Origin: Gavia stellata
Lineage: Eukaryota; Chordata; Aves; Gaviiformes; Gaviidae
Length of the DNA stretch: 64,000 bases
Direction of reading: 5' to 3'
Assembly (NCBI RefSeq): GCF_030936135.1
Contig: NC_082610.1
Span: 21,772,428 to 21,836,427 of the forward strand
Shown here: piece after piece, positions 1 through 64,000 of the stretch
Position numbering within the stretch: the stretch's first letter is position 1
Layout: the number at the start of each line of letters is the position of its first letter
The notes under the pieces: generated by a model
What the model was told of the DNA's origin: nothing
Database searches by the model: none
What the model saw: the letters and a program-made list of their open reading frames with translations, nothing else
Program-made: the position numbers and the translations under genes

Positions 1-1732
1 GTTCCAGTTCCTGAAATAGCTGCTGGCGTTGTTCCTTTAGCTTCTCATACCGATCATTCAGTTCAATCAGCTGGGCTCGAAACAGTGGCAGGGTTTCTTG
101 GAGTTCCCTCTGCAAGCACGCGCCTTCCTCTTCTTTCCTCTGGAGCGCTAGCTTTGCCTCCTCATGTTCCTTCTCCAGCTGTTGACTTCTTTCTGCCATT
201 TCTCTCATGGCTTTCAGTTCACGCTCTGCTTCTTCCAGTTGGCTTTGAAGACAGACGTTTCTTTGGATGGCAGAATCTCGCTCGCCTGCCACTCGTGCTA
301 GTAGTCCTTTCAGGTCAAGGTTTTCCGCTTGAACCTCTTCTGTCAAAGCCATCTGCCCATGGAGGCGAGCATTTTCTTGAGCCAGGCGGGTGTTTTCATT
401 TGTCATCTCCGTGAGCTGCACCTGTAACTGCTCACGAGTTCGGCTGTGGGTGCTCACATCATAGGAGCCTTCTTCGTCTGCAGCCACTTGGGCCTGAAGC
501 TCCACAGCCGCCTTCCGTGAGGAGTCGTCCTGCTTGTCCTGCGCCAGCAAAGCTCCGTCAGCCTCTCCTGTTTCTCCATCGCTCTGCTGAGGAAACGATG
601 CCACACACAGTTCCTCAGTAGAGCGTCGGATGGGCAGTGGCACTCGAGTATTGATCAGGCGATTGCTGGCCACCTGCAGTTGCCTGGATCTTTCTTCCAG
701 CCGCGAGGCGAGGCCAGCTAGTTGAGCACTTTTCTGCCGCAGCCAATCTGCCTCCTTGCGGGCTTCTGGAGAGCCTTTCTTTTTCAGGAGGCGGCTCTCC
801 ATCTCAAGGGCCCTCTCTTGCCTCTCCAGGTCTTCCAGAAGACGCTGCAGGTGGGTGTTCTGCTCCAGGAGCTGGCTGCACGTGCTGCCAAGCAGCACCA
901 AGTCTTCCGCCTCTGGCACCTGGAGCTGAGCATCTGCCACTGCCTTGCATGTTGTTTGCTGCCCAGCACTGTGGCTTTCGGGCAGTCTTTCCTGTAGTGC
1001 CGCCAGGGCCCGGGGCCCGTTTCTGCCAGAAGAGCAGGAGCTCTGCATCTCCTGATGGCCCTGGTGCGCAGGAGGGCCTTCGGGCTGGGCCGTGCTGGGG
1101 GAGGCGGGCAGCTCGCCCTCCAACTGCTGCAGGATGTATTTGGTGAAGAGTGTCCTCTCCAGCTGCAGCTGGTTCTGGAGGTGGTGGATGCGGGCGGGCT
1201 GGTAGCCATCTCTCTCCCAGCAGAGCTTGCTGAGGACATCCTGGAGCTTGCTCCGGGCCTCCCTGCCGCTGCTGCTGGGCCTCACCATCTCCTCGGCCAG
1301 CTGCCGCTGCAGGGCCCGTGTCTGGCCAAGGGCGGTGGTGCACTCGTGCCGCAGCAGCTCCTGTTCCTCGCGGAGCTCAGCCTCCTTCCAGCGCAGCAGC
1401 TGGCGGGTCTCCACCACCCGCTGCCGCTGGTTCAACTCCAGAAGCCGCTGCACCTCCTGAGCCTGTCGCTGCTCCCACTCGGACTGGAGCCGCTCTGCCA
1501 GGAGCTGCTGCTCCCTGCCCAAAGCCGCCTTCAGCTCCCGGGTTTCGGTAGCGAAGCAGCGGCGCAGCTCCTGGGTGCGGTGCCGCTCTTCCTCCAGCTC
1601 AGCCCGTAGCGCTTCCAGCTCCCGCCTCTGCTCCTCCTTCTGCGCAAGGCTGCTGGGGGCCTGCACCGGGGCCCGGCGGGGCGAGGGGCGGCTGCGCGCC
1701 ACGAGCCCCCTGCCCGCAACATCCCGCGTTAT
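1..1732 (-). CDS. RIMBP3: RIMBP3-like gene copy 1, cut by the window edge
   Basis: This is the 5' part of the gene, about 577 codons, running off the left edge before the SH3 domain. It encodes the N-terminal and central coiled coils seen in the complete copies. Like copy 2, it has ATA at the codon that is ATG in copies 3 to 11 (plus-strand tat at 1730-1732), and alanine at residue 21 where copies 3 to 11 have glycine. It has a private Arg at residue 369, where the others have Gln. No in-frame ATG lies upstream before the first stop, so it either starts elsewhere or is impaired at initiation. The frame is otherwise open to the edge. Confidence 0.8.
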   Translation of the reverse strand, partial: MTRDVAGRGLVARSRPSPRRAPVQAPSSLAQKEEQRRELEALRAELEEERHRTQELRRCFATETRELKAALGREQQLLAERLQSEWEQRQAQEVQRLLELNQRQRVVETRQLLRWKEAELREEQELLRHECTTALGQTRALQRQLAEEMVRPSSSGREARSKLQDVLSKLCWERDGYQPARIHHLQNQLQLERTLFTKYILQQLEGELPASPSTAQPEGPPAHQGHQEMQSSCSSGRNGPRALAALQERLPESHSAGQQTTCKAVADAQLQVPEAEDLVLLGSTCSQLLEQNTHLQRLLEDLERQERALEMESRLLKKKGSPEARKEADWLRQKSAQLAGLASRLEERSRQLQVASNRLINTRVPLPIRRSTEELCVASFPQQSDGETGEADGALLAQDKQDDSSRKAAVELQAQVAADEEGSYDVSTHSRTREQLQVQLTEMTNENTRLAQENARLHGQMALTEEVQAENLDLKGLLARVAGERDSAIQRNVCLQSQLEEAERELKAMREMAERSQQLEKEHEEAKLALQRKEEEGACLQRELQETLPLFRAQLIELNDRYEKLKEQRQQLFQELE

Positions 1733-1850
1733 GGTGTCGGCCACCAAACGCTGCTGCCCAAGGTCAGCAAGTGTTGCGTTCCTGGGGCTGCGAAGCCAAG
1801 ACAGCGTCTGCCACGGCCGGGGCGGGTGAGCATGGCCTTACGTGCATGTC

Positions 1851-1960
1851 CTGGCCCCGAGCTCACAGTGGAGGGGAGGGGCAGCATGGCCTTACATGGT
1901 AGGACCTGGCCCCGAGCTCACAGTGGAGGGGAGGGGCAGCATGGCCTTATATGGTATGAC
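1851..1960 (-). promoter_or_regulatory. Promoter minisatellite of gene 1: two 55-bp repeats, one perfect CArG box
   Basis: Two head-to-tail 55-bp repeats, with a degenerate partial copy on the gene-proximal side. Each repeat has a GAGCTC, a GA-rich Sp1/KLF-like run and a core of form CCTTATATGG, which reads CCATATAAGG on the gene strand. That fits the SRF/CArG consensus CC(A/T)6GG and also contains a TATA-like TATAAG. The proximal core here is CCTTACATGG (one-off). It lies roughly 120-230 bp upstream of the start codon position. The promoter role is inferred from position. Confidence 0.5.
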
Positions 1961-4422
1961 CTGGCCCCTCTGCGCACAAAGGAGGGCGGGTGGCATTTTC
2001 CCCCAGAACAACGGAGAAGACAAAGAGGGGTTCCAAGCCATGCACAAGAGAACCAAGTGACCTCTTCTGTACAAGTGGGTTTGCTGCTAGAAGAAACCAG
2101 ACCAAGCTGGCTGAAAGCGGCAAAGTTGCAACAAAACTGTGCAAACAGCTATTAAATATTTCACCCCCACCTTGACATTCCTCTTCAAGACTGCCCTCAG
2201 AAATGGCCGGGGGGTCATATGGAGCTGTGAGCAGCCCCGGCCCACGCAGCACCCTCTGCACAGCAGAAGGAGCCTGCCCTGCCGGGGCTTGCTCTTCCCA
2301 GCCACAGCTGCTCCCCAAAATGCTGCGGGCGGCTCCCCGGGCAGGCTGAGTGCTGACCCTGGCAGGCGGCAGAGCCCCTGCCCCAGCACACAGCCCCCTG
2401 GGGCGTAGGGACCCTGCTTGGAAGGACTGTCCTGGGCAGCCCTGGGTGCACAGCCAGCTTCACGCCCCGCATCAGCCGTACCCGGGAGAAGGCAGCTCTC
2501 ATGGCCTGTCCCTCTGACGATGCAGTAGGGAAGCCGTGCTCAGCAGCACGTCTTCCGGCAACCTGGATAAACTGTGAGGCTTGTTCAGACAGATGCCTTG
2601 GATGTACCGGATTTTGGAGAGCCCTCCGGGATATTCATGTGCACTGCCCTGCAGCCAGCATCTTACCATGTAAAGACCTGTGAAGATTTCTCCCACCCTG
2701 GGAGCTCGGCTGTCCTGCCGCTAACCTCTCTCTGCGTCGCTCCGCTCCCCTCGCTGCCTGCAGGCAGTGCCCTCAGCCCTGCTGCGCTTTGCAGGGCAGC
2801 TGCTCCTGGGCAGAGCTGTCTCTCGCAAGCAATGCCCGCTTGCTATGAGCTGCCTCCGTCCCTGGAGCCCAGCCCAGCTCAGGAGCAGAGGCCCAGCCCA
2901 AGGCGTCACTTGCTCTGCCCCTTCTGGGCTCCCTGGAGATGTCCCAGGGGCTCCAGGGCTGCCAGCTCCTGAATGGCAGCAGAGTCACCCTTGGGGAAGG
3001 GACTTTTGAGCTGACTGCGCTAGTCACCGATTGTCCCTCTCTGAAGAGTGGAGAGAGACCGATTCCAAAAGCATGGTTTGTCCTTCCACAGCATGGCCGT
3101 CTATGGGAGCTGTAAACGTTCCCCTCTGGACACGGATATTCTTGAGCCGAAACAAAAAGAACATGCAGGCAGTGACAGGGAGCTGTTGGTTGGCCCTTGT
3201 GCCAGGCGGGGATTCAGCTGAAGCAATGCAGACATCTCATCCCCAGCTGGAAGCCCTCGGGAGGAAGCAGCATTCAGCTCCCCCCATGCAGCCCACAGAC
3301 CCCCACTGTTAAGGGGTGTCAAGCCTGGCCACCACTTCCAGCCACTCCGGCCCAGCACCCCCTCGTGCCATGCCGCTGGAGCCCAGTACAGACCAGGAGC
3401 ACCCAGTAGAGTTCTGCCTGGCTGCTGGAGCCCAGCCCGGTGCCTGGGGACCTGGAGCCTTTGCCCAGGCTGAGGGATGCAGCTGCCACTTTTCCGCGTG
3501 CAGCTGTTACTTGTAGCGAAGCTGAGCGTGCATCCCAGAGATTCACACGCACAGACGCACAGACGCACGGACGTGGACACGCAGAGGACATTGACACGGC
3601 CAGTCACACAGACTGCCACAGATGAGGCGCTGCCGTCAACAGCACCCACACGCAGGACTCGCATAAAACACAAACAGAGGCGGCCATGTCCCCTCCTCCT
3701 CGTGGGCTGCCAGAGGCAGGAGGCCGCTAGTGTAGGCACACCCACACACACACATGCCCACAGGACACTCTCTACCTTCACAAGCGCACGCATGTGCATG
3801 GGTCCCCTGAGTACTGGCAGAGCCCCCCTTGGTCCCCCGGTACCCCTGCCCGGACCCCAGCCCTCTGACCCATCCCACGGGTCCCCTACTCGCTGCCTGG
3901 TCCCTCTAGGTGCTCCCTGCAAACATTCAGCACTCCCACATCTGTCCCGCAGGCACCCAACACTCGCCCGTCTCCCCAGGTGCCAGCGTGGGCCCTCTGC
4001 CTGCCTGATATCCCAGTCCGGACGCGAGGCCCCGCCTAGTCACCAGCTGCTCCAGCTTGAAGTTTGCTGGTGAAATCACACGCACACCCCCTGCACCCCG
4101 GGTTTGGGGAAGATGCAGACACTCACAGAGCCTCTTACTTGCCTCCCTTGTGCTGGTCCCCCCCTGAGGTGGTTTTCAGGACACACACCGTTCCCAGCCC
4201 CGTGCCTGCTGGCCGAGACCCCCACTCGCTCCAGTAGCTGCACCGGGACCCATACCAGTAGCTGGCACCACAAGCCAGGGCTGCCTACACCCCCTGCTTG
4301 GCTGCGGTAGCTGGCAGCCAGTCCACCCACGCCAGCTCCCCCTGTAACCGGCACATCGTCCTTCCAGTTCCCACACACATGGCTTGAGAGTGAGATGACA
4401 CAGAGAGATCGTTCAGGAAAAA

Positions 4423-4428
4423 TTTAAT
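4423..4428 (-). terminator. ATTAAA poly(A) signal of the array gene (copy 2; same place in every unit)
   Basis: On the minus strand an ATTAAA hexamer lies about 43 nt beyond the stop codon, and a GU-rich stretch (plus-strand ccacacacatgg, about 4367-4381) follows about 45 nt further. This fits a normal vertebrate cleavage signal. Equivalent hexamers are at 15977, 20805, 25688, 30572, 35456, 40341, 45170, 49999 and 61556 (left ends). Confidence 0.6.
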
Positions 4429-4470
4429 AAGAAGGTATAAGAAGACAGGACAGACAGCATCTGTGTCCTG

Positions 4471-6561
4471 CTACCAATCACTTGTCCCTGGAGAGTCTCC
4501 GCTGGCATCAGGTTGTCCCTCATCTGAAACTTCTTCAACAAGATTAGAGGGGACGAATCCTCTTGTGCCATCGGTCAGCTCTCCCACATACCAGCCGTCT
4601 TCATCCACGTCTCCAAAGACGTACACGTATTGTCCAGCAACTAGAGGAAGCTCTAGTTCAGGCCGCTCGTTGGGACCATCGAAAGGATCATAGCTGTATC
4701 GAGCTATGAACGCTCGAAGCTCTGCCGGTTGTTTTCTCATCGCCTCCAGCAGGAGGGACTCCTTGTCTGCTACCAGGTTAGCCTGGCACGGCCTGGAAAC
4801 GCTACGCTTGGATCTTGCTCTTTCCAGCCGTTCCAGTTCCTGAAATAGCTGCTGGCGTTGTTCCTTTAGCTTCTCATACCGATCATTCAGTTCAATCAGC
4901 TGGGCTCGAAACAGTGGCAGGGTTTCTTGGAGTTCCCTCTGCAAGCACGCGCCTTCCTCTTCTTTCCTCTGGAGCGCTAGCTTTGCCTCCTCATGTTCCT
5001 TCTCCAGCTGTTGACTTCTTTCTGCCATTTCTCTCATGGCTTTCAGTTCACGCTCTGCTTCTTCCAGTTGGCTTTGAAGACAGACGTTTCTTTGGATGGC
5101 AGAATCTCGCTCGCCTGCCACTCGTGCTAGTAGTCCTTTCAGGTCAAGGTTTTCCGCTTGAACCTCTTCTGTCAAAGCCATCTGCCCATGGAGGCGAGCA
5201 TTTTCTTGAGCCAGGCGGGTGTTTTCATTTGTCATCTCCGTGAGCTGCACCTGTAACTGCTCACGAGTTCGGCTGTGGGTGCTCACATCATAGGAGCCTT
5301 CTTCGTCTGCAGCCACTTGGGCCTGAAGCTCCACAGCCGCCTTCCGTGAGGAGTCGTCCTGCTTGTCCTGCGCCAGCAAAGCTCCGTCAGCCTCTCCTGT
5401 TTCTCCATCGCTCTGCTGAGGAAACGATGCCACACACAGTTCCTCAGTAGAGCGTTGGATGGGCAGTGGCACTCGAGTATTGATCAGGCGATTGCTGGCC
5501 ACCTGCAGTTGCCTGGATCTTTCTTCCAGCCGCGAGGCGAGGCCAGCTAGTTGAGCACTTTTCTGCCGCAGCCAATCTGCCTCCTTGCGGGCTTCTGGAG
5601 AGCCTTTCTTTTTCAGGAGGCGGCTCTCCATCTCAAGGGCCCTCTCTTGCCTCTCCAGGTCTTCCAGAAGACGCTGCAGGTGGGTGTTCTGCTCCAGGAG
5701 CTGGCTGCACGTGCTGCCAAGCAGCACCAAGTCTTCCGCCTCTGGCACCTGGAGCTGAGCATCTGCCACTGCCTTGCATGTTGTTTGCTGCCCAGCACTG
5801 TGGCTTTCGGGCAGTCTTTCCTGTAGTGCCGCCAGGGCCCGGGGCCCGTTTCTGCCAGAAGAGCAGGAGCTCTGCATCTCCTGATGGCCCTGGTGCGCAG
5901 GAGGGCCTTCGGGCTGGGCCGTGCTGGGGGAGGCGGGCAGCTCGCCCTCCAACTGCTGCAGGATGTATTTGGTGAAGAGTGTCCTCTCCAGCTGCAGCTG
6001 GTTCTGGAGGTGGTGGATGCGGGCGGGCTGGTAGCCATCTCTCTCCCAGCAGAGCTTGCTGAGGACATCCTGGAGCTTGCTCCGGGCCTCCCTGCCGCTG
6101 CTGCTGGGCCTCACCATCTCCTCGGCCAGCTGCCGCTGCAGGGCCCGTGTCTGGCCAAGGGCGGTGGTGCACTCGTGCCGCAGCAGCTCCTGTTCCTCGC
6201 GGAGCTCAGCCTCCTTCCAGCGCAGCAGCTGGCGGGTCTCCACCACCCGCTGCCGCTGGTTCAACTCCAGAAGCCGCTGCACCTCCTGAGCCTGTCGCTG
6301 CTCCCACTCGGACTGGAGCCGCTCTGCCAGGAGCTGCTGCTCCCTGCCCAAAGCCGCCTTCAGCTCCCGGGTTTCGGTAGCGAAGCAGCGGCGCAGCTCC
6401 TGGGTGCGGTGCCGCTCTTCCTCCAGCTCAGCCCGTAGCGCTTCCAGCTCCCGCCTCTGCTCCTCCTTCTGCGCAAGGCTGCTGGGGGCCTGCACCGGGG
6501 CCCGGCGGGGCGAGGGGCGGCTGCGCGCCACGAGCCCCCTGCCCGCAACATCCCGCGTTAT
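4471..6561 (-). CDS. RIMBP3: RIMBP3-like coiled-coil/SH3 protein, copy 2 (start codon changed to ATA)
   Basis: Residues are numbered from the codon that is ATG in nine copies; here it is ATA (plus-strand tat at 6559-6561). The next in-frame ATG is near residue 149, so initiation is doubtful. Domains: a short basic N-terminus, coiled coil at about 30-180 with the RIMBP3-type block RQLLRWKEAEL, a Ser/Gln-rich linker at about 205-260, coiled coils at about 285-365 and 430-585, then an SH3 domain at about 616-679. The SH3 shows ARYSYDPF, an acidic loop ending in DEDGWY, and GFVPSNLV, which are RIM-BP first-SH3 features. It ends 17 residues later. Human RIMBP3 is over 1,600 residues, intronless and linked to the spermatid manchette; FN3 repeats and later SH3 domains are missing here. 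TSPOAP1 (RIM-BP1) is the alternative relative. Signature: A21, N101, R143, H183, C376, E446, H458, R561. Confidence 0.8.
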   Translation of the reverse strand: MTRDVAGRGLVARSRPSPRRAPVQAPSSLAQKEEQRRELEALRAELEEERHRTQELRRCFATETRELKAALGREQQLLAERLQSEWEQRQAQEVQRLLELNQRQRVVETRQLLRWKEAELREEQELLRHECTTALGQTRALQRQLAEEMVRPSSSGREARSKLQDVLSKLCWERDGYQPARIHHLQNQLQLERTLFTKYILQQLEGELPASPSTAQPEGPPAHQGHQEMQSSCSSGRNGPRALAALQERLPESHSAGQQTTCKAVADAQLQVPEAEDLVLLGSTCSQLLEQNTHLQRLLEDLERQERALEMESRLLKKKGSPEARKEADWLRQKSAQLAGLASRLEERSRQLQVASNRLINTRVPLPIQRSTEELCVASFPQQSDGETGEADGALLAQDKQDDSSRKAAVELQAQVAADEEGSYDVSTHSRTREQLQVQLTEMTNENTRLAQENARLHGQMALTEEVQAENLDLKGLLARVAGERDSAIQRNVCLQSQLEEAERELKAMREMAERSQQLEKEHEEAKLALQRKEEEGACLQRELQETLPLFRAQLIELNDRYEKLKEQRQQLFQELERLERARSKRSVSRPCQANLVADKESLLLEAMRKQPAELRAFIARYSYDPFDGPNERPELELPLVAGQYVYVFGDVDEDGWYVGELTDGTRGFVPSNLVEEVSDEGQPDASGDSPGTSDW

Positions 6562-6679
6562 GGTGTCGGCCACCAAACGCTGCTGCCCAAGGTCAGCAAG
6601 TGTTGCGTTCCTGGGGCTGCGAAGCCAAGACAGCGTCTGCCACGGCCGGGGCGGGTGAGCATGGCCTTACGTGCATGTC

Positions 6680-6789
6680 CTGGCCCCGAGCTCACAGTGG
6701 AGGGGAGGGGCAGCATGGCCTTACATGGTAGGACCTGGCCCCGAGCTCACAGTGGAGGGGAGGGGCAGCATGGCCTTATATGGTATGAC
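6680..6789 (-). promoter_or_regulatory. Promoter minisatellite of gene 2: two repeats, one perfect CArG box
   Basis: Same structure as for gene 1. The perfect core CCTTATATGG is at 6774-6783, and the gene-proximal repeat has the one-off CCTTACATGG. Confidence 0.5.
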
Positions 6790-9194
6790 CTGGCCCCTCT
6801 GCGCACAAAGGAGGGCGGGTGGCATTTTCCCCCAGAACAACGGAGAAGACAAAGAGGGGTTCCAAGCCATGCGCAAGAGAACCAAGTGACCTCTTCTGTA
6901 CAAGTGGGTTTGCTGCTAGAAGAAACCAGACCAAACTGGCTGAAAGCGGCAAAGTTGCAACAAAACTGTGCAAACAGCTATTAAATATTTCACCCCCACC
7001 TTGACATTCCTCTTCAAGACTGCCCTCAGAAATGGCCGGGGGGTCATATGGAGCTGTGAGCAGCCCCGGCCCACGCAGCACCCTCTGCACAGCAGAAGGA
7101 GCCTGCCCTGCCGGGGCTTGCTCTTCCCAGCCACAGCTGCTCCCCAAAATGCTGCGGGCGGCTCCCCGGGCAGGCTGAGTGCTGACCCTGGCAGGCGGCA
7201 GAGCCCCTGCCCCAGCACACAGCCCCCTGGGGCGTAGGGACCCTGCTTGGAAGGACTGTCCTGGGCAGCCCTGGGTGCACAGCCAGCTTCACGCCCCGCA
7301 TCAGCCGTACCCGGGAGAAGGCAGCTCTCATGGCCTGTCCCTCTGACGATGCAGTAGGGAAGCCGTGCTCAGCAGCACGTCTTCCGGCAACCTGGATAAA
7401 CTGTGAGGCTTGTTCAGACAGATGCCTTGGATGTACCGGATTTTGGAGAGCCCTCCGGGATATTCATGTGCACTGCCCTGCAGCCAGCATCTTACCATGT
7501 AAAGACCTGTGAAGATTTCTCCCACCCTGGGAGCTCGGCTGTCCTGCCGCTAACCTCTCTCTGCGTCGCTCCGCTCCCCTCGCTGCCTGCAGGCAGTGCC
7601 CTCAGCCCTGCTGCGCTTTGCAGGGCAGCTGCTCCTGGGCAGAGCTGTCTCTCGCAAGCAATGCCCGCTTGCTATGAGCTGCCTCCGTCCCTGGAGCCCA
7701 GCCCAGCTCAGGAGCAGAGGCCCAGCCCAAGGCGTCACTTGCTCTGCCCCTTCTGGGCTCCCTGGAGATGTCCCAGGGGCTCCAGGGCTGCCAGCTCCTG
7801 AATGGCAGCAGAGTCACCCTTGGGGAAGGGACTTTTGAGCTGACTGCGCTAGTCACCGATTGTCCCTCTCTGAAGAGTGGAGAGAGACCGATTCCAAAAG
7901 CATGGTTTGTCCTTCCACAGCATGGCCGTCTATGGGAGCTGTAAACGTTCCCCTCTGGACACGGATATTCTTGAGCCGAAACAAAAAGAACATGCAGGCA
8001 GTGACAGGGAGCTGTTGGTTGGCCCTTGTGCCAGGCGGGGATTCAGCTGAAGCAATGCAGACATCTCATCCCCAGCTGGAAGCCCTCGGGAGGAAGCAGC
8101 ATTCAGCTCCCCCCATGCAGCCCACAGACCCCCACTGTTAAGGGGTGTCAAGCCTGGCCACCACTTCCAGCCACTCCGGCCCAGCACCCCCTCGTGCCAT
8201 GCCGCTGGAGCCCAGTACAGACCAGGAGCACCCAGTAGAGTTCTGCCTGGCTGCTGGAGCCCAGCCCGGTGCCTGGGGACCTGGAGCCTTTGCCCAGGCT
8301 GAGGGATGCAGCTGCCACTTTTCCGCGTGCAGCTGTTACTTGTAGCGAAGCTGAGCGTGCATCCCAGAGATTCACACGCACAGACGCACAGACGCACGGA
8401 CGTGGACACGCAGAGGACATTGACACGGCCAGTCACACAGACTGCCACAGATGAGGCGCTGCCGTCAACAGCACCCACACGCAGGACTCGCATAAAACAC
8501 AAACAGAGGCGGCCATGTCCCCTCCTCCTCGTGGGCTGCCAGAGGCAGGAGGCCGCTAGTGTAGGCACACCCACACACACACATGCCCACACAACACTCT
8601 CTACCTTCACAAGCGCACGCATGTGCATGGGTCCCCTGAGTACTGGCAGAGCCCCCCTTGGTCCCCCGGTACCCCTGCCCGGACCCCGGCCCTCTGACCC
8701 ACCCCACGGGTCCCCTACTCGCTGCCTGGTCCCTCTAGGTGCTCCCTGCAAACATTCAGCACTCCCACATCTGTCCCGCAGGCACCCAACACTCGCCCGT
8801 CTCCCCAGGTGCCAGCGTGGGCCCTCTGCCTGCCTGATATCCCAGTCCGGACGCGAGGCCCCGCCTAGTCACCAGCTGCTCCAGCTTGAAGTTTGCTGGT
8901 GAAATCACACGCACACCCCCTGCACCCCGGGTTTGGGGAAGATGCAGACACTCACAGAGCCTCTTACTTGCCTCCCTTGTGCTGGTCCCCCCCTGAGGTG
9001 GTTTTCAGGACACACACCGTTCCCAGCCCCGTGCCTGCTGGCCGAGACCCCCACTCGCTCCAGTAGCTGCACCGGGACCCATACCAGTAGCTGGCACCAC
9101 AAGCCAGGGCTGCCTACACCCCCTGCTTGGCTGCGGTAGCTGGCAGCCAGTCCACCCACGCCAGCTCCCCCTGTAACCGGCACATCGTCCTTCC

Positions 9195-9199
9195 AGTTC
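9195..9199. repeat. Left target-site duplication of the left provirus (agttc)
   Basis: agttc here and at 15920-15924. Unoccupied units have a single copy (for example in ccttccagttcccacac before gene 2), which confirms a 5-bp duplication. Confidence 0.95.
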
Positions 9200-9818
9200 T
9201 GTGCTGGTTTTGGCTGGGATGGGGTTAACTTTCTTCATAGCAGCTAGTATGGGGCTGTGTTTTGGATTGTATGGGGCTGTGTTTTGGATTTGGGGTGGAA
9301 ACAATGTTGATAAAGCAGGAATGTTTTAGTTACTGCTGAGCAGGGCTCACACAGCACCAAGGCCTTTTCTGCTCCTCACCCCACCCCACCAGCGAGTGGG
9401 CTGGGGGTGCACGGGAAGTTGGGAGGGGACACAGCCGGGACAGCTGACCCCAACTGACCAAAGGGATATTCCATACCATATGACATCATGCTCAGTATAT
9501 AAATCCGGGGGAGGAAGAGGGAAGGTGGGGACATTCGGAGTAATGGCGTTTGTCTTCCCGAGCAACCGCTACGCGTGATAGAACCCTGCTTCCCTGCAGA
9601 TAGCTGAACACCTGCCTGCCGACGGGAAGCGGTGAATTAATTCCTTCTTTCGCTTTGCTTCTCCGCGCAGTGTTCTTTTGCTCTACCTATTAAACTGTTT
9701 TTATCTCAGCCCATGAGTTTTCTCACTTTTACTCTTCTGGTTCTCTCCCCCACCCCACCTGGGGGGAGTGAGTGAGCGGCTGTGTGGTGATTAGTCCGGC
9801 TGGGCTTAAACCACGACA
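9200..9818 (+). repeat. 5' LTR of the left provirus
   Basis: 619 bp. It has a TATA box (tatataaa, about 9496-9503) and an ATTAAA poly(A) signal at 9689-9694. A 22-bp direct repeat at 9247-9268 and 9269-9290 is present in all four LTRs here and may mark a subfamily. Confidence 0.93.
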
Positions 9819-9826
9819 GTCCTTTT

Positions 9827-9844
9827 TGGCGCCCAACGTGGGGC
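9827..9844 (+). other. Primer binding site, tRNA-Lys (1,2) type
   Basis: TGGCGCCCAACGTGGGGC lies 8 bp after the 5' LTR. This 18-mer is the known complement of the 3' end of tRNA-Lys1,2, as used by several betaretroviruses and lentiviruses. The ERV-L group was named for a tRNA-Leu site, so the primer is a point of interest. Confidence 0.85.
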
Positions 9845-9930
9845 TTGAAGGGTTTGACATAATAACAGATTCAACAGAACTTCTATCCTTTAAAAGTTAT
9901 AGGTCAACATTAGTCTGTTTAATTTGCACC

Positions 9931-11742
9931 ATGATCTTCTTTTTGCTATATCTGTTAAAGATTGGCCTGCGCTTTTTCAGTATGCTGTGCTCTGCAGTAA
10001 TTAGTGACATTTTGCCTGGAAGATTTGTTTTTAAAACGCTGACCTTGAGCTGGGTAATCTGGTGTTTGGTCTCTGGGCTGAAGCCATTACTGTATTTTGG
10101 GTACCATCTCGTGGAGATACTTAACAATTATACTCCTTCTTCTGAGAGTTTTTTTTTGGAGGAAATACAGAACAGCACCCTTGCTTCCTTCTTCTGTGAT
10201 GTTGTCTCCCTCATGACAATGACCTCTCAGTACCTTGAACATCCTTGGGCAGTTAAAATACTTCTATTGATATTCCTTAGACATATTGCTTCAGTTTTCT
10301 CTAAGGTCAACAAGCAATTTAGGAATATGACCCAGGTTCCACGAGAGTATGGTCATGGGTGGCACGGCATGTGGGAGAATATGGGCAGGTATCTAGAGAA
10401 CTTCTCACCTCCAATGATCTGGACTTTCACCCCTGAACAATTACAGGATCCTGATGAAGTGGTAGAATGTTTGAAAAAAAAATGCCATGGCTACTCCAGA
10501 GAGGCACAACTTACTGCACTGTGCTGGGCCCTCGCCAGCATCTACCAAACACTGCTTGATACTATGCAGCACCCTCAGGGAGAAGAGAGGGGAAATAAAT
10601 CAGGCACTGTATCCGTCGCCCCTATAACTAAAAAGAAACAGTGGAAGCGGAAATCAGCTCGTTTAGTAAGGGATGAAGAAGCTTCTCCTAAGAGGGAAAA
10701 AGAATCAGAAGAGGCAGCCTCTTCTGCAGCAGAGCAGCCACAGGAACAGGACGAAGATACTGAGATAATCAATGAAACGGAAACCACCCGCTCCCTATCC
10801 CTAAGTGAGCTACGAGACATGCGAAAAGATTTCAGCCGTCAACCAGGGGAGCTAATTCTCAGCTGGTTACTTCGATGCTGGGATATTGGGGCCAGTAGTC
10901 AGGAATTGGAGGGTAAGGAAGCCCGGCAGCTGGGATCGCTTGCTAAGGACAAGGCCATTGACAAAGGTATTGGAAAAAAGGCAGGAGTCCTCAGTCTTTG
11001 GCAGCGACTCCTATCAAGTGTGAAGGACAGGTATCCCTTCAAGGAAGAACTTGCAAACTCTCGAAGGAAATGGACCAACATCGAGGGGGGCATCCAGTAT
11101 CTAAGGGAATTAGCCGTGTTGGAGGTAATCTATAATGACCACGCATGCAAAGACCCAGATGAAATCCAATGCACACGGTCCATGTGGCGCAAGTTTGTAC
11201 GGAATGCAGCAACGTCTTACACCCACACCCTGGCGATAATGAACTGGACAGACATTGAGGCACCAACTATAGATGAACTGGCGAGGCAACTCCGAGACTA
11301 CGAAGATAACCTTGCTCCCTCCATGTGTGCTTGTGTCTCGGCTGTGGACAGACACAGACTGACTCAAAACATGTTTGAGCAAGCTGAGAAGGGTAGGTTT
11401 TCCTCATCCACTCCAACCAAAGCCTCGGCTATTAAGAGTCAACTTTTCCCTGTTCAGGCGAAAGGGTACCGGTGGCGCACACCACGTGCAACCCTGTGGT
11501 TCTTCCTGCGTGACCAGGGGGAGGACATGAGGAAGTGGGATGGTCAACCTACCTGGAGACTAGAAGCTCGGGTGCAGGAATTGCAAGGAAAAACAACAGC
11601 TAAAAAGCATCCGTCCAGAAAAATGACTGCTCCAGTGTCTGTTGGACAAAGTAGAAGGGCTGACGGTACTTTTGATCCTGATGAAGGGACTTCTGTTATG
11701 CACGTACAAAAACCAAGTAATGAAGACTCAGACCAGGAGTAG
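9931..11742 (+). CDS. ERV-L type gag, left provirus
   Basis: A frame of about 603 codons from the first ATG after the primer site (the open frame also extends back into the LTR). The first 150 or so residues contain three strongly hydrophobic stretches, unusual for Gag. A charged Lys/Glu-rich segment follows, then a region of about 200 residues (from SLSELRDMRKDFSR onward) resembling the Gag/Fv1-like core of avian ERV-L elements. I see no CCHC zinc knuckle. gag and pol are in the same register, a layout that in gammaretroviruses goes with termination read-through; whether this family uses it I cannot say. Confidence 0.8.
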   Translation: MIFFLLYLLKIGLRFFSMLCSAVISDILPGRFVFKTLTLSWVIWCLVSGLKPLLYFGYHLVEILNNYTPSSESFFLEEIQNSTLASFFCDVVSLMTMTSQYLEHPWAVKILLLIFLRHIASVFSKVNKQFRNMTQVPREYGHGWHGMWENMGRYLENFSPPMIWTFTPEQLQDPDEVVECLKKKCHGYSREAQLTALCWALASIYQTLLDTMQHPQGEERGNKSGTVSVAPITKKKQWKRKSARLVRDEEASPKREKESEEAASSAAEQPQEQDEDTEIINETETTRSLSLSELRDMRKDFSRQPGELILSWLLRCWDIGASSQELEGKEARQLGSLAKDKAIDKGIGKKAGVLSLWQRLLSSVKDRYPFKEELANSRRKWTNIEGGIQYLRELAVLEVIYNDHACKDPDEIQCTRSMWRKFVRNAATSYTHTLAIMNWTDIEAPTIDELARQLRDYEDNLAPSMCACVSAVDRHRLTQNMFEQAEKGRFSSSTPTKASAIKSQLFPVQAKGYRWRTPRATLWFFLRDQGEDMRKWDGQPTWRLEARVQELQGKTTAKKHPSRKMTAPVSVGQSRRADGTFDPDEGTSVMHVQKPSNEDSDQE

Positions 11743-11796
11743 AGGGGCCCTGCCTTCGGCCAGGCGGAGGAAAGGGACAACCGAGTTTACTGGACT

Positions 11797-14700
11797 GTGT
11801 GGATTCGATGGCCTGGCACATCAGCCCCACAGGAGTATAAAGCTCTAGTGGACACCGGTGCACAGTGTACTCTAATTCCATCAGATTACAAGGGGGCGGA
11901 ATCCATCTGTATTTCTGGAGTGACAGGGGGATCCCAAGAACTGTCTGTGTTGGAGGCTGAAGTAAGCCTAACTGGGAATGAGTGGCAAAAGCACCCTATT
12001 GTGACTGGTCCAGAGGCTCCATGCATCCTTGGCATAGACTATCTCAGGAGAGGGTACTTCAGAGACCCAAAAGGGTATCGATGGGCTTTTGGTATAGCTG
12101 CTTTGAATACGGAGGAAATTAAACAGCTGTCTAGCTTGCCTGGTCTCTCAGAGGATCCTTCTGTGGTGGGGTTGCTGCAAGTTAAAGAACAGCAGGTGCC
12201 AATTGCTACCATGACAGTGCATCGGCGACAATATCGCACCAATCGAGACTCCCTGGTTCCCATCCACAACTTGATCCGTCAACTGGAAAGTCAAGGAGTG
12301 ATCAGTAAGACTCATTCACCCTTTAATAGTCCCATATGGCCCGTGCAAAAATCTAACGGAGAGTGGCGGTTAACAGTGGACTATCGAGGCCTGAACGAAG
12401 TCACACCGCCGCTGAGTGCTGCCGTACCAGACATGCTAGAACTTCAGTATGAACTGGAGTCAAAGGCTGCCAAATGGTATGCAACAATAGATATCGCCAA
12501 TGCGTTTTTCTCGATCCCTCTGGCAGCAGAGTGCAGGCCACAGTTTGCTTTCACATGGAGGGGTATCCAGTACACCTGGAATCGACTGCCCCAGGGGTGG
12601 AAACATAGTCCTACCATTTGTCATGGGCTGATACAGAGTGCACTGGAACAAGGCAAAGCTCCCGAACACCTGCAGTATATTGATGACATCATTGTGTGGG
12701 GCAACACAGCGGAGGAAGTGTTTGAGAAGGGGAGAAGAATAATCCAGATTCTCCTGAAAGCTGGATTTGCTATAAAACAAAGTAAGGTCAAAGGGCCTGC
12801 ACAGGAAATTCAGTTTTTAGGAATAAAATGGCAGGATGGGCGTCGCCATATCCCAATGGATGTGATCAATAAAATAACAGCCATGTCTCCACCAACTAAC
12901 AAAAAGGAAACACAAGCTTTCTTAGGTGTTGTGGGTTTCTGGAGAATGCATATTCCAAGTTATAGTCTGATCGTAAGCCCTCTCTATCGAGTGACCCGGA
13001 AGAAGAATGACTTTGAATGGGGCCCTGAACAGCAGCAAGCCTTTGAACAAATTAAACAGGAGATAGTTCGTGCAGTAGCGCTTGGGCCAGTCCGGACAGG
13101 ACAAGATGTGAAAAATGTACTTTACACCTCAGCTGGGGATAACGGCCCCACCTGGAGCCTCTGGCAGAAAGCACCTGGAGAGACTCGAGGTCGACCTCTA
13201 GGGTTTTGGAGCCGGGGATATAGGGGATCTGAAGCCCGTTACACTCCAACTGAAAAAGAAATATTAGCAGCATATGAAGGAATTCGAGCTGCTTCGGAAG
13301 TAGTTGGTACTGAAGCACAGCTCCTTTTGGCCCCTCGATTGCCTGTGCTGGGCTGGATGTTCAAAGGGAAGATCCCCTCTATGCATCACGCAACTGATGC
13401 TACATGGAGTAAGTGGGTTGCACTGATAACGCAACGAGCTCGGATGGGAAACCCTGACCGCCCGGGAATCCTGGAAGTGATCATGGACTGGCCAGAGGGC
13501 CAAAACTTCGGACTGTCACCAGAGGAGGTGACTCGTGCTGAAGAGGCCCCTCTGTATAATGAATTATCAGAGACTGAGAAGCAATATGCCCTGTTTACAG
13601 ATGGATCCTGCCGTATTGTGGGAAAACATCGAAGGTGGAAAGCTGCTGTGTGGAGTCCTACGCGACAAGTTGCAGAAACTGCTGAAGGACAAGGTGAATC
13701 AAGTCAGTTTGCAGAGGTGAAAGCCATTCAGCTGGCTTTAGATATTGCTGAACGAGGGAAATGGCCAGTACTTTATCTCTATACGGACTCATGGATGGTG
13801 GCAAATGCCCTGTGGGGGTGGCTACAGCAATGGAAGCAGAGCAACTGGCAGCGCAGAGGTAAGCCCATCTGGGCTGCTGAATTATGGCAAGATATTGCTG
13901 CTCGGGTAGAGAACCTGGTTGTAAAAGTACGTCATATAGATGCTCACATACCCAAGAGTCGTGCCACTGAAGAACATCGAAACAATGAGCGGGTGGACCA
14001 AGCTGCTAGAATTGAAGTGGCTCAGGTGGATCTGGATTGGGAACATAAGGGTGAGCTATTTATAGCTCGATGGGCCCATGACACATCAGGACATTTAGGA
14101 AGGGATGCAACATACAAATGGGCTCGTGGTCGAGGGGTGGACTTGACTATTGATGCCATTGCACAGGTTATCCATGAATGTGAAACATGTGCCATAATCA
14201 AACAAGCTAAGCGGCTGAAGCCTTTTTGGTATAGAGGACGATGGCTGAAATATCAATACGGGGAAGCCTGGCAGGTTGATTATATCACACTACCACGAAC
14301 CCGCCACGGGAAGCAGCATGTGCTTACAATGGTGGAAGCAACTACCGGATGGATGGAAACATACCCCGTGACCCATGCCACTGCCCGGAACACTATCTTG
14401 GGCCTTGAAAAGCAAATTTTATGGCGACACGGCACCCCTGAAAGAATTGAATCAGACAACGGGACTCGTTTCCGAAACAACCTCATTAACACCTGGGCCA
14501 AGGAGCATGGCATTGACTGGGTGTATCACATCCCCTACCATGCACCAGCCTCCGGGAAAATTGAACGATACAACGCAATATTAAAAACTACACTGAAAGC
14601 AATGGGTGCTGGGACATTCAAGCATTGGGATACACATTTAGCAGAAGCCACTTGGCTAGTTAACACTAGAGGCTCTGCCAGTCGACCTGGCCCTGCCCAA

Positions 14701-14925
14701 TCAAAACCCCTGCGCACTGTGGAAGGAGATAAGATTCCCGTAGTACATATAAGGAACTTGCTGGGAAAAACAGTCTGGGTTATTCCTTCCTCAGGAAAAG
14801 GTAAACCTATTCGCGGGGTTGTTTTTGCTCAGGGACCTGGGTGCACTTGGTGGGTAATGCAGAAGAAAGGGGAAGTCCAGTGTGTACCTCAAGGTAATTT
14901 AATTCTGGGTGAAACTAATCCATGA
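11797..14925 (+). CDS. ERV-L type pol (PR-RT-RNase H-IN), left provirus
   Basis: About 1,042 codons. Aspartic protease motif LVDTGAQ near residue 19; reverse transcriptase at about 140-370 with the YIDD motif at 294-297; RNase H with TDGS near 600; integrase with an HHCC zinc region at about 757-810 and a DDE core at VDYI, SDNGT and KIERY (about 826, 886 and 921). The integrase tail closes the frame. I see no dUTPase, which mammalian ERV-L elements carry after integrase. The stretch from 14926 to 15300 holds no env. Confidence 0.9.
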   Translation: MWIRWPGTSAPQEYKALVDTGAQCTLIPSDYKGAESICISGVTGGSQELSVLEAEVSLTGNEWQKHPIVTGPEAPCILGIDYLRRGYFRDPKGYRWAFGIAALNTEEIKQLSSLPGLSEDPSVVGLLQVKEQQVPIATMTVHRRQYRTNRDSLVPIHNLIRQLESQGVISKTHSPFNSPIWPVQKSNGEWRLTVDYRGLNEVTPPLSAAVPDMLELQYELESKAAKWYATIDIANAFFSIPLAAECRPQFAFTWRGIQYTWNRLPQGWKHSPTICHGLIQSALEQGKAPEHLQYIDDIIVWGNTAEEVFEKGRRIIQILLKAGFAIKQSKVKGPAQEIQFLGIKWQDGRRHIPMDVINKITAMSPPTNKKETQAFLGVVGFWRMHIPSYSLIVSPLYRVTRKKNDFEWGPEQQQAFEQIKQEIVRAVALGPVRTGQDVKNVLYTSAGDNGPTWSLWQKAPGETRGRPLGFWSRGYRGSEARYTPTEKEILAAYEGIRAASEVVGTEAQLLLAPRLPVLGWMFKGKIPSMHHATDATWSKWVALITQRARMGNPDRPGILEVIMDWPEGQNFGLSPEEVTRAEEAPLYNELSETEKQYALFTDGSCRIVGKHRRWKAAVWSPTRQVAETAEGQGESSQFAEVKAIQLALDIAERGKWPVLYLYTDSWMVANALWGWLQQWKQSNWQRRGKPIWAAELWQDIAARVENLVVKVRHIDAHIPKSRATEEHRNNERVDQAARIEVAQVDLDWEHKGELFIARWAHDTSGHLGRDATYKWARGRGVDLTIDAIAQVIHECETCAIIKQAKRLKPFWYRGRWLKYQYGEAWQVDYITLPRTRHGKQHVLTMVEATTGWMETYPVTHATARNTILGLEKQILWRHGTPERIESDNGTRFRNNLINTWAKEHGIDWVYHIPYHAPASGKIERYNAILKTTLKAMGAGTFKHWDTHLAEATWLVNTRGSASRPGPAQSKPLRTVEGDKIPVVHIRNLLGKTVWVIPSSGKGKPIRGVVFAQGPGCTWWVMQKKGEVQCVPQGNLILGETNP

Positions 14926-15300
14926 TTTGAGTTATATGTTACAGGAACTACTATAGCAGGAACCACCTGAACCAATTGAGGACAAGCCTTACAAGAAGCA
15001 GTGCAAGTGCAGCAGTGACCCGACCTGAGCTAGCTGTGGTGCCCAATAACTCCATGCAATACAACACCTCTTCTCTCCTGAGTGACCACCATAACAGATG
15101 GAGCCCAAAGTTATGGACTACATGAACTCAATGGACATTTATGGACATTTTACAAATATTTCACCGGGGTGGTCCATAGACTAAGGGAAGGATATCTGTG
15201 TACTATATCAAAGGATGGGAAGGGCGATGATAGGGAATGAGGTTTTGGATGGTGTGAGACCTGAGCATGATGTAAATGGTATGGAATAAGGGGTGGAGAA

Positions 15301-15919
15301 TGTGCTGGTTTTGGCTGGGATAGGGTTAACTTTCTTCATAGCAGCTAGTATGGGGCTGTGTTTTGGATTGTATGGGGCTGTGTTTTGGATTTGGGCTGGA
15401 AACAATGTTGATAAAGCAGGAATGTTTTAGTTACTGCTGAGCAGGGCTCACACAGCACCAAGGCCTTTTCTGCTCCTCACCCCACCCCACCAGCGAGTGG
15501 GCTGGGGGTGCACGGGAAGTTGGGAGGGGACACAGCCGGGACAGCTGACCCCAACTGACCAAAGGGATATTCCATACCATATGACATCATGCTCAGTATA
15601 TAAAGCCGGGGGAGGAAGAGGGAAGGTGGGGACATTCGGAGTAATGGCGTTTGTCTTCCCGAGCAACCGCTACGCGTGATAGAGCCCTGCTTCCCTGCAG
15701 ATAGCTGAACACCTGCCTGCCGACGGGAAGTGGTGAATTAATTCCTTCTTTCGCTTTGCTTCTCCGCGCAGTGTTCTTTTGCTCTACCTATTAAAATGTT
15801 TTTATCTCAGCCCACGAGTTTTCTCACTTTTACTCTTCTGGTTCTCTCCCCCACCCCACCTGGGGGGAGTGAGTGAGCGGCTGTGTGGTGATTAGTCCGG
15901 CTGGGCTTAAACCACGACA
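15301..15919 (+). repeat. 3' LTR of the left provirus
   Basis: 619 bp, preceded by a purine-rich tract (about 15287-15300). TATA box near 15597. It ends about 105 bp from the stop codon of gene 3, and its promoter would read toward the antisense strand of that gene. The right target copy agttc is at 15920-15924. Confidence 0.93.
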
Positions 15920-16024
15920 AGTTCCCACACACATGGCTTGAGAGTGAGATGACACAGAGAGATCGTTCAGGAAAAATTTAATAAGAAGGTATAAGAAGAC
16001 AGGACAGACAGCATCTGTGTCCTG
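15920..16024. other. 3' flank of gene 3 between LTR and stop codon
   Basis: Starts with the target copy agttc, then the GU-rich element (on the minus strand), the ATTAAA signal at 15982-15977 and the 3' untranslated end of gene 3. Confidence 0.7.
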
Positions 16025-18115
16025 CTACCAATCACTTGTCCCTGGAGAGTCTCCGCTGGCATCAGGTTGTCCCTCATCTGAAACTTCTTCAACAAGATTA
16101 GAGGGGACGAATCCTCTTGTGCCATCGGTCAGCTCTCCCACATACCAGCCGTCTTCATCCACGTCTCCAAAGACGTACACGTATTGTCCAGCAACTAGAG
16201 GAAGCTCTAGTTCAGGCCGCTCGTTGGGACCATCGAAAGGATCATAGCCGTATCGAGCTATGAACGCTCGAAGCTCTGCCGGTTGTTTTCTCATCGCCTC
16301 CAGCAGGAGGGACTCCTTGTCTGCTACCAGGTTAGCCTGGCACGGCCTGGAAACGCTACGCTTGGATCTTGCTCTTTCCAGCCGTTCCAGTTCCTGAAAT
16401 AGCTGCTGGCGTTGTTCCTTTAGCTTCTCATACCAATCATTCAGTTCAATCAGCTGGGCTCGAAACAGTGGCAGGGTTTCTTGGAGTTCCCTCTGGAAGC
16501 ACGCGCCTTCCTCTTCTTTCCTCTGGAGCGCTAGCTTGGCTTCCTCATGTTCCTTCTCCAGCTGTTGACTTCTTTCTGCCGTTTCTCTCATGGCTTTCAG
16601 TTCACGCTCTGCCTCTTCCAGTTGGCTTTGAAGACAGACGTTTCTTTGGATGGCAGAATCTCGCTCGCCTGCCACTCGTGCTAGTAGTCCTTTCAGGTCA
16701 AGGTTTTCCGCTTGAACCTCTTCTGTCAAAGCCATCTGCCCACGGAGGCGAGCATTTTCTTGAGCCAGGCGGGTGTTTCCATTTGTCATCTCCGTGAGCT
16801 GCACCTGTAACTGCTCACGAGTTCGGCTGTGGGTGCTCACATCATAGGAGCCCTCTTCGTCTGCAGCCACTTGGGCCTGAAGCTCCACAGCCGCCTTCCG
16901 TGAGGAGTCGTCCTGCTTGTCCTGAGCCAGCAAAGCTCCGTCAGCCTCTCCTGTTTCTCCATCGCTCTGCTGAGGAAACGATGCCACACAGAGTTCCTCA
17001 GTAGAGCGTTGGATGGGCAGTGGCACTCGAGTATTGATCAGGCGATTGCTGGCCACCTGCAGTTGCCTGGATCTTTCTTCCAGCCGCGAGGCGAGGCCAG
17101 CTAGTTGAGCACTTTTCTGCCGCAGCCAATCTGCCTCCTTGCGGGCTTCTGGAGAGCCTTTCTTTTTCAGGAGGCGGCTCTCCATCTCAAGGGCCCTCTC
17201 TTGCCTCTCCAGGTCTTCCAGAAGACGCTGCAGGTGGGTGTTCTGCTCCAGGAGCTGGCTGCACGTGCTGCCAAGCAGCACCAAGTCTTCCGCCTCTGGC
17301 ACCTGGAGCTGAGCATCTGCCACTGCCTTGCATGTTGTTTGCTGCCCAGCACTGTGGCTTTCGGGCAGTCTTTCCTGTAGTGCCGCCAGGGCCCGGGGCC
17401 CGTTTCTGCCAGAAGAGCAGGAGCTCTGCATCTCCTGATGGCCCTGGTGCGCAGGAGGGCCTTCGGGCTGGGCCGTGCTGGGGGAGGCGGGCAGCTCGCC
17501 CTCCAACTGCTGCAGGATGTATTTGGTGAAGAGTGTCCTCTCCAGCTGCAGCTGGTTCTGGAGGTGGCGGATGCGGGCGGGCTGGTAGCCATCTCTCTCC
17601 CAGCAGAGCTTGCTGAGGACATCCTGGAGCTTGCTCCGGGCCTCCCTGCCGCTGCTGCTGGGCCTCACCATCTCCTCGGCCAGCTGCTGCTGCAGGGCCC
17701 GCGTCTGGCCAAGGGCGGTGGTGCACTCGTGCCGCAGCAGCTCCTGTTCCTCGCGGAGCTCAGCCTCCTTCCAGCGCAGCAGCTGGCGGGTCTCCACCAC
17801 CCGCTGCCGCTGGTTCAACTCCAGAAGCCGCTGCACCTCCTGAGCCTGTCGCTGCTCCCACTCGGACTGGAGCCGCTCTGCCAGGAGCTGCTGCTCCCTG
17901 CCCAAAGCCGCCTTCAGCTCCCGCGTTTCGGTAGCGAAGCAGCGGCGCAGCTCCTGGGTGCGGTGCCGCTCTTCCTCCAGCTCAGCCCGTAGCGCTTCCA
18001 GCTCCCGCCTCTGCTCCTCCTTCTGCGCAAGGCTGCTGGGGGCCTGCACCGGGCCCCGGCGGGGCGAGGGGCGGCTGCGCGCCACGAGCCCCCTGCCCGC
18101 AACATCCCGCGTCAT
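16025..18115 (-). CDS. RIMBP3: RIMBP3-like coiled-coil/SH3 protein, copy 3 (next to the left provirus)
   Basis: Complete 696-residue frame from ATG at 18115 to TAG at 16025. It has the same coiled coil plus single SH3 layout as copy 2. Its 5' end is of the class reading GTCGCAATGACG around the start. It is the most divergent complete copy at protein level: Q143, R183, G446, R458, T512, F540, W561 and G623. G623 lies inside the SH3 motif that reads ARYSYDPF in the others. The 3' LTR of the left provirus ends at 15919, about 105 bp beyond the stop and in opposite orientation. The ATTAAA signal (minus strand, 15982-15977) and a GU-rich stretch (plus-strand ccacacacatgg near 15925) lie between the stop and the LTR, so the gene kept its own 3' end. 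Confidence 0.86.
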   Translation of the reverse strand: MTRDVAGRGLVARSRPSPRRGPVQAPSSLAQKEEQRRELEALRAELEEERHRTQELRRCFATETRELKAALGREQQLLAERLQSEWEQRQAQEVQRLLELNQRQRVVETRQLLRWKEAELREEQELLRHECTTALGQTRALQQQLAEEMVRPSSSGREARSKLQDVLSKLCWERDGYQPARIRHLQNQLQLERTLFTKYILQQLEGELPASPSTAQPEGPPAHQGHQEMQSSCSSGRNGPRALAALQERLPESHSAGQQTTCKAVADAQLQVPEAEDLVLLGSTCSQLLEQNTHLQRLLEDLERQERALEMESRLLKKKGSPEARKEADWLRQKSAQLAGLASRLEERSRQLQVASNRLINTRVPLPIQRSTEELCVASFPQQSDGETGEADGALLAQDKQDDSSRKAAVELQAQVAADEEGSYDVSTHSRTREQLQVQLTEMTNGNTRLAQENARLRGQMALTEEVQAENLDLKGLLARVAGERDSAIQRNVCLQSQLEEAERELKAMRETAERSQQLEKEHEEAKLALQRKEEEGACFQRELQETLPLFRAQLIELNDWYEKLKEQRQQLFQELERLERARSKRSVSRPCQANLVADKESLLLEAMRKQPAELRAFIARYGYDPFDGPNERPELELPLVAGQYVYVFGDVDEDGWYVGELTDGTRGFVPSNLVEEVSDEGQPDASGDSPGTSDW

Positions 18116-20852
18116 TGCGACGGCCACCAAACGCTGCTGCCCAAGGTCAGCAAGTGTTGCGTTCCTGGGGCTGCGAAGCCAAGACAGCGTCTGCCACGGC
18201 CGGGGCGGGTGAGCGTGGCCTTATGTGCATGTCCTGGCCCCGAGCTCACAGTGGAGGGGAGGGGCAGCATGGCCTTACATGGTAGGACCTGGCCCCGAGC
18301 TCACAGTGGAGGGGAGGGGCAGCATGGCCTTATATGGTATGACCTGGCCCCTCTGCGCACAAAGGAGGGCGGGCGGCATTTTCCCCCAGAACAACGAGAA
18401 GACAAAGATGGGTTCCAAGCCATGCGCAAGAGAACCAAGTGACCTCTTCTGTACAAGTGGGTTTGCTGCTAGAAGAAACCAGACCAAGCTGGCTGAAAGC
18501 GGCAAAGTTGCAACAAAACTGTGCAAACAGCTATTAAATATTTCACCCCCACCTTGACATTCCTCTTCAAGACTGCCCTCAGAAATGGCCGGGGGGTCAT
18601 ATGGAGCTGTGAGCAGCCCCGGCCCACGCAGCACCCTCTGCACAGCAGAAGGAGCCTGCCCTGCCGGTGCTTGCTCTTCCCAGCCACAGCTGCTCCCCAA
18701 AATGCTGCGGGCGGCTCCCCGGGCAGGCTGAGTGCTGACCCTGGCAGGCGGCAGAGCCCCTGCCCCAGCACACAGCCCCCTGGGGCGTAGGGACCCTGCT
18801 TGGAAGGACTGTCCTGGGCAGCCCTGGGTGCACAGCCAGCTTCACGCCCCGCATCAGCCGTACCCGGGAGAAGGCAGCTCTCATGGCCTGTCCCTCTGAC
18901 GATGCAGTAGGGAAGCCGTGCTCAGCAGCACGTCTTCCGGCAACCTGGATAAACTGTGAGGCTTGTTCAGACAGATGCCTTGGATGTACCGGATTTTGGA
19001 GAGCCCTCCGGGATATTCATGTGCACTGCCCTGCAGCCAGCATCTTACCATGTAAAGACCTGTGAAGATTTCTCCCACCCTGGGAGCTCGGCTGTCCTGC
19101 CGCTAACCTCTCTCTGCGTCGCTCCGCTCCCCTCGCTGCCTGCAGGCAGTGCCCTCAGCCCTGCTGCGCTTTGCAGGGCAGCTGCTCCTGGGCAGAGCTG
19201 TCTCTCGCAAGCAATGCCCGCTTGCTATGAGCTGCCTCCGTCCCTGGAGCCCAGCCCAGCTCAGGAGCAGAGGCCCAGCCCAAGGCGTCACTTGCTCTGC
19301 CCCTTCTGGGCTCCCTGGAGATGTCCCAGGGGCTCCAGGGCTGACAGCTCCTGAAAGGCAGCAGAGTCACCCTTGGGGAAGGGACTTTTGAGCTGACTGC
19401 GCTAGTCACCGATTGTCCCTCTCTGAAGAGTGGAGAGAGACCGATTCCAAAAGCATGGTTTGTCCTTCCACAGCATGGCCGTCTATGGGAGCTGTAAACG
19501 TTCCCCTCTGGACACGGATATTCTTGAGCCGAAACAAAAAGAACATGCAGGCCGTGACAGGGAGCTGTTGGTTGGCCCTTGTGCCAGGCGGGGATTCAGC
19601 TGAAGCAATGCAGGCATCTCATCCCCAGCTGGAAGCCCTCGGGAGGAAGCAGCATTCAGTTCCCCCCATGCAGCCCACAGACCCCCACTGTTAAGGGGTG
19701 TCAAGCCTGGCCACCACTTCCAGCCACTCCGGCCCAGCACCCCCTCGTGCCATGCCGCTGGAGCCCAGTACAGACCAGGAGCACCCAGTAGAGTTCTGCC
19801 TGGCTGCTGGAGCCCAGCCCGGTGCCTGGGGACCTGGAGCCTTTGCCCAGGCTGAGGGATGCAGCTGCCACTTTTCCGCGTGCAGCTGTTACTTGTAGCG
19901 AAGCTGAGCGTGCATCCCAGAGATTCACACGCACGGACGCACAGACGCACGGACGTGGACACGCAGAGGACACTGACACGGCCAGTCACACAGACTGCCA
20001 CAGATGAGGCGCTGCCGTCAACAGCACCCACACGCAGGACTCGCATAAAACACAAACAGAGGCGGCCATGTCCCCTCCTCCTCGTGGGCTGCCAGAGGCA
20101 GGAGGCCGCTAGTGTAGGCACACCCACACACACACATGCCCACAGGACACTCTCTACCTTCACAAGCGCACGCATGTGCATGGGTCCCCTGAGTACTGGC
20201 AGAGCCCCCCTTGGTCCCCCGGTACCCCTGCCCGGACCCCAGCCCTCTGACCCATCCCACGGGTCCCCTACTCGCTGCCTGGTCCCTCTAGGTGCTCCCT
20301 GCAAACATTCAGCACTCCCACATCTGTCCCGCAGGCACCCAACACTCGCCCGTCTCCCCAGGTGCCAGCGTGGGCCCTCTGCCTGCCTGATATCCCAGTC
20401 CGGACGCGAGGCCCCGCCTAGTCACCAGCTGCTCCAGCTTGAAGTTTGCTGGTGAAGGCACGCGCACACCCCCTGCACCCCAGGTTTGGGGAAGATGCAG
20501 ACACTCACAGAGCCTCTTACTTGCCTCCCTTGTGCTGGTCCCCCCCTGAGGTGGTTTTCAGGACACACACCGTTCCCACCCCCGTGCCTGCTGGCCGAGA
20601 CCCCCACTCGCTCCAGTAGCTGCACCGGGACCCATACCAGTAGCTGGCACCACAAGCCAGGGCTGCCTACACCCCCTGCTTGGCTGCGGTAGCTGGCAGC
20701 CAGTCCACCCACGCCAGCTCCCCCTGTAACCGGCACATCGTCCTTCCAGTTCCCACACACATGGCTTGAGAGTGAGATGACACAGAGAGATCGTTCAGGA
20801 AAAATTTAATAAGAAGGTATAAGAAGACAGGACAGACAGCATCTGTGTCCTG
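18116..20852. other. Spacer between genes 3 and 4
   Basis: Promoter minisatellite at 18234-18343, then GC-rich non-coding DNA with the CA-rich stretch near 19930. It has the ggcacgc variant near 20458. Nothing else recognised. Confidence 0.6.
18234..18343 (-). promoter_or_regulatory. Promoter minisatellite of gene 3: two repeats, one perfect CArG box
   Basis: Two 55-bp repeats; the distal one has the perfect core and the proximal one the CCTTACATGG form, as in genes 1 and 2. Confidence 0.5.
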
Positions 20853-22943
20853 CTACCAATCACTTGTCCCTGGAGAGTCTCCGCTGGCATCAGGTTGTCC
20901 CTCATCTGAAACTTCTTCAACAAGATTAGAGGGGACGAATCCTCTTGTGCCATCGGTCAGCTCTCCCACATACCAGCCGTCTTCATCCACGTCTCCAAAG
21001 ACGTACACGTATTGTCCAGCAACTAGAGGAAGCTCTAGTTCAGGCCGCTCGTTGGGACCATCGAAAGGATCATAGCTGTATCGAGCTATGAACGCTCGAA
21101 GCTCTGCCGGTTGTTTTCTCATCGCCTCCAGCAGGAGGGACTCCTTGTCTGCTACCAGGTTAGCCTGGCACGGCCTGGAAACGCTACGCTTGGATCTTGC
21201 TCTTTCCAGCCGTTCCAGTTCCTGAAATAGCTGCTGGCGTTGTTCCTTTAGCTTCTCATACCGATCATTCAGTTCAATCAGCTGGGCTCGAAACAGTGGC
21301 AGGGTTTCTTGGAGTTCCCTCTGCAAGCACGCGCCTTCCTCTTCTTTCCTCTGGAGCGCTAGCTTGGCCTCCTCATGTTCCTTCTCCAGCTGTTGACTTC
21401 TTTCTGCCATTTCTCTCATGGCTTTCAGTTCACGCTCTGCTTCTTCCAGTTGGCTTTGAAGACAGACGTTTCTTTGGATGGCAGAATCTCGCTCGCCTGC
21501 CACTCGTGCTAGTAGTCCTTTCAGGTCAAGGTTTTCCGCTTGAACCTCTTCTGTCAAAGCCATCTGCCCACGGAGGCGAGCATTTTCTTGAGCCAGGCGG
21601 GTGTTTCCATTTGTCATCTCCGTGAGCTGCACCTGTAACTGCTCACGAGTTCGGCTGTGGGTGCTCACATCATAGGAGCCTTCTTCGTCTGCAGCCACTT
21701 GGGCCTGAAGCTCCACAGCCGCCTTCCGTGAGGAGTCGTCCTGCTTGTCCTGCGCCAGCAAAGCTCCGTCAGCCTCTCCTGTTTCTCCATCGCTCTGCTG
21801 AGGAAACGATGCCACACACAGTTCCTCAGTAGAGCGTTGGATGGGCAGTGGCACTCGAGTATTGATCAGGCGATTGCTGGCCACCTGCAGTTGCCTGGAT
21901 CTTTCTTCCAGCCGCGAGGCGAGGCCAGCTAGTTGAGCACTTTTCTGCCGCAGCCAATCTGCCTCCTTGCGGGCTTCTGGAGAGCCTTTCTTTTTCAGGA
22001 GGCGGCTCTCCATCTCAAGGGCCCTCTCTTGCCTCTCCAGGTCTTCCAGAAGACGCTGCAGGTGGGTGTTCTGCTCCAGGAGCTGGCTGCACGTGCTGCC
22101 AAGCAGCACCAAGTCTTCCGCCTCTGGCACCTGGAGCTGAGCATCTGCCACTGCCTTGCATGTTGTTTGCTGCCCAGCACTGTGGCTTTCGGGCAGTCTT
22201 TCCTGTAGTGCCGCCAGGGCCCGGGGCCCGTTTCTGCCAGAAGAGCAGGAGCTCTGCATCTCCTGATGGCCCTGGTGCGCAGGAGGGCCTTCGGGCTGGG
22301 CCGTGCTGGGGGAGGCGGGCAGCTCGCCCTCCAACTGCTGCAGGATGTATTTGGTGAAGAGTGTCCTCTCCAGCTGCAGCTGGTTCTGGAGGTGGTGGAT
22401 GCGGGCGGGCTGGTAGCCATCTCTCTCCCAGCAGAGCTTGCTGAGGACATCCTGGAGCTTGCTCCGGGCCTCCCTGCCGCTGCTGCTGGGCCTCACCATC
22501 TCCTCGGCCAGCTGCCGCTGCAGGGCCCGCGTCTGGCCAAGGGCGGTGGTGCACTCGTGCCGCAGCAGCTCCTGTTCCTCGCGGAGCTCAGCCTCCTTCC
22601 AGCGCAGCAGCTGGCGGGTCTCCACCACCCGCTGCCGCTGGTTCAACTCCAGAAGCCGCTGCACCTCCTGAGCCTGTCGCTGCTCCCACTCGGACTGGAG
22701 CCGCTCTGCCAGGAGCTGCTGCTCCCTGCCCAAAGCCGCCTTCAGCTCCCGCGTTTCGGTAGCGAAGCAGCGGCGCAGCTCCTGGGTGCGGTGCCGCTCT
22801 TCCTCCAGCTCAGCCCGTAGCGCTTCCAGCTCCCGCCTCTGCTCCTCCTTCTGCGCAAGGCTGCTGGGGGCCTGCACCGGGCCCCGGCGGGGCGAGGGGC
22901 GGCTGCGCGCCACGAGCCCCCTGCCCGCAACATCCCGTGTCAT
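20853..22943 (-). CDS. RIMBP3: RIMBP3-like coiled-coil/SH3 protein, copy 4
   Basis: Complete 696-residue frame. The start is the ATG read from plus-strand cat at 22941-22943, with context GACACCATGACG (A at -3, a good vertebrate context). I prefer it because the longer reading begins only with a TTG and upstream codons hold no ATG before a TAA. Signature: G21, N101, R143, H183, C376, G446, R458, R561. It lacks private changes at the sites I compared, so it is a fair stand-in for the consensus protein. Its 5' flank has three 55-bp repeats, the middle one with a one-off CArG box. The poly(A) signal ATTAAA is at 20810-20805 (minus). An upstream non-coding exon cannot be excluded. Confidence 0.87.
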   Translation of the reverse strand: MTRDVAGRGLVARSRPSPRRGPVQAPSSLAQKEEQRRELEALRAELEEERHRTQELRRCFATETRELKAALGREQQLLAERLQSEWEQRQAQEVQRLLELNQRQRVVETRQLLRWKEAELREEQELLRHECTTALGQTRALQRQLAEEMVRPSSSGREARSKLQDVLSKLCWERDGYQPARIHHLQNQLQLERTLFTKYILQQLEGELPASPSTAQPEGPPAHQGHQEMQSSCSSGRNGPRALAALQERLPESHSAGQQTTCKAVADAQLQVPEAEDLVLLGSTCSQLLEQNTHLQRLLEDLERQERALEMESRLLKKKGSPEARKEADWLRQKSAQLAGLASRLEERSRQLQVASNRLINTRVPLPIQRSTEELCVASFPQQSDGETGEADGALLAQDKQDDSSRKAAVELQAQVAADEEGSYDVSTHSRTREQLQVQLTEMTNGNTRLAQENARLRGQMALTEEVQAENLDLKGLLARVAGERDSAIQRNVCLQSQLEEAERELKAMREMAERSQQLEKEHEEAKLALQRKEEEGACLQRELQETLPLFRAQLIELNDRYEKLKEQRQQLFQELERLERARSKRSVSRPCQANLVADKESLLLEAMRKQPAELRAFIARYSYDPFDGPNERPELELPLVAGQYVYVFGDVDEDGWYVGELTDGTRGFVPSNLVEEVSDEGQPDASGDSPGTSDW

Positions 22944-25735
22944 GGTGTCGGCCACCAAACGCTGCTGCCCAAGGTCAGCAAGTGTTGCGTTCCTGGGGCT
23001 GCGAAGCCAAGACAGCGTCTGCCACGGCCGGGGCGGGTGAGCGTGGCCTTATGTGCATGTCCTGGCCCCGAGCTCACAGTGGAGGGGAGGGGCAGCATGG
23101 CCTTATATGGTAGGACCTGGCCCCGAGCTCACAGTGGAGGGGAGGGGCAGCATGGCCTTACATGGTAGGACCTGGCCCCGAGCTCACAGTGGAGGGGAGG
23201 GGCAGCATGGCCTTATATGGTATGACCTGGCCCCTCTGCGCACGAAGGAGGGCGGGCGGCATTTTCCCCCAGAACAACGGAGAAGACAAAGAGGGGTTCC
23301 AAGCCATGCGCAAGAGAACCAAGTGACCTCTTCTGTACAAGTGGGTTTGCTGCTAGAAGAAACCAGACCAAACTGGCTGAAAGCGGCAAAGTTGCAACAA
23401 AACTGTGCAAACAGCTATTAAATATTTCACCCCCACCTTGACATTCCTCATCAAGACTGCCCTCAGAAATGGCCGGGGGATCATATGGAGCTGTGAGCAG
23501 CCCCGGCCCACGCAGCACCCTCTGCACAGCAGAAGGAGCCTGCCCTGCCGGGGCTTGCTCTTCCCAGCCACAGCTGCTCCCCAAAATGCTGCGGGCGGCT
23601 CCCCGGGCAGGCTGAGTGCTGACCCTGGCAGGCGGCAGAGCCCCTGCCCCAGCACACAGCCCCCTGGGGCGTAGGGACCCTGCTTGGAAGGACTGTCCTG
23701 GGCAGCCCTGGGTGCACAGCCAGCTTCACGCCCCGCATCAGCCGTACCCGGGAGAAGGCAGCTCTCATGGCCTGTCCCTCTGACGATGCAGTAGGGAAGC
23801 CGTGCTCAGCAGCACGTCTTCCGGCAACCTGGATAAACGTGAGGCTTGTTCAGACAGATGCCTTGGCTGTACCGGATTTTGGAGAGCCCTCCGGGATATT
23901 CATGTGCACTGCCCTGCAGCCAGCATCTTACCATGTAAAGACCTGGGAAGATTTCTCCCACCCTGGGAGCTCGGCTGTCCTGCCGTTAACCTCTCTCTGC
24001 GTCGCTCCGCTCCCCTCGCTGCCTGCAGGCAGTGCCCTCAGCCCTGCTGCGCTTTGCAGGGCAGCTGCTCCTGGGCAGAGCTGTCTCTCGCAAGCAATGC
24101 CCGCTTGCTATGAGCTGCCTCCGTCCCTGGAGCCCAGCCCAGCTCAGGAGCAGAGGCCCAGCCCAAGGCGTCACTTGCTCTGCCCCTTCTGGGCTCCCTG
24201 GAGATGGCCCAGGGGCTCCAGGGCTGACAGCTCCTGAATGGCAGCAGAGTCACCCTTGGGGAAGGGACTTTTGAGCTGACTGCGCTAGTCACCGATTGTC
24301 CCTCTCTGAAGAGTGGAGAGAGACCGATTCCAAAAGCATGGTTTGTCCTTCCACAGCATGGCCGTCTATGGGAGCTGTAAACGTTCCCCTCTGGACACGG
24401 ATATTCTTGAGCCGAAACAAAAAGAACATGCAGGCCGTGACAGGGAGCTGTTGGTTGGCCCTTGTGCCAGGCGGGGATTCAGCTGAAGCAATGCAGACAT
24501 CTCATCCCCAGCTGGAAGCCCTCGGGAGGAAGCAGCATTCAGCTCCCCCCATGCAGCCCACAGACCCCCACTGTTAAGGGGTGTCAAGCCTGGCCACCAC
24601 TTCCAGCCACTCCGGCCCAGCACCCCCTCGTGCCATGCCGCTGGAGCCCAGTACAGACCAGGAGCACCCAGCAGAGTTCTGCCTGGCTGCTGGAGCCCAG
24701 CCCGGTGCCTGGGGACCTGGAGCCTTTGCCCAGGCTGAGGGATGCAGCTGCCACTTTTCCGCGTGCAGCTGTTACTTGTAGCGAAGCTGAGCGTGCATCC
24801 CAGAGATTCACACGCACAGACGCACAGACGCACGGACGTGGACACGCAGAGGACACTGACACGGCCAGTCACACAGACTGCCACAGATGAGGCGCTGCCG
24901 TCAACAGCACCCACACGCAGGACTCACATAAAACACAAACAGAGGCGGCCATGCCCCCTCCTCCTCGTGGGCTGCCAGAGGCAGGAGGCCGCTAGTGTAG
25001 GCACACCCACACACACACATGCCCACAGGACACTCTCTACCTTCACAAGCGCACGCATGTGCATGGGTCCCCTGAGTACTGGCAGAGCCCCCCTTGGTCC
25101 CCCGGTACCCCTGCCCGGACCCCAGCCCTCTGACCCATCCCACGGGTCCCCTACTCGCTGCCTGGTCCCTCTAGGTGCTCCCTGCAAACATTCAGCACTC
25201 CCACATCTGTCCCGCAGGCACCCAACACTCGCCCGTCTCCCCAGGTGCCAGCGTGGGCCCTCTGCCTGCCTGATATCCCAGTCCGGACGCGAGGCCCCGC
25301 CTAGTCACCAGCTGCTCCAGCTTGAAGTTTGCTGGTGAAATCACACGCACACCCCCTGCACCCCGGGTTTGGGGAAGATACAGACACTCACAGAGCCTCT
25401 TACTTGCCTCCCTTGTGCTGGTCCCCCCCTGAGGTGGTTTTCAGGACACACACCGTTCCCAGCCCCGTGCCTGCTGGCCGAGACCCCCACTCGCTCCAGT
25501 AGCTGCACCGGGACCCATACCAGTAGCTGGCACCACAAGCCAGGGGTGCCTACACCCCCTGCTTGGCTGCGGTAGCTGGCAGCCAGTCCACCCACGCCAG
25601 CTCCCCCTGTAACCGGCACATCGTCCTTCCAGTTCCCACACACATGGCTTGAGAGTGAGATGACACAGAGAGATCGTTCAGGAAAAATTTAATAAGAAGG
25701 TATAAGAAGACAGGACAGACAGCATCTGTGTCCTG
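22944..25735. other. Spacer between genes 4 and 5
   Basis: Three promoter repeats (23062-23226), then the usual non-coding DNA. A one-base loss near 23838 (aaacgtgagg instead of aaactgtgagg) changes the small minus-strand frame seen here in other units, which argues that this frame is not a conserved exon. Confidence 0.6.
23062..23226 (-). promoter_or_regulatory. Promoter minisatellite of gene 4: three repeats, two perfect CArG boxes
   Basis: Three repeats; the first and third have the perfect core and the middle one the CCTTACATGG form. It looks like the two-repeat array of gene 3 with one repeat added on the gene side. Confidence 0.5.
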
Positions 25736-27826
25736 CTACCAATCACTTGTCCCTGGAGAGTCTCCGCTGGCATCAGGTTGTCCCTCATCTGAAACTTCTT
25801 CAACAAGATTAGAGGGGACGAATCCTCTTGTGCCATCGGTCAGCTCTCCCACATACCAGCCGTCTTCATCCACGTCTCCAAAGACGTACACGTATTGTCC
25901 AGCAACTAGAGGAAGCTCTAGTTCAGGCCGCTCGTTGGGACCATCGAAAGGATCATAGCTGTATCGAGCTATGAACGCTCGAAGCTCTGCCGGTTGTTTT
26001 CTCATCGCCTCCAGCAGGAGGGACTCCTTGTCTGCTACCAGGTTAGCCTGGCACGGCCTGGAAACGCTACGCTTGGATCTTGCTCTTTCCAGCCGTTCCA
26101 GTTCCTGAAATAGCTGCTGGCGTTGTTCCTTTAGCTTCTCATACCAATCATTCAGTTCAATCAGCTGGGCTCGAAACAGTGGCAGGGTTTCTTGGAGTTC
26201 CCTCTGCAAGCACGCGCCTTCCTCTTCTTTCCTCTGGAGCGCTAGCTTGGCCTCCTCATGTTCCTTCTCCAGCTGTTGACTTCTTTCTGCCATTTCTCTC
26301 ATGGCTTTCAGTTCACGCTCTGCCTCTTCCAGTTGGCTTTGAAGACAGACGTTTCTTTGGATGGCAGAATCTCGCTCGCCTGCCACTCGTGCTAGTAGTC
26401 CTTTCAGGTCAAGGTTTTCCGCTTGAACCTCTTCTGTCAAAGCCATCTGCCCACGGAGGCGAGCATTTTCTTGAGCCAGGCGGGTGTTTCCATTTGTCAT
26501 CTCCGTGAGCTGCACCTGTAACTGCTCACGAGTTCGGCTGTGGGTGCTCACATCATAGGAGCCCTCTTCGTCTGCAGCCACTTGGGCCTGAAGCTCCACA
26601 GCTGCCTTCCGTGAGGAGTCGTCCTGCTTGTCCTGAGCCAGCAAAGCTCCATCAGCCTCTCCTGTTTCTCCATCGCTCTGCTGAGGAAACGATGCCACAC
26701 GCAGTTCCTCAGTAGAGCGTTGGATGGGCAGTGGCACTCGAGTATTGATCAGGCGATTGCTGGCCACCTGCAGTTGCCTGGATCTTTCTTCCAGCCGCGA
26801 GGCGAGGCCAGCTAGTTGAGCACTTTTCTGCCGCAGCCAATCTGCCTCCTTGCGGGCTTCTGGAGAGCCTTTCTTTTTCAGGAGGCGGCTCTCCATCTCA
26901 AGGGCCCTCTCTTGCCTCTCCAGGTCTTCCAGAAGACGCTGCAGGTGGGTGTTCTGCTCCAGGAGCTGGCTGCACGTGCTGCCAAGCAGCACCAAGTCTT
27001 CCGCCTCTGGCACCTGGAGCTGAGCATCTGCCACTGCCTTGCATGTTGTTTGCTGCCCAGCACTGTGGCTTTCGGGCAGTCTTTCCTGTAGTGCCGCCAG
27101 GGCCCGGGGCCCGTTTCTGCCAGAAGAGCAGGAGCTCTGCATCTCCTGATGGCCCTGGTGCGCAGGAGGGCCTTCGGGCTGGGCCGTGCTGGGGGAGGCG
27201 GGCAGCTCGCCCTCCAACTGCTGCAGGATGTATTTGGTGAAGAGTGTCCTCTCCAGCTGCAGCTGGTTCTGGAGGTGGCGGATGCGGGCGGGCTGGTAGC
27301 CATCTCTCTCCCAGCAGAGCTTGCTGAGGACATCCTGGAGCTTGCTCCGGGCCTCCCTGCCGCTGCTGCTGGGCCTCACCATCTCCTCGGCCAGCTGCCG
27401 CTGCAGGGCCCGCGTCTGGCCAAGGGCGGTGGTGCACTCGTGCCGCAGCAGCTCCTGTTCCTCGCGGAGCTCAGCCTCCTTCCAGCGCAGCAGCTGGCGG
27501 GTCTCCACCACCCGCTGCCGCTGGTTCAACTCCAGAAGCCGCTGCACCTCCTGAGCCTGTCGCTGCTCCCACTCGGACTGGAGCCGCTCTGCCAGGAGCT
27601 GCTGCTCCCTGCCCAAAGCCGCCTTCAGCTCCCGCGTTTCGGTAGCGAAGCAGCGGCGCAGCTCCTGGGTGCGGTGCCGCTCTTCCTCCAGCTCAGCCCG
27701 TAGCGCTTCCAGCTCCCGCCTCTGCTCCTCCTTCTGCGCAAGGCTGCTGGGGGCCTGCACCGGGCCCCGGCGGGGCGAGGGGCGGCTGCGCGCCACGAGC
27801 CCCCTGCCCGCAACATCCCGCGTCAT
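25736..27826 (-). CDS. RIMBP3: RIMBP3-like coiled-coil/SH3 protein, copy 5
   Basis: Complete 696-residue frame from ATG at 27826, with the same GACACCATGACG start class as copy 4. Signature: N101, R143, R183, R376, G446, R458, W561. It matches copy 6 at every residue I compared except 237, and the two also share spacer variants (for example a t in place of c near 28842 and 33726), so copies 5 and 6 are probably the youngest pair in the window. Three 55-bp repeats with three perfect CArG boxes lie 5' of it. The poly(A) signal is at 25693-25688 (minus). Confidence 0.87.
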   Translation of the reverse strand: MTRDVAGRGLVARSRPSPRRGPVQAPSSLAQKEEQRRELEALRAELEEERHRTQELRRCFATETRELKAALGREQQLLAERLQSEWEQRQAQEVQRLLELNQRQRVVETRQLLRWKEAELREEQELLRHECTTALGQTRALQRQLAEEMVRPSSSGREARSKLQDVLSKLCWERDGYQPARIRHLQNQLQLERTLFTKYILQQLEGELPASPSTAQPEGPPAHQGHQEMQSSCSSGRNGPRALAALQERLPESHSAGQQTTCKAVADAQLQVPEAEDLVLLGSTCSQLLEQNTHLQRLLEDLERQERALEMESRLLKKKGSPEARKEADWLRQKSAQLAGLASRLEERSRQLQVASNRLINTRVPLPIQRSTEELRVASFPQQSDGETGEADGALLAQDKQDDSSRKAAVELQAQVAADEEGSYDVSTHSRTREQLQVQLTEMTNGNTRLAQENARLRGQMALTEEVQAENLDLKGLLARVAGERDSAIQRNVCLQSQLEEAERELKAMREMAERSQQLEKEHEEAKLALQRKEEEGACLQRELQETLPLFRAQLIELNDWYEKLKEQRQQLFQELERLERARSKRSVSRPCQANLVADKESLLLEAMRKQPAELRAFIARYSYDPFDGPNERPELELPLVAGQYVYVFGDVDEDGWYVGELTDGTRGFVPSNLVEEVSDEGQPDASGDSPGTSDW

Positions 27827-30619
27827 GGTGTCGGCCACCAAACGCTGCTGCCCAAGGTCAGCAAGTGTTGCGTTCCTGGGGCTGCGAAGCCAAGACAGCG
27901 TCTGCCACGGCCGGGGCGGGTGAGCGTGGCCTTATGTGCATGTCCTGGCCCCGAGCTCACAGTGGAGGGGAGGGGCAGCATGGCCTTATATGGTAGGACC
28001 TGGCCCCGAGCTCACAGTGGAGGGGAGGGGCAGCATGGCCTTATATGGTAGGATCTGGCCCCGAGCTCACAGTGGAGGGGAGGGGCAGCATGGCCTTATA
28101 TGGTAGGACCTGGCCCCTCTGCGCACAAAGGAGGGCGGGCGGCATTTTCCCCCAGAACAACGGAGAAGACAAAGATGGGTTCCAAGCCATGCGCAAGAGA
28201 ACCAAGTGACCTCTTCTGTACAAGTGGGTTTGCTGCTAGCAGAAACCAGACCAAGCTGGCTGAAAGCGGCAAAGTTGCAACAAAACTGTGCAAACAGCTA
28301 TTAAATATTTCACCCCCACCTTGACATTCCTCTTCAAGACTGCCCTCAGAAATGGCCGGGGGGTCATATGGAGCTGTGAGCAGCCCCGGCCCACGCAGCA
28401 CCCTCTGCACAGCAGAAGGAGCCTGCCCTGCCGGGGCTTGCTCTTCCCAGCCACAGCTGCTCCCCAAAATGCTGCGGGCGGCTCCCCGGGCAGGCTGAGT
28501 GCTGACCCTGGCAGGCGGCAGAGCCCCTGCCCCAGCACACAGCCCCCTGGGGCATAGGGACCCTGCTTGGAAGGACTGTCCTGGGCAGCCCTGGGTGCAC
28601 AGCCAGCTTCACGCCCCGCATCAGCCGTACCCGGGAGAAGGCAGCTCTCATGGCCTGTCCCTCTGACGATGCAGTAGGGAAGCCGTGCTCAGCAGCACGT
28701 CTTCCGGCAACCTGGATAAACTGTGAGGCTTGTTCAGACAGATGCCTTGGATGTACCGGATTTTGGAGAGCCCTCCGGGATATTCATGTGCACTGCCCTG
28801 CAGCCAGCATCTTACCATGTAAAGACCTGGGAAGATTTCTCCTACCCTGGGAGCTCGGCTGTCCTGCCGCTAACCTCTCTCTGCGTCGCTCCGCTCCCCT
28901 CGCTGCCTGCAGGCAGTGCCCTCAGCCCTGCTGCGCTTTGCAGGGCAGCTGCTCCTGGGCAGAGCTGTCTCTCGCAAGCAATGCCCGCTTGCTATGAGCT
29001 GCCTCCGTCCCTGGAGCCCAGCCCAGCTCAGGAGCAGAGGCCCAGCCCAAGGCGTCACTTGCTCTGCCCCTTCTGGGCTCCCTGGAGATGTCCCAGGGGC
29101 TCCAGGGCTGACAGCTCCTGAATGGCAGCAGAGTCACCCTTGGGGAAGGGACTTTTGAGCTGACTGCGCTAGTCACCGATTGTCCCTCTCTGAAGAGTGG
29201 AGAGAGACCGATTCCAAAAGCATGGTTTGTCCTTCCACAGCATGGCCGTCTATGGGAGCTGTAAACGTTCCCCTCTGGACACGGATATTCTTGAGCCGAA
29301 ACAAAAAGAACATGCAGGCCGTGACAGGGAGCTGTTGGTTGGCCCTTGTGCCAGGCGGGGATTCAGCTGAAGCAATGCAGGCATCTCATCCCCAGCTGGA
29401 AGCCCTCGGGAGGAAGCAGCATTCAGCTCCCCCCATGCAGCCCACAGACCCCCACTGTTAAGGGGTGTCAAGCCTGGCCACCACTTCCAGCCACTCCGGC
29501 CCAGCACCCCCTCGTGCCATGCCGCTGGAGCCCAGTACAGACCAGGAGCACCCAGCAGAGTTCTGCCTGGCTGCTGGAGCCCAGCCCGGTGCCTGGGGAC
29601 CTGGAGCCTTTGCCCAGGCTGAGGGATGCAGCTGCCACTTTTCCGCGTGCAGCTGTTACTTGTAGCGAAGCTGAGCGTGCATCCCAGAGATTCACACGCA
29701 CAGACGCACAGACGCACGGACGTGGACACGCAGAGGACACTGACACGGCCAGTCACACAGACTGCCACAGATGAGGCGCTGCCGTCAACAGCACCCACAC
29801 GCAGGACTCACATAAAACACAAACAGAGGCGGCCATGCCCCCTCCTCCTCGTGGGCTGCCAGAGGCAGGAGGCCGCTAGTGTAGGCACACCCACACACAC
29901 ACATGCCCACAGGACACTCTCTACCTTCACAAGCGCACGCATGTGCATGGGTCCCCTGAGTACTGGCAGAGCCCCCCTTGGTCCCCCGGTACCCCTGCCC
30001 GGACCCCAGCCCTCTGACCCATCCCACGGGTCCCCTACTCGCTGCCTGGTCCCTCTAGGTGCTCCCTGCAAACATTCAGCACTCCCACATCTGTCCCGCA
30101 GGCACCCAACACTCGCCCGTCTCCCCAGGTGCCAGCGTGGGCCCTCTGCCTGCCTGATATCCCAGTCCGGACGCGAGGCCCCGCCTAGTCACCAGCTGCT
30201 CCAGCTTGAAGTTTGCTGGTGAAATCACACGCACACCCCCTGCACCCCGGGTTTGGGGAAGATACAGACACTCACAGAGCCTCTTACTTGCCTCCCTTGT
30301 GCTGGTCCCCCCCTGAGGTGGTTTTCAGGACACACACCGTTCCCAGCCCCGTGCCTGCTGGCCGAGACCCCCACTCGCTCCAGTAGCTGCACCGGGACCC
30401 ATACCAGTAGCTGGCACCACAAGCCAGGGGTGCCTACACCCCCTGCTTGGCTGCGGTAGCTGGCAGCCAGTCCACCCACGCCAGCTCCCCCTGTAACCGG
30501 CACATCGTCCTTCCAGTTCCCACACACATGGCTTGAGAGTGAGATGACACAGAGAGATCGTTCAGGAAAAATTTAATAAGAAGGTATAAGAAGACAGGAC
30601 AGACAGCATCTGTGTCCTG
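27827..30619. other. Spacer between genes 5 and 6
   Basis: Three promoter repeats (27945-28109), then non-coding DNA almost identical to the next spacer. It carries the ggcatag marker near 28552 shared with units 6 and 9. No gene seen. Confidence 0.6.
27945..28109 (-). promoter_or_regulatory. Promoter minisatellite of gene 5: three repeats, three perfect CArG boxes
   Basis: Three repeats, all with the perfect core. The middle repeat ends in taggatc rather than taggacc, a mark shared with gene 6. Confidence 0.5.
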
Positions 30620-32710
30620 CTACCAATCACTTGTCCCTGGAGAGTCTCCGCTGGCATCAGGTTGTCCCTCATCTGAAACTTCTTCAACAAGATTAGAGGG
30701 GACGAATCCTCTTGTGCCATCGGTCAGCTCTCCCACATACCAGCCGTCTTCATCCACGTCTCCAAAGACGTACACGTATTGTCCAGCAACTAGAGGAAGC
30801 TCTAGTTCAGGCCGCTCGTTGGGACCATCGAAAGGATCATAGCTGTATCGAGCTATGAACGCTCGAAGCTCTGCCGGTTGTTTTCTCATCGCCTCCAGCA
30901 GGAGGGACTCCTTGTCTGCTACCAGGTTAGCCTGGCACGGCCTGGAAACGCTACGCTTGGATCTTGCTCTTTCCAGCCGTTCCAGTTCCTGAAATAGCTG
31001 CTGGCGTTGTTCCTTTAGCTTCTCATACCAATCATTCAGTTCAATCAGCTGGGCTCGAAACAGTGGCAGGGTTTCTTGGAGTTCCCTCTGCAAGCACGCG
31101 CCTTCCTCTTCTTTCCTCTGGAGCGCTAGCTTGGCCTCCTCATGTTCCTTCTCCAGCTGTTGACTTCTTTCTGCCATTTCTCTCATGGCTTTCAGTTCAC
31201 GCTCTGCCTCTTCCAGTTGGCTTTGAAGACAGACGTTTCTTTGGATGGCAGAATCTCGCTCGCCTGCCACTCGTGCTAGTAGTCCTTTCAGGTCAAGGTT
31301 TTCCGCTTGAACCTCTTCTGTCAAAGCCATCTGCCCACGGAGGCGAGCATTTTCTTGAGCCAGGCGGGTGTTTCCATTTGTCATCTCCGTGAGCTGCACC
31401 TGTAACTGCTCACGAGTTCGGCTGTGGGTGCTCACATCATAGGAGCCCTCTTCGTCTGCAGCCACTTGGGCCTGAAGCTCCACAGCTGCCTTCCGTGAGG
31501 AGTCGTCCTGCTTGTCCTGAGCCAGCAAAGCTCCATCAGCCTCTCCTGTTTCTCCATCGCTCTGCTGAGGAAACGATGCCACACGCAGTTCCTCAGTAGA
31601 GCGTTGGATGGGCAGTGGCACTCGAGTATTGATCAGGCGATTGCTGGCCACCTGCAGTTGCCTGGATCTTTCTTCCAGCCGCGAGGCGAGGCCAGCTAGT
31701 TGAGCACTTTTCTGCCGCAGCCAATCTGCCTCCTTGCGGGCTTCTGGAGAGCCTTTCTTTTTCAGGAGGCGGCTCTCCATCTCAAGGGCCCTCTCTTGCC
31801 TCTCCAGGTCTTCCAGAAGACGCTGCAGGTGGGTGTTCTGCTCCAGGAGCTGGCTGCACGTGCTGCCAAGCAGCACCAAGTCTTCCGCCTCTGGCACCTG
31901 GAGCTGAGCATCTGCCACTGCCTTGCATGTTGTTTGCTGCCCAGCACTGTGGCTTTCGGGCAGTCTTTCCTGTAGTGCCGCCAGGGCCCGGGGCCCGTTA
32001 CTGCCAGAAGAGCAGGAGCTCTGCATCTCCTGATGGCCCTGGTGCGCAGGAGGGCCTTCGGGCTGGGCCGTGCTGGGGGAGGCGGGCAGCTCGCCCTCCA
32101 ACTGCTGCAGGATGTATTTGGTGAAGAGTGTCCTCTCCAGCTGCAGCTGGTTCTGGAGGTGGCGGATGCGGGCGGGCTGGTAGCCATCTCTCTCCCAGCA
32201 GAGCTTGCTGAGGACATCCTGGAGCTTGCTCCGGGCCTCCCTGCCGCTGCTGCTGGGCCTCACCATCTCCTCGGCCAGCTGCCGCTGCAGGGCCCGCGTC
32301 TGGCCAAGGGCGGTGGTGCACTCGTGCCGCAGCAGCTCCTGTTCCTCGCGGAGCTCAGCCTCCTTCCAGCGCAGCAGCTGGCGGGTCTCCACCACCCGCT
32401 GCCGCTGGTTCAACTCCAGAAGCCGCTGCACCTCCTGAGCCTGTCGCTGCTCCCACTCGGACTGGAGCCGCTCTGCCAGGAGCTGCTGCTCCCTGCCCAA
32501 AGCCGCCTTCAGCTCCCGCGTTTCGGTAGCGAAGCAGCGGCGCAGCTCCTGGGTGCGGTGCCGCTCTTCCTCCAGCTCAGCCCGTAGCGCTTCCAGCTCC
32601 CGCCTCTGCTCCTCCTTCTGCGCAAGGCTGCTGGGGGCCTGCACCGGGCCCCGGCGGGGCGAGGGGCGGCTGCGCGCCACGAGCCCCCTGCCCGCAACAT
32701 CCCGCGTCAT
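30620..32710 (-). CDS. RIMBP3: RIMBP3-like coiled-coil/SH3 protein, copy 6
   Basis: Complete 696-residue frame from ATG at 32710, GACACC start class. It is the near-twin of copy 5: the one protein difference I found is Ser at residue 237, where all other complete copies have Arg, in the linker between the first two coiled-coil blocks. Three 55-bp repeats with three perfect CArG boxes lie upstream, and the poly(A) signal is at 30577-30572 (minus). Its 5' spacer carries ctaataaa near 33182, where copy 5 has ctattaaa, a marker shared instead with units 9 and 10. Confidence 0.87.
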   Translation of the reverse strand: MTRDVAGRGLVARSRPSPRRGPVQAPSSLAQKEEQRRELEALRAELEEERHRTQELRRCFATETRELKAALGREQQLLAERLQSEWEQRQAQEVQRLLELNQRQRVVETRQLLRWKEAELREEQELLRHECTTALGQTRALQRQLAEEMVRPSSSGREARSKLQDVLSKLCWERDGYQPARIRHLQNQLQLERTLFTKYILQQLEGELPASPSTAQPEGPPAHQGHQEMQSSCSSGSNGPRALAALQERLPESHSAGQQTTCKAVADAQLQVPEAEDLVLLGSTCSQLLEQNTHLQRLLEDLERQERALEMESRLLKKKGSPEARKEADWLRQKSAQLAGLASRLEERSRQLQVASNRLINTRVPLPIQRSTEELRVASFPQQSDGETGEADGALLAQDKQDDSSRKAAVELQAQVAADEEGSYDVSTHSRTREQLQVQLTEMTNGNTRLAQENARLRGQMALTEEVQAENLDLKGLLARVAGERDSAIQRNVCLQSQLEEAERELKAMREMAERSQQLEKEHEEAKLALQRKEEEGACLQRELQETLPLFRAQLIELNDWYEKLKEQRQQLFQELERLERARSKRSVSRPCQANLVADKESLLLEAMRKQPAELRAFIARYSYDPFDGPNERPELELPLVAGQYVYVFGDVDEDGWYVGELTDGTRGFVPSNLVEEVSDEGQPDASGDSPGTSDW

Positions 32711-35503
32711 GGTGTCGGCCACCAAACGCTGCTGCCCAAGGTCAGCAAGTGTTGCGTTCCTGGGGCTGCGAAGCCAAGACAGCGTCTGCCACGGCCGGGG
32801 CGGGTGAGCGTGGCCTTATGTGCATGTCCTGGCCCCGAGCTCACAGTGGAGGGGAGGGGCAGCATGGCCTTATATGGTAGGACCTGGCCCCGAGCTCACA
32901 GTGGAGGGGAGGGGCAGCATGGCCTTATATGGTAGGATCTGGCCCCGAGCTCACAGTGGAGGGGAGGGGCAGCATGGCCTTATATGGTAGGACCTGGCCC
33001 CTCTGCGCACAAAGGAGGGCGGGCGGCATTTTCCCCCAGAACAACGGAGAAGACAAAGATGGGTTCCAAGCCATGCGCAAGAGAACCAAGTGACCTCTTC
33101 TGTACAAGTGGGTTTGCTGCTAGAAGAAACCAGACCAAGCTGGCTGAAAGCGGCAAAGTTGCAACAAAACTGTGCAAACAGCTAATAAATATTTCACCCC
33201 CACCTTGACATTCCTCTTCAAGACTGCCCTCAGAAATGGCCGGGGGGTCATATGGAGCTGTGAGCAGCCCCGGCCCACGCAGCACCCTCTGCACAGCAGA
33301 AGGAGCCTGCCCTGCCGGGGCTTGCTCTTCCCAGCCACAGCTGCTCCCCAAAATGCTGCGGGCGGCTCCCCGGGCAGGCTGAGTGCTGACCCTGGCAGGC
33401 GGCAGAGCCCCTGCCCCAGCACACAGCCCCCTGGGGCATAGGGACCCTGCTTGGAAGGACTGTCCTGGGCAGCCCTGGGTGCACAGCCAGCTTCACGCCC
33501 CGCATCAGCCGTACCCGGGAGAAGGCAGCTCTCATGGCCTGTCCCTCTGACGATGCAGTAGGGAAGCCGTGCTCAGCAGCACGTCTTCCGGCAACCTGGA
33601 TAAACTGTGAGGCTTGTTCAGACAGATGCCTTGGATGTACCGGATTTTGGAGAGCCCTCCGGGATATTCATGTGCACTGCCCTGCAGCCAGCATCTTACC
33701 ATGTAAAGACCTGGGAAGATTTCTCCTACCCTGGGAGCTCGGCTGTCCTGCCGCTAACCTCTCTCTGCGTCGCTCCGCTCCCCTCGCTGCCTGCAGGCAG
33801 TGCCCTCAGCCCTGCTGCGCTTTGCAGGGCAGCTGCTCCTGGGCAGAGCTGTCTCTCGCAAGCAATGCCCGCTTGCTATGAGCTGCCTCCGTCCCTGGAG
33901 CCCAGCCCAGCTCAGGAGCAGAGGCCCAGCCCAAGGCGTCACTTGCTCTGCCCCTTCTGGGCTCCCTGGAGATGTCCCAGGGGCTCCAGGGCTGACAGCT
34001 CCTGAATGGCAGCAGAGTCACCCTTGGGGAAGGGACTTTTGAGCTGACTGCGCTAGTCACCGATTGTCCCTCTCTGAAGAGTGGAGAGAGACCGATTCCA
34101 AAAGCATGGTTTGTCCTTCCACAGCATGGCCGTCTATGGGAGCTGTAAACGTTCCCCTCTGGACACGGATATTCTTGAGCCGAAACAAAAAGAACATGCA
34201 GGCCGTGACAGGGAGCTGTTGGTTGGCCCTTGTGCCAGGCGGGGATTCAGCTGAAGCAATGCAGGCATCTCATCCCCAGCTGGAAGCCCTCGGGAGGAAG
34301 CAGCATTCAGCTCCCCCCATGCAGCCCACAGACCCCCACTGTTAAGGGGTGTCAAGCCTGGCCACCACTTCCAGCCACTCCGGCCCAGCACCCCCTCGTG
34401 CCATGCCGCTGGAGCCCAGTACAGACCAGGAGCACCCAGCAGAGTTCTGCCTGGCTGCTGGAGCCCAGCCCGGTGCCTGGGGACCTGGAGCCTTTGCCCA
34501 GGCTGAGGGATGCAGCTGCCACTTTTCCGCGTGCAGCTGTTACTTGTAGCGAAGCTGAGCGTGCATCCCAGAGATTCACACGCACAGACGCACAGACGCA
34601 CGGACGTGGACACGCAGAGGACACTGACACGGCCAGTCACACAGACTGCCACAGATGAGGCGCTGCCGTCAACAGCACCCACACGCAGGACTCACATAAA
34701 ACACAAACAGAGGCGGCCATGCCCCCTCCTCCTCGTGGGCTGCCAGAGGCAGGAGGCCGCTAGTGTAGGCACACCCACACACACACATGCCCACAGGACA
34801 CTCTCTACCTTCACAAGCGCACGCATGTGCATGGGTCCCCTGAGTACTGGCAGAGCCCCCCTTGGTCCCCCGGTACCCCTGCCCGGACCCCAGCCCTCTG
34901 ACCCATCCCACGGGTCCCCTACTCGCTGCCTGGTCCCTCTAGGTGCTCCCTGCAAACATTCAGCACTCCCACATCTGTCCCGCAGGCACCCAACACTCGC
35001 CCGTCTCCCCAGGTGCCAGCGTGGGCCCTCTGCCTGCCTGATATCCCAGTCCGGATGCGAGGCCCCGCCTAGTCACCAGCTGCTCCAGCTTGAAGTTTGC
35101 TGGTGAAATCACACGCACACCCCCTGCACCCCGGGTTTGGGGAAGATGCAGACACTCACAGAGCCTCTTACTTGCCTCCCTTGTGCTGGTCCCCCCCTGA
35201 GGTGGTTTTCAGGACACACACCGTTCCCACCCCCGTGCCTGCTGGCCGAGACCCCCACTCGCTCCAGTAGCTGCACCGGGACCCATACCAGTAGCTGGCA
35301 CCACAAGCCAGGGGTGCCTACACCCCCTGCTTGGCTGCGGTAGCTGGCAGCCAGTCCACCCACGCCAGCTCCCCCTGTAACCGGCACATCGTCCTTCCAG
35401 TTCCCACACACATGGCTTGAGAGTGAGATTACGCAGAGAGATTGTTCAGAAAAGATTTAATAAGAAGGTATAAGAAGACAGGACAGACAGCATCTGTGTC
35501 CTG
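32711..35503. other. Spacer between genes 6 and 7
   Basis: Three promoter repeats (32829-32993), then non-coding DNA. It carries both the ctaataaa marker (near 33182) and the ggcatag marker (near 33436). The last 80 bp, around the 3' end of gene 7, differ from other units. Confidence 0.6.
32829..32993 (-). promoter_or_regulatory. Promoter minisatellite of gene 6: three repeats, three perfect CArG boxes
   Basis: Matches the array of gene 5, including the taggatc mark in the middle repeat. Confidence 0.5.
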
Positions 35504-37594
35504 CTACCAATCACTTGTCCCTGGAGAGTCTCCGCTGGCATCAGGTTGTCCCTCATCTGAAACTTCTTCAACAAGATTAGAGGGGACGAATCCTCTTGTG
35601 CCATCGGTCAGCTCTCCCACATACCAGCCGTCTTCATCCACGTCTCCAAAGACGTACACGTATTGTCCAGCAACTAGAGGAAGCTCTAGTTCAGGCCGCT
35701 CGTTGGGACCATCAAAAGGATCATAGCTGTATCGAGCTATGAACGCTCGAAGCTCTGCCGGTTGTTTTCTCATCGCCTCCAGCAGGAGGGACTCCTTGTC
35801 TGCTACCAGGTTAGCCTGGCACGGCCTGGAAACGCTACGCTTGGATCTTGCTCTTTCCAGCCGTTCCAGTTCCTGAAATAGCTGCTGGCGTTGTTCCTTT
35901 AGCTTCTCATACCGATCATTCAGTTCAATCAGCTGGGCTCGAAACAGTGGCAGGGTTTCTTGGAGTTCCCTCTGCAAGCACGCGCCTTCCTCTTCTTTCC
36001 TCTGGAGCGCTAGCTTGGCCTCCTCATGTTCCTTCTCCAGCTGTTGACTTCTTTCTGCCATTTCTCTCATGGCTTTCAGTTCACGCTCTGCTTCTTCCAG
36101 TTGGCTTTGAAGACAGACGTTTCTTTGGATGGCAGAATCTCGCTCGCCTGCCACTCGTGCTAGTAGTCCTTTCAGGTCAAGGTTTTCCGCTTGAACCTCT
36201 TCTGTCAAAGCCATCTGCCCATGGAGGCGAGCATTTTCTTGAGCCAGGCGGGTGTTTTCATTTGTCATCTCCGTGAGCTGCACCTGTAACTGCTCACGAG
36301 TTCGGCTGTGGGTGCTCACATCATAGGAGCCTTCTTCGTCTGCAGCCACTTGGGCCTGAAGCTCCACAGCCGCCTTCCGTGAGGAGTCGTCCTGCTTGTC
36401 CTGCGCCAGCAAAGCTCCGTCAGCCTCTCCTGTTTCTCCATCGCTGTGCTGAGGAAACGATGCCACACACAGTTCCTCAGTAGAGCGTTGGATGGGCAGT
36501 GGCACTCGAGTATTGATCAGGCGATTGCTGGCCACCTGCAGTTGCCTGGATCTTTCTTCCAGCCGCGAGGTGAGGCCAGCTAGTTGAGCACTTTTCTGCC
36601 GCAGCCAATCTGCCTCCTTGCGGGCTTCTGGAGAGCCTTTCTTTTTCAGGAGGCGGCTCTCCATCTCAAGGGCCCTCTCTTGCCTCTCCAGGTCTTCCAG
36701 AAGACGCTGCAGGTGGGTGTTCTGCTCCAGGAGCTGGCTGCACGTGCTGCCAAGCAGCACCAAGTCTTCCGCCTCTGGCACCTGGAGCTGAGCATCTGCC
36801 ACTGCCTTGCATGTTGTTTGCTGCCCAGCACTGTGGCTTTCGGGCAGTCTTTCCTGTAGTGCCGCCAGGGCCCGGGGCCCGTTTCTGCCAGAAGAGCAGG
36901 AGCTCTGCATCTCCTGATGGCCCTGGTGCGCAGGAGGGCCTTCGGGCTGGGCCGTGCTGGGGGAGGCGGGCAGCTCGCCCTCCAACTGCTGCAGGATGTA
37001 TTTGGTGAAGAGTGTCCTCTCCAGCTGCAGCTGGTTCTGGAGGTGGTGGATGCGGGCGGGCTGGTAGCCATCTCTCTCCCAGCAGAGCTTGCTGAGGACA
37101 TCCTGGAGCTTGCTCCGGGCCTCCCTGCCGCTGCTGCTGGGCCTCACCATCTCCTCGGCCAGCTGCCGCTGCAGGGCCCGCGTCTGGCCAAGGGCGGTGG
37201 TGCACTCGTGCCGCAGCAGCTCCTGTTCCTCGCGGAGCTCAGCCTCCTTCCAGCGCAGCAGCTGGCGGGTCTCCACCACCCGCTGCCGCTGCTTCAACTC
37301 CAGAAGCCGCTGCACCTCCTGAGCCTGTCGCTGCTCCCACTCGGACTGGAGCCGCTCTGCCAGGAGCTGCTGCTCCCTGCCCAAAGCCGCCTTCAGCTCC
37401 CGCGTTTCGGTAGCGAAGCAGCGGCGCAGCTCCTGGGTGCGGTGCCGCTCTTCCTCCAGCTCAGCCCGTAGCGCTTCCAGCTCCCGCCTCTGCTCCTCCT
37501 TCTGCGCAAGGCTGCTGGGGGCCTGCACCGGGCCCCGGCGGGGCGAGGGGCGGCTGCGCGCCACGAGCCCCCTGCCCGCAACATCCCGCGTCAT
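35504..37594 (-). CDS. RIMBP3: RIMBP3-like coiled-coil/SH3 protein, copy 7
   Basis: Complete 696-residue frame from ATG at 37594, GACACC start class. Signature: K101, R143, H183, E446, H458, R561, with two private changes, T342 and H383, in and just after the second coiled-coil block. It combines the E446/H458 pair of copies 2 and 11 with the K101 of copies 8 and 9, so it looks mosaic. The 3' untranslated part just beyond the stop (about 35429-35456) differs at several bases from all other units. The ATTAAA signal at 35461-35456 (minus) is kept. Three perfect CArG-bearing 55-bp repeats lie upstream. Confidence 0.87.
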   Translation of the reverse strand: MTRDVAGRGLVARSRPSPRRGPVQAPSSLAQKEEQRRELEALRAELEEERHRTQELRRCFATETRELKAALGREQQLLAERLQSEWEQRQAQEVQRLLELKQRQRVVETRQLLRWKEAELREEQELLRHECTTALGQTRALQRQLAEEMVRPSSSGREARSKLQDVLSKLCWERDGYQPARIHHLQNQLQLERTLFTKYILQQLEGELPASPSTAQPEGPPAHQGHQEMQSSCSSGRNGPRALAALQERLPESHSAGQQTTCKAVADAQLQVPEAEDLVLLGSTCSQLLEQNTHLQRLLEDLERQERALEMESRLLKKKGSPEARKEADWLRQKSAQLAGLTSRLEERSRQLQVASNRLINTRVPLPIQRSTEELCVASFPQHSDGETGEADGALLAQDKQDDSSRKAAVELQAQVAADEEGSYDVSTHSRTREQLQVQLTEMTNENTRLAQENARLHGQMALTEEVQAENLDLKGLLARVAGERDSAIQRNVCLQSQLEEAERELKAMREMAERSQQLEKEHEEAKLALQRKEEEGACLQRELQETLPLFRAQLIELNDRYEKLKEQRQQLFQELERLERARSKRSVSRPCQANLVADKESLLLEAMRKQPAELRAFIARYSYDPFDGPNERPELELPLVAGQYVYVFGDVDEDGWYVGELTDGTRGFVPSNLVEEVSDEGQPDASGDSPGTSDW

Positions 37595-40388
37595 GGTGTC
37601 GGCCACCAAACGCTGCTGCCCAAGGTCAGCAAGTGTTGCGTTCCTGGGGCTGCGAAGCCAAGACAGCGTCTGCCACGGCCGGGGCGGGTGAGCGTGGCCT
37701 TATGTGCATGTCCTGGCCCCGAGCTCACAGTGGAGGGGAGGGGCAGCATGGCCTTATATGGTAGGACCTGGCCCCGAGCTCACAGTGGAGGGGAGGGGCA
37801 GCATGGCCTTATATGGTATGACCTGGCCCCGAGCTCACAGTGGAGGGGAGGGGCAGCATGGCCTTATATGGTATGACCTGGCCCCTCTGCGCACAAAGGA
37901 GGGCGGGCGGCATTTTCCCCCAGAACAACGGAGAAGACAAAGTTGGGTTCCAAGCCATGCGCAAGAGAACCAAGTGACCTCTTCTGTACAAGTGGGTTTG
38001 CTGCTAGAAGAAACCAGACCAAACTGGCTGAAAGCGGCAAAGTTGCAACAAAACTGTGCAAACAGCTATTAAATATTTCACCCCCACCTTGACATTCCTC
38101 TTCAAGACTGCCCTCAGAAATGGCCGGGGGGTCATATGGAGCTGTGAGCAGCCCCGGCCCACGCAGCACCCTCTGCACAGCAGAAGGAGCCTGCCCTGCC
38201 GGGGCTTGCTCTTCCCAGCCACAGCTGCTCCCCAAAATGCTGTGGGCGGCTCCCCGGGCAGGCTGAGTGCTGACCCTGGCAGGCGGCAGAGCCCCTGCCC
38301 CAGCACACAGCCCCCTGGGGCGTAGGGACCCTGCTTGGAAGGACTGTCCTGGGCAGCCCTGGGTGCACAGCCAGCTTCACGCCCCGCATCAGCCGTACCC
38401 GGGAGAAGGCAGCTCTCATGGCCTGTCCCTCTGACGATGCAGTAGGGAAGCCGTGCTCAGCAGCACGTCTTCCGGCAACCTGGATAAACTGTGAGGCTTG
38501 TTCAGACAGATGCCTTGGCTGTACCGGATTTTGGAGAGCCCTCCGGGATATTCATGTGCACTGCCCTGCAGCCAGCATCTTACCATGTAAAGACCTGTGA
38601 AGATTTCTCCCACCCTGGGAGCTCGGCTGTCCTGCCGCTAACCTCTCTCTGCGTCGCTCCGCTCCCCTCGCTGCCTGCAGGCAGTGCCCTCAGCCCTGCT
38701 GCGCTTTGCAGGGCAGCTGCTCCTGGGCAGAGCTGTCTCTCGCAAGCAATGCCCGCTTGCTATGAGCTGCCTCGGTCCCCGGAGCCCAGCCCAGCTCAGG
38801 AGCAGAGGCCCAGCCCAAGGCGTCACTTGCTCTGCCCCTTCTGGGCTCCCTGGAGATGTCCCAGGGGCTCCAGGGCTGACAGCTCCTGAAAGGCAGCAGA
38901 GTCACCCTTGGGGAAGGGACTTTTGAGCTGACTGCGCTAGTCACCGATTGTCCCTCTCTGAAGAGTGGAGAGAGACCGATTCCAAAAGCATGGTTTGTCC
39001 TTCCACAGCATGGCCGTCTATGGGAGCTGTAAACGTTCCCCTCTGGACACGGATATTCTTGAGCCGAAACAAAAAGAACATGCAGGCCGTGACAGGGAGC
39101 TGTTGGTTGGCCCTTGTGCCAGGCGGGGATTCAGCTGAAGCAATGCAGGCATCTCATCCCCAGCTGGAAGCCTTCGGGAGGAAGCAGCATTCAGCTCCCC
39201 CCATGCAGCCCACAGACCCCCACTGTTAAGGGGTGTCAAGCCTGGCCACCACTTCCAGCCACTCCGGCCCAGCACCCCCTCGTGCCATGCCGCTGGAGCC
39301 CAGTACAGACCAGGAGCACCCAGTAGAGTTCTGCCTGGCTGCTGGAGCCCAGCCCGGTGCCTGGGGACCTGGAGCCTTTGCCCAGGCTGAGGGATGCAGC
39401 TGCCCACTTTTCCGCGTGCAGCTGTTACTTGTAGCGAAGCTGAGCGTGCATCCCAGAGATTCACACGCACGGACGCACAGACGCACGGACGCGGACACGC
39501 AGAGGACACTGACACGGCCAGTCACACAGACTGCCACAGATGAGGCGCTGCCGTCAACAGCACCCACACGCAGGACTCACATAAAACACAAACAGAGGCG
39601 GCCATGTCCCCTCCTCCTCGTGGGCTGCCAGAGGCAGGAGGCCGCTAGTGTAGGCACACCCACACACACACATGCCCACACGACACTCTCTACCTTCACA
39701 AGCGCACGCATGTGCATGGGTCCCCTGAGTACTGGCAGAGCCCCCCTTGGTCCCCCGGTACCCCTGCCCGGACCCCGGCCCTCTGACCCACCCCACGGGT
39801 CCCCTACTCGCTGCCTGGTCCCTCTAGGTGCTCCCTGCAAACATTCAGCACTCCCACATCTGTCCCGCAGGCACCCAACACTCGCCCGTCTCCCCAGGTG
39901 CCAGCGTGGGCCCTCTGCCTGCCTGATATCCCAGTCCGGATGCGAGGCCCCGCCTAGTCACCAGCTGCTCCAGCTTGAAGTTTGCTGGTGAAGGCACGCG
40001 CACACCCCCTGCACCCCGGGTTTGGGGAAGATGCAGACACTCACAGAGCCTCTTACTTGCCTCCCTTGTGCTGGTCCCCCCCTGAGGTGGTTTTCAGGAC
40101 ACACACCGTTCCCACCCCCGTGCCTGCTGGCCGAGACCCCCACTCGCTCCAGTAGCTGCACCGGGACCCATACCAGTAGCTGGCACCACAAGCCAGGGCT
40201 GCCTACACCCCCTGCTTGGCTGCGGTAGCTGGCAGCCAGTCCACCCACGCCAGCTCCCCCTGTAACCGGCACATCGTCCTTCCAGTTCCCACACACATGG
40301 CTTGAGAGTGAGATGACACAGAGAGATCGTTCAGGAAAAATTTAATAAGAAGGTATAAGAAGACAGGACAGACAGCATCTGTGTCCTG
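37595..40388. other. Spacer between genes 7 and 8
   Basis: Three promoter repeats (37713-37877), then non-coding DNA. An extra c near 39403 changes the small frames here relative to other units. The ggcacgc variant is present near 39993. No gene seen. Confidence 0.6.
37713..37877 (-). promoter_or_regulatory. Promoter minisatellite of gene 7: three repeats, three perfect CArG boxes
   Basis: Three repeats, all with perfect cores. The last two end in tatgacc rather than taggacc, unlike genes 5 and 6, so the third repeat may have arisen separately or been converted. Confidence 0.5.
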
Positions 40389-42479
40389 CTACCAATCACT
40401 TGTCCCTGGAGAGTCTCCGCTGGCATCAGGTTGTCCCTCATCTGAAACTTCTTCAACAAGATTAGAGGGGACGAATCCTCTTGTGCCATCGGTCAGCTCT
40501 CCCACATACCAACCGTCTTCATCCACGTCTCCAAAGACGTACACGTATTGTCCAGCAACTAGAGGAAGCTCTAGTTCAGGCCGCTCGTTGGGACCATCGA
40601 AAGGATCATAGCTGTATCGAGCTATGAACGCTCGAAGCTCTGCCGGTTGTTTTCTCATCGCCTCCAGCAGGAGGGACTCCTTGTCTGCTACCAGGTTAGC
40701 CTGGCATGGCCTGGAAACGCTACGCTTGGATCTTGCTCTTTCCAGCCATTCCAGTTCCTGAAATAGCTGCTGGCGTTGTTCCTTTAGCTTCTCATACCAA
40801 TCATTCAGTTCAATCAGCTGGGCTCGAAACAGTGGCAGGGTTTCTTGGAGTTCCCTCTGCAAGCACGCGCCTTCCTCTTCTTTCCTCTGGAGCGCTAGCT
40901 TGGCCTCCTCATGTTCCTTCTCCAGCTGTTGACTTCTTTCTGCCATTTCTCTCATGGCTTTCAGTTCACGCTCTGCCTCTTCCAGTTGGCTTTGAAGACA
41001 GACGTTTCTTTGGATGGCAGAATCTCGCTCGCCTGCCACTCGTGCTAGTAGTCCTTTCAGGTCAAGGTTTTCCGCTTGAACCTCTTCTGTCAAAGCCATC
41101 TGCCCATGGAGGCGAGCATTTTCTTGAGCCAGGCGGGTGTTTCCATTTGTCATCTCCGTGAGCTGCACCTGTAACTGCTCACAAGTTCGGCTGTGGGTGC
41201 TCACATCATAGGAGCCCTCTTCGTCTGCAGCCACTTGGGCCTGAAGCTCCACAGCTGCCTTCCGTGAGGAGTCGTCCTGCTTGTCCTGCGCCAGCAAAGC
41301 TCCGTCAGCCTCTCCTGTTTCTCCATCGCTCTGCTGAGGAAACGATGCCACACGCAGTTCCTCAGTAGAGCGTTGGATGGGCAGTGGCACTCGAGTATTG
41401 ATCAGGCGATTGCTGGCCACCTGCAGTTGCCTGGATCTTTCTTCCAGCCGCGAGGCGAGGCCAGCTAGTTGAGCACTTTTCTGCCGCAGCCAATCTGCCT
41501 CCTTGCGGGCTTCTGGAGAGCCTTTCTTTTTCAGGAGGCGGCTCTCCATCTCAAGGGCCCTCTCTTGCCTCTCCAGGTCTTCCAGAAGACGCTGCAGGTG
41601 GGTGTTCTGCTCCAGGAGCTGGCTGCACGTGCTGCCAAGCAGCACCAAGTCTTCCGCCTCTGGCACCTGGAGCTGAGCATCTGCCACTGCCTTGCATGTT
41701 GTTTGCTGCCCAGCACTGTGGCTTTCGGGCAGTCTTTCCTGTAGTGCCGCCAGGGCCCGGGGCCCGTTTCTGCCAGAAGAGCAGGAGCTCTGCATCTCCT
41801 GATGGCCCTGGTGCGCAGGAGGGCCTTCGGGCTGGGCCGTGCTGGGGGAGGCGGGCAGCTCGCCCTCCAACTGCTGCAGGATGTATTTGGTGAAGAGTGT
41901 CCTCTCCAGCTGCAGCTGGTTCTGGAGGTGGCGGATGCGGGCGGGCTGGTAGCCATCTCTCTCCCAGCAGAGCTTGCTGAGGACATCCTGGAGCTTGCTC
42001 CGGGCCTCCCTGCCGCTGCTGCTGGGCCTCACCATCTCCTCGGCCAGCTGCCGCTGCAGGGCCCGCGTCTGGCCAAGGGCGGTGGTGCACTCGTGCCGCA
42101 GCAGCTCCTGTTCCTCGCGGAGCTCAGCCTCCTTCCAGCGCAGCAGCTGGCGGGTCTCCACCACCCGCTGCCGCTGCTTCAACTCCAGAAGCCGCTGCAC
42201 CTCCTGAGCCTGCCGCTGCTCCCACTCGGACTGGAGCCGCTCTGCCAGGAGCTGCTGCTCCCTGCCCAAAGCCGCCTTCAGCTCCCGGGTTTCGGTAGCG
42301 AAGCAGCGGCGCAGCTCCTGGGTGCGGTGCCGCTCTTCCTCCAGCTCAGCCCGTAGCGCTTCCAGCTCCCGCCTCTGCTCCTCCTTCTGCGCAAGGCTGC
42401 TGGGGGCCTGCACCGGGCCCCGGCGGGGCGAGGGGCGGCTGCGCGCCACGAGCCCCCTGCCCGCAACATCCCGCGTCAT
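40389..42479 (-). CDS. RIMBP3: RIMBP3-like coiled-coil/SH3 protein, copy 8
   Basis: Complete 696-residue frame from ATG at 42479, in the GTCGCAATGACG start class. Signature: K101, R143, R183, R376, G446, H458, W561, plus private C433 and W578. G446 with H458 is a combination not found in the other copies, which have E/H or G/R; this suggests recombination between those two close sites or a repeat mutation. Two 55-bp repeats, both with perfect CArG boxes, lie on the 5' side. The poly(A) signal is at 40346-40341 (minus). Confidence 0.87.
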   Translation of the reverse strand: MTRDVAGRGLVARSRPSPRRGPVQAPSSLAQKEEQRRELEALRAELEEERHRTQELRRCFATETRELKAALGREQQLLAERLQSEWEQRQAQEVQRLLELKQRQRVVETRQLLRWKEAELREEQELLRHECTTALGQTRALQRQLAEEMVRPSSSGREARSKLQDVLSKLCWERDGYQPARIRHLQNQLQLERTLFTKYILQQLEGELPASPSTAQPEGPPAHQGHQEMQSSCSSGRNGPRALAALQERLPESHSAGQQTTCKAVADAQLQVPEAEDLVLLGSTCSQLLEQNTHLQRLLEDLERQERALEMESRLLKKKGSPEARKEADWLRQKSAQLAGLASRLEERSRQLQVASNRLINTRVPLPIQRSTEELRVASFPQQSDGETGEADGALLAQDKQDDSSRKAAVELQAQVAADEEGSYDVSTHSRTCEQLQVQLTEMTNGNTRLAQENARLHGQMALTEEVQAENLDLKGLLARVAGERDSAIQRNVCLQSQLEEAERELKAMREMAERSQQLEKEHEEAKLALQRKEEEGACLQRELQETLPLFRAQLIELNDWYEKLKEQRQQLFQELEWLERARSKRSVSRPCQANLVADKESLLLEAMRKQPAELRAFIARYSYDPFDGPNERPELELPLVAGQYVYVFGDVDEDGWYVGELTDGTRGFVPSNLVEEVSDEGQPDASGDSPGTSDW

Positions 42480-45217
42480 TGCGACGGCCACCAAACGCTG
42501 CTGCCCAAGGTCAGCAAGTGTTGCGTTCCTGGGGCTGCGAAGCCAAGACAGCGTCTGCCACGGCCGGGGCGGGTGAGCGTGGCCTTATGTGCATGTCCTG
42601 GCCCCGAGCTCACAGTGGAGGGGAGGGGCAGCATGGCCTTATATGGTAGGACCTGGCCCCGAGCTCACAGTGGAGGGGAGGGGCAGCATGGCCTTATATG
42701 GTAGGACCTGGCCCCTCTGCGCACAAAGGAGGGCGGGCGGCATTTTCCCCCAGAACAACGGAGAAGACAAAGAGGGGTTCCAAGCCATGCGCAAGAGAAC
42801 CAAGTGACCTCTTCTGTACAAGTGGGTTTGCTGCTAGCAGAAACCAGACCAAGCTGGCTGAAAGCGGCAAAGTTGCAACAAAACTGTGCAAACAGCTATT
42901 AAATATTTCACCCCCACCTTGACATTCCTCTTCAAGACTGCCCTCAGAAATGGCCGGGGGGTCATATGGAGCTGTGAGCAGCCCCGGCCCACGCAGCACC
43001 CTCTGCACAGCAGAAGGAGCCTGCCCTGCCGGGGCTTGCTCTTCCCAGCCACAGCTGCTCCCCAAAATGCTGCGGGCGGCTCCCCGGGCAGGCTGAGTGC
43101 TGACCCTGGCAGGCGGCAGAGCCCCTGCCCCAGCACACAGCCCCCTGGGGCGTAGGGACCCTGCTTGGAAGGACTGTCCTGGGCAGCCCTGGGTGCACAG
43201 CCAGCTTCACGCCCCGCATCAGCCGTACCCGGGAGAAGGCAGCTCTCATGGCCTGTCCCTCTGACGATGCAGTAGGGAAGCCGTGCTCAGCAGCACGTCT
43301 TCCGGCAACCTGGATAAACTGTGAGGCTTGTTCAGACAGATGCCTTGGATGTACCGGATTTTGGAGAGCCCTCCGGGATATTCATGTGCACTGCCCTGCA
43401 GCCAGCATCTTACCATGTAAAGACCTGTGAAGATTTCTCCCACCCTGGGAGCTCGGCTGTCCTGCCGCTAACCTCTCTCTGCGTCGCTCCGCTCCCCTCG
43501 CTGCCTGCAGGCAGTGCCCTCAGCCCTGCTGCGCTTTGCAGGGCAGCTGCTCCTGGGCAGAGCTGTCTCTCGCAAGCAATGCCCGCTTGCTATGAGCTGC
43601 CTCGGTCCCCGGAGCCCAGCCCAGCTCAGGAGCAGAGGCCCAGCCCAAGGCGTCACTTGCTCTGCCCCTTCTGGGCTCCCTGGAGATGGCCCAGGGGCTC
43701 CAGGGCTGACAGCTCCTGAAAGGCAGCAGAGTCACCCTTGGGGAAGGGACTTTTGAGCTGACTGCGCTAGTCACCGATTGTCCCTCTCTGAAGAGTGGAG
43801 AGAGACCGATTCCAAAAGCATGGTTTGTCCTTCCACAGCATGGCCGTCTATGGGAGCTGTAAATGTTCCCCTCTGGACACGGATATTCTTGAGCCGAAAC
43901 AAAAAGAACATGCAGGCAGTGACAGGGAGCTGTTGGTTGGACCCTGTGCCAGACGGGGATTCAGCTGAAGCAATGCAGGCATCTCATCCCCAGCTGGAAG
44001 CCCTCGGGAGGAAGCAGCATTCCGCTCCCCCCATGCAGCCCACAGACCCCCACTGTTAAGGGGTGTCAAGCCTGGCCACCACTTCCAGCCACTCCGGCCC
44101 AGCACCCCCTCGTGCCATGCCGCTGGAGCCCAGTACAGACCAGGAGCACCCAGTAGAGTTCTGCCTGGCTGCTGGAGCCCAGCCCGGTGCCTGGGGACCT
44201 GGAGCCTTTGCCCAGGCTGAGGGATGCAGCTGCCACTTTTCCGCGTGCAGCTGTTACTTGTAGCGAAGCTGAGCGTGCATCCTAGAGATTCACACGCACA
44301 GACACACAGACGCACGGACGTGGACACGCAGAGGACACTGACACGGCCAGTCACACAGACTGCCACAGATGAGGCGCTGCCGTCAACAGCACCCACACGC
44401 AGGACTCACATAAAACACAAACAGAGGCGGCCATGTCCCCTCCTCCTCGTGGGCTGCCAGAGGCAGGAGGCCGCTAGTGTAGGCACACCCACACACACAC
44501 ATGCCCACAGGACACTCTCTACCTTCACAAGCGCACGCATGTGCATGGGTCCCCTGAGTACTGGCAGAGCCCCCCTTGGTCCCCCGGTACCCCTGCCCGG
44601 ACCCCGGCCCTCTGACCCACCCCACGGGTCCCCTACTCACTGCCTGGTCCCTCTAGGTGCTCCCTGCAAACATTCAGCACTCCCACATCTGTCCCGCAGG
44701 CACCCAACACTCGCCCGTCTCCCCAGGTGCCAGCGTGGGCCCTCTGCCTGCCTGATATCCCAGTCCGGACGCGAGGCCCCACCTAGTCACCAGCTGCTCC
44801 AGCTTGAAGTTTGCTGGTGAAGGCACGCGCGCACCCCCTGCACCCCGGGTTTGGGGAAGATGCAGACACTCACAGAGCCTCTTACTTGCCTCCCTTGTGC
44901 TGGTCCCCCCCTGAGGTGGTTTTCAGGACACACACCGTTCCCACCCCCGTGCCTGCTGGCCGAGACCCCCACTCGCTCCAGTAGCTGCACCGGGACCCAT
45001 ACCAGTAGCTGGCACCACAAGCCAGGGCTGCCTACACCCCCTGCTTGGCTGCGGTAGCTGGCAGCCAGTCCACCCACGCCAGCTCCCCCTGTAACCGGCA
45101 CATCGTCCTTCCAGTTCCCACACACATGGCTTGAGAGTGAGATGACACAGAGAGATCGTTCAGGAAAAATTTAATAAGAAGGTATAAGAAGACAGGACAG
45201 ACAGCATCTGTGTCCTG
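42480..45217. other. Spacer between genes 8 and 9
   Basis: Two promoter repeats (42598-42707), then the usual GC-rich non-coding DNA with the CA-rich stretch near 44290. Nothing else recognised. Confidence 0.6.
42598..42707 (-). promoter_or_regulatory. Promoter minisatellite of gene 8: two repeats, two perfect CArG boxes
   Basis: Two repeats, both with the perfect CCTTATATGG core. Confidence 0.5.
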
Positions 45218-47308
45218 CTACCAATCACTTGTCCCTGGAGAGTCTCCGCTGGCATCAGGTTGTCCCTCATCTGAAACTTCTTCAACAAGATTAGAGGGGA
45301 CGAATCCTCTTGTGCCATCGGTCAGCTCTCCCACATACCAACCGTCTTCATCCACGTCTCCAAAGACGTACACGTATTGTCCAGCAACTAGAGGAAGCTC
45401 TAGTTCAGGCCGCTCGTTGGGACCATCGAAAGGATCATAGCTGTATCGAGCTATGAACGCTCGAAGCTCTGCCGGTTGTTTTCTCATCGCCTCCAGCAGG
45501 AGGGACTCCTTGTCTGCTACCAGGTTAGCCTGGCACGGCCTGGAAACGCTACGCTTGGATCTTGCTCTTTCCAGCCGTTCCAGTTCCTGAAATAGCTGCT
45601 GGCGTTGTTCCTTTAGCTTCTCATACCGATCATTCAGTTCAATCAGCTGGGCTCGAAACAGTGGCAGGGTTTCTTGGAGTTCCCTCTGCAAGCACGCGCC
45701 TTCCTCTTCTTTCCTCTGGAGCGCTAGCTTGGCCTCCTCATGTTCCTTCTCCAGCTGTTGACTTCTTTCTGCCATTTCTCTCATGGCTTTCAGTTCACGC
45801 TCTGCCTCTTCCAGTTGGCTTTGAAGACAGACGTTTCTTTGGATGGCAGAATCTCGCTCGCCTGCCACTCGTGCTAGTAGTCCTTTCAGGTCAAGGTTTT
45901 CCGCTTGAACCTCTTCTGTCAAAGCCATCTGCCCACGGAGGCGAGCATTTTCTTGAGCCAGGCGCGTGTTTCCATTTGTCATCTCCGTGAGCTGCACCTG
46001 TAACTGCTCACGAGTTCGGCTGTGGGTGCTCACATCATAGGAGCCCTCTTCGTCTGCAGCCACTTGGGCCTGAAGCTCCACAGCTGCCTTCCGTGAGGAG
46101 TCGTCCTGCTTGTCCTGAGCCAGCAAAGCTCCGTCAGCCTCTCCTGTTTCTCCATCGCTCTGCTGAGGAAACGATGCCACACGCAGTTCCTCAGTAGAGC
46201 GTTGGATGGGCAGTGGCACTCGAGTATTGATCAGGCGATTGCTGGCCACCTGCAGTTGCCTGGATCTTTCTTCCAGCCGCGAGGCGAGGCCAGCTAGTTG
46301 AGCACTTTTCTGCCGCAGACAATCTGCCTCCTTGCGGGCTTCTGGAGAGCCTTTCTTTTTCAGGAGGCGGCTCTCCATCTCAAGGGCCCTCTCTTGCCTC
46401 TCCAGGTCTTCCAGAAGACGCTGCAGGTGGGTGTTCTGCTCCAGGAGCTGGCTGCACGTGCTGCCAAGCAGCACCAAGTCTTCCGCCTCTGGCACCTGGA
46501 GCTGAGCATCTGCCACTGCCTTGCATGTTGTTTGCTGCCCAGCACTGTGGCTTTCGGGCAGTCTTTCCTGTAGTGCCGCCAGGGCCCGGGGCCCGTTTCT
46601 GCCAGAAGAGCAGGAGCTCTGCATCTCCTGATGGCCCTGGTGCACAGGAGGGCCTTCGGGCTGGGCCGTGCTGGGGGAGGCGGGCAGCTCGCCCTCCAAC
46701 TGCTGCAGGATGTATTTGGTGAAGAGTGTCCTCTCCAGCTGCAGCTGGTTCTGGAGGTGGCGGATGCGGGCGGGCTGGTAGCCATCTCTCTCCCAGCAGA
46801 GCTTGCTGAGGACATCCTGGAGCTTGCTCCGGGCCTCCCTGCCGCTGCTGCTGGGCCTCACCATCTCCTCGGCCAGCTGCCGCTGCAGGGCCCGCGTCTG
46901 GCCAAGGGCGGTGGTGCACTCGTGCCGCAGCAGCTCCTGTTCCTCGCGGAGCTCAGCCTCCTTCCAGCGCAGCAGCTGGCGGGTCTCCACCACCCGCTGC
47001 CGCTGCTTCAACTCCAGAAGCCGCTGCACCTCCTGAGCCTGCCGCTGCTCCCACTCGGACTGGAGCCGCTCTGCCAGGAGCTGCTGCTCCCTGCCCAAAG
47101 CCGCCTTCAGCTCCCGGGTTTCGGTAGCGAAGCAGCGGCGCAGCTCCTGGGTGCGGTGCCGCTCTTCCTCCAGCTCAGCCCGTAGCGCTTCCAGCTCCCG
47201 CCTCTGCTCCTCCTTCTGCGCAAGGCTGCTGGGGGCCTGCACCGGGCCCCGGCGGGGCGAGGGGCGGCTGCGCGCCACGAGCCCCCTGCCCGCAACATCC
47301 CGCGTCAT
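45218..47308 (-). CDS. RIMBP3: RIMBP3-like coiled-coil/SH3 protein, copy 9
   Basis: Complete 696-residue frame from ATG at 47308, GTCGCA start class. Signature: K101, R143, R183, V222, R376, G446, R458, R561, plus a private Cys at 330 where the others have Trp, in the second coiled-coil block. V222 is shared only with copy 10, its right-hand neighbour. Two perfect CArG-bearing repeats lie upstream. The poly(A) signal is at 45175-45170 (minus). Confidence 0.87.
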   Translation of the reverse strand: MTRDVAGRGLVARSRPSPRRGPVQAPSSLAQKEEQRRELEALRAELEEERHRTQELRRCFATETRELKAALGREQQLLAERLQSEWEQRQAQEVQRLLELKQRQRVVETRQLLRWKEAELREEQELLRHECTTALGQTRALQRQLAEEMVRPSSSGREARSKLQDVLSKLCWERDGYQPARIRHLQNQLQLERTLFTKYILQQLEGELPASPSTAQPEGPPVHQGHQEMQSSCSSGRNGPRALAALQERLPESHSAGQQTTCKAVADAQLQVPEAEDLVLLGSTCSQLLEQNTHLQRLLEDLERQERALEMESRLLKKKGSPEARKEADCLRQKSAQLAGLASRLEERSRQLQVASNRLINTRVPLPIQRSTEELRVASFPQQSDGETGEADGALLAQDKQDDSSRKAAVELQAQVAADEEGSYDVSTHSRTREQLQVQLTEMTNGNTRLAQENARLRGQMALTEEVQAENLDLKGLLARVAGERDSAIQRNVCLQSQLEEAERELKAMREMAERSQQLEKEHEEAKLALQRKEEEGACLQRELQETLPLFRAQLIELNDRYEKLKEQRQQLFQELERLERARSKRSVSRPCQANLVADKESLLLEAMRKQPAELRAFIARYSYDPFDGPNERPELELPLVAGQYVYVFGDVDEDGWYVGELTDGTRGFVPSNLVEEVSDEGQPDASGDSPGTSDW

Positions 47309-50046
47309 TGCGACGGCCACCAAACGCTGCTGCCCAAGGTCAGCAAGTGTTGCGTTCCTGGGGCTGCGAAGCCAAGACAGCGTCTGCCACGGCCGGGGCG
47401 GGTGAGCGTGGCCTTATGTGCATGTCCTGGCCCCGAGCTCACAGTGGAGGGGAGGGGCAGCATGGCCTTATATGGTAGGACCTGGCCCCGAGCTCACAGT
47501 GGAGGGGAGGGGCAGCATGGCCTTATATGGTAGGACCTGGCCCCTCTGCACACAAAGGAGGGCGGGCGGCATTTTCCCCCAGAACAACGGAGAAGACAAA
47601 GATGGGTTCCAAGCCATGCGCAAGAGAACCAAGTGACCTCTTCTGTACAAGTGGGTTTGCTGCTAGAAGAAACCAGACCAAACTGGCTGAAAGCGGCAAA
47701 GTTGCAACAAAACTGTGCAAACAGCTAATAAATATTTCACCCCCACCTTGACATTCCTCTTCAAGACTGCCCTCAGAAATGGCCGGGGGGTCATATGGAG
47801 CTGTGAGCAGCCCCGGCCCACGCAGCACCCTCTGCACAGCAGAAGGAGCCTGCCCTGCCGGGGCTTGCTCTTCCCAGCCACAGCTGCTCCCCAAAATGCT
47901 GCGGGCGGCTCCCCGGGCAGGCTGAGTGCTGACCCTGGCAGGCGGCAGAGCCCCTGCCCCAGCACACAGCCCCCTGGGGCATAGGGACCCTGCTTGGAAG
48001 GACTGTCCTGGGCAGCCCTGGGTGCACAGCCAGCTTCACGCCCCGCATCAGCCGTACCCGGGAGAAGGCAGCTCTCATGGCCTGTCCCTCTGACGATGCA
48101 GTAGGGAAGCCGTGCTCAGCAGCACGTCTTCCGGCAACCTGGATAAACTGTGAGGCTTGTTCAGACAGATGCCTTGGATGTACCGGATTTTGGAGAGCCC
48201 TCCGGGATATTCATGTGCACTGCCCTGCAGCCAGCATCTTACCATGTAAAGACCTGTGAAGATTTCTCCCACCCTGGGAGCTCGGCTGTCCTGCCGCTAA
48301 CCTCTCTCTGCGTCGCTCCACTCCCCTCGCTGCCTGCAGGCAGTGCCCTCAGCCCTGCTGCGCTTTGCAGGGCAGCTGCTCCTGGGCAGAGCTGTCTCTC
48401 GCAAGCAATGCCTGCTTGCTATGAGCTCCCTCCATCCCTGGAGCCCAGCCCAGCTCAGGAGCAGAGGCCCAGCCCAAGGCGTCACTTGCTCTGCCCCTTC
48501 TGGGCTCCCTGGAGATGGCCCAGGGGCTCCAGGGCTGACAGCTCCTGAAAGGCAGCAGAGTCACCCTTGGGGAAGGGACTTTTGAGCTGACTGCGCTAGT
48601 CACCGATTGTCCCTCTCTGAAGAGTGGAGAGAGACCGATTCCAAAAGCATGGTTTGTCCTTCCACAGCATGGCCGTCTATGGGAGCTGTAAACGTTCCCC
48701 TCTGGACACGGATATTCTTGAGCCGAAACAAAAAGAACATGCAGGCAGTGACAGGGAGCTGTTGGTTGGCCCTTGTGCCAGGCGGGGATTCAGATGAAGC
48801 AATGCAGGCATCTCATCCCCAGCTGGAAGCCCTCGGGAGGAAGCAGCATTCAGCTCCCCCCATGCAGCCCACAGACCCCCACTGTTAAGGGGTGTCAAGC
48901 TTGGCCACCACTTCCAGCCACTCCGGCCCAGCACCCCCTCGTGCCATGCCACTGGAGCCCAGTACAGACCAGGAGCACCCAGTAGAGTTCTGCCTGGCTG
49001 CTGGAGCCCAGCCCGGTGCCTGGGGACCTGGAGCCTTTGCCCAGGCTGAGGGATGCAGCTGCCACTTTTCCGCGTGCAGCTGTTACTTGTAGCGAAGCTG
49101 AGCGTGCATCCCAGAGATTCACACGCACGGACGCACAGACGCACGGACGTGGACACACAGAGGACACTGACACGGCCAGTCACACAGACTGCCACAGATG
49201 AGGCGCTGCCGTCAACAGCACCCACACGCAGGACTCACATAAAACACAAACAGAGGCGGCCATGTCCCCTCCTCCTCGTGGGCTGCCAGAGGCAGGAGGC
49301 CGCTAGTGTAGGCACACCCACACACACACATGCCCACACGACACTCTCTACCTTCACAAGCGCACGCATGTGCATGGGTCCCCTGAGTACTGGCAGAGCC
49401 CCCCTTGGTCCCCCGGTACCCCTGCCCGGACCCCGGCCTTCTGACCCACCCCACGGGTCCCCTACTCGCTGCCTGGTCCCTCTAGGTGCTCCCTGCAAAC
49501 ATTCAGCACTCCCACATCTGTCACGCAGGCACCCAACACTCGCCCGTCTCCCCAGGTGCCAGCGTGGGCCCTCTGCCTGCCTGATATCCCAGTCCGGACG
49601 CGAGGCCCCGCCTAGTCACCAGCTGCTCCAGCTTGAAGTTTGCTGGTGAAGGCACGCGCACACCCCCTGCACCCCGGGTTTGGGGAAGATGCAGACACTC
49701 ACAGAGCCTCTTACTTGCCTCCCTTGTGCTGGTCCCCCCCTGAGGTGGTTTTCAGGACACACACCGTTCCCACCCCCGTGCCTGCTGGCCGAGACCCCCA
49801 CTCGCTCCAGTAGCTGCACCGGGACCCATACCAGTAGCTGGCACCACAAGCCAGGGCTGCCTACACCCCCTGCTTGGCTGCGGTAGCTGGCAGCCAGTCC
49901 ACCCACGCCAGCTCCCCCTGTAACCGGCACATCGTCCTTCCAGTTCCCACACACATGGCTTGAGAGTGAGATGACACAGAGAGATCGTTCAGGAAAAATT
50001 TAATAAGAAGGTATAAGAAGACAGGACAGACAGCATCTGTGTCCTG
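47309..50046. other. Spacer between genes 9 and 10
   Basis: Two promoter repeats (47427-47536). It carries both the ctaataaa (near 47726) and ggcatag (near 47979) markers, and several private changes at 48320-48480. No gene seen. Confidence 0.6.
47427..47536 (-). promoter_or_regulatory. Promoter minisatellite of gene 9: two repeats, two perfect CArG boxes
   Basis: Two repeats, both with perfect cores; same form as gene 8. Confidence 0.5.
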
Positions 50047-52137
50047 CTACCAATCACTTGTCCCTGGAGAGTCTCCGCTGGCATCAGGTTGTCCCTCATC
50101 TGAAACTTCTTCAACAAGATTAGAGGGGACGAATCCTCTTGTGCCATCGGTCAGCTCTCCCACATACCAACCGTCTTCATCCACGTCTCCAAAGACGTAC
50201 ACGTATTGTCCAGCAACTAGAGGAAGCTCTAGTTCAGGCCGCTCGTTGGGACCATCGAAAGGATCATAGCTGTATCGAGCTATGAACGCTCGAAGCTCTG
50301 CCGGTTGTTTTCTCATCGCCTCCAGCAGGAGGGACTCCTTGTCTGCTACCAGGTTAGCCTGGCACGGCCTGGAAACGCTACGCTTGGATCTTGCTCTTTC
50401 CAGCCGTTCCAGTTCCTGAAATAGCTGCTGGCGTTGTTCCTTTAGCTTCTCATACCGATCATTCAGTTCAATCAGCTGGGCTCGAAACAGTGGCAGGGTT
50501 TCTTGGAGTTCCCTCTGCAAGCACGCGCCTTCCTCTTCTTTCCTCTGGAGCGCTAGCTTGGCCTCCTCATGTTCCTTCTCCAGCTGTTGACTTCTTTCTG
50601 CCATTTCTCTCATGGCTTTCAGTTCACGCTCTGCCTCTTCCAGTTGGCTTTGAAGACAGACGTTTCTTTGGATGGCAGAATCTCGCTCGCCTGCCACTCG
50701 TGCTAGTAGTCCTTTCAGGTCAAGGTTTTCCGCTTGAACCTCTTCTGTCAAAGCCATCTGCCCACGGAGGCGAGCATTTTCTTGAGCCAGGCGCGTGTTT
50801 CCATTTGTCATCTCCGTGAGCTGCACCTGTAACTGCTCACGAGTTCGGCTGTGGGTGCTCACATCATAGGAGCCCTCTTCGTCTGCAGCCACTTGGGCCT
50901 GAAGCTCCACGGCCGCCTTCCGTGAGGAGTCGTCCTGCTTGTCCTGAGCCAGCAAAGCTCCGTCAGCCTCTCCTGTTTCTCCATCGCTCTGCTGAGGAAA
51001 CGATGCCACACACAGTTCCTCAGTAGAGCGTTGGATGGGCAGTGGCACTCGAGTATTGATCAGGCGATTGCTGGCCACCTGCAGTTGCCTGGATCTTTCT
51101 TCCAGCCGCGAGGCGAGGCCAGCTAGTTGAGCACTTTTCTGCCGCAGCCAATCTGCCTCCTTGCGGGCTTCTGGAGAGCCTTTCTTTTTCAGGAGGCGGC
51201 TCTCCATCTCAAGGGCCCTCTCTTGCCTCTCCAGGTCTTCCAGAAGACGCTGCAGGTGGGTGTTCTGCTCCAGGAGCTGGCTGCACGTGCTGCCAAGCAG
51301 CACCAAGTCTTCCGCCTCTGGCACCTGGAGCTGAGCATCTGCCACTGCCTTGCATGTTGTTTGCTGCCCAGCACTGTGGCTTTCGGGCAGTCTTTCCTGT
51401 AGTGCCGCCAGGGCCCGGGGCCCGTTTCTGCCAGAAGAGCAGGAGCTCTGCATCTCCTGATGGCCCTGGTGCACAGGAGGGCCTTCGGGCTGGGCCGTGC
51501 TGGGGGAGGCGGGCAGCTCGCCCTCCAACTGCTGCAGGATGTATTTGGTGAAGAGTGTCCTCTCCAGCTGCAGCTGGTTCTGGAGGTGGCGGATGCGGGC
51601 GGGCTGGTAGCCATCTCTCTCCCAGCAGAGCTTGCTGAGGACATCCTGGAGCTTGCTCCGGGCCTCCCTGCCGCTGCTGCTGGGCCTCACCATCTCCTCG
51701 GCCAGCTGCTGCTGCAGGGCCCGCGTCTGGCCAAGGGCGGTGGTGCACTCGTGCCGCAGCAGCTCCTGTTCCTCGCGGAGCTCAGCCTCCTTCCAGCGCA
51801 GCAGCTGGCGGGTCTCCACCACCCGCTGCCGCTGGTTCAACTCCAGAAGCCGCTGCACCTCCTGAGCCTGTCGCTGCTCCCACTCGGACTGGAGCCGCTC
51901 TGCCAGGAGCTGCTGCTCCCTGCCCAAAGCCGCCTTCAGCTCCCGGGTTTCGGTAGCGAAGCAGCGGCGCAGCTCCTGGGTGCGGTGCCGCTCTTCCTCC
52001 AGCTCAGCCCGTAGCGCTTCCAGCTCCCGCCTCTGCTCCTCCTTCTGCGCAAGGCTGCTGGGGGCCTGCACCGGGCCCCGGCGGGGCGAGGGGCGGCTGC
52101 GCGCCACGAGCCCCCTGCCCGCAACATCCCGCGTCAT
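50047..52137 (-). CDS. RIMBP3: RIMBP3-like coiled-coil/SH3 protein, copy 10
   Basis: Complete 696-residue frame from ATG at 52137, GTCGCA start class. Signature: N101, Q143, R183, V222, C376, G446, R458, R561. Q143 is shared with copies 3 and 11, the two genes that lie to the right of the proviruses, while V222 is shared with copy 9. The right provirus begins at 54775, about 2.6 kb upstream of this gene and beyond its promoter repeats. The poly(A) signal is at 50004-49999 (minus). Confidence 0.87.
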   Translation of the reverse strand: MTRDVAGRGLVARSRPSPRRGPVQAPSSLAQKEEQRRELEALRAELEEERHRTQELRRCFATETRELKAALGREQQLLAERLQSEWEQRQAQEVQRLLELNQRQRVVETRQLLRWKEAELREEQELLRHECTTALGQTRALQQQLAEEMVRPSSSGREARSKLQDVLSKLCWERDGYQPARIRHLQNQLQLERTLFTKYILQQLEGELPASPSTAQPEGPPVHQGHQEMQSSCSSGRNGPRALAALQERLPESHSAGQQTTCKAVADAQLQVPEAEDLVLLGSTCSQLLEQNTHLQRLLEDLERQERALEMESRLLKKKGSPEARKEADWLRQKSAQLAGLASRLEERSRQLQVASNRLINTRVPLPIQRSTEELCVASFPQQSDGETGEADGALLAQDKQDDSSRKAAVELQAQVAADEEGSYDVSTHSRTREQLQVQLTEMTNGNTRLAQENARLRGQMALTEEVQAENLDLKGLLARVAGERDSAIQRNVCLQSQLEEAERELKAMREMAERSQQLEKEHEEAKLALQRKEEEGACLQRELQETLPLFRAQLIELNDRYEKLKEQRQQLFQELERLERARSKRSVSRPCQANLVADKESLLLEAMRKQPAELRAFIARYSYDPFDGPNERPELELPLVAGQYVYVFGDVDEDGWYVGELTDGTRGFVPSNLVEEVSDEGQPDASGDSPGTSDW

Positions 52138-54774
52138 TGCGACGGCCACCAAACGCTGCTGCCCAAGGTCAGCAAGTGTTGCGTTCCTGGGGCTGCGAAG
52201 CCAAGACAGCGTCTGCCACGGCCGGGGCGGGTGAGCGTGGCCTTATGTGCATGTCCTGGCCCCGAGCTCACAGTGGAGGGGAGGGGCAGCATGGCCTTAT
52301 ATGGTAGGACCTGGCCCCGAGCTCACAGTGGAGGGGAGGGGCAGCATGGCCTTATATGGTATGACCTGGCCCCTCTGCGCACAAAGGAGGGCGGGCGGCA
52401 TTTTCCCCCAGAACAACGAGAAGACAAAGATGGGTTCCAAGCCATGCGCAAGAGAACCAAGTGACCTCTTCTGTACAAGTGGGTTTGCTGCTAGAAGAAA
52501 CCAGACCAAGCTGGCTGAAAGCGGCAAAGTTGCAACAAAACTGTGCAAACAGCTAATAAATATTTCACCCCCACCTTGACATTCCTCTTCAAGACTGCCC
52601 TCAGAAATGGCCGGGGGGTCATATGGAGCTGTGAGCAGCCCCGGCCCACGCAGCACCCTCTGCACAGCAGAAGGAGCCTGCCCTGCCGGGGCTTGCTCTT
52701 CCCAGCCACAGCTGCTCCCCAAAATGCTGCGGGCGGCTCCCCGGGCAGGCTGAGTGCTGACCCTGGCAGGCGGCAGAGCCCCTGCCCCAGCACACAGCCC
52801 CCCGGGGCGTAGGGACCCTGCTTGGAAGGACTGTCCTGGGCAGCCCTGGGTGCACAGCCAGCTTCACGCCCCGCATCAGCCGTACCCGGGAGAAGGCAGC
52901 TCTCATGGCCTGTCCCTCTGACGATGCAGTAGGGAAGCCGTGCTCAGCAGCACGTCTTCCGGCAACCTGGATAAACTGTGAGGCTTGTTCAGACAGATGC
53001 CTTGGATGTACCGGATTTTGGAGAGCCCTCCGGGATATTCATGTGCACTGCCCTGCAGCCAGCGTCTTACCATGTAAAGACCTGTGAAGATTTCTCCCAC
53101 CCTGGGAGCTCGGCTGTCCTGCCGCTAACCTCTCTCTGCGTCGCTCCGCTCCCCTCGCTGCCTGCAGGCAGTGCCCTCAGCCCTGCTGCGCTTTGCAGGG
53201 CAGCTGCTCCTGGGCAGAGCTGTCTCTCGCAAGCAATGCCCGCTTGCTATGAGCTGCCTCCGTCCCTGGAGCCCAGCCCAGCTCAGGAGCAGAGGCCCAG
53301 CCCAAGGCGTCACTTGCTCTGCCCCTTCTGGGCTCCCTGGAGATGTCCCAGGGGCTCCAGGGCTGACAGCTCCTGAAAGGCAGCAGAGTCACCCTTGGGG
53401 AAGGGACTTTTGAGCTGACTGCGCTAGTCACCGATTGTCCCTCTCTGAAGAGTGGAGAGAGACCGATTCCAAAAGCATGGTTTGTCCTTCCACAGCATGG
53501 CCGTCTATGGGAGCTGTAAACGTTCCCCTCTGGACACGGATATTCTTGAGCCGAAACAAAAAGAACATGCAGGCAGTGACAGGGAGCTGTTGGTTGGACC
53601 CTGTGCCAGGCAGGGATTCAGCTGAAGCAGTGCAGGCATCTCATCCCCAGCTGGAAGCCCTCGGGAGGAAGCAGCATTCAGCTCCCCCCATGCAGCCCAC
53701 AGACCCCCACTGTTAAGGGGTGTCAAGCCTGGCCACCACTTCCAGCCACTCCGGCCCAGCACCCCCTCGTGCCATGCCGCTGGAGCCCAGTACAGACCAG
53801 GAGCACCCAGTAGAGTTCTGCCTGGCTGCTGGAGCCCAGCCCGGTGCCTGGGGACCTGGAGCCTTTGCCCAGGCTGAGGGATGCAGCTGCCACTTTTCCG
53901 CGTGCAGCTGTTACTTGTAGCGAAGCTGAGCGTGCATCCCAGAGATTCACACGCACAGACGCACAGACGCACGGACGTGGACACGCAGAGGACACTGACA
54001 CGGCCAGTCACACAGACTGCCACAGATGAGGCGCTGCCGTCAACAGCACCCACACGCAGGACTCACATAAAACACAAACAGAGGCGGCCATGTCCCCTCC
54101 TCCTCGTGGGCTGCCAGAGGCAGGAGGCCGCTAGTGTAGGCACACCCACACACACACATGCCCACACGACACTCTCTACCTTCACAAGCGCACGCATGTG
54201 CATGGGTCCCCTGAGTACTGGCAGAGCCCCCCTTGGTTCCCCGGTACCCCTGCCCGGACCCCGGCCCTCTGACCCACCCCACGGGTCCCCTACTCGCTGC
54301 CTGGTCCCTCTAGGTGCTCCCTGCAAACATTCAGCACTCCCACATCTGTCCCGCAGGCACCCAACACTCGCCCGTCTCCCCAGGTGCCAGCGTGGGCCCT
54401 CTGCCTGCCTGATATCCCAGCCCGGACGCGAGGCCCCGCCTAGTCACCAGCTGCTCCAGCTTGAAGTTTGCTGGTGAAGGCACGCGCACACCCCCTGCAC
54501 CCCGGGTTTGGGGAAGATGCAGACACTCACAGAGCCTCTTACTTGCCTCCCTTGTGCTGGTCCCCCCCTGAGGTGGTTTTCAGGACACACACCGTTCCCA
54601 GCCCCGTGCCTGCTGGCCGAGACCCCCACTCGCTCCAGTAGCTGCACCGGGACCCATACCAGTAGCTGGCACCACAAGCCAGGGGTGCCTACACCCCCTG
54701 CTTGGCTGCGGTAGCTGGCAGCCAGTCCACCCACGCCAGCTCCCCCTGTAACCGGCACATCGTCCTTCCAGTTC
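52138..54774. other. Spacer 5' of gene 10, ending at the right provirus
   Basis: Two promoter repeats (52256-52365). It has the ctaataaa marker without the ggcatag marker. It ends in agttc at 54770-54774, the left target-site copy of the right provirus. No gene seen. Confidence 0.6.
52256..52365 (-). promoter_or_regulatory. Promoter minisatellite of gene 10: two repeats, two perfect CArG boxes
   Basis: Two repeats, both with perfect cores; the distal one ends in tatgacc. Confidence 0.5.
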
Positions 54775-55393
54775 TGTGCTGGTTTTGGCTGGGATGGGGT
54801 TAACTTTCTTCATAGCAGCTAGTATGGGGCTGTGTTTTGGATTGTATGGGGCTGTGTTTTGGATTTGGGCTGGAAACAATGTTGATAAAGCAGGAATGTT
54901 TTCGTTACTGCTGAGCAGGGCTGACACAGCACCAAGGCCTTTTCTGCTCCTCACCCCACCCCACCAGCGAGTGGGCTGGGGGTGCACGGGAAGTTGGGAG
55001 GGGACACAGCCGGGACAGCTGACCCCAACTGACCAAAGGGATATTCCATACCATATGACATCATGCTCAGTATATAAAGCCGGGGGAGGAAGAGGGAAGG
55101 TGGGGACATTCGGAGTAATGGCGTTTGTCTTCCCGAGCAACCGCTACGCGTGATAGAGCCCTGCTTCCCTGCAGATAGCTGAACACCTGCCTGCCGACGG
55201 GAAGTGGTGAATTAATTCCTTCTTTCGCTTTGCTTCTCCGCGCAGTGTTCTTTTGCTCTACCTATTAAACTGTTTTTATCTCAGCCCATGAGTTTTCTCA
55301 CTTTTACTCTTCTGGTTCTCTCCCCCACCCCACCTGGGGGGAGTGAGTGAGCGGCTGTGTGGTGATTAGTCCGGCTGGGCTTAAACCACGACA
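54775..55393 (+). repeat. 5' LTR of the right provirus
   Basis: 619 bp with the same TATA, ATTAAA and 22-bp direct repeat (54822-54865) as the left element. The Lys-type primer site follows at 55402-55419. Confidence 0.93.
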
Positions 55394-55505
55394 GTCCTTT
55401 TTGGCGCCCAACGTGGGGCTTGAAGGGTTTGACATAATAACAGATTCAACAGAACTTCTATCCTTTAAAAGTTATAGGTCAACATTAGTCTGTTTAATTT
55501 GCACC

Positions 55506-57318
55506 ATGATCTTCTTTTTGCTATATCTGTTAAAGATTGGCCTGCGCTTTTTCAGTATGCTGTGCTCTGCAGTAATTAGTGACATTTTGCCTGGAAGATT
55601 TGTTTTTAAAACGCTGACCTTGAGCTGGGTAATCTGGTGTTTGGTCTCTGGGCTGAAGCCATTACTGTATTTTGGGTACCATCTCGTGGAGATACTTAAC
55701 AATTATACTCCTTCTTCTGAGAGTTTTTTTTTGGAGGAAATACAGAACAGCACCCTTGCTTCCTTCTTCTGTGATGTTGTCTCCCTCATGACAATGACCT
55801 CTCAGTACCTTGAACATCCTTGGGCAGTTAAAATACTTCTATTGATATTCCTTAGACATATTGCTTCAGTTTTCTCTAAGGTCAACAAGCAATTTAGGAA
55901 TATGACCCAGGTTCCACGAGAGTATGGTCATGGGTGGCACGGCATGTGGGAGAATATGGGCAGGTATCTAGAGAACTTCTCACCTCCAATGATCTGGACT
56001 TTCACCCCTGAACAATTACAGGATCCTGATGAAGTGGTAGAATGTTTGAAAAAAAAATGCCATGGCTACTCCAGAGAGGCACAACTTACTGCGCTGTGCT
56101 GGGCCCTCGCCAGCATCTACCAAACACTGCTTGATACTATGCAGCACCCTCAGGGAGAAGAGAGGGGAAATAAATCAGGCACTGTATCCGTCGCCCCTAT
56201 AACTAAAAAGAAACAGTGGAAGCGGAAATCAGCTCGTTTAGTAAGGGATGAAGAAGCTTCTCCTAAGAGGGAAAAAGAATCAGAAGAGGCAGCCTCTTCT
56301 GCAGCAGAGCAGCCACAGGAACAGGACGAAGATACTGAGATAATCAATGAAACGGAAACCACCCGCTCCCTATCCCTAAGTGAGCTACGAGACATGCGAA
56401 AAGATTTCAGCCGTCAACCAGGGGAGCTAATTCTCAGCTGGTTACTTCGATGCTGGGATATTGGGGCCAGTAGTCAGGAATTGGAGGGTAAGGAAGCCCG
56501 GCAGCTGGGATCGCTTGCTAAGGACAAGGCCATTGACAAAGGTATTGGAAAAAAGGCAGGAGTCCTCAGTCTTTGGCAGCGACTCCTATCAAGTGTGAAG
56601 GACAGGTATCCCTTCAAGGAAGAACTTGCAAACTCTCGAAGGAAATGGACCAACATCGAGGGGGGCATCCAGTATCTAAGGGAATTAGCCGTGTTGGAGG
56701 TAATCTATAATGACCACGCATGCAAAGACCCAGATGAAATCCAATGCACACGGTCCATGTGGCGCAAGTTTGTACGGAATGCAGCAACGTCTTACACCCA
56801 CACCCTGGCGATAATGAACTGGACAGACATTGAGGCACCAACTATAGATGAACTGGCGAGGCAACTCCGAGACTACGAAGATAACCTTGCTCCCTCCATG
56901 TGTGCTTGTGTCTCGGCTGTGGACAGACACAGACTGACTCAAAACATGTTTGAGCAAGCTGAGAAGGGTAGGTTTTCCTCATCCACTCCAACCAAAGCCT
57001 CGGGCTATTAAGAGTCAACTTTTCCCTGTTCAGGCGAAAGGGTACCGGTGGCGCACACCACGTGCAACCCTGTGGTTCTTCCTGCGTGACCAGGGGGAGG
57101 ACATGAGGAAGTGGGATGGTCAACCTACCTGGAGACTAGAAGCTCGGGTGCAGGAATTGCAAGGAAAAACAACAGCTAAAAAGCATCCGTCCAGAAAAAT
57201 GACTGCTCCAGTGTCTGTTGGACAAAGTAGAAGGGCTGACGGTACTTTTGATCCTGATGAAGGGACTTCTGTTATGCACGTACAAAAACCAAGTAATGAA
57301 GACTCAGACCAGGAGTAG
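55506..57318 (+). pseudogene. ERV-L type gag, right provirus (broken)
   Basis: Counterpart of the left gag with the same hydrophobic N-terminal part and Fv1-like core region. It is broken, with about one break visible. Confidence 0.8.
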
Positions 57319-57372
57319 AGGGGCCCTGCCTTCGGCCAGGCGGAGGAAAGGGACAACCGAGTTTACTGGACT

Positions 57373-60300
57373 GTGTGGATTCGATGGCCTGGCACATCAG
57401 CCCCACAGGAGTATAAAGCTCTAGTGGACACCGGTGCACAGTGTACTCTAATTCCATCAGATTACAAGGGGGCGGAATCCATCTGTATTTCTGGAGTGAC
57501 AGGGGGATCCCAAGAACTGTCTGTGTTGGAGGCTGAAGTAAGCCTAACTGGGAATGAGTGGCAAAAGCACCCTATTGTGACTGGTCCAGAGGCTCCATGC
57601 ATCCTTGGCATAGACTATCTCAGGAGAGGGTACTTCAGAGACCCAAAAGGGTATCGATGGGCTTTTGGTATAGCTGCTTTGAATACGGAGGAAATTAAAC
57701 AGCTGTCTAGCTTGCCTGGTCTCTCAGAGGATCCTTCTGTGGTGGGGTTGCTGCAAGTTAAAGAACAGCAGGTGCCAATTGCTACCATGACAGTGCATCG
57801 GCGACAATATCGCACCAATCGAGACTCCCTGGTTCCCATCCACAACTTGATCCGTCAACTGGAAAGTCAAGGAGTGATCAGTAAGACTCATTCACCCTTT
57901 AATAGTCCCATATGGCCCGTGCAAAAATCTAACGGAGAGTGGCGGTTAACAGTGGACTATCGAGGCCTGAACGAAGTCACACCGCCGCTGAGTGCTGCCG
58001 TACCAGACATGCTAGAACTTCAGTATGAACTGGAGTCAAAGGCTGCCAAATGGTATGCAACAATAGATATCGCCAATGCGTTTTTCTCGATCCCTCTGGC
58101 AGCAGAGTGCAGGCCACAGTTTGCTTTCACATGGAGGGGTATCCAGTACACCTGGAATCGACTGCCCCAGGGGTGGAAACATAGTCCTACCATTTGTCAT
58201 GGGCTGATACAGAGTGCACTGGAACAAGGCAAAGCTCCCGAACACCTGCAGTATATTGATGACATCATTGTGTGGGGCAACACAGCGGAGGAAGTGTTTG
58301 AGAAGGGGAGAAGAATAATCCAGATTCTCCTGAAAGCTGGTTTTGCTATAAAACAAAGTAAGGTCAAAGGGCCTGCACAGGAAATTCAGTTTTTAGGAAT
58401 AAAATGGCAGGATGGGCGTCGCCATATCCCAATGGATGTGATCAATAAAATAACAGCCATGTCTCCACCAACTAACAAAAAGGAAACACAAGCTTTCTTA
58501 GGTGTTGTGGGTTTCTGGAGAATGCATATTCCAAGTTATAGTCTGATCGTAAGCCCTCTCTATCGAGTGACCCGGAAGAAGAATGACTTTGAATGGGGCC
58601 CTGAACAGCAGCAAGCCTTTGAACAAATTAAACAGGAGATAGTTCGTGCAGTAGCGCTTGGGCCAGTCCGGACAGGACAAGATGTGAAAAATGTACTTTA
58701 CACCTCAGCTGGGGATAACGGCCCCACCTGGAGCCTCTGGCAGAAAGCACCTGGAGAGACTCGAGGTCGACCTCTAGGGTTTTGGAGCCGGGGATATAGG
58801 GGATCTGAAGCCCGTTACACTCCAACTGAAAAAGAAATATTAGCAGCATATGAAGGAATTCGAGCTGCTTCGGAAGTAGTTGGTACTGAAGCACAGCTCC
58901 TTTTGGCCCCTCGATTGCCTGTGCTGGGCTGGATGTTCAAAGGGAAGATCCCCTCTATGCATCACGCAACTGATGCTACATGGAGTAAGTGGGTTGCACT
59001 GATAACGCAACGAGCTCGGATGGGAAACCCTGACCGCCCGGGAATCCTGGAAGTGATCATGGACTGGCCAGAGGGCCAAAACTTCGGACTGTCACCAGAG
59101 GAGGTGACTCGTGCTGAAGAGGCCCCTCTGTATAATGAATTATCAGAGACTGAGAAGCAATATGCCCTGTTTACAGATGGATCCTGCCGTATTGTGGGAA
59201 AACATCGAAGGTGGAAAGCTGCTGTGTGGAGTCCTACGCGACAAGTTGCAGAAACTGCTGAAGGACAAGGTGAATCAAGTCAGTTTGCAGAGGTGAAAGC
59301 CATTCAGCTGGCTTTAGATATTGCTGAACGAGGGAAATGGCCAGTACTTTATCTCTATACGGACTCATGGATGGTGGCAAATGCCCTGTGGGGGTGGCTA
59401 CAGCAATGGAAGCAGAGCAACTGGCAGCGCAGAGGTAAGCCCATCTGGGCTGCTGAATTATGGCAAGATATTGCTGCTCGGGTAGAGAACCTGGTTGTAA
59501 AAGTACGTCATATAGATGCTCACATACCCAAGAGTCGTGCCACTGAAGAACATCGAAACAATGAGCGGGTGGACCAAGCTGCTAGAATTGAAGTGGCTCA
59601 GGTGGATCTGGATTGGGAACATAAGGGTGAGCTATTTATAGCTCGATGGGCCCATGACACATCAGGACATTTAGGAAGGGATGCAACATACAAATGGGCT
59701 CGTGGTCGAGGGGTGGACTTGACTATTGATGCCATTGCACAGGTTATCCATGAATGTGAAACATGTGCCATAATCAAACAAGCTAAGCGGCTGAAGCCTT
59801 TTTGGTATAGAGGACGATGGCTGAAATATCAATACGGGGAAGCCTGGCAGGTTGATTATATCACACTACCACGAACCCGCCACGGGAAGCAGCATGTGCT
59901 TACAATGGTGGAAGCAACTACCGGATGGATGGAAACATACCCCGTGACCCATGCCACTGCCCGGAACACTATCTTGGGCCTTGAAAAGCAAATTTTATGG
60001 CGACACGGCACCCCTGAAAGAATTGAATCAGACAACGGGACTCGTTTCCGAAACAACCTCATTAACACCTGGGCCAAGGAGCATGGCATTGACTGGGTGT
60101 ATCACATCCCCTACCATGCACCAGCCTCCGGGAAAATTGAACGATACAACGCAATATTAAAAACTACACTGAAAGCAATGGGTGCTGGGACATTCAAGCA
60201 TTGGGATACACATTTAGCAGAAGCCACTTGGCTAGTTAACACTAGAGGCTCTGCCAGTCGACCTGGCCCTGCCCAATCAAAACCCCTGCGCACTGTGGAA

Positions 60301-60501
60301 GGAGATAAGATTCCCGTAGTACATATAAGGAACTTGCTGGGAAAAACAGTCTGGGTTATTCCTTCCTCAGGAAAAGGTAAACCTATTCGCGGGGTTGTTT
60401 TTGCTCAGGGACCTGGGTGCACTTGGTGGGTAATGCAGAAGAATGGGGAAGTCCAGTGTGTACCTCAAGGTAATTTAATTCTGGGTGAAACTAATCCATG
60501 A
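57373..60501 (+). CDS. ERV-L type pol, right provirus
   Basis: Same length and domain order as the left pol (protease, reverse transcriptase with YIDD, RNase H, integrase with HHCC and DDE). I noticed only one residue difference between the two pol frames, near the C-terminus. The stretch from 60502 to 60879 holds no env, only non-coding DNA and a purine-rich tract. Confidence 0.88.
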   Translation: MWIRWPGTSAPQEYKALVDTGAQCTLIPSDYKGAESICISGVTGGSQELSVLEAEVSLTGNEWQKHPIVTGPEAPCILGIDYLRRGYFRDPKGYRWAFGIAALNTEEIKQLSSLPGLSEDPSVVGLLQVKEQQVPIATMTVHRRQYRTNRDSLVPIHNLIRQLESQGVISKTHSPFNSPIWPVQKSNGEWRLTVDYRGLNEVTPPLSAAVPDMLELQYELESKAAKWYATIDIANAFFSIPLAAECRPQFAFTWRGIQYTWNRLPQGWKHSPTICHGLIQSALEQGKAPEHLQYIDDIIVWGNTAEEVFEKGRRIIQILLKAGFAIKQSKVKGPAQEIQFLGIKWQDGRRHIPMDVINKITAMSPPTNKKETQAFLGVVGFWRMHIPSYSLIVSPLYRVTRKKNDFEWGPEQQQAFEQIKQEIVRAVALGPVRTGQDVKNVLYTSAGDNGPTWSLWQKAPGETRGRPLGFWSRGYRGSEARYTPTEKEILAAYEGIRAASEVVGTEAQLLLAPRLPVLGWMFKGKIPSMHHATDATWSKWVALITQRARMGNPDRPGILEVIMDWPEGQNFGLSPEEVTRAEEAPLYNELSETEKQYALFTDGSCRIVGKHRRWKAAVWSPTRQVAETAEGQGESSQFAEVKAIQLALDIAERGKWPVLYLYTDSWMVANALWGWLQQWKQSNWQRRGKPIWAAELWQDIAARVENLVVKVRHIDAHIPKSRATEEHRNNERVDQAARIEVAQVDLDWEHKGELFIARWAHDTSGHLGRDATYKWARGRGVDLTIDAIAQVIHECETCAIIKQAKRLKPFWYRGRWLKYQYGEAWQVDYITLPRTRHGKQHVLTMVEATTGWMETYPVTHATARNTILGLEKQILWRHGTPERIESDNGTRFRNNLINTWAKEHGIDWVYHIPYHAPASGKIERYNAILKTTLKAMGAGTFKHWDTHLAEATWLVNTRGSASRPGPAQSKPLRTVEGDKIPVVHIRNLLGKTVWVIPSSGKGKPIRGVVFAQGPGCTWWVMQKNGEVQCVPQGNLILGETNP

Positions 60502-60879
60502 TTTGAGTTATATGTTACAGGAACTACTATAGCAGGAACCACCTGAACCAATTGAGGACAAGCCTTACAAGAAGCAGTGCAAGTGCAGCAGTGACCCGAC
60601 CTGAGCTAGCTGTGGTGCCCAATAACTCCATGCAATACAACACCTCTTCTCTCCTGAGTGACCACCATAACAGATGGAGCCCAAAGTTATGGACTACATG
60701 AACTCAATGGACATTTATGGACATTTTACAAATATTTCACCGGGGTGGTCCATAGACTAAGGGAAGGATATCTGTGTACTATATCAAAGGATGGGAAGGG
60801 CGATGATAGGGAATGAGAACGTTTTGGATGGTGTGAGACCTGAGCATGATGTAAATGGTATGGAATAAGGGGTGGAGAA

Positions 60880-61498
60880 TGTGCTGGTTTTGGCTGGGAT
60901 AGGGTTAACTTTCTTCATAGCAGCTAGTATGGGGCTGTGTTTTGGATTGTATGGGGCTGTGTTTTGGATTTGGGCTGGAAACAATGTTGATAAAGCAGGA
61001 ATGTTTTAGTTACTGCTGAGCAGGGCTGACACAGCACCAAGGCCTTTTCTGCTCCTCACCCCACCCCACCAGCGAGTGGGCTGGGGGTGCACGGGAAGTT
61101 GGGAGGGGACACAGCCGGGACAGCTGACCCCAACTGACCAAAGGGATATTCCATACCATATGACATCATGCTCAGTATATAAAGCCGGGGGAGGAAGAGG
61201 GAAGGTGGGGACATTCGGAGTAATGGCATTTGTCTTCCCGAGCAACCGCTACGCGTGATAGAGCCCTGCTTCCCTGCAGATAGCTGAACACCTGCCTGCC
61301 GACGGGAAGTGGTGAATTAATTCCTTCTTTCGCTTTGCTTCTCCGCGCAGTGTTCTTTTGCTCTACCTATTAAACTGTTTTTATCTCAGCCCACGAGTTT
61401 TCTCACTTTTACTCTTCTGGTTCTCTCCCCCACCCCACCTGGGGGGAGTGAGTGAGCGGCTGTGTGGTGGTTAGTCCGGCTGGGCTTAAACCACGACA
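60880..61498 (+). repeat. 3' LTR of the right provirus
   Basis: 619 bp with the 22-bp direct repeat at 60927-60970. It ends about 105 bp from the stop of gene 11, mirroring the left element and gene 3. Confidence 0.93.
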
Positions 61499-61603
61499 AG
61501 TTCCCACACACATGGCTTGAGAGTGAGATTACACAGAGAGATCGTTCAGGAAAAATTTAATAAGAAGGTATAAGAAGACAGGACAGACAGCATCTGTGTC
61601 CTG
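61499..61603. other. 3' flank of gene 11 between LTR and stop codon
   Basis: Same layout as the flank of gene 3: agttc, a GU-rich stretch on the minus strand, then ATTAAA at 61561-61556. Confidence 0.7.
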
Positions 61604-63694
61604 CTACCAATCACTTGTCCCTGGAGAGTCTCCGCTGGCATCAGGTTGTCCCTCATCTGAAACTTCTTCAACAAGATTAGAGGGGACGAATCCTCTTGTG
61701 CCATCGGTCAGCTCTCCCACATACCAGCCGTCTTCATCCACGTCTCCAAAGACGTACACGTATTGTCCAGCAACTAGAGGAAGCTCTAGTTCAGGCCGCT
61801 CGTTGGGACCATCGAAAGGATCATAGCTGTATCGAGCTATGAACGCTCGAAGCTCTGCCGGTTGTTTTCTCATCGCCTCCAGCAGGAGGGACTCCTTGTC
61901 TGCTACCAGGTTAGCCTGGCACGGCCTGGAAACGCTACGCTTGGATCTTGCTCTTTCCAGCCGTTCCAGTTCCTGAAATAGCTGCTGGCGTTGTTCCTTT
62001 AGCTTCTCATACCAATCATTCAGTTCAATCAGCTGGGCTCGAAACAGTGGCAGGGTTTCTTGGAGTTCCCTCTGCAAGCACGCGCCTTCCTCTTCTTTCC
62101 TCTGGAGTGCTAGCTTGGCCTCCTCATGTTCCTTCTCCAGCTGTTGACTTCTTTCTGCCATTTCTCTCATGGCTTTCAGTTCACGCTCTGCCTCTTCCAG
62201 TTGGCTTTGAAGACAGACGTTTCTTTGGATGGCAGAATCTCGCTCGCCTGCCACTCGTGCTAGTAGTCCTTTCAGGTCAAGGTTTTCCGCTTGAACCTCT
62301 TCTGTCAAAGCCATCTGCCCATGGAGGCGAGCATTTTCTTGAGCCAGGCGGGTGTTTTCATTTGTCATCTCCGTGAGCTGCACCTGTAACTGCTCACGAG
62401 TTCGGCTGTGGGTGCTCACATCATAGGAGCCCTCTTCGTCTGCAGCCACTTGAGCCTGAAGCTCCACAGCCGCCTTCCGTGAGGAGTCGTCCTGCTTGTC
62501 CTGCGCCAGCAAAGCTCCGTCAGCCTCTCCTGTTTCTCCATCGCTCTGCTGAGGAAACGATGCCACACACAGTTCCTCAGTAGAGCGTTGGATGGGCAGT
62601 GGCACTCGAGTATTGATCAGGCGATTGCTGGCCACCTGCAGTTGCCTGGATCTTTCTTCCAGCCGCGAGGCGAGGCCAGCTAGTTGAGCACTTTTCTGCC
62701 GCAGCCAATCTGCCTCCTTGCGGGCTTCTGGAGAGCCTTTCTTTTTCAGGAGGCGGCTCTCCATCTCAAGGGCCCTCTCTTGCCTCTCCAGGTCTTCCAG
62801 AAGACGCTGCAGGTGGGTGTTCTGCTCCAGGAGCTGGCTGCACGTGCTGCCAAGCAGCACCAAGTCTTCCGCCTCTGGCACCTGGAGCTGAGCATCTGCC
62901 ACTGCCTTGCATGTTGTTTGCTGCCCAGCACTGTGGCTTTCGGGCAGTCTTTCCTGTAGTGCCGCCAGGGCCCGGGGCCCGTTTCTGCCAGAAGAGCAGG
63001 AGCTCTGCATCTCCTGATGGCCCTGGTGCGCAGGAGGGCCTTCGGGCTGGGCCGTGCTGGGGGAGGCGGGCAGCTCGCCCTCCAACTGCTGCAGGATGTA
63101 TTTGGTGAAGAGTGTCCTCTCCAGCTGCAGCTGGTTCTGGAGGTGGTGGATGCGGGCGGGCTGGTAGCCATCTCTCTCCCAGCAGAGCTTGCTGAGGACA
63201 TCCTGGAGCTTGCTTTGGGCCTCCCTGCCGCTGCTGCTGGGCCTCACCATCTCCTCGGCCAGCTGCTGCTGCAGGGCCCGCGTCTGGCCAAGGGCGGTGG
63301 TGCACTCGTGCCGCAGCAGCTCCTGTTCCTCGCGGAGCTCAGCCTCCTTCCAGCGCAGCAGCTGGCGGGTCTCCACCACCCGCTGCCGCTGGTTCAACTC
63401 CAGAAGCCGCTGCACCTCCTGAGCCTGTCGCTGCTCCCACTCGGACTGGAGCCGCTCTGCCAGGAGCTGCTGCTCCCTGCCCAAAGCCGCCTTCAGCTCC
63501 CGCGTTTCGGTAGCGAAGCAGCGGCGCAGCTCCTGGGTGCGGTGCCGCTCTTCCTCCAGCTCAGCCCGTAGCGCTTCCAGCTCCCGCCTCTGCTCCTCCT
63601 TCTGCGCAAGGCTGCTGGGGGCCTGCACCGGGCCCCGGCGGGGCGAGGGGCGGCTGCGCGCCACGAGCCCCCTGCCCGCAACATCCCGCGTCAT
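61604..63694 (-). CDS. RIMBP3: RIMBP3-like coiled-coil/SH3 protein, copy 11 (next to the right provirus)
   Basis: Complete 696-residue frame from ATG at 63694, GTCGCA start class. Signature: N101, Q143, H183, C376, E446, H458, W561, plus a private Gln at 160 where the others have Arg. The 3' LTR of the right provirus ends at 61498, about 105 bp beyond the stop and in opposite orientation, the same arrangement as at copy 3. It is nevertheless not the closest match to copy 3 at residues 183, 446, 458, 512, 540 and 623. The poly(A) signal is at 61561-61556 (minus). The window ends about 300 bp into its 5' flank. Confidence 0.86.
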   Translation of the reverse strand: MTRDVAGRGLVARSRPSPRRGPVQAPSSLAQKEEQRRELEALRAELEEERHRTQELRRCFATETRELKAALGREQQLLAERLQSEWEQRQAQEVQRLLELNQRQRVVETRQLLRWKEAELREEQELLRHECTTALGQTRALQQQLAEEMVRPSSSGREAQSKLQDVLSKLCWERDGYQPARIHHLQNQLQLERTLFTKYILQQLEGELPASPSTAQPEGPPAHQGHQEMQSSCSSGRNGPRALAALQERLPESHSAGQQTTCKAVADAQLQVPEAEDLVLLGSTCSQLLEQNTHLQRLLEDLERQERALEMESRLLKKKGSPEARKEADWLRQKSAQLAGLASRLEERSRQLQVASNRLINTRVPLPIQRSTEELCVASFPQQSDGETGEADGALLAQDKQDDSSRKAAVELQAQVAADEEGSYDVSTHSRTREQLQVQLTEMTNENTRLAQENARLHGQMALTEEVQAENLDLKGLLARVAGERDSAIQRNVCLQSQLEEAERELKAMREMAERSQQLEKEHEEAKLALQRKEEEGACLQRELQETLPLFRAQLIELNDWYEKLKEQRQQLFQELERLERARSKRSVSRPCQANLVADKESLLLEAMRKQPAELRAFIARYSYDPFDGPNERPELELPLVAGQYVYVFGDVDEDGWYVGELTDGTRGFVPSNLVEEVSDEGQPDASGDSPGTSDW

Positions 63695-64000
63695 TGCGAC
63701 GGCCACCAAACGCTGCTGCCCAAGGTCAGCAAGTGTTGCGTTCCTGGGGCTGCGAAGCCAAGACAGCGTCTGCCACGGCCGGGGCGGGTGAGCGTGGCCT
63801 TATGTGCATGTCCTGGCCCCGAGCTCACAGTGGAGGGGAGGGGCAGCATGGCCTTATATGGTAGGACCTGGCCCCGAGCTCACAGTGGAGGGGAGGGGCA
63901 GCATGGCCTTATATGGTAGGACCTGGCCCCTCTGCGCACAAAGGAGGGCGGGCGGCATTTTCCCCCAGAACAACGGAGAAGACAAAGATGGGTTCCAAGC
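63695..64000. other. Start of the spacer 5' of gene 11, cut by the window edge
   Basis: Holds the two promoter repeats of gene 11 (63813-63922) and the first bases of the spacer. Confidence 0.6.
63813..63922 (-). promoter_or_regulatory. Promoter minisatellite of gene 11: two repeats, two perfect CArG boxes
   Basis: Two repeats, both with perfect cores; same form as genes 8 and 9. Confidence 0.5.

Follow-up and report, generated by a model that had tools for sequence, protein, structure and literature searches.

The window analysed here is a 64,000-bp stretch of the genome of the red-throated loon, Gavia stellata (taxid 37040), at C17:21,772,428-21,836,427, and it lies inside a longer head-to-tail gene array. 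It carries eleven copies of a RIMBP3-type gene, ten with complete frames and an eleventh truncated by the left window edge, all on the minus strand (Table 1). The original prediction of eleven same-strand copies, amplified in a bird, was therefore borne out, the bird being Gavia stellata. All ten complete frames have the same length, 701 codons between stops or 696 counted from the conserved ATG, and about 2.8 kb of non-coding sequence lies between neighbouring frames. The predicted period of 4.83-4.88 kb holds for 8 of the 10 inter-copy intervals (4,828-4,885 bp); the other two, c1-c2 and c9-c10 (11,554 and 11,557 bp), are longer because each contains a 6.72-kb provirus, a pair of elements that the prediction did not mention. 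Since identity to unit c3 is 97.6-99.5% across 2.4-4.9 kb of aligned sequence, chance is excluded as the source of the repeated frames.

Table 1. Features of the 64,000-bp window (positions within the window)
Feature	Position	Strand	Description
c0	1..1747	-	5' part of RIMBP3-type ORF; ATA for conserved ATG; complete and open in neighbouring locus L001
c1 ORF	4471..6576	-	701 codons stop to stop, open, ATA for conserved ATG
Provirus 1	9200..15919	+	6.72 kb, two 619-bp LTRs, target duplication AGTTC (5 bp), pol frame
c2 ORF	16025..18130	-	open, codon 6 = ATG
ATTAAA	20805..20810	-	43 bases past c3 stop; inspected in c3 only
c3 ORF	20853..22958	-	open, codon 6 = ATG
55-bp tandem repeat upstream of c3	23040..23234	-	3.6 copies, CCATATAAGG boxes
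c4 ORF	25736..27841	-	open, codon 6 = ATG
c5 ORF	30620..32725	-	open, codon 6 = ATG
c6 ORF	35504..37609	-	open, codon 6 = ATG
c7 ORF	40389..42494	-	open, codon 6 = ATG
c8 ORF	45218..47323	-	open, codon 6 = ATG
c9 ORF	50047..52152	-	open; identical to record P0008 over 489/489 residues, in three blocks
Provirus 2	54775..61498	+	same unit position as provirus 1; pol frame open, gag-placed frame shorter
c10 ORF	61604..63709	-	open, codon 6 = ATG

The record matched by c9 (P0008) is the database entry 'RIMS-binding protein 3A-like, partial [Gavia stellata]'. The unit varies in length mainly through its 55-bp repeats, which lie immediately 5' of the gene, are present in 11/11 window copies at 2.2-3.6 per copy and match the 5' part of a Grus record (E 1e-11). 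All eleven copies carry CCATATAAGG at -167, -222 and/or -277 from the start; it matches the CArG motif perfectly and includes a TATA-like core. The ATTAAA past the c3 stop is likely a poly(A) signal. A second gene in the unit was sought among scanned ORFs of 273 and 252 aa, neither of which had a Pfam match, and an Rfam scan of the window returned no family above threshold. Each 4.85-kb unit would be a self-contained, independent gene, in which the upstream repeats could act as a promoter, the uninterrupted 696-codon frame may form a single exon, and the poly(A) signal seen in one copy may be used.

Extent of the array and exchange among its copies

The array spans C17:21,633,767-21,955,942 (322 kb). 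Its left edge falls inside a unit, and its right edge is 0.44 Mb from the contig end. It contains about 60 units, of which 55 were seen and about 5 are estimated where neighbouring copies lie two or three periods apart. Left of the window are 28 copies (27 located by blastn in loci, one of them interrupted by a gap and another truncated, plus 1 more), the window itself holds 11, and 16 lie to the right (15 among the best 40 candidates, plus 1 more). Of 627 candidates the best 40 were scored, so this search has no bearing on other contigs. A count of one or two copies, which would have overturned the original prediction, does not fit this assembly, in which 55 diverged copies are seen. A 200-N assembly gap interrupts the array at C17:21,729,020-21,729,221. 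In the right flank (L030, C17:21,956,000-21,964,000), degenerate retroviral pieces are present, and reading the list of frames by eye revealed no host gene.

The copies diverge by about 0.6-1% in a mosaic pattern, and the nearest relative of each unit shifts along its length. Four-gamete violations affected 721 of the 1,378 pairs of informative sites in nine units, and in a PHI-like test on the same number of units close sites were more compatible than expected (P = 0.013). Because the copies differ slightly and are mosaics, we conclude that they exchange sequence. Divergence rises slightly with distance along the array (r = 0.31, permutation P = 0.0004, 23 units), neighbours being more alike. 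Of all the units seen, the last full one at the right diverges most (three pieces of it are 95.4-97.1% identical to c3, compared with 97.6-99.5% in the window), as unequal exchange would leave it.

The two proviruses share one insertion point in the unit, which lies 105 bases beyond the stop codon of the following gene, and both have the AGTTC duplication and 619-bp LTRs. The pol frame measures 1,042 codons in each; the gag-placed frame extends for 656 codons in provirus 1 (9772-11742) and is listed at 554 in provirus 2 (55347-57011). In provirus 1, the gag-placed frame had no Pfam match and no env frame of at least 250 codons was present. The four LTRs (9200-9818, 15301-15919, 54775-55393 and 60880-61498) differ pairwise at 4-9 of 619 sites, whereas five 1-kb interior pieces (10200-15199) differ between the two proviruses by 3 substitutions and one one-base gap; one idea is that the greater LTR divergence arose via conversion with other LTRs. 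The host sequence around the two proviruses diverges within 31 and 89 bases. We infer that the provirus was copied recently and that its flanks were reshuffled by exchange with empty units. Near the right array edge, a solo LTR of exactly 619 bp, with AGTTC on both sides, occupies the same unit site and has 3-6 mismatches to the four window LTRs. The spacing of two more array intervals, 11.6 and 11.8 kb, suggests two further proviruses.

Identity and domain content of the protein

A Pfam search with the frame detected RIMB1_N (PF25566; 81.7 bits against a cut-off of 28.5, 5e-23) and a first SH3 domain (PF07653, SH3_2; 37.9 bits, above the Pfam cut-off), for which the best solved relative is the SH3 of RIM-BP2 (1wie, E 1e-26). 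RIMB1_N is also found in Tyto TSPOAP1, so this domain does not separate RIMBP3 from TSPOAP1. The residues that precede it match RIMBP3 of rat (36% over 1-419), Sarcophilus (49% over 1-220) and Dromiciops (54% over 33-220), and the alignment to mammalian RIMBP3 starts at residue 1 in three of four records and at residue 33 in one. In contrast, nothing in Tyto TSPOAP1 aligned upstream of residue 282 at E 0.01; residues 1-220 therefore match mammalian RIMBP3 and not TSPOAP1. Thirty homologues were listed, and the 17 named ones, from birds and reptiles, comprise 11 annotated as RIMS-binding protein 3, 2 with other names and 4 hypothetical or uncharacterized. Among homologues aligned over the whole query, identity is 72-80% for five (Grus and 4 others), 53-57% for three, 44% for goose and 40% for duck. 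The RIMBP3-like identity originally proposed is thus supported by RIMB1_N, the SH3 domain and an N-terminus that matches mammalian RIMBP3 and not TSPOAP1. Membership in an unrelated coiled-coil/SH3 family is ruled out by the Pfam matches, the 1wie match, the homologue names and the RIMBP3-type N-terminus.

The loon protein shares with human RIMBP3, RIMBP3B and RIMBP3C and mouse Rimbp3 the N-terminal region (unlike TSPOAP1), RIMB1_N and the first SH3, and it is far shorter, at 696 aa versus 1,605-1,807 aa in four mammalian records. Full RIMBP3 has FN3, Ig-like, second and third SH3 domains; in the Pfam scan of the loon ORF, FN3, Ig_RIMBP2, SH3-II and SH3-III were missing. When C-terminal remnants were sought in the unit by tblastn with the C-terminal halves of seven relatives, matches below E 0.01 fell only on the SH3-I codons. 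Eight relatives were scanned with Pfam: rat, turtle and TSPOAP1 records have three SH3 stretches with FN3 and Ig, kiwi and tinamou relatives have one SH3 with FN3 and Ig, and the Grus, Gallus and Anas records, like the loon, show no further Pfam domain once the first SH3 ends. A quick tree of 31 rows (P0016, P0023 and P0071 left out; midpoint root; deep branches untrustworthy) contains a group of 16 rows, at support 100, that unites nine named neognath rows, window included, with seven others. The RIMBP3-like proteins of Grus, goose, duck and chicken fall in this group, and within it the window joins Grus and three other rows, again at support 100. Judged from its sequence, the loon protein is a short, neognath-type RIMBP3 and not an equivalent of full RIMBP3. 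The few records available suggest that the C-terminal half of RIMBP3 was lost in neognaths. An AlphaFold2 model built from 11 sequences (pLDDT 62.5, pTM 0.22) contains long helices and a weak SH3, and was too weak for a fold search.

Several related records have features of their own. Three neognath proteins (P0009, P0010 and P0013) differ from the loon type as mosaics with a second N-terminal type: their N-terminal half resembles short raptor and stork RIMBP3-like proteins and their C-terminal half the window type, with a switch near residue 350. They may have arisen in other birds, by fusion of two RIMBP3 types or by exchange between them. P0017 (Gallus gallus RIMS-binding protein 3-like) has, by eye, many internal coiled-coil repeats of about 50 residues and the longest end branch of the tree. 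P0068, a RIMBP3-like protein of the tinamou Eudromia elegans, retains FN3 and Ig, though crested tinamou spermatids reportedly have no manchette microtubules (PMC8812575, excerpt).

Integrity of the frames and selection on the protein

Across the array, 46 complete frames could be read (25 left of the window, 11 of the window and 10 to the right; the gap-split copy was unscored), and 40 of them are open (19, 11 and 10, respectively). The remaining six copies hold 21 one-base indels, all at different places, and fall into two clusters, one of three consecutive copies (C17:21,659,669-21,671,484) and one of three around the 200-N gap. Consensus errors are the likelier cause of these indels, and the clusters and the gap possibly reflect low consensus quality. 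Codon 6, the start of several other bird records, is ATG in 44 of 46 copies and ATA in c0 and c1. The original statement that all complete copies are open is right for the window (10/10), although c0 and c1 carry ATA at the conserved ATG; in the wider array the figure is 40/46. Because two of 46 are without the ATG and six others have indels, part of the array may consist of dead copies.

The eleven window copies differ at 127 columns, 83 non-coding and 44 in the ORF, with mean pairwise differences of 0.97% and 0.66%, respectively. Expected changes were computed from the mutation spectrum of the non-coding part, with ranges covering the spectrum models. Replacement changes in the 11 copies numbered 20 against 45-47 expected, silent changes 20 against 15-19, and stops 0 against 2.5-2.8, and a slightly different way of counting gave 21 against 50, 20 against 20 and 0 against 2.7, respectively; without CpG sites, the values were 11 against 30-33 for replacement and 11 against 11-13 for silent changes. 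A set of 23 units, from which indel copies and units split between loci were left out, gave 23 replacement changes against 62.6 expected, 23 silent against 24.9 and 0 stops against 3.4 (ratio 0.40, P = 0.0017). The dN/dS check proposed originally thus has an answer, an NG86 ratio of 0.315 over 10 copies (bootstrap 95% 0.16-0.62) and replacement changes at 37% of expectation over 23 units. Constraint appeared weaker when private changes alone were counted, with a pN/pS of 0.46 (P = 0.03) in the 23 units and ratios of 0.41-0.71 in the 11 copies, where one of six versions was significant. In 35 of the 40 open frames, 39 replacement changes, 36 silent changes and 0 stops were counted, without a matched expectation; these 35 frames encode 29 different proteins. 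None of the four indel events in window units lies in the ORF, a weak result by itself.

Purifying selection therefore acts on the protein at the level of the array. Given the deficit of replacement changes, with silent changes at expectation, we conclude that selection, and not youth or homogenisation alone, keeps the frames open. Youth, homogenisation and selection for dosage had all been offered at the outset; constraint on the frames and sequence exchange are retained, and youth or homogenisation as a sufficient cause is not. The test does not separate constraint on every copy from constraint on some copies spread by exchange, and the signal could stem from a few working copies whose sequence was spread by conversion.

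Interpretation of the amplification

A young, neutral, satellite-like amplification, in which recency and homogenisation would keep the frames open, accounts for several features of the locus. Whole units are about 99% alike, the 2.8 kb of non-coding sequence included, exchange among units is evident, and the loss of the ATG in c0 and c1, which are close relatives and neighbours, implies that a start-less copy was itself duplicated. However, silent changes accumulate at the non-coding rate while replacement changes and stops fall short as described above, and the position of the indel events, weak by itself, points the same way; we consider neutral amplification unlikely. We give scarcely any weight to the proposal that the assembler multiplied a few real copies. 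The gap and the unshared indels, three of the six affected copies being around that gap, do mark a difficult assembly, but the number of variable columns among the window copies, their mosaic patterns, the diversity of the encoded proteins and the two defined array edges are at odds with such an artefact, as is a single site found with a provirus, with a solo LTR and empty.

Selfish or drive-linked amplification, in which the product would give the carrier sperm or chromosome a transmission advantage, is likewise credited with little probability. It would fit a gene that belongs by homology to a spermatid-gene family and is present in many copies, a protein whose identity to the five closest full-length relatives is just 72-80%, and the proximity of the array to the contig end; the signal within the array, however, is purifying and not diversifying. 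A germline-restricted chromosome, also raised originally, is described in songbirds (PMC6884545, excerpt); the loon is not a songbird, and we found no evidence for such a chromosome here.

The locus is probably best explained as a tandem array of some 60 copies of a C-terminally shortened RIMBP3, made of self-contained, exchanging units under purifying selection. Unequal crossing-over would have raised the copy number, and the observed mosaics would reflect copies that still exchange. The most likely gain would be a high dose of a scaffold composed of a long coiled coil and one SH3, which, by analogy with the mammalian gene, would tie cargo or membranes to the manchette in sperm-head shaping. 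In the cited portions of two papers, mouse RIM-BP3 works with HOOK1 and KIF3B at the manchette during this process (PMC5260884, PMC8812575). Against this, the manchette is, according to the excerpted part of the review PMC8812575, little known beyond mouse and absent in crested tinamou, and the mouse function may not carry over because the loon protein is without the C-terminal half of RIMBP3. For the loon, a dosage role at the manchette is offered as a best guess. We regard as doubtful the more far-reaching proposal that, after reduction of RIMBP3 to a coiled coil and the first SH3, extreme post-meiotic dosage, sperm competition or drive has kept the array near a chromosome end. If true, copy number, rather than domains, would have become the evolving quantity in a lineage with a shortened RIMBP3.

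Human RIMBP3 copies are few, compared with about 60 in the loon array. Closer parallels are found in chicken, where, as excerpts of PMC9974502 describe, protein-coding genes occur in tandem arrays, HINT1W on the W being a 5,648-bp unit present 52 times, and amplicons are testis-biased or testis-specific on 7 of 10 dot chromosomes. The loon array resembles these amplicons in its many intact copies arranged head to tail, and differs from them in that the chicken amplicons comprise other genes and reside on dot chromosomes or the W, whereas the loon array is on a 22.4-Mb contig. If testis expression holds, the array would belong with the testis-expressed amplicons of chicken.

A literature search covering few subscription journals found no bird RIMBP3 array among the titles and abstract openings listed. 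The locus represents a large amplification, in a bird that is not a passerine, of a gene family linked to male fertility, and that search did not find it. The differences among copies suffice for copy-specific RNA and protein tests, and one site seen with a provirus, with a solo LTR and empty provides a record of exchange. Finally, if neognaths did lose the C-terminal half of RIMBP3, this would bear on which part of RIMBP3 works in sperm shaping.
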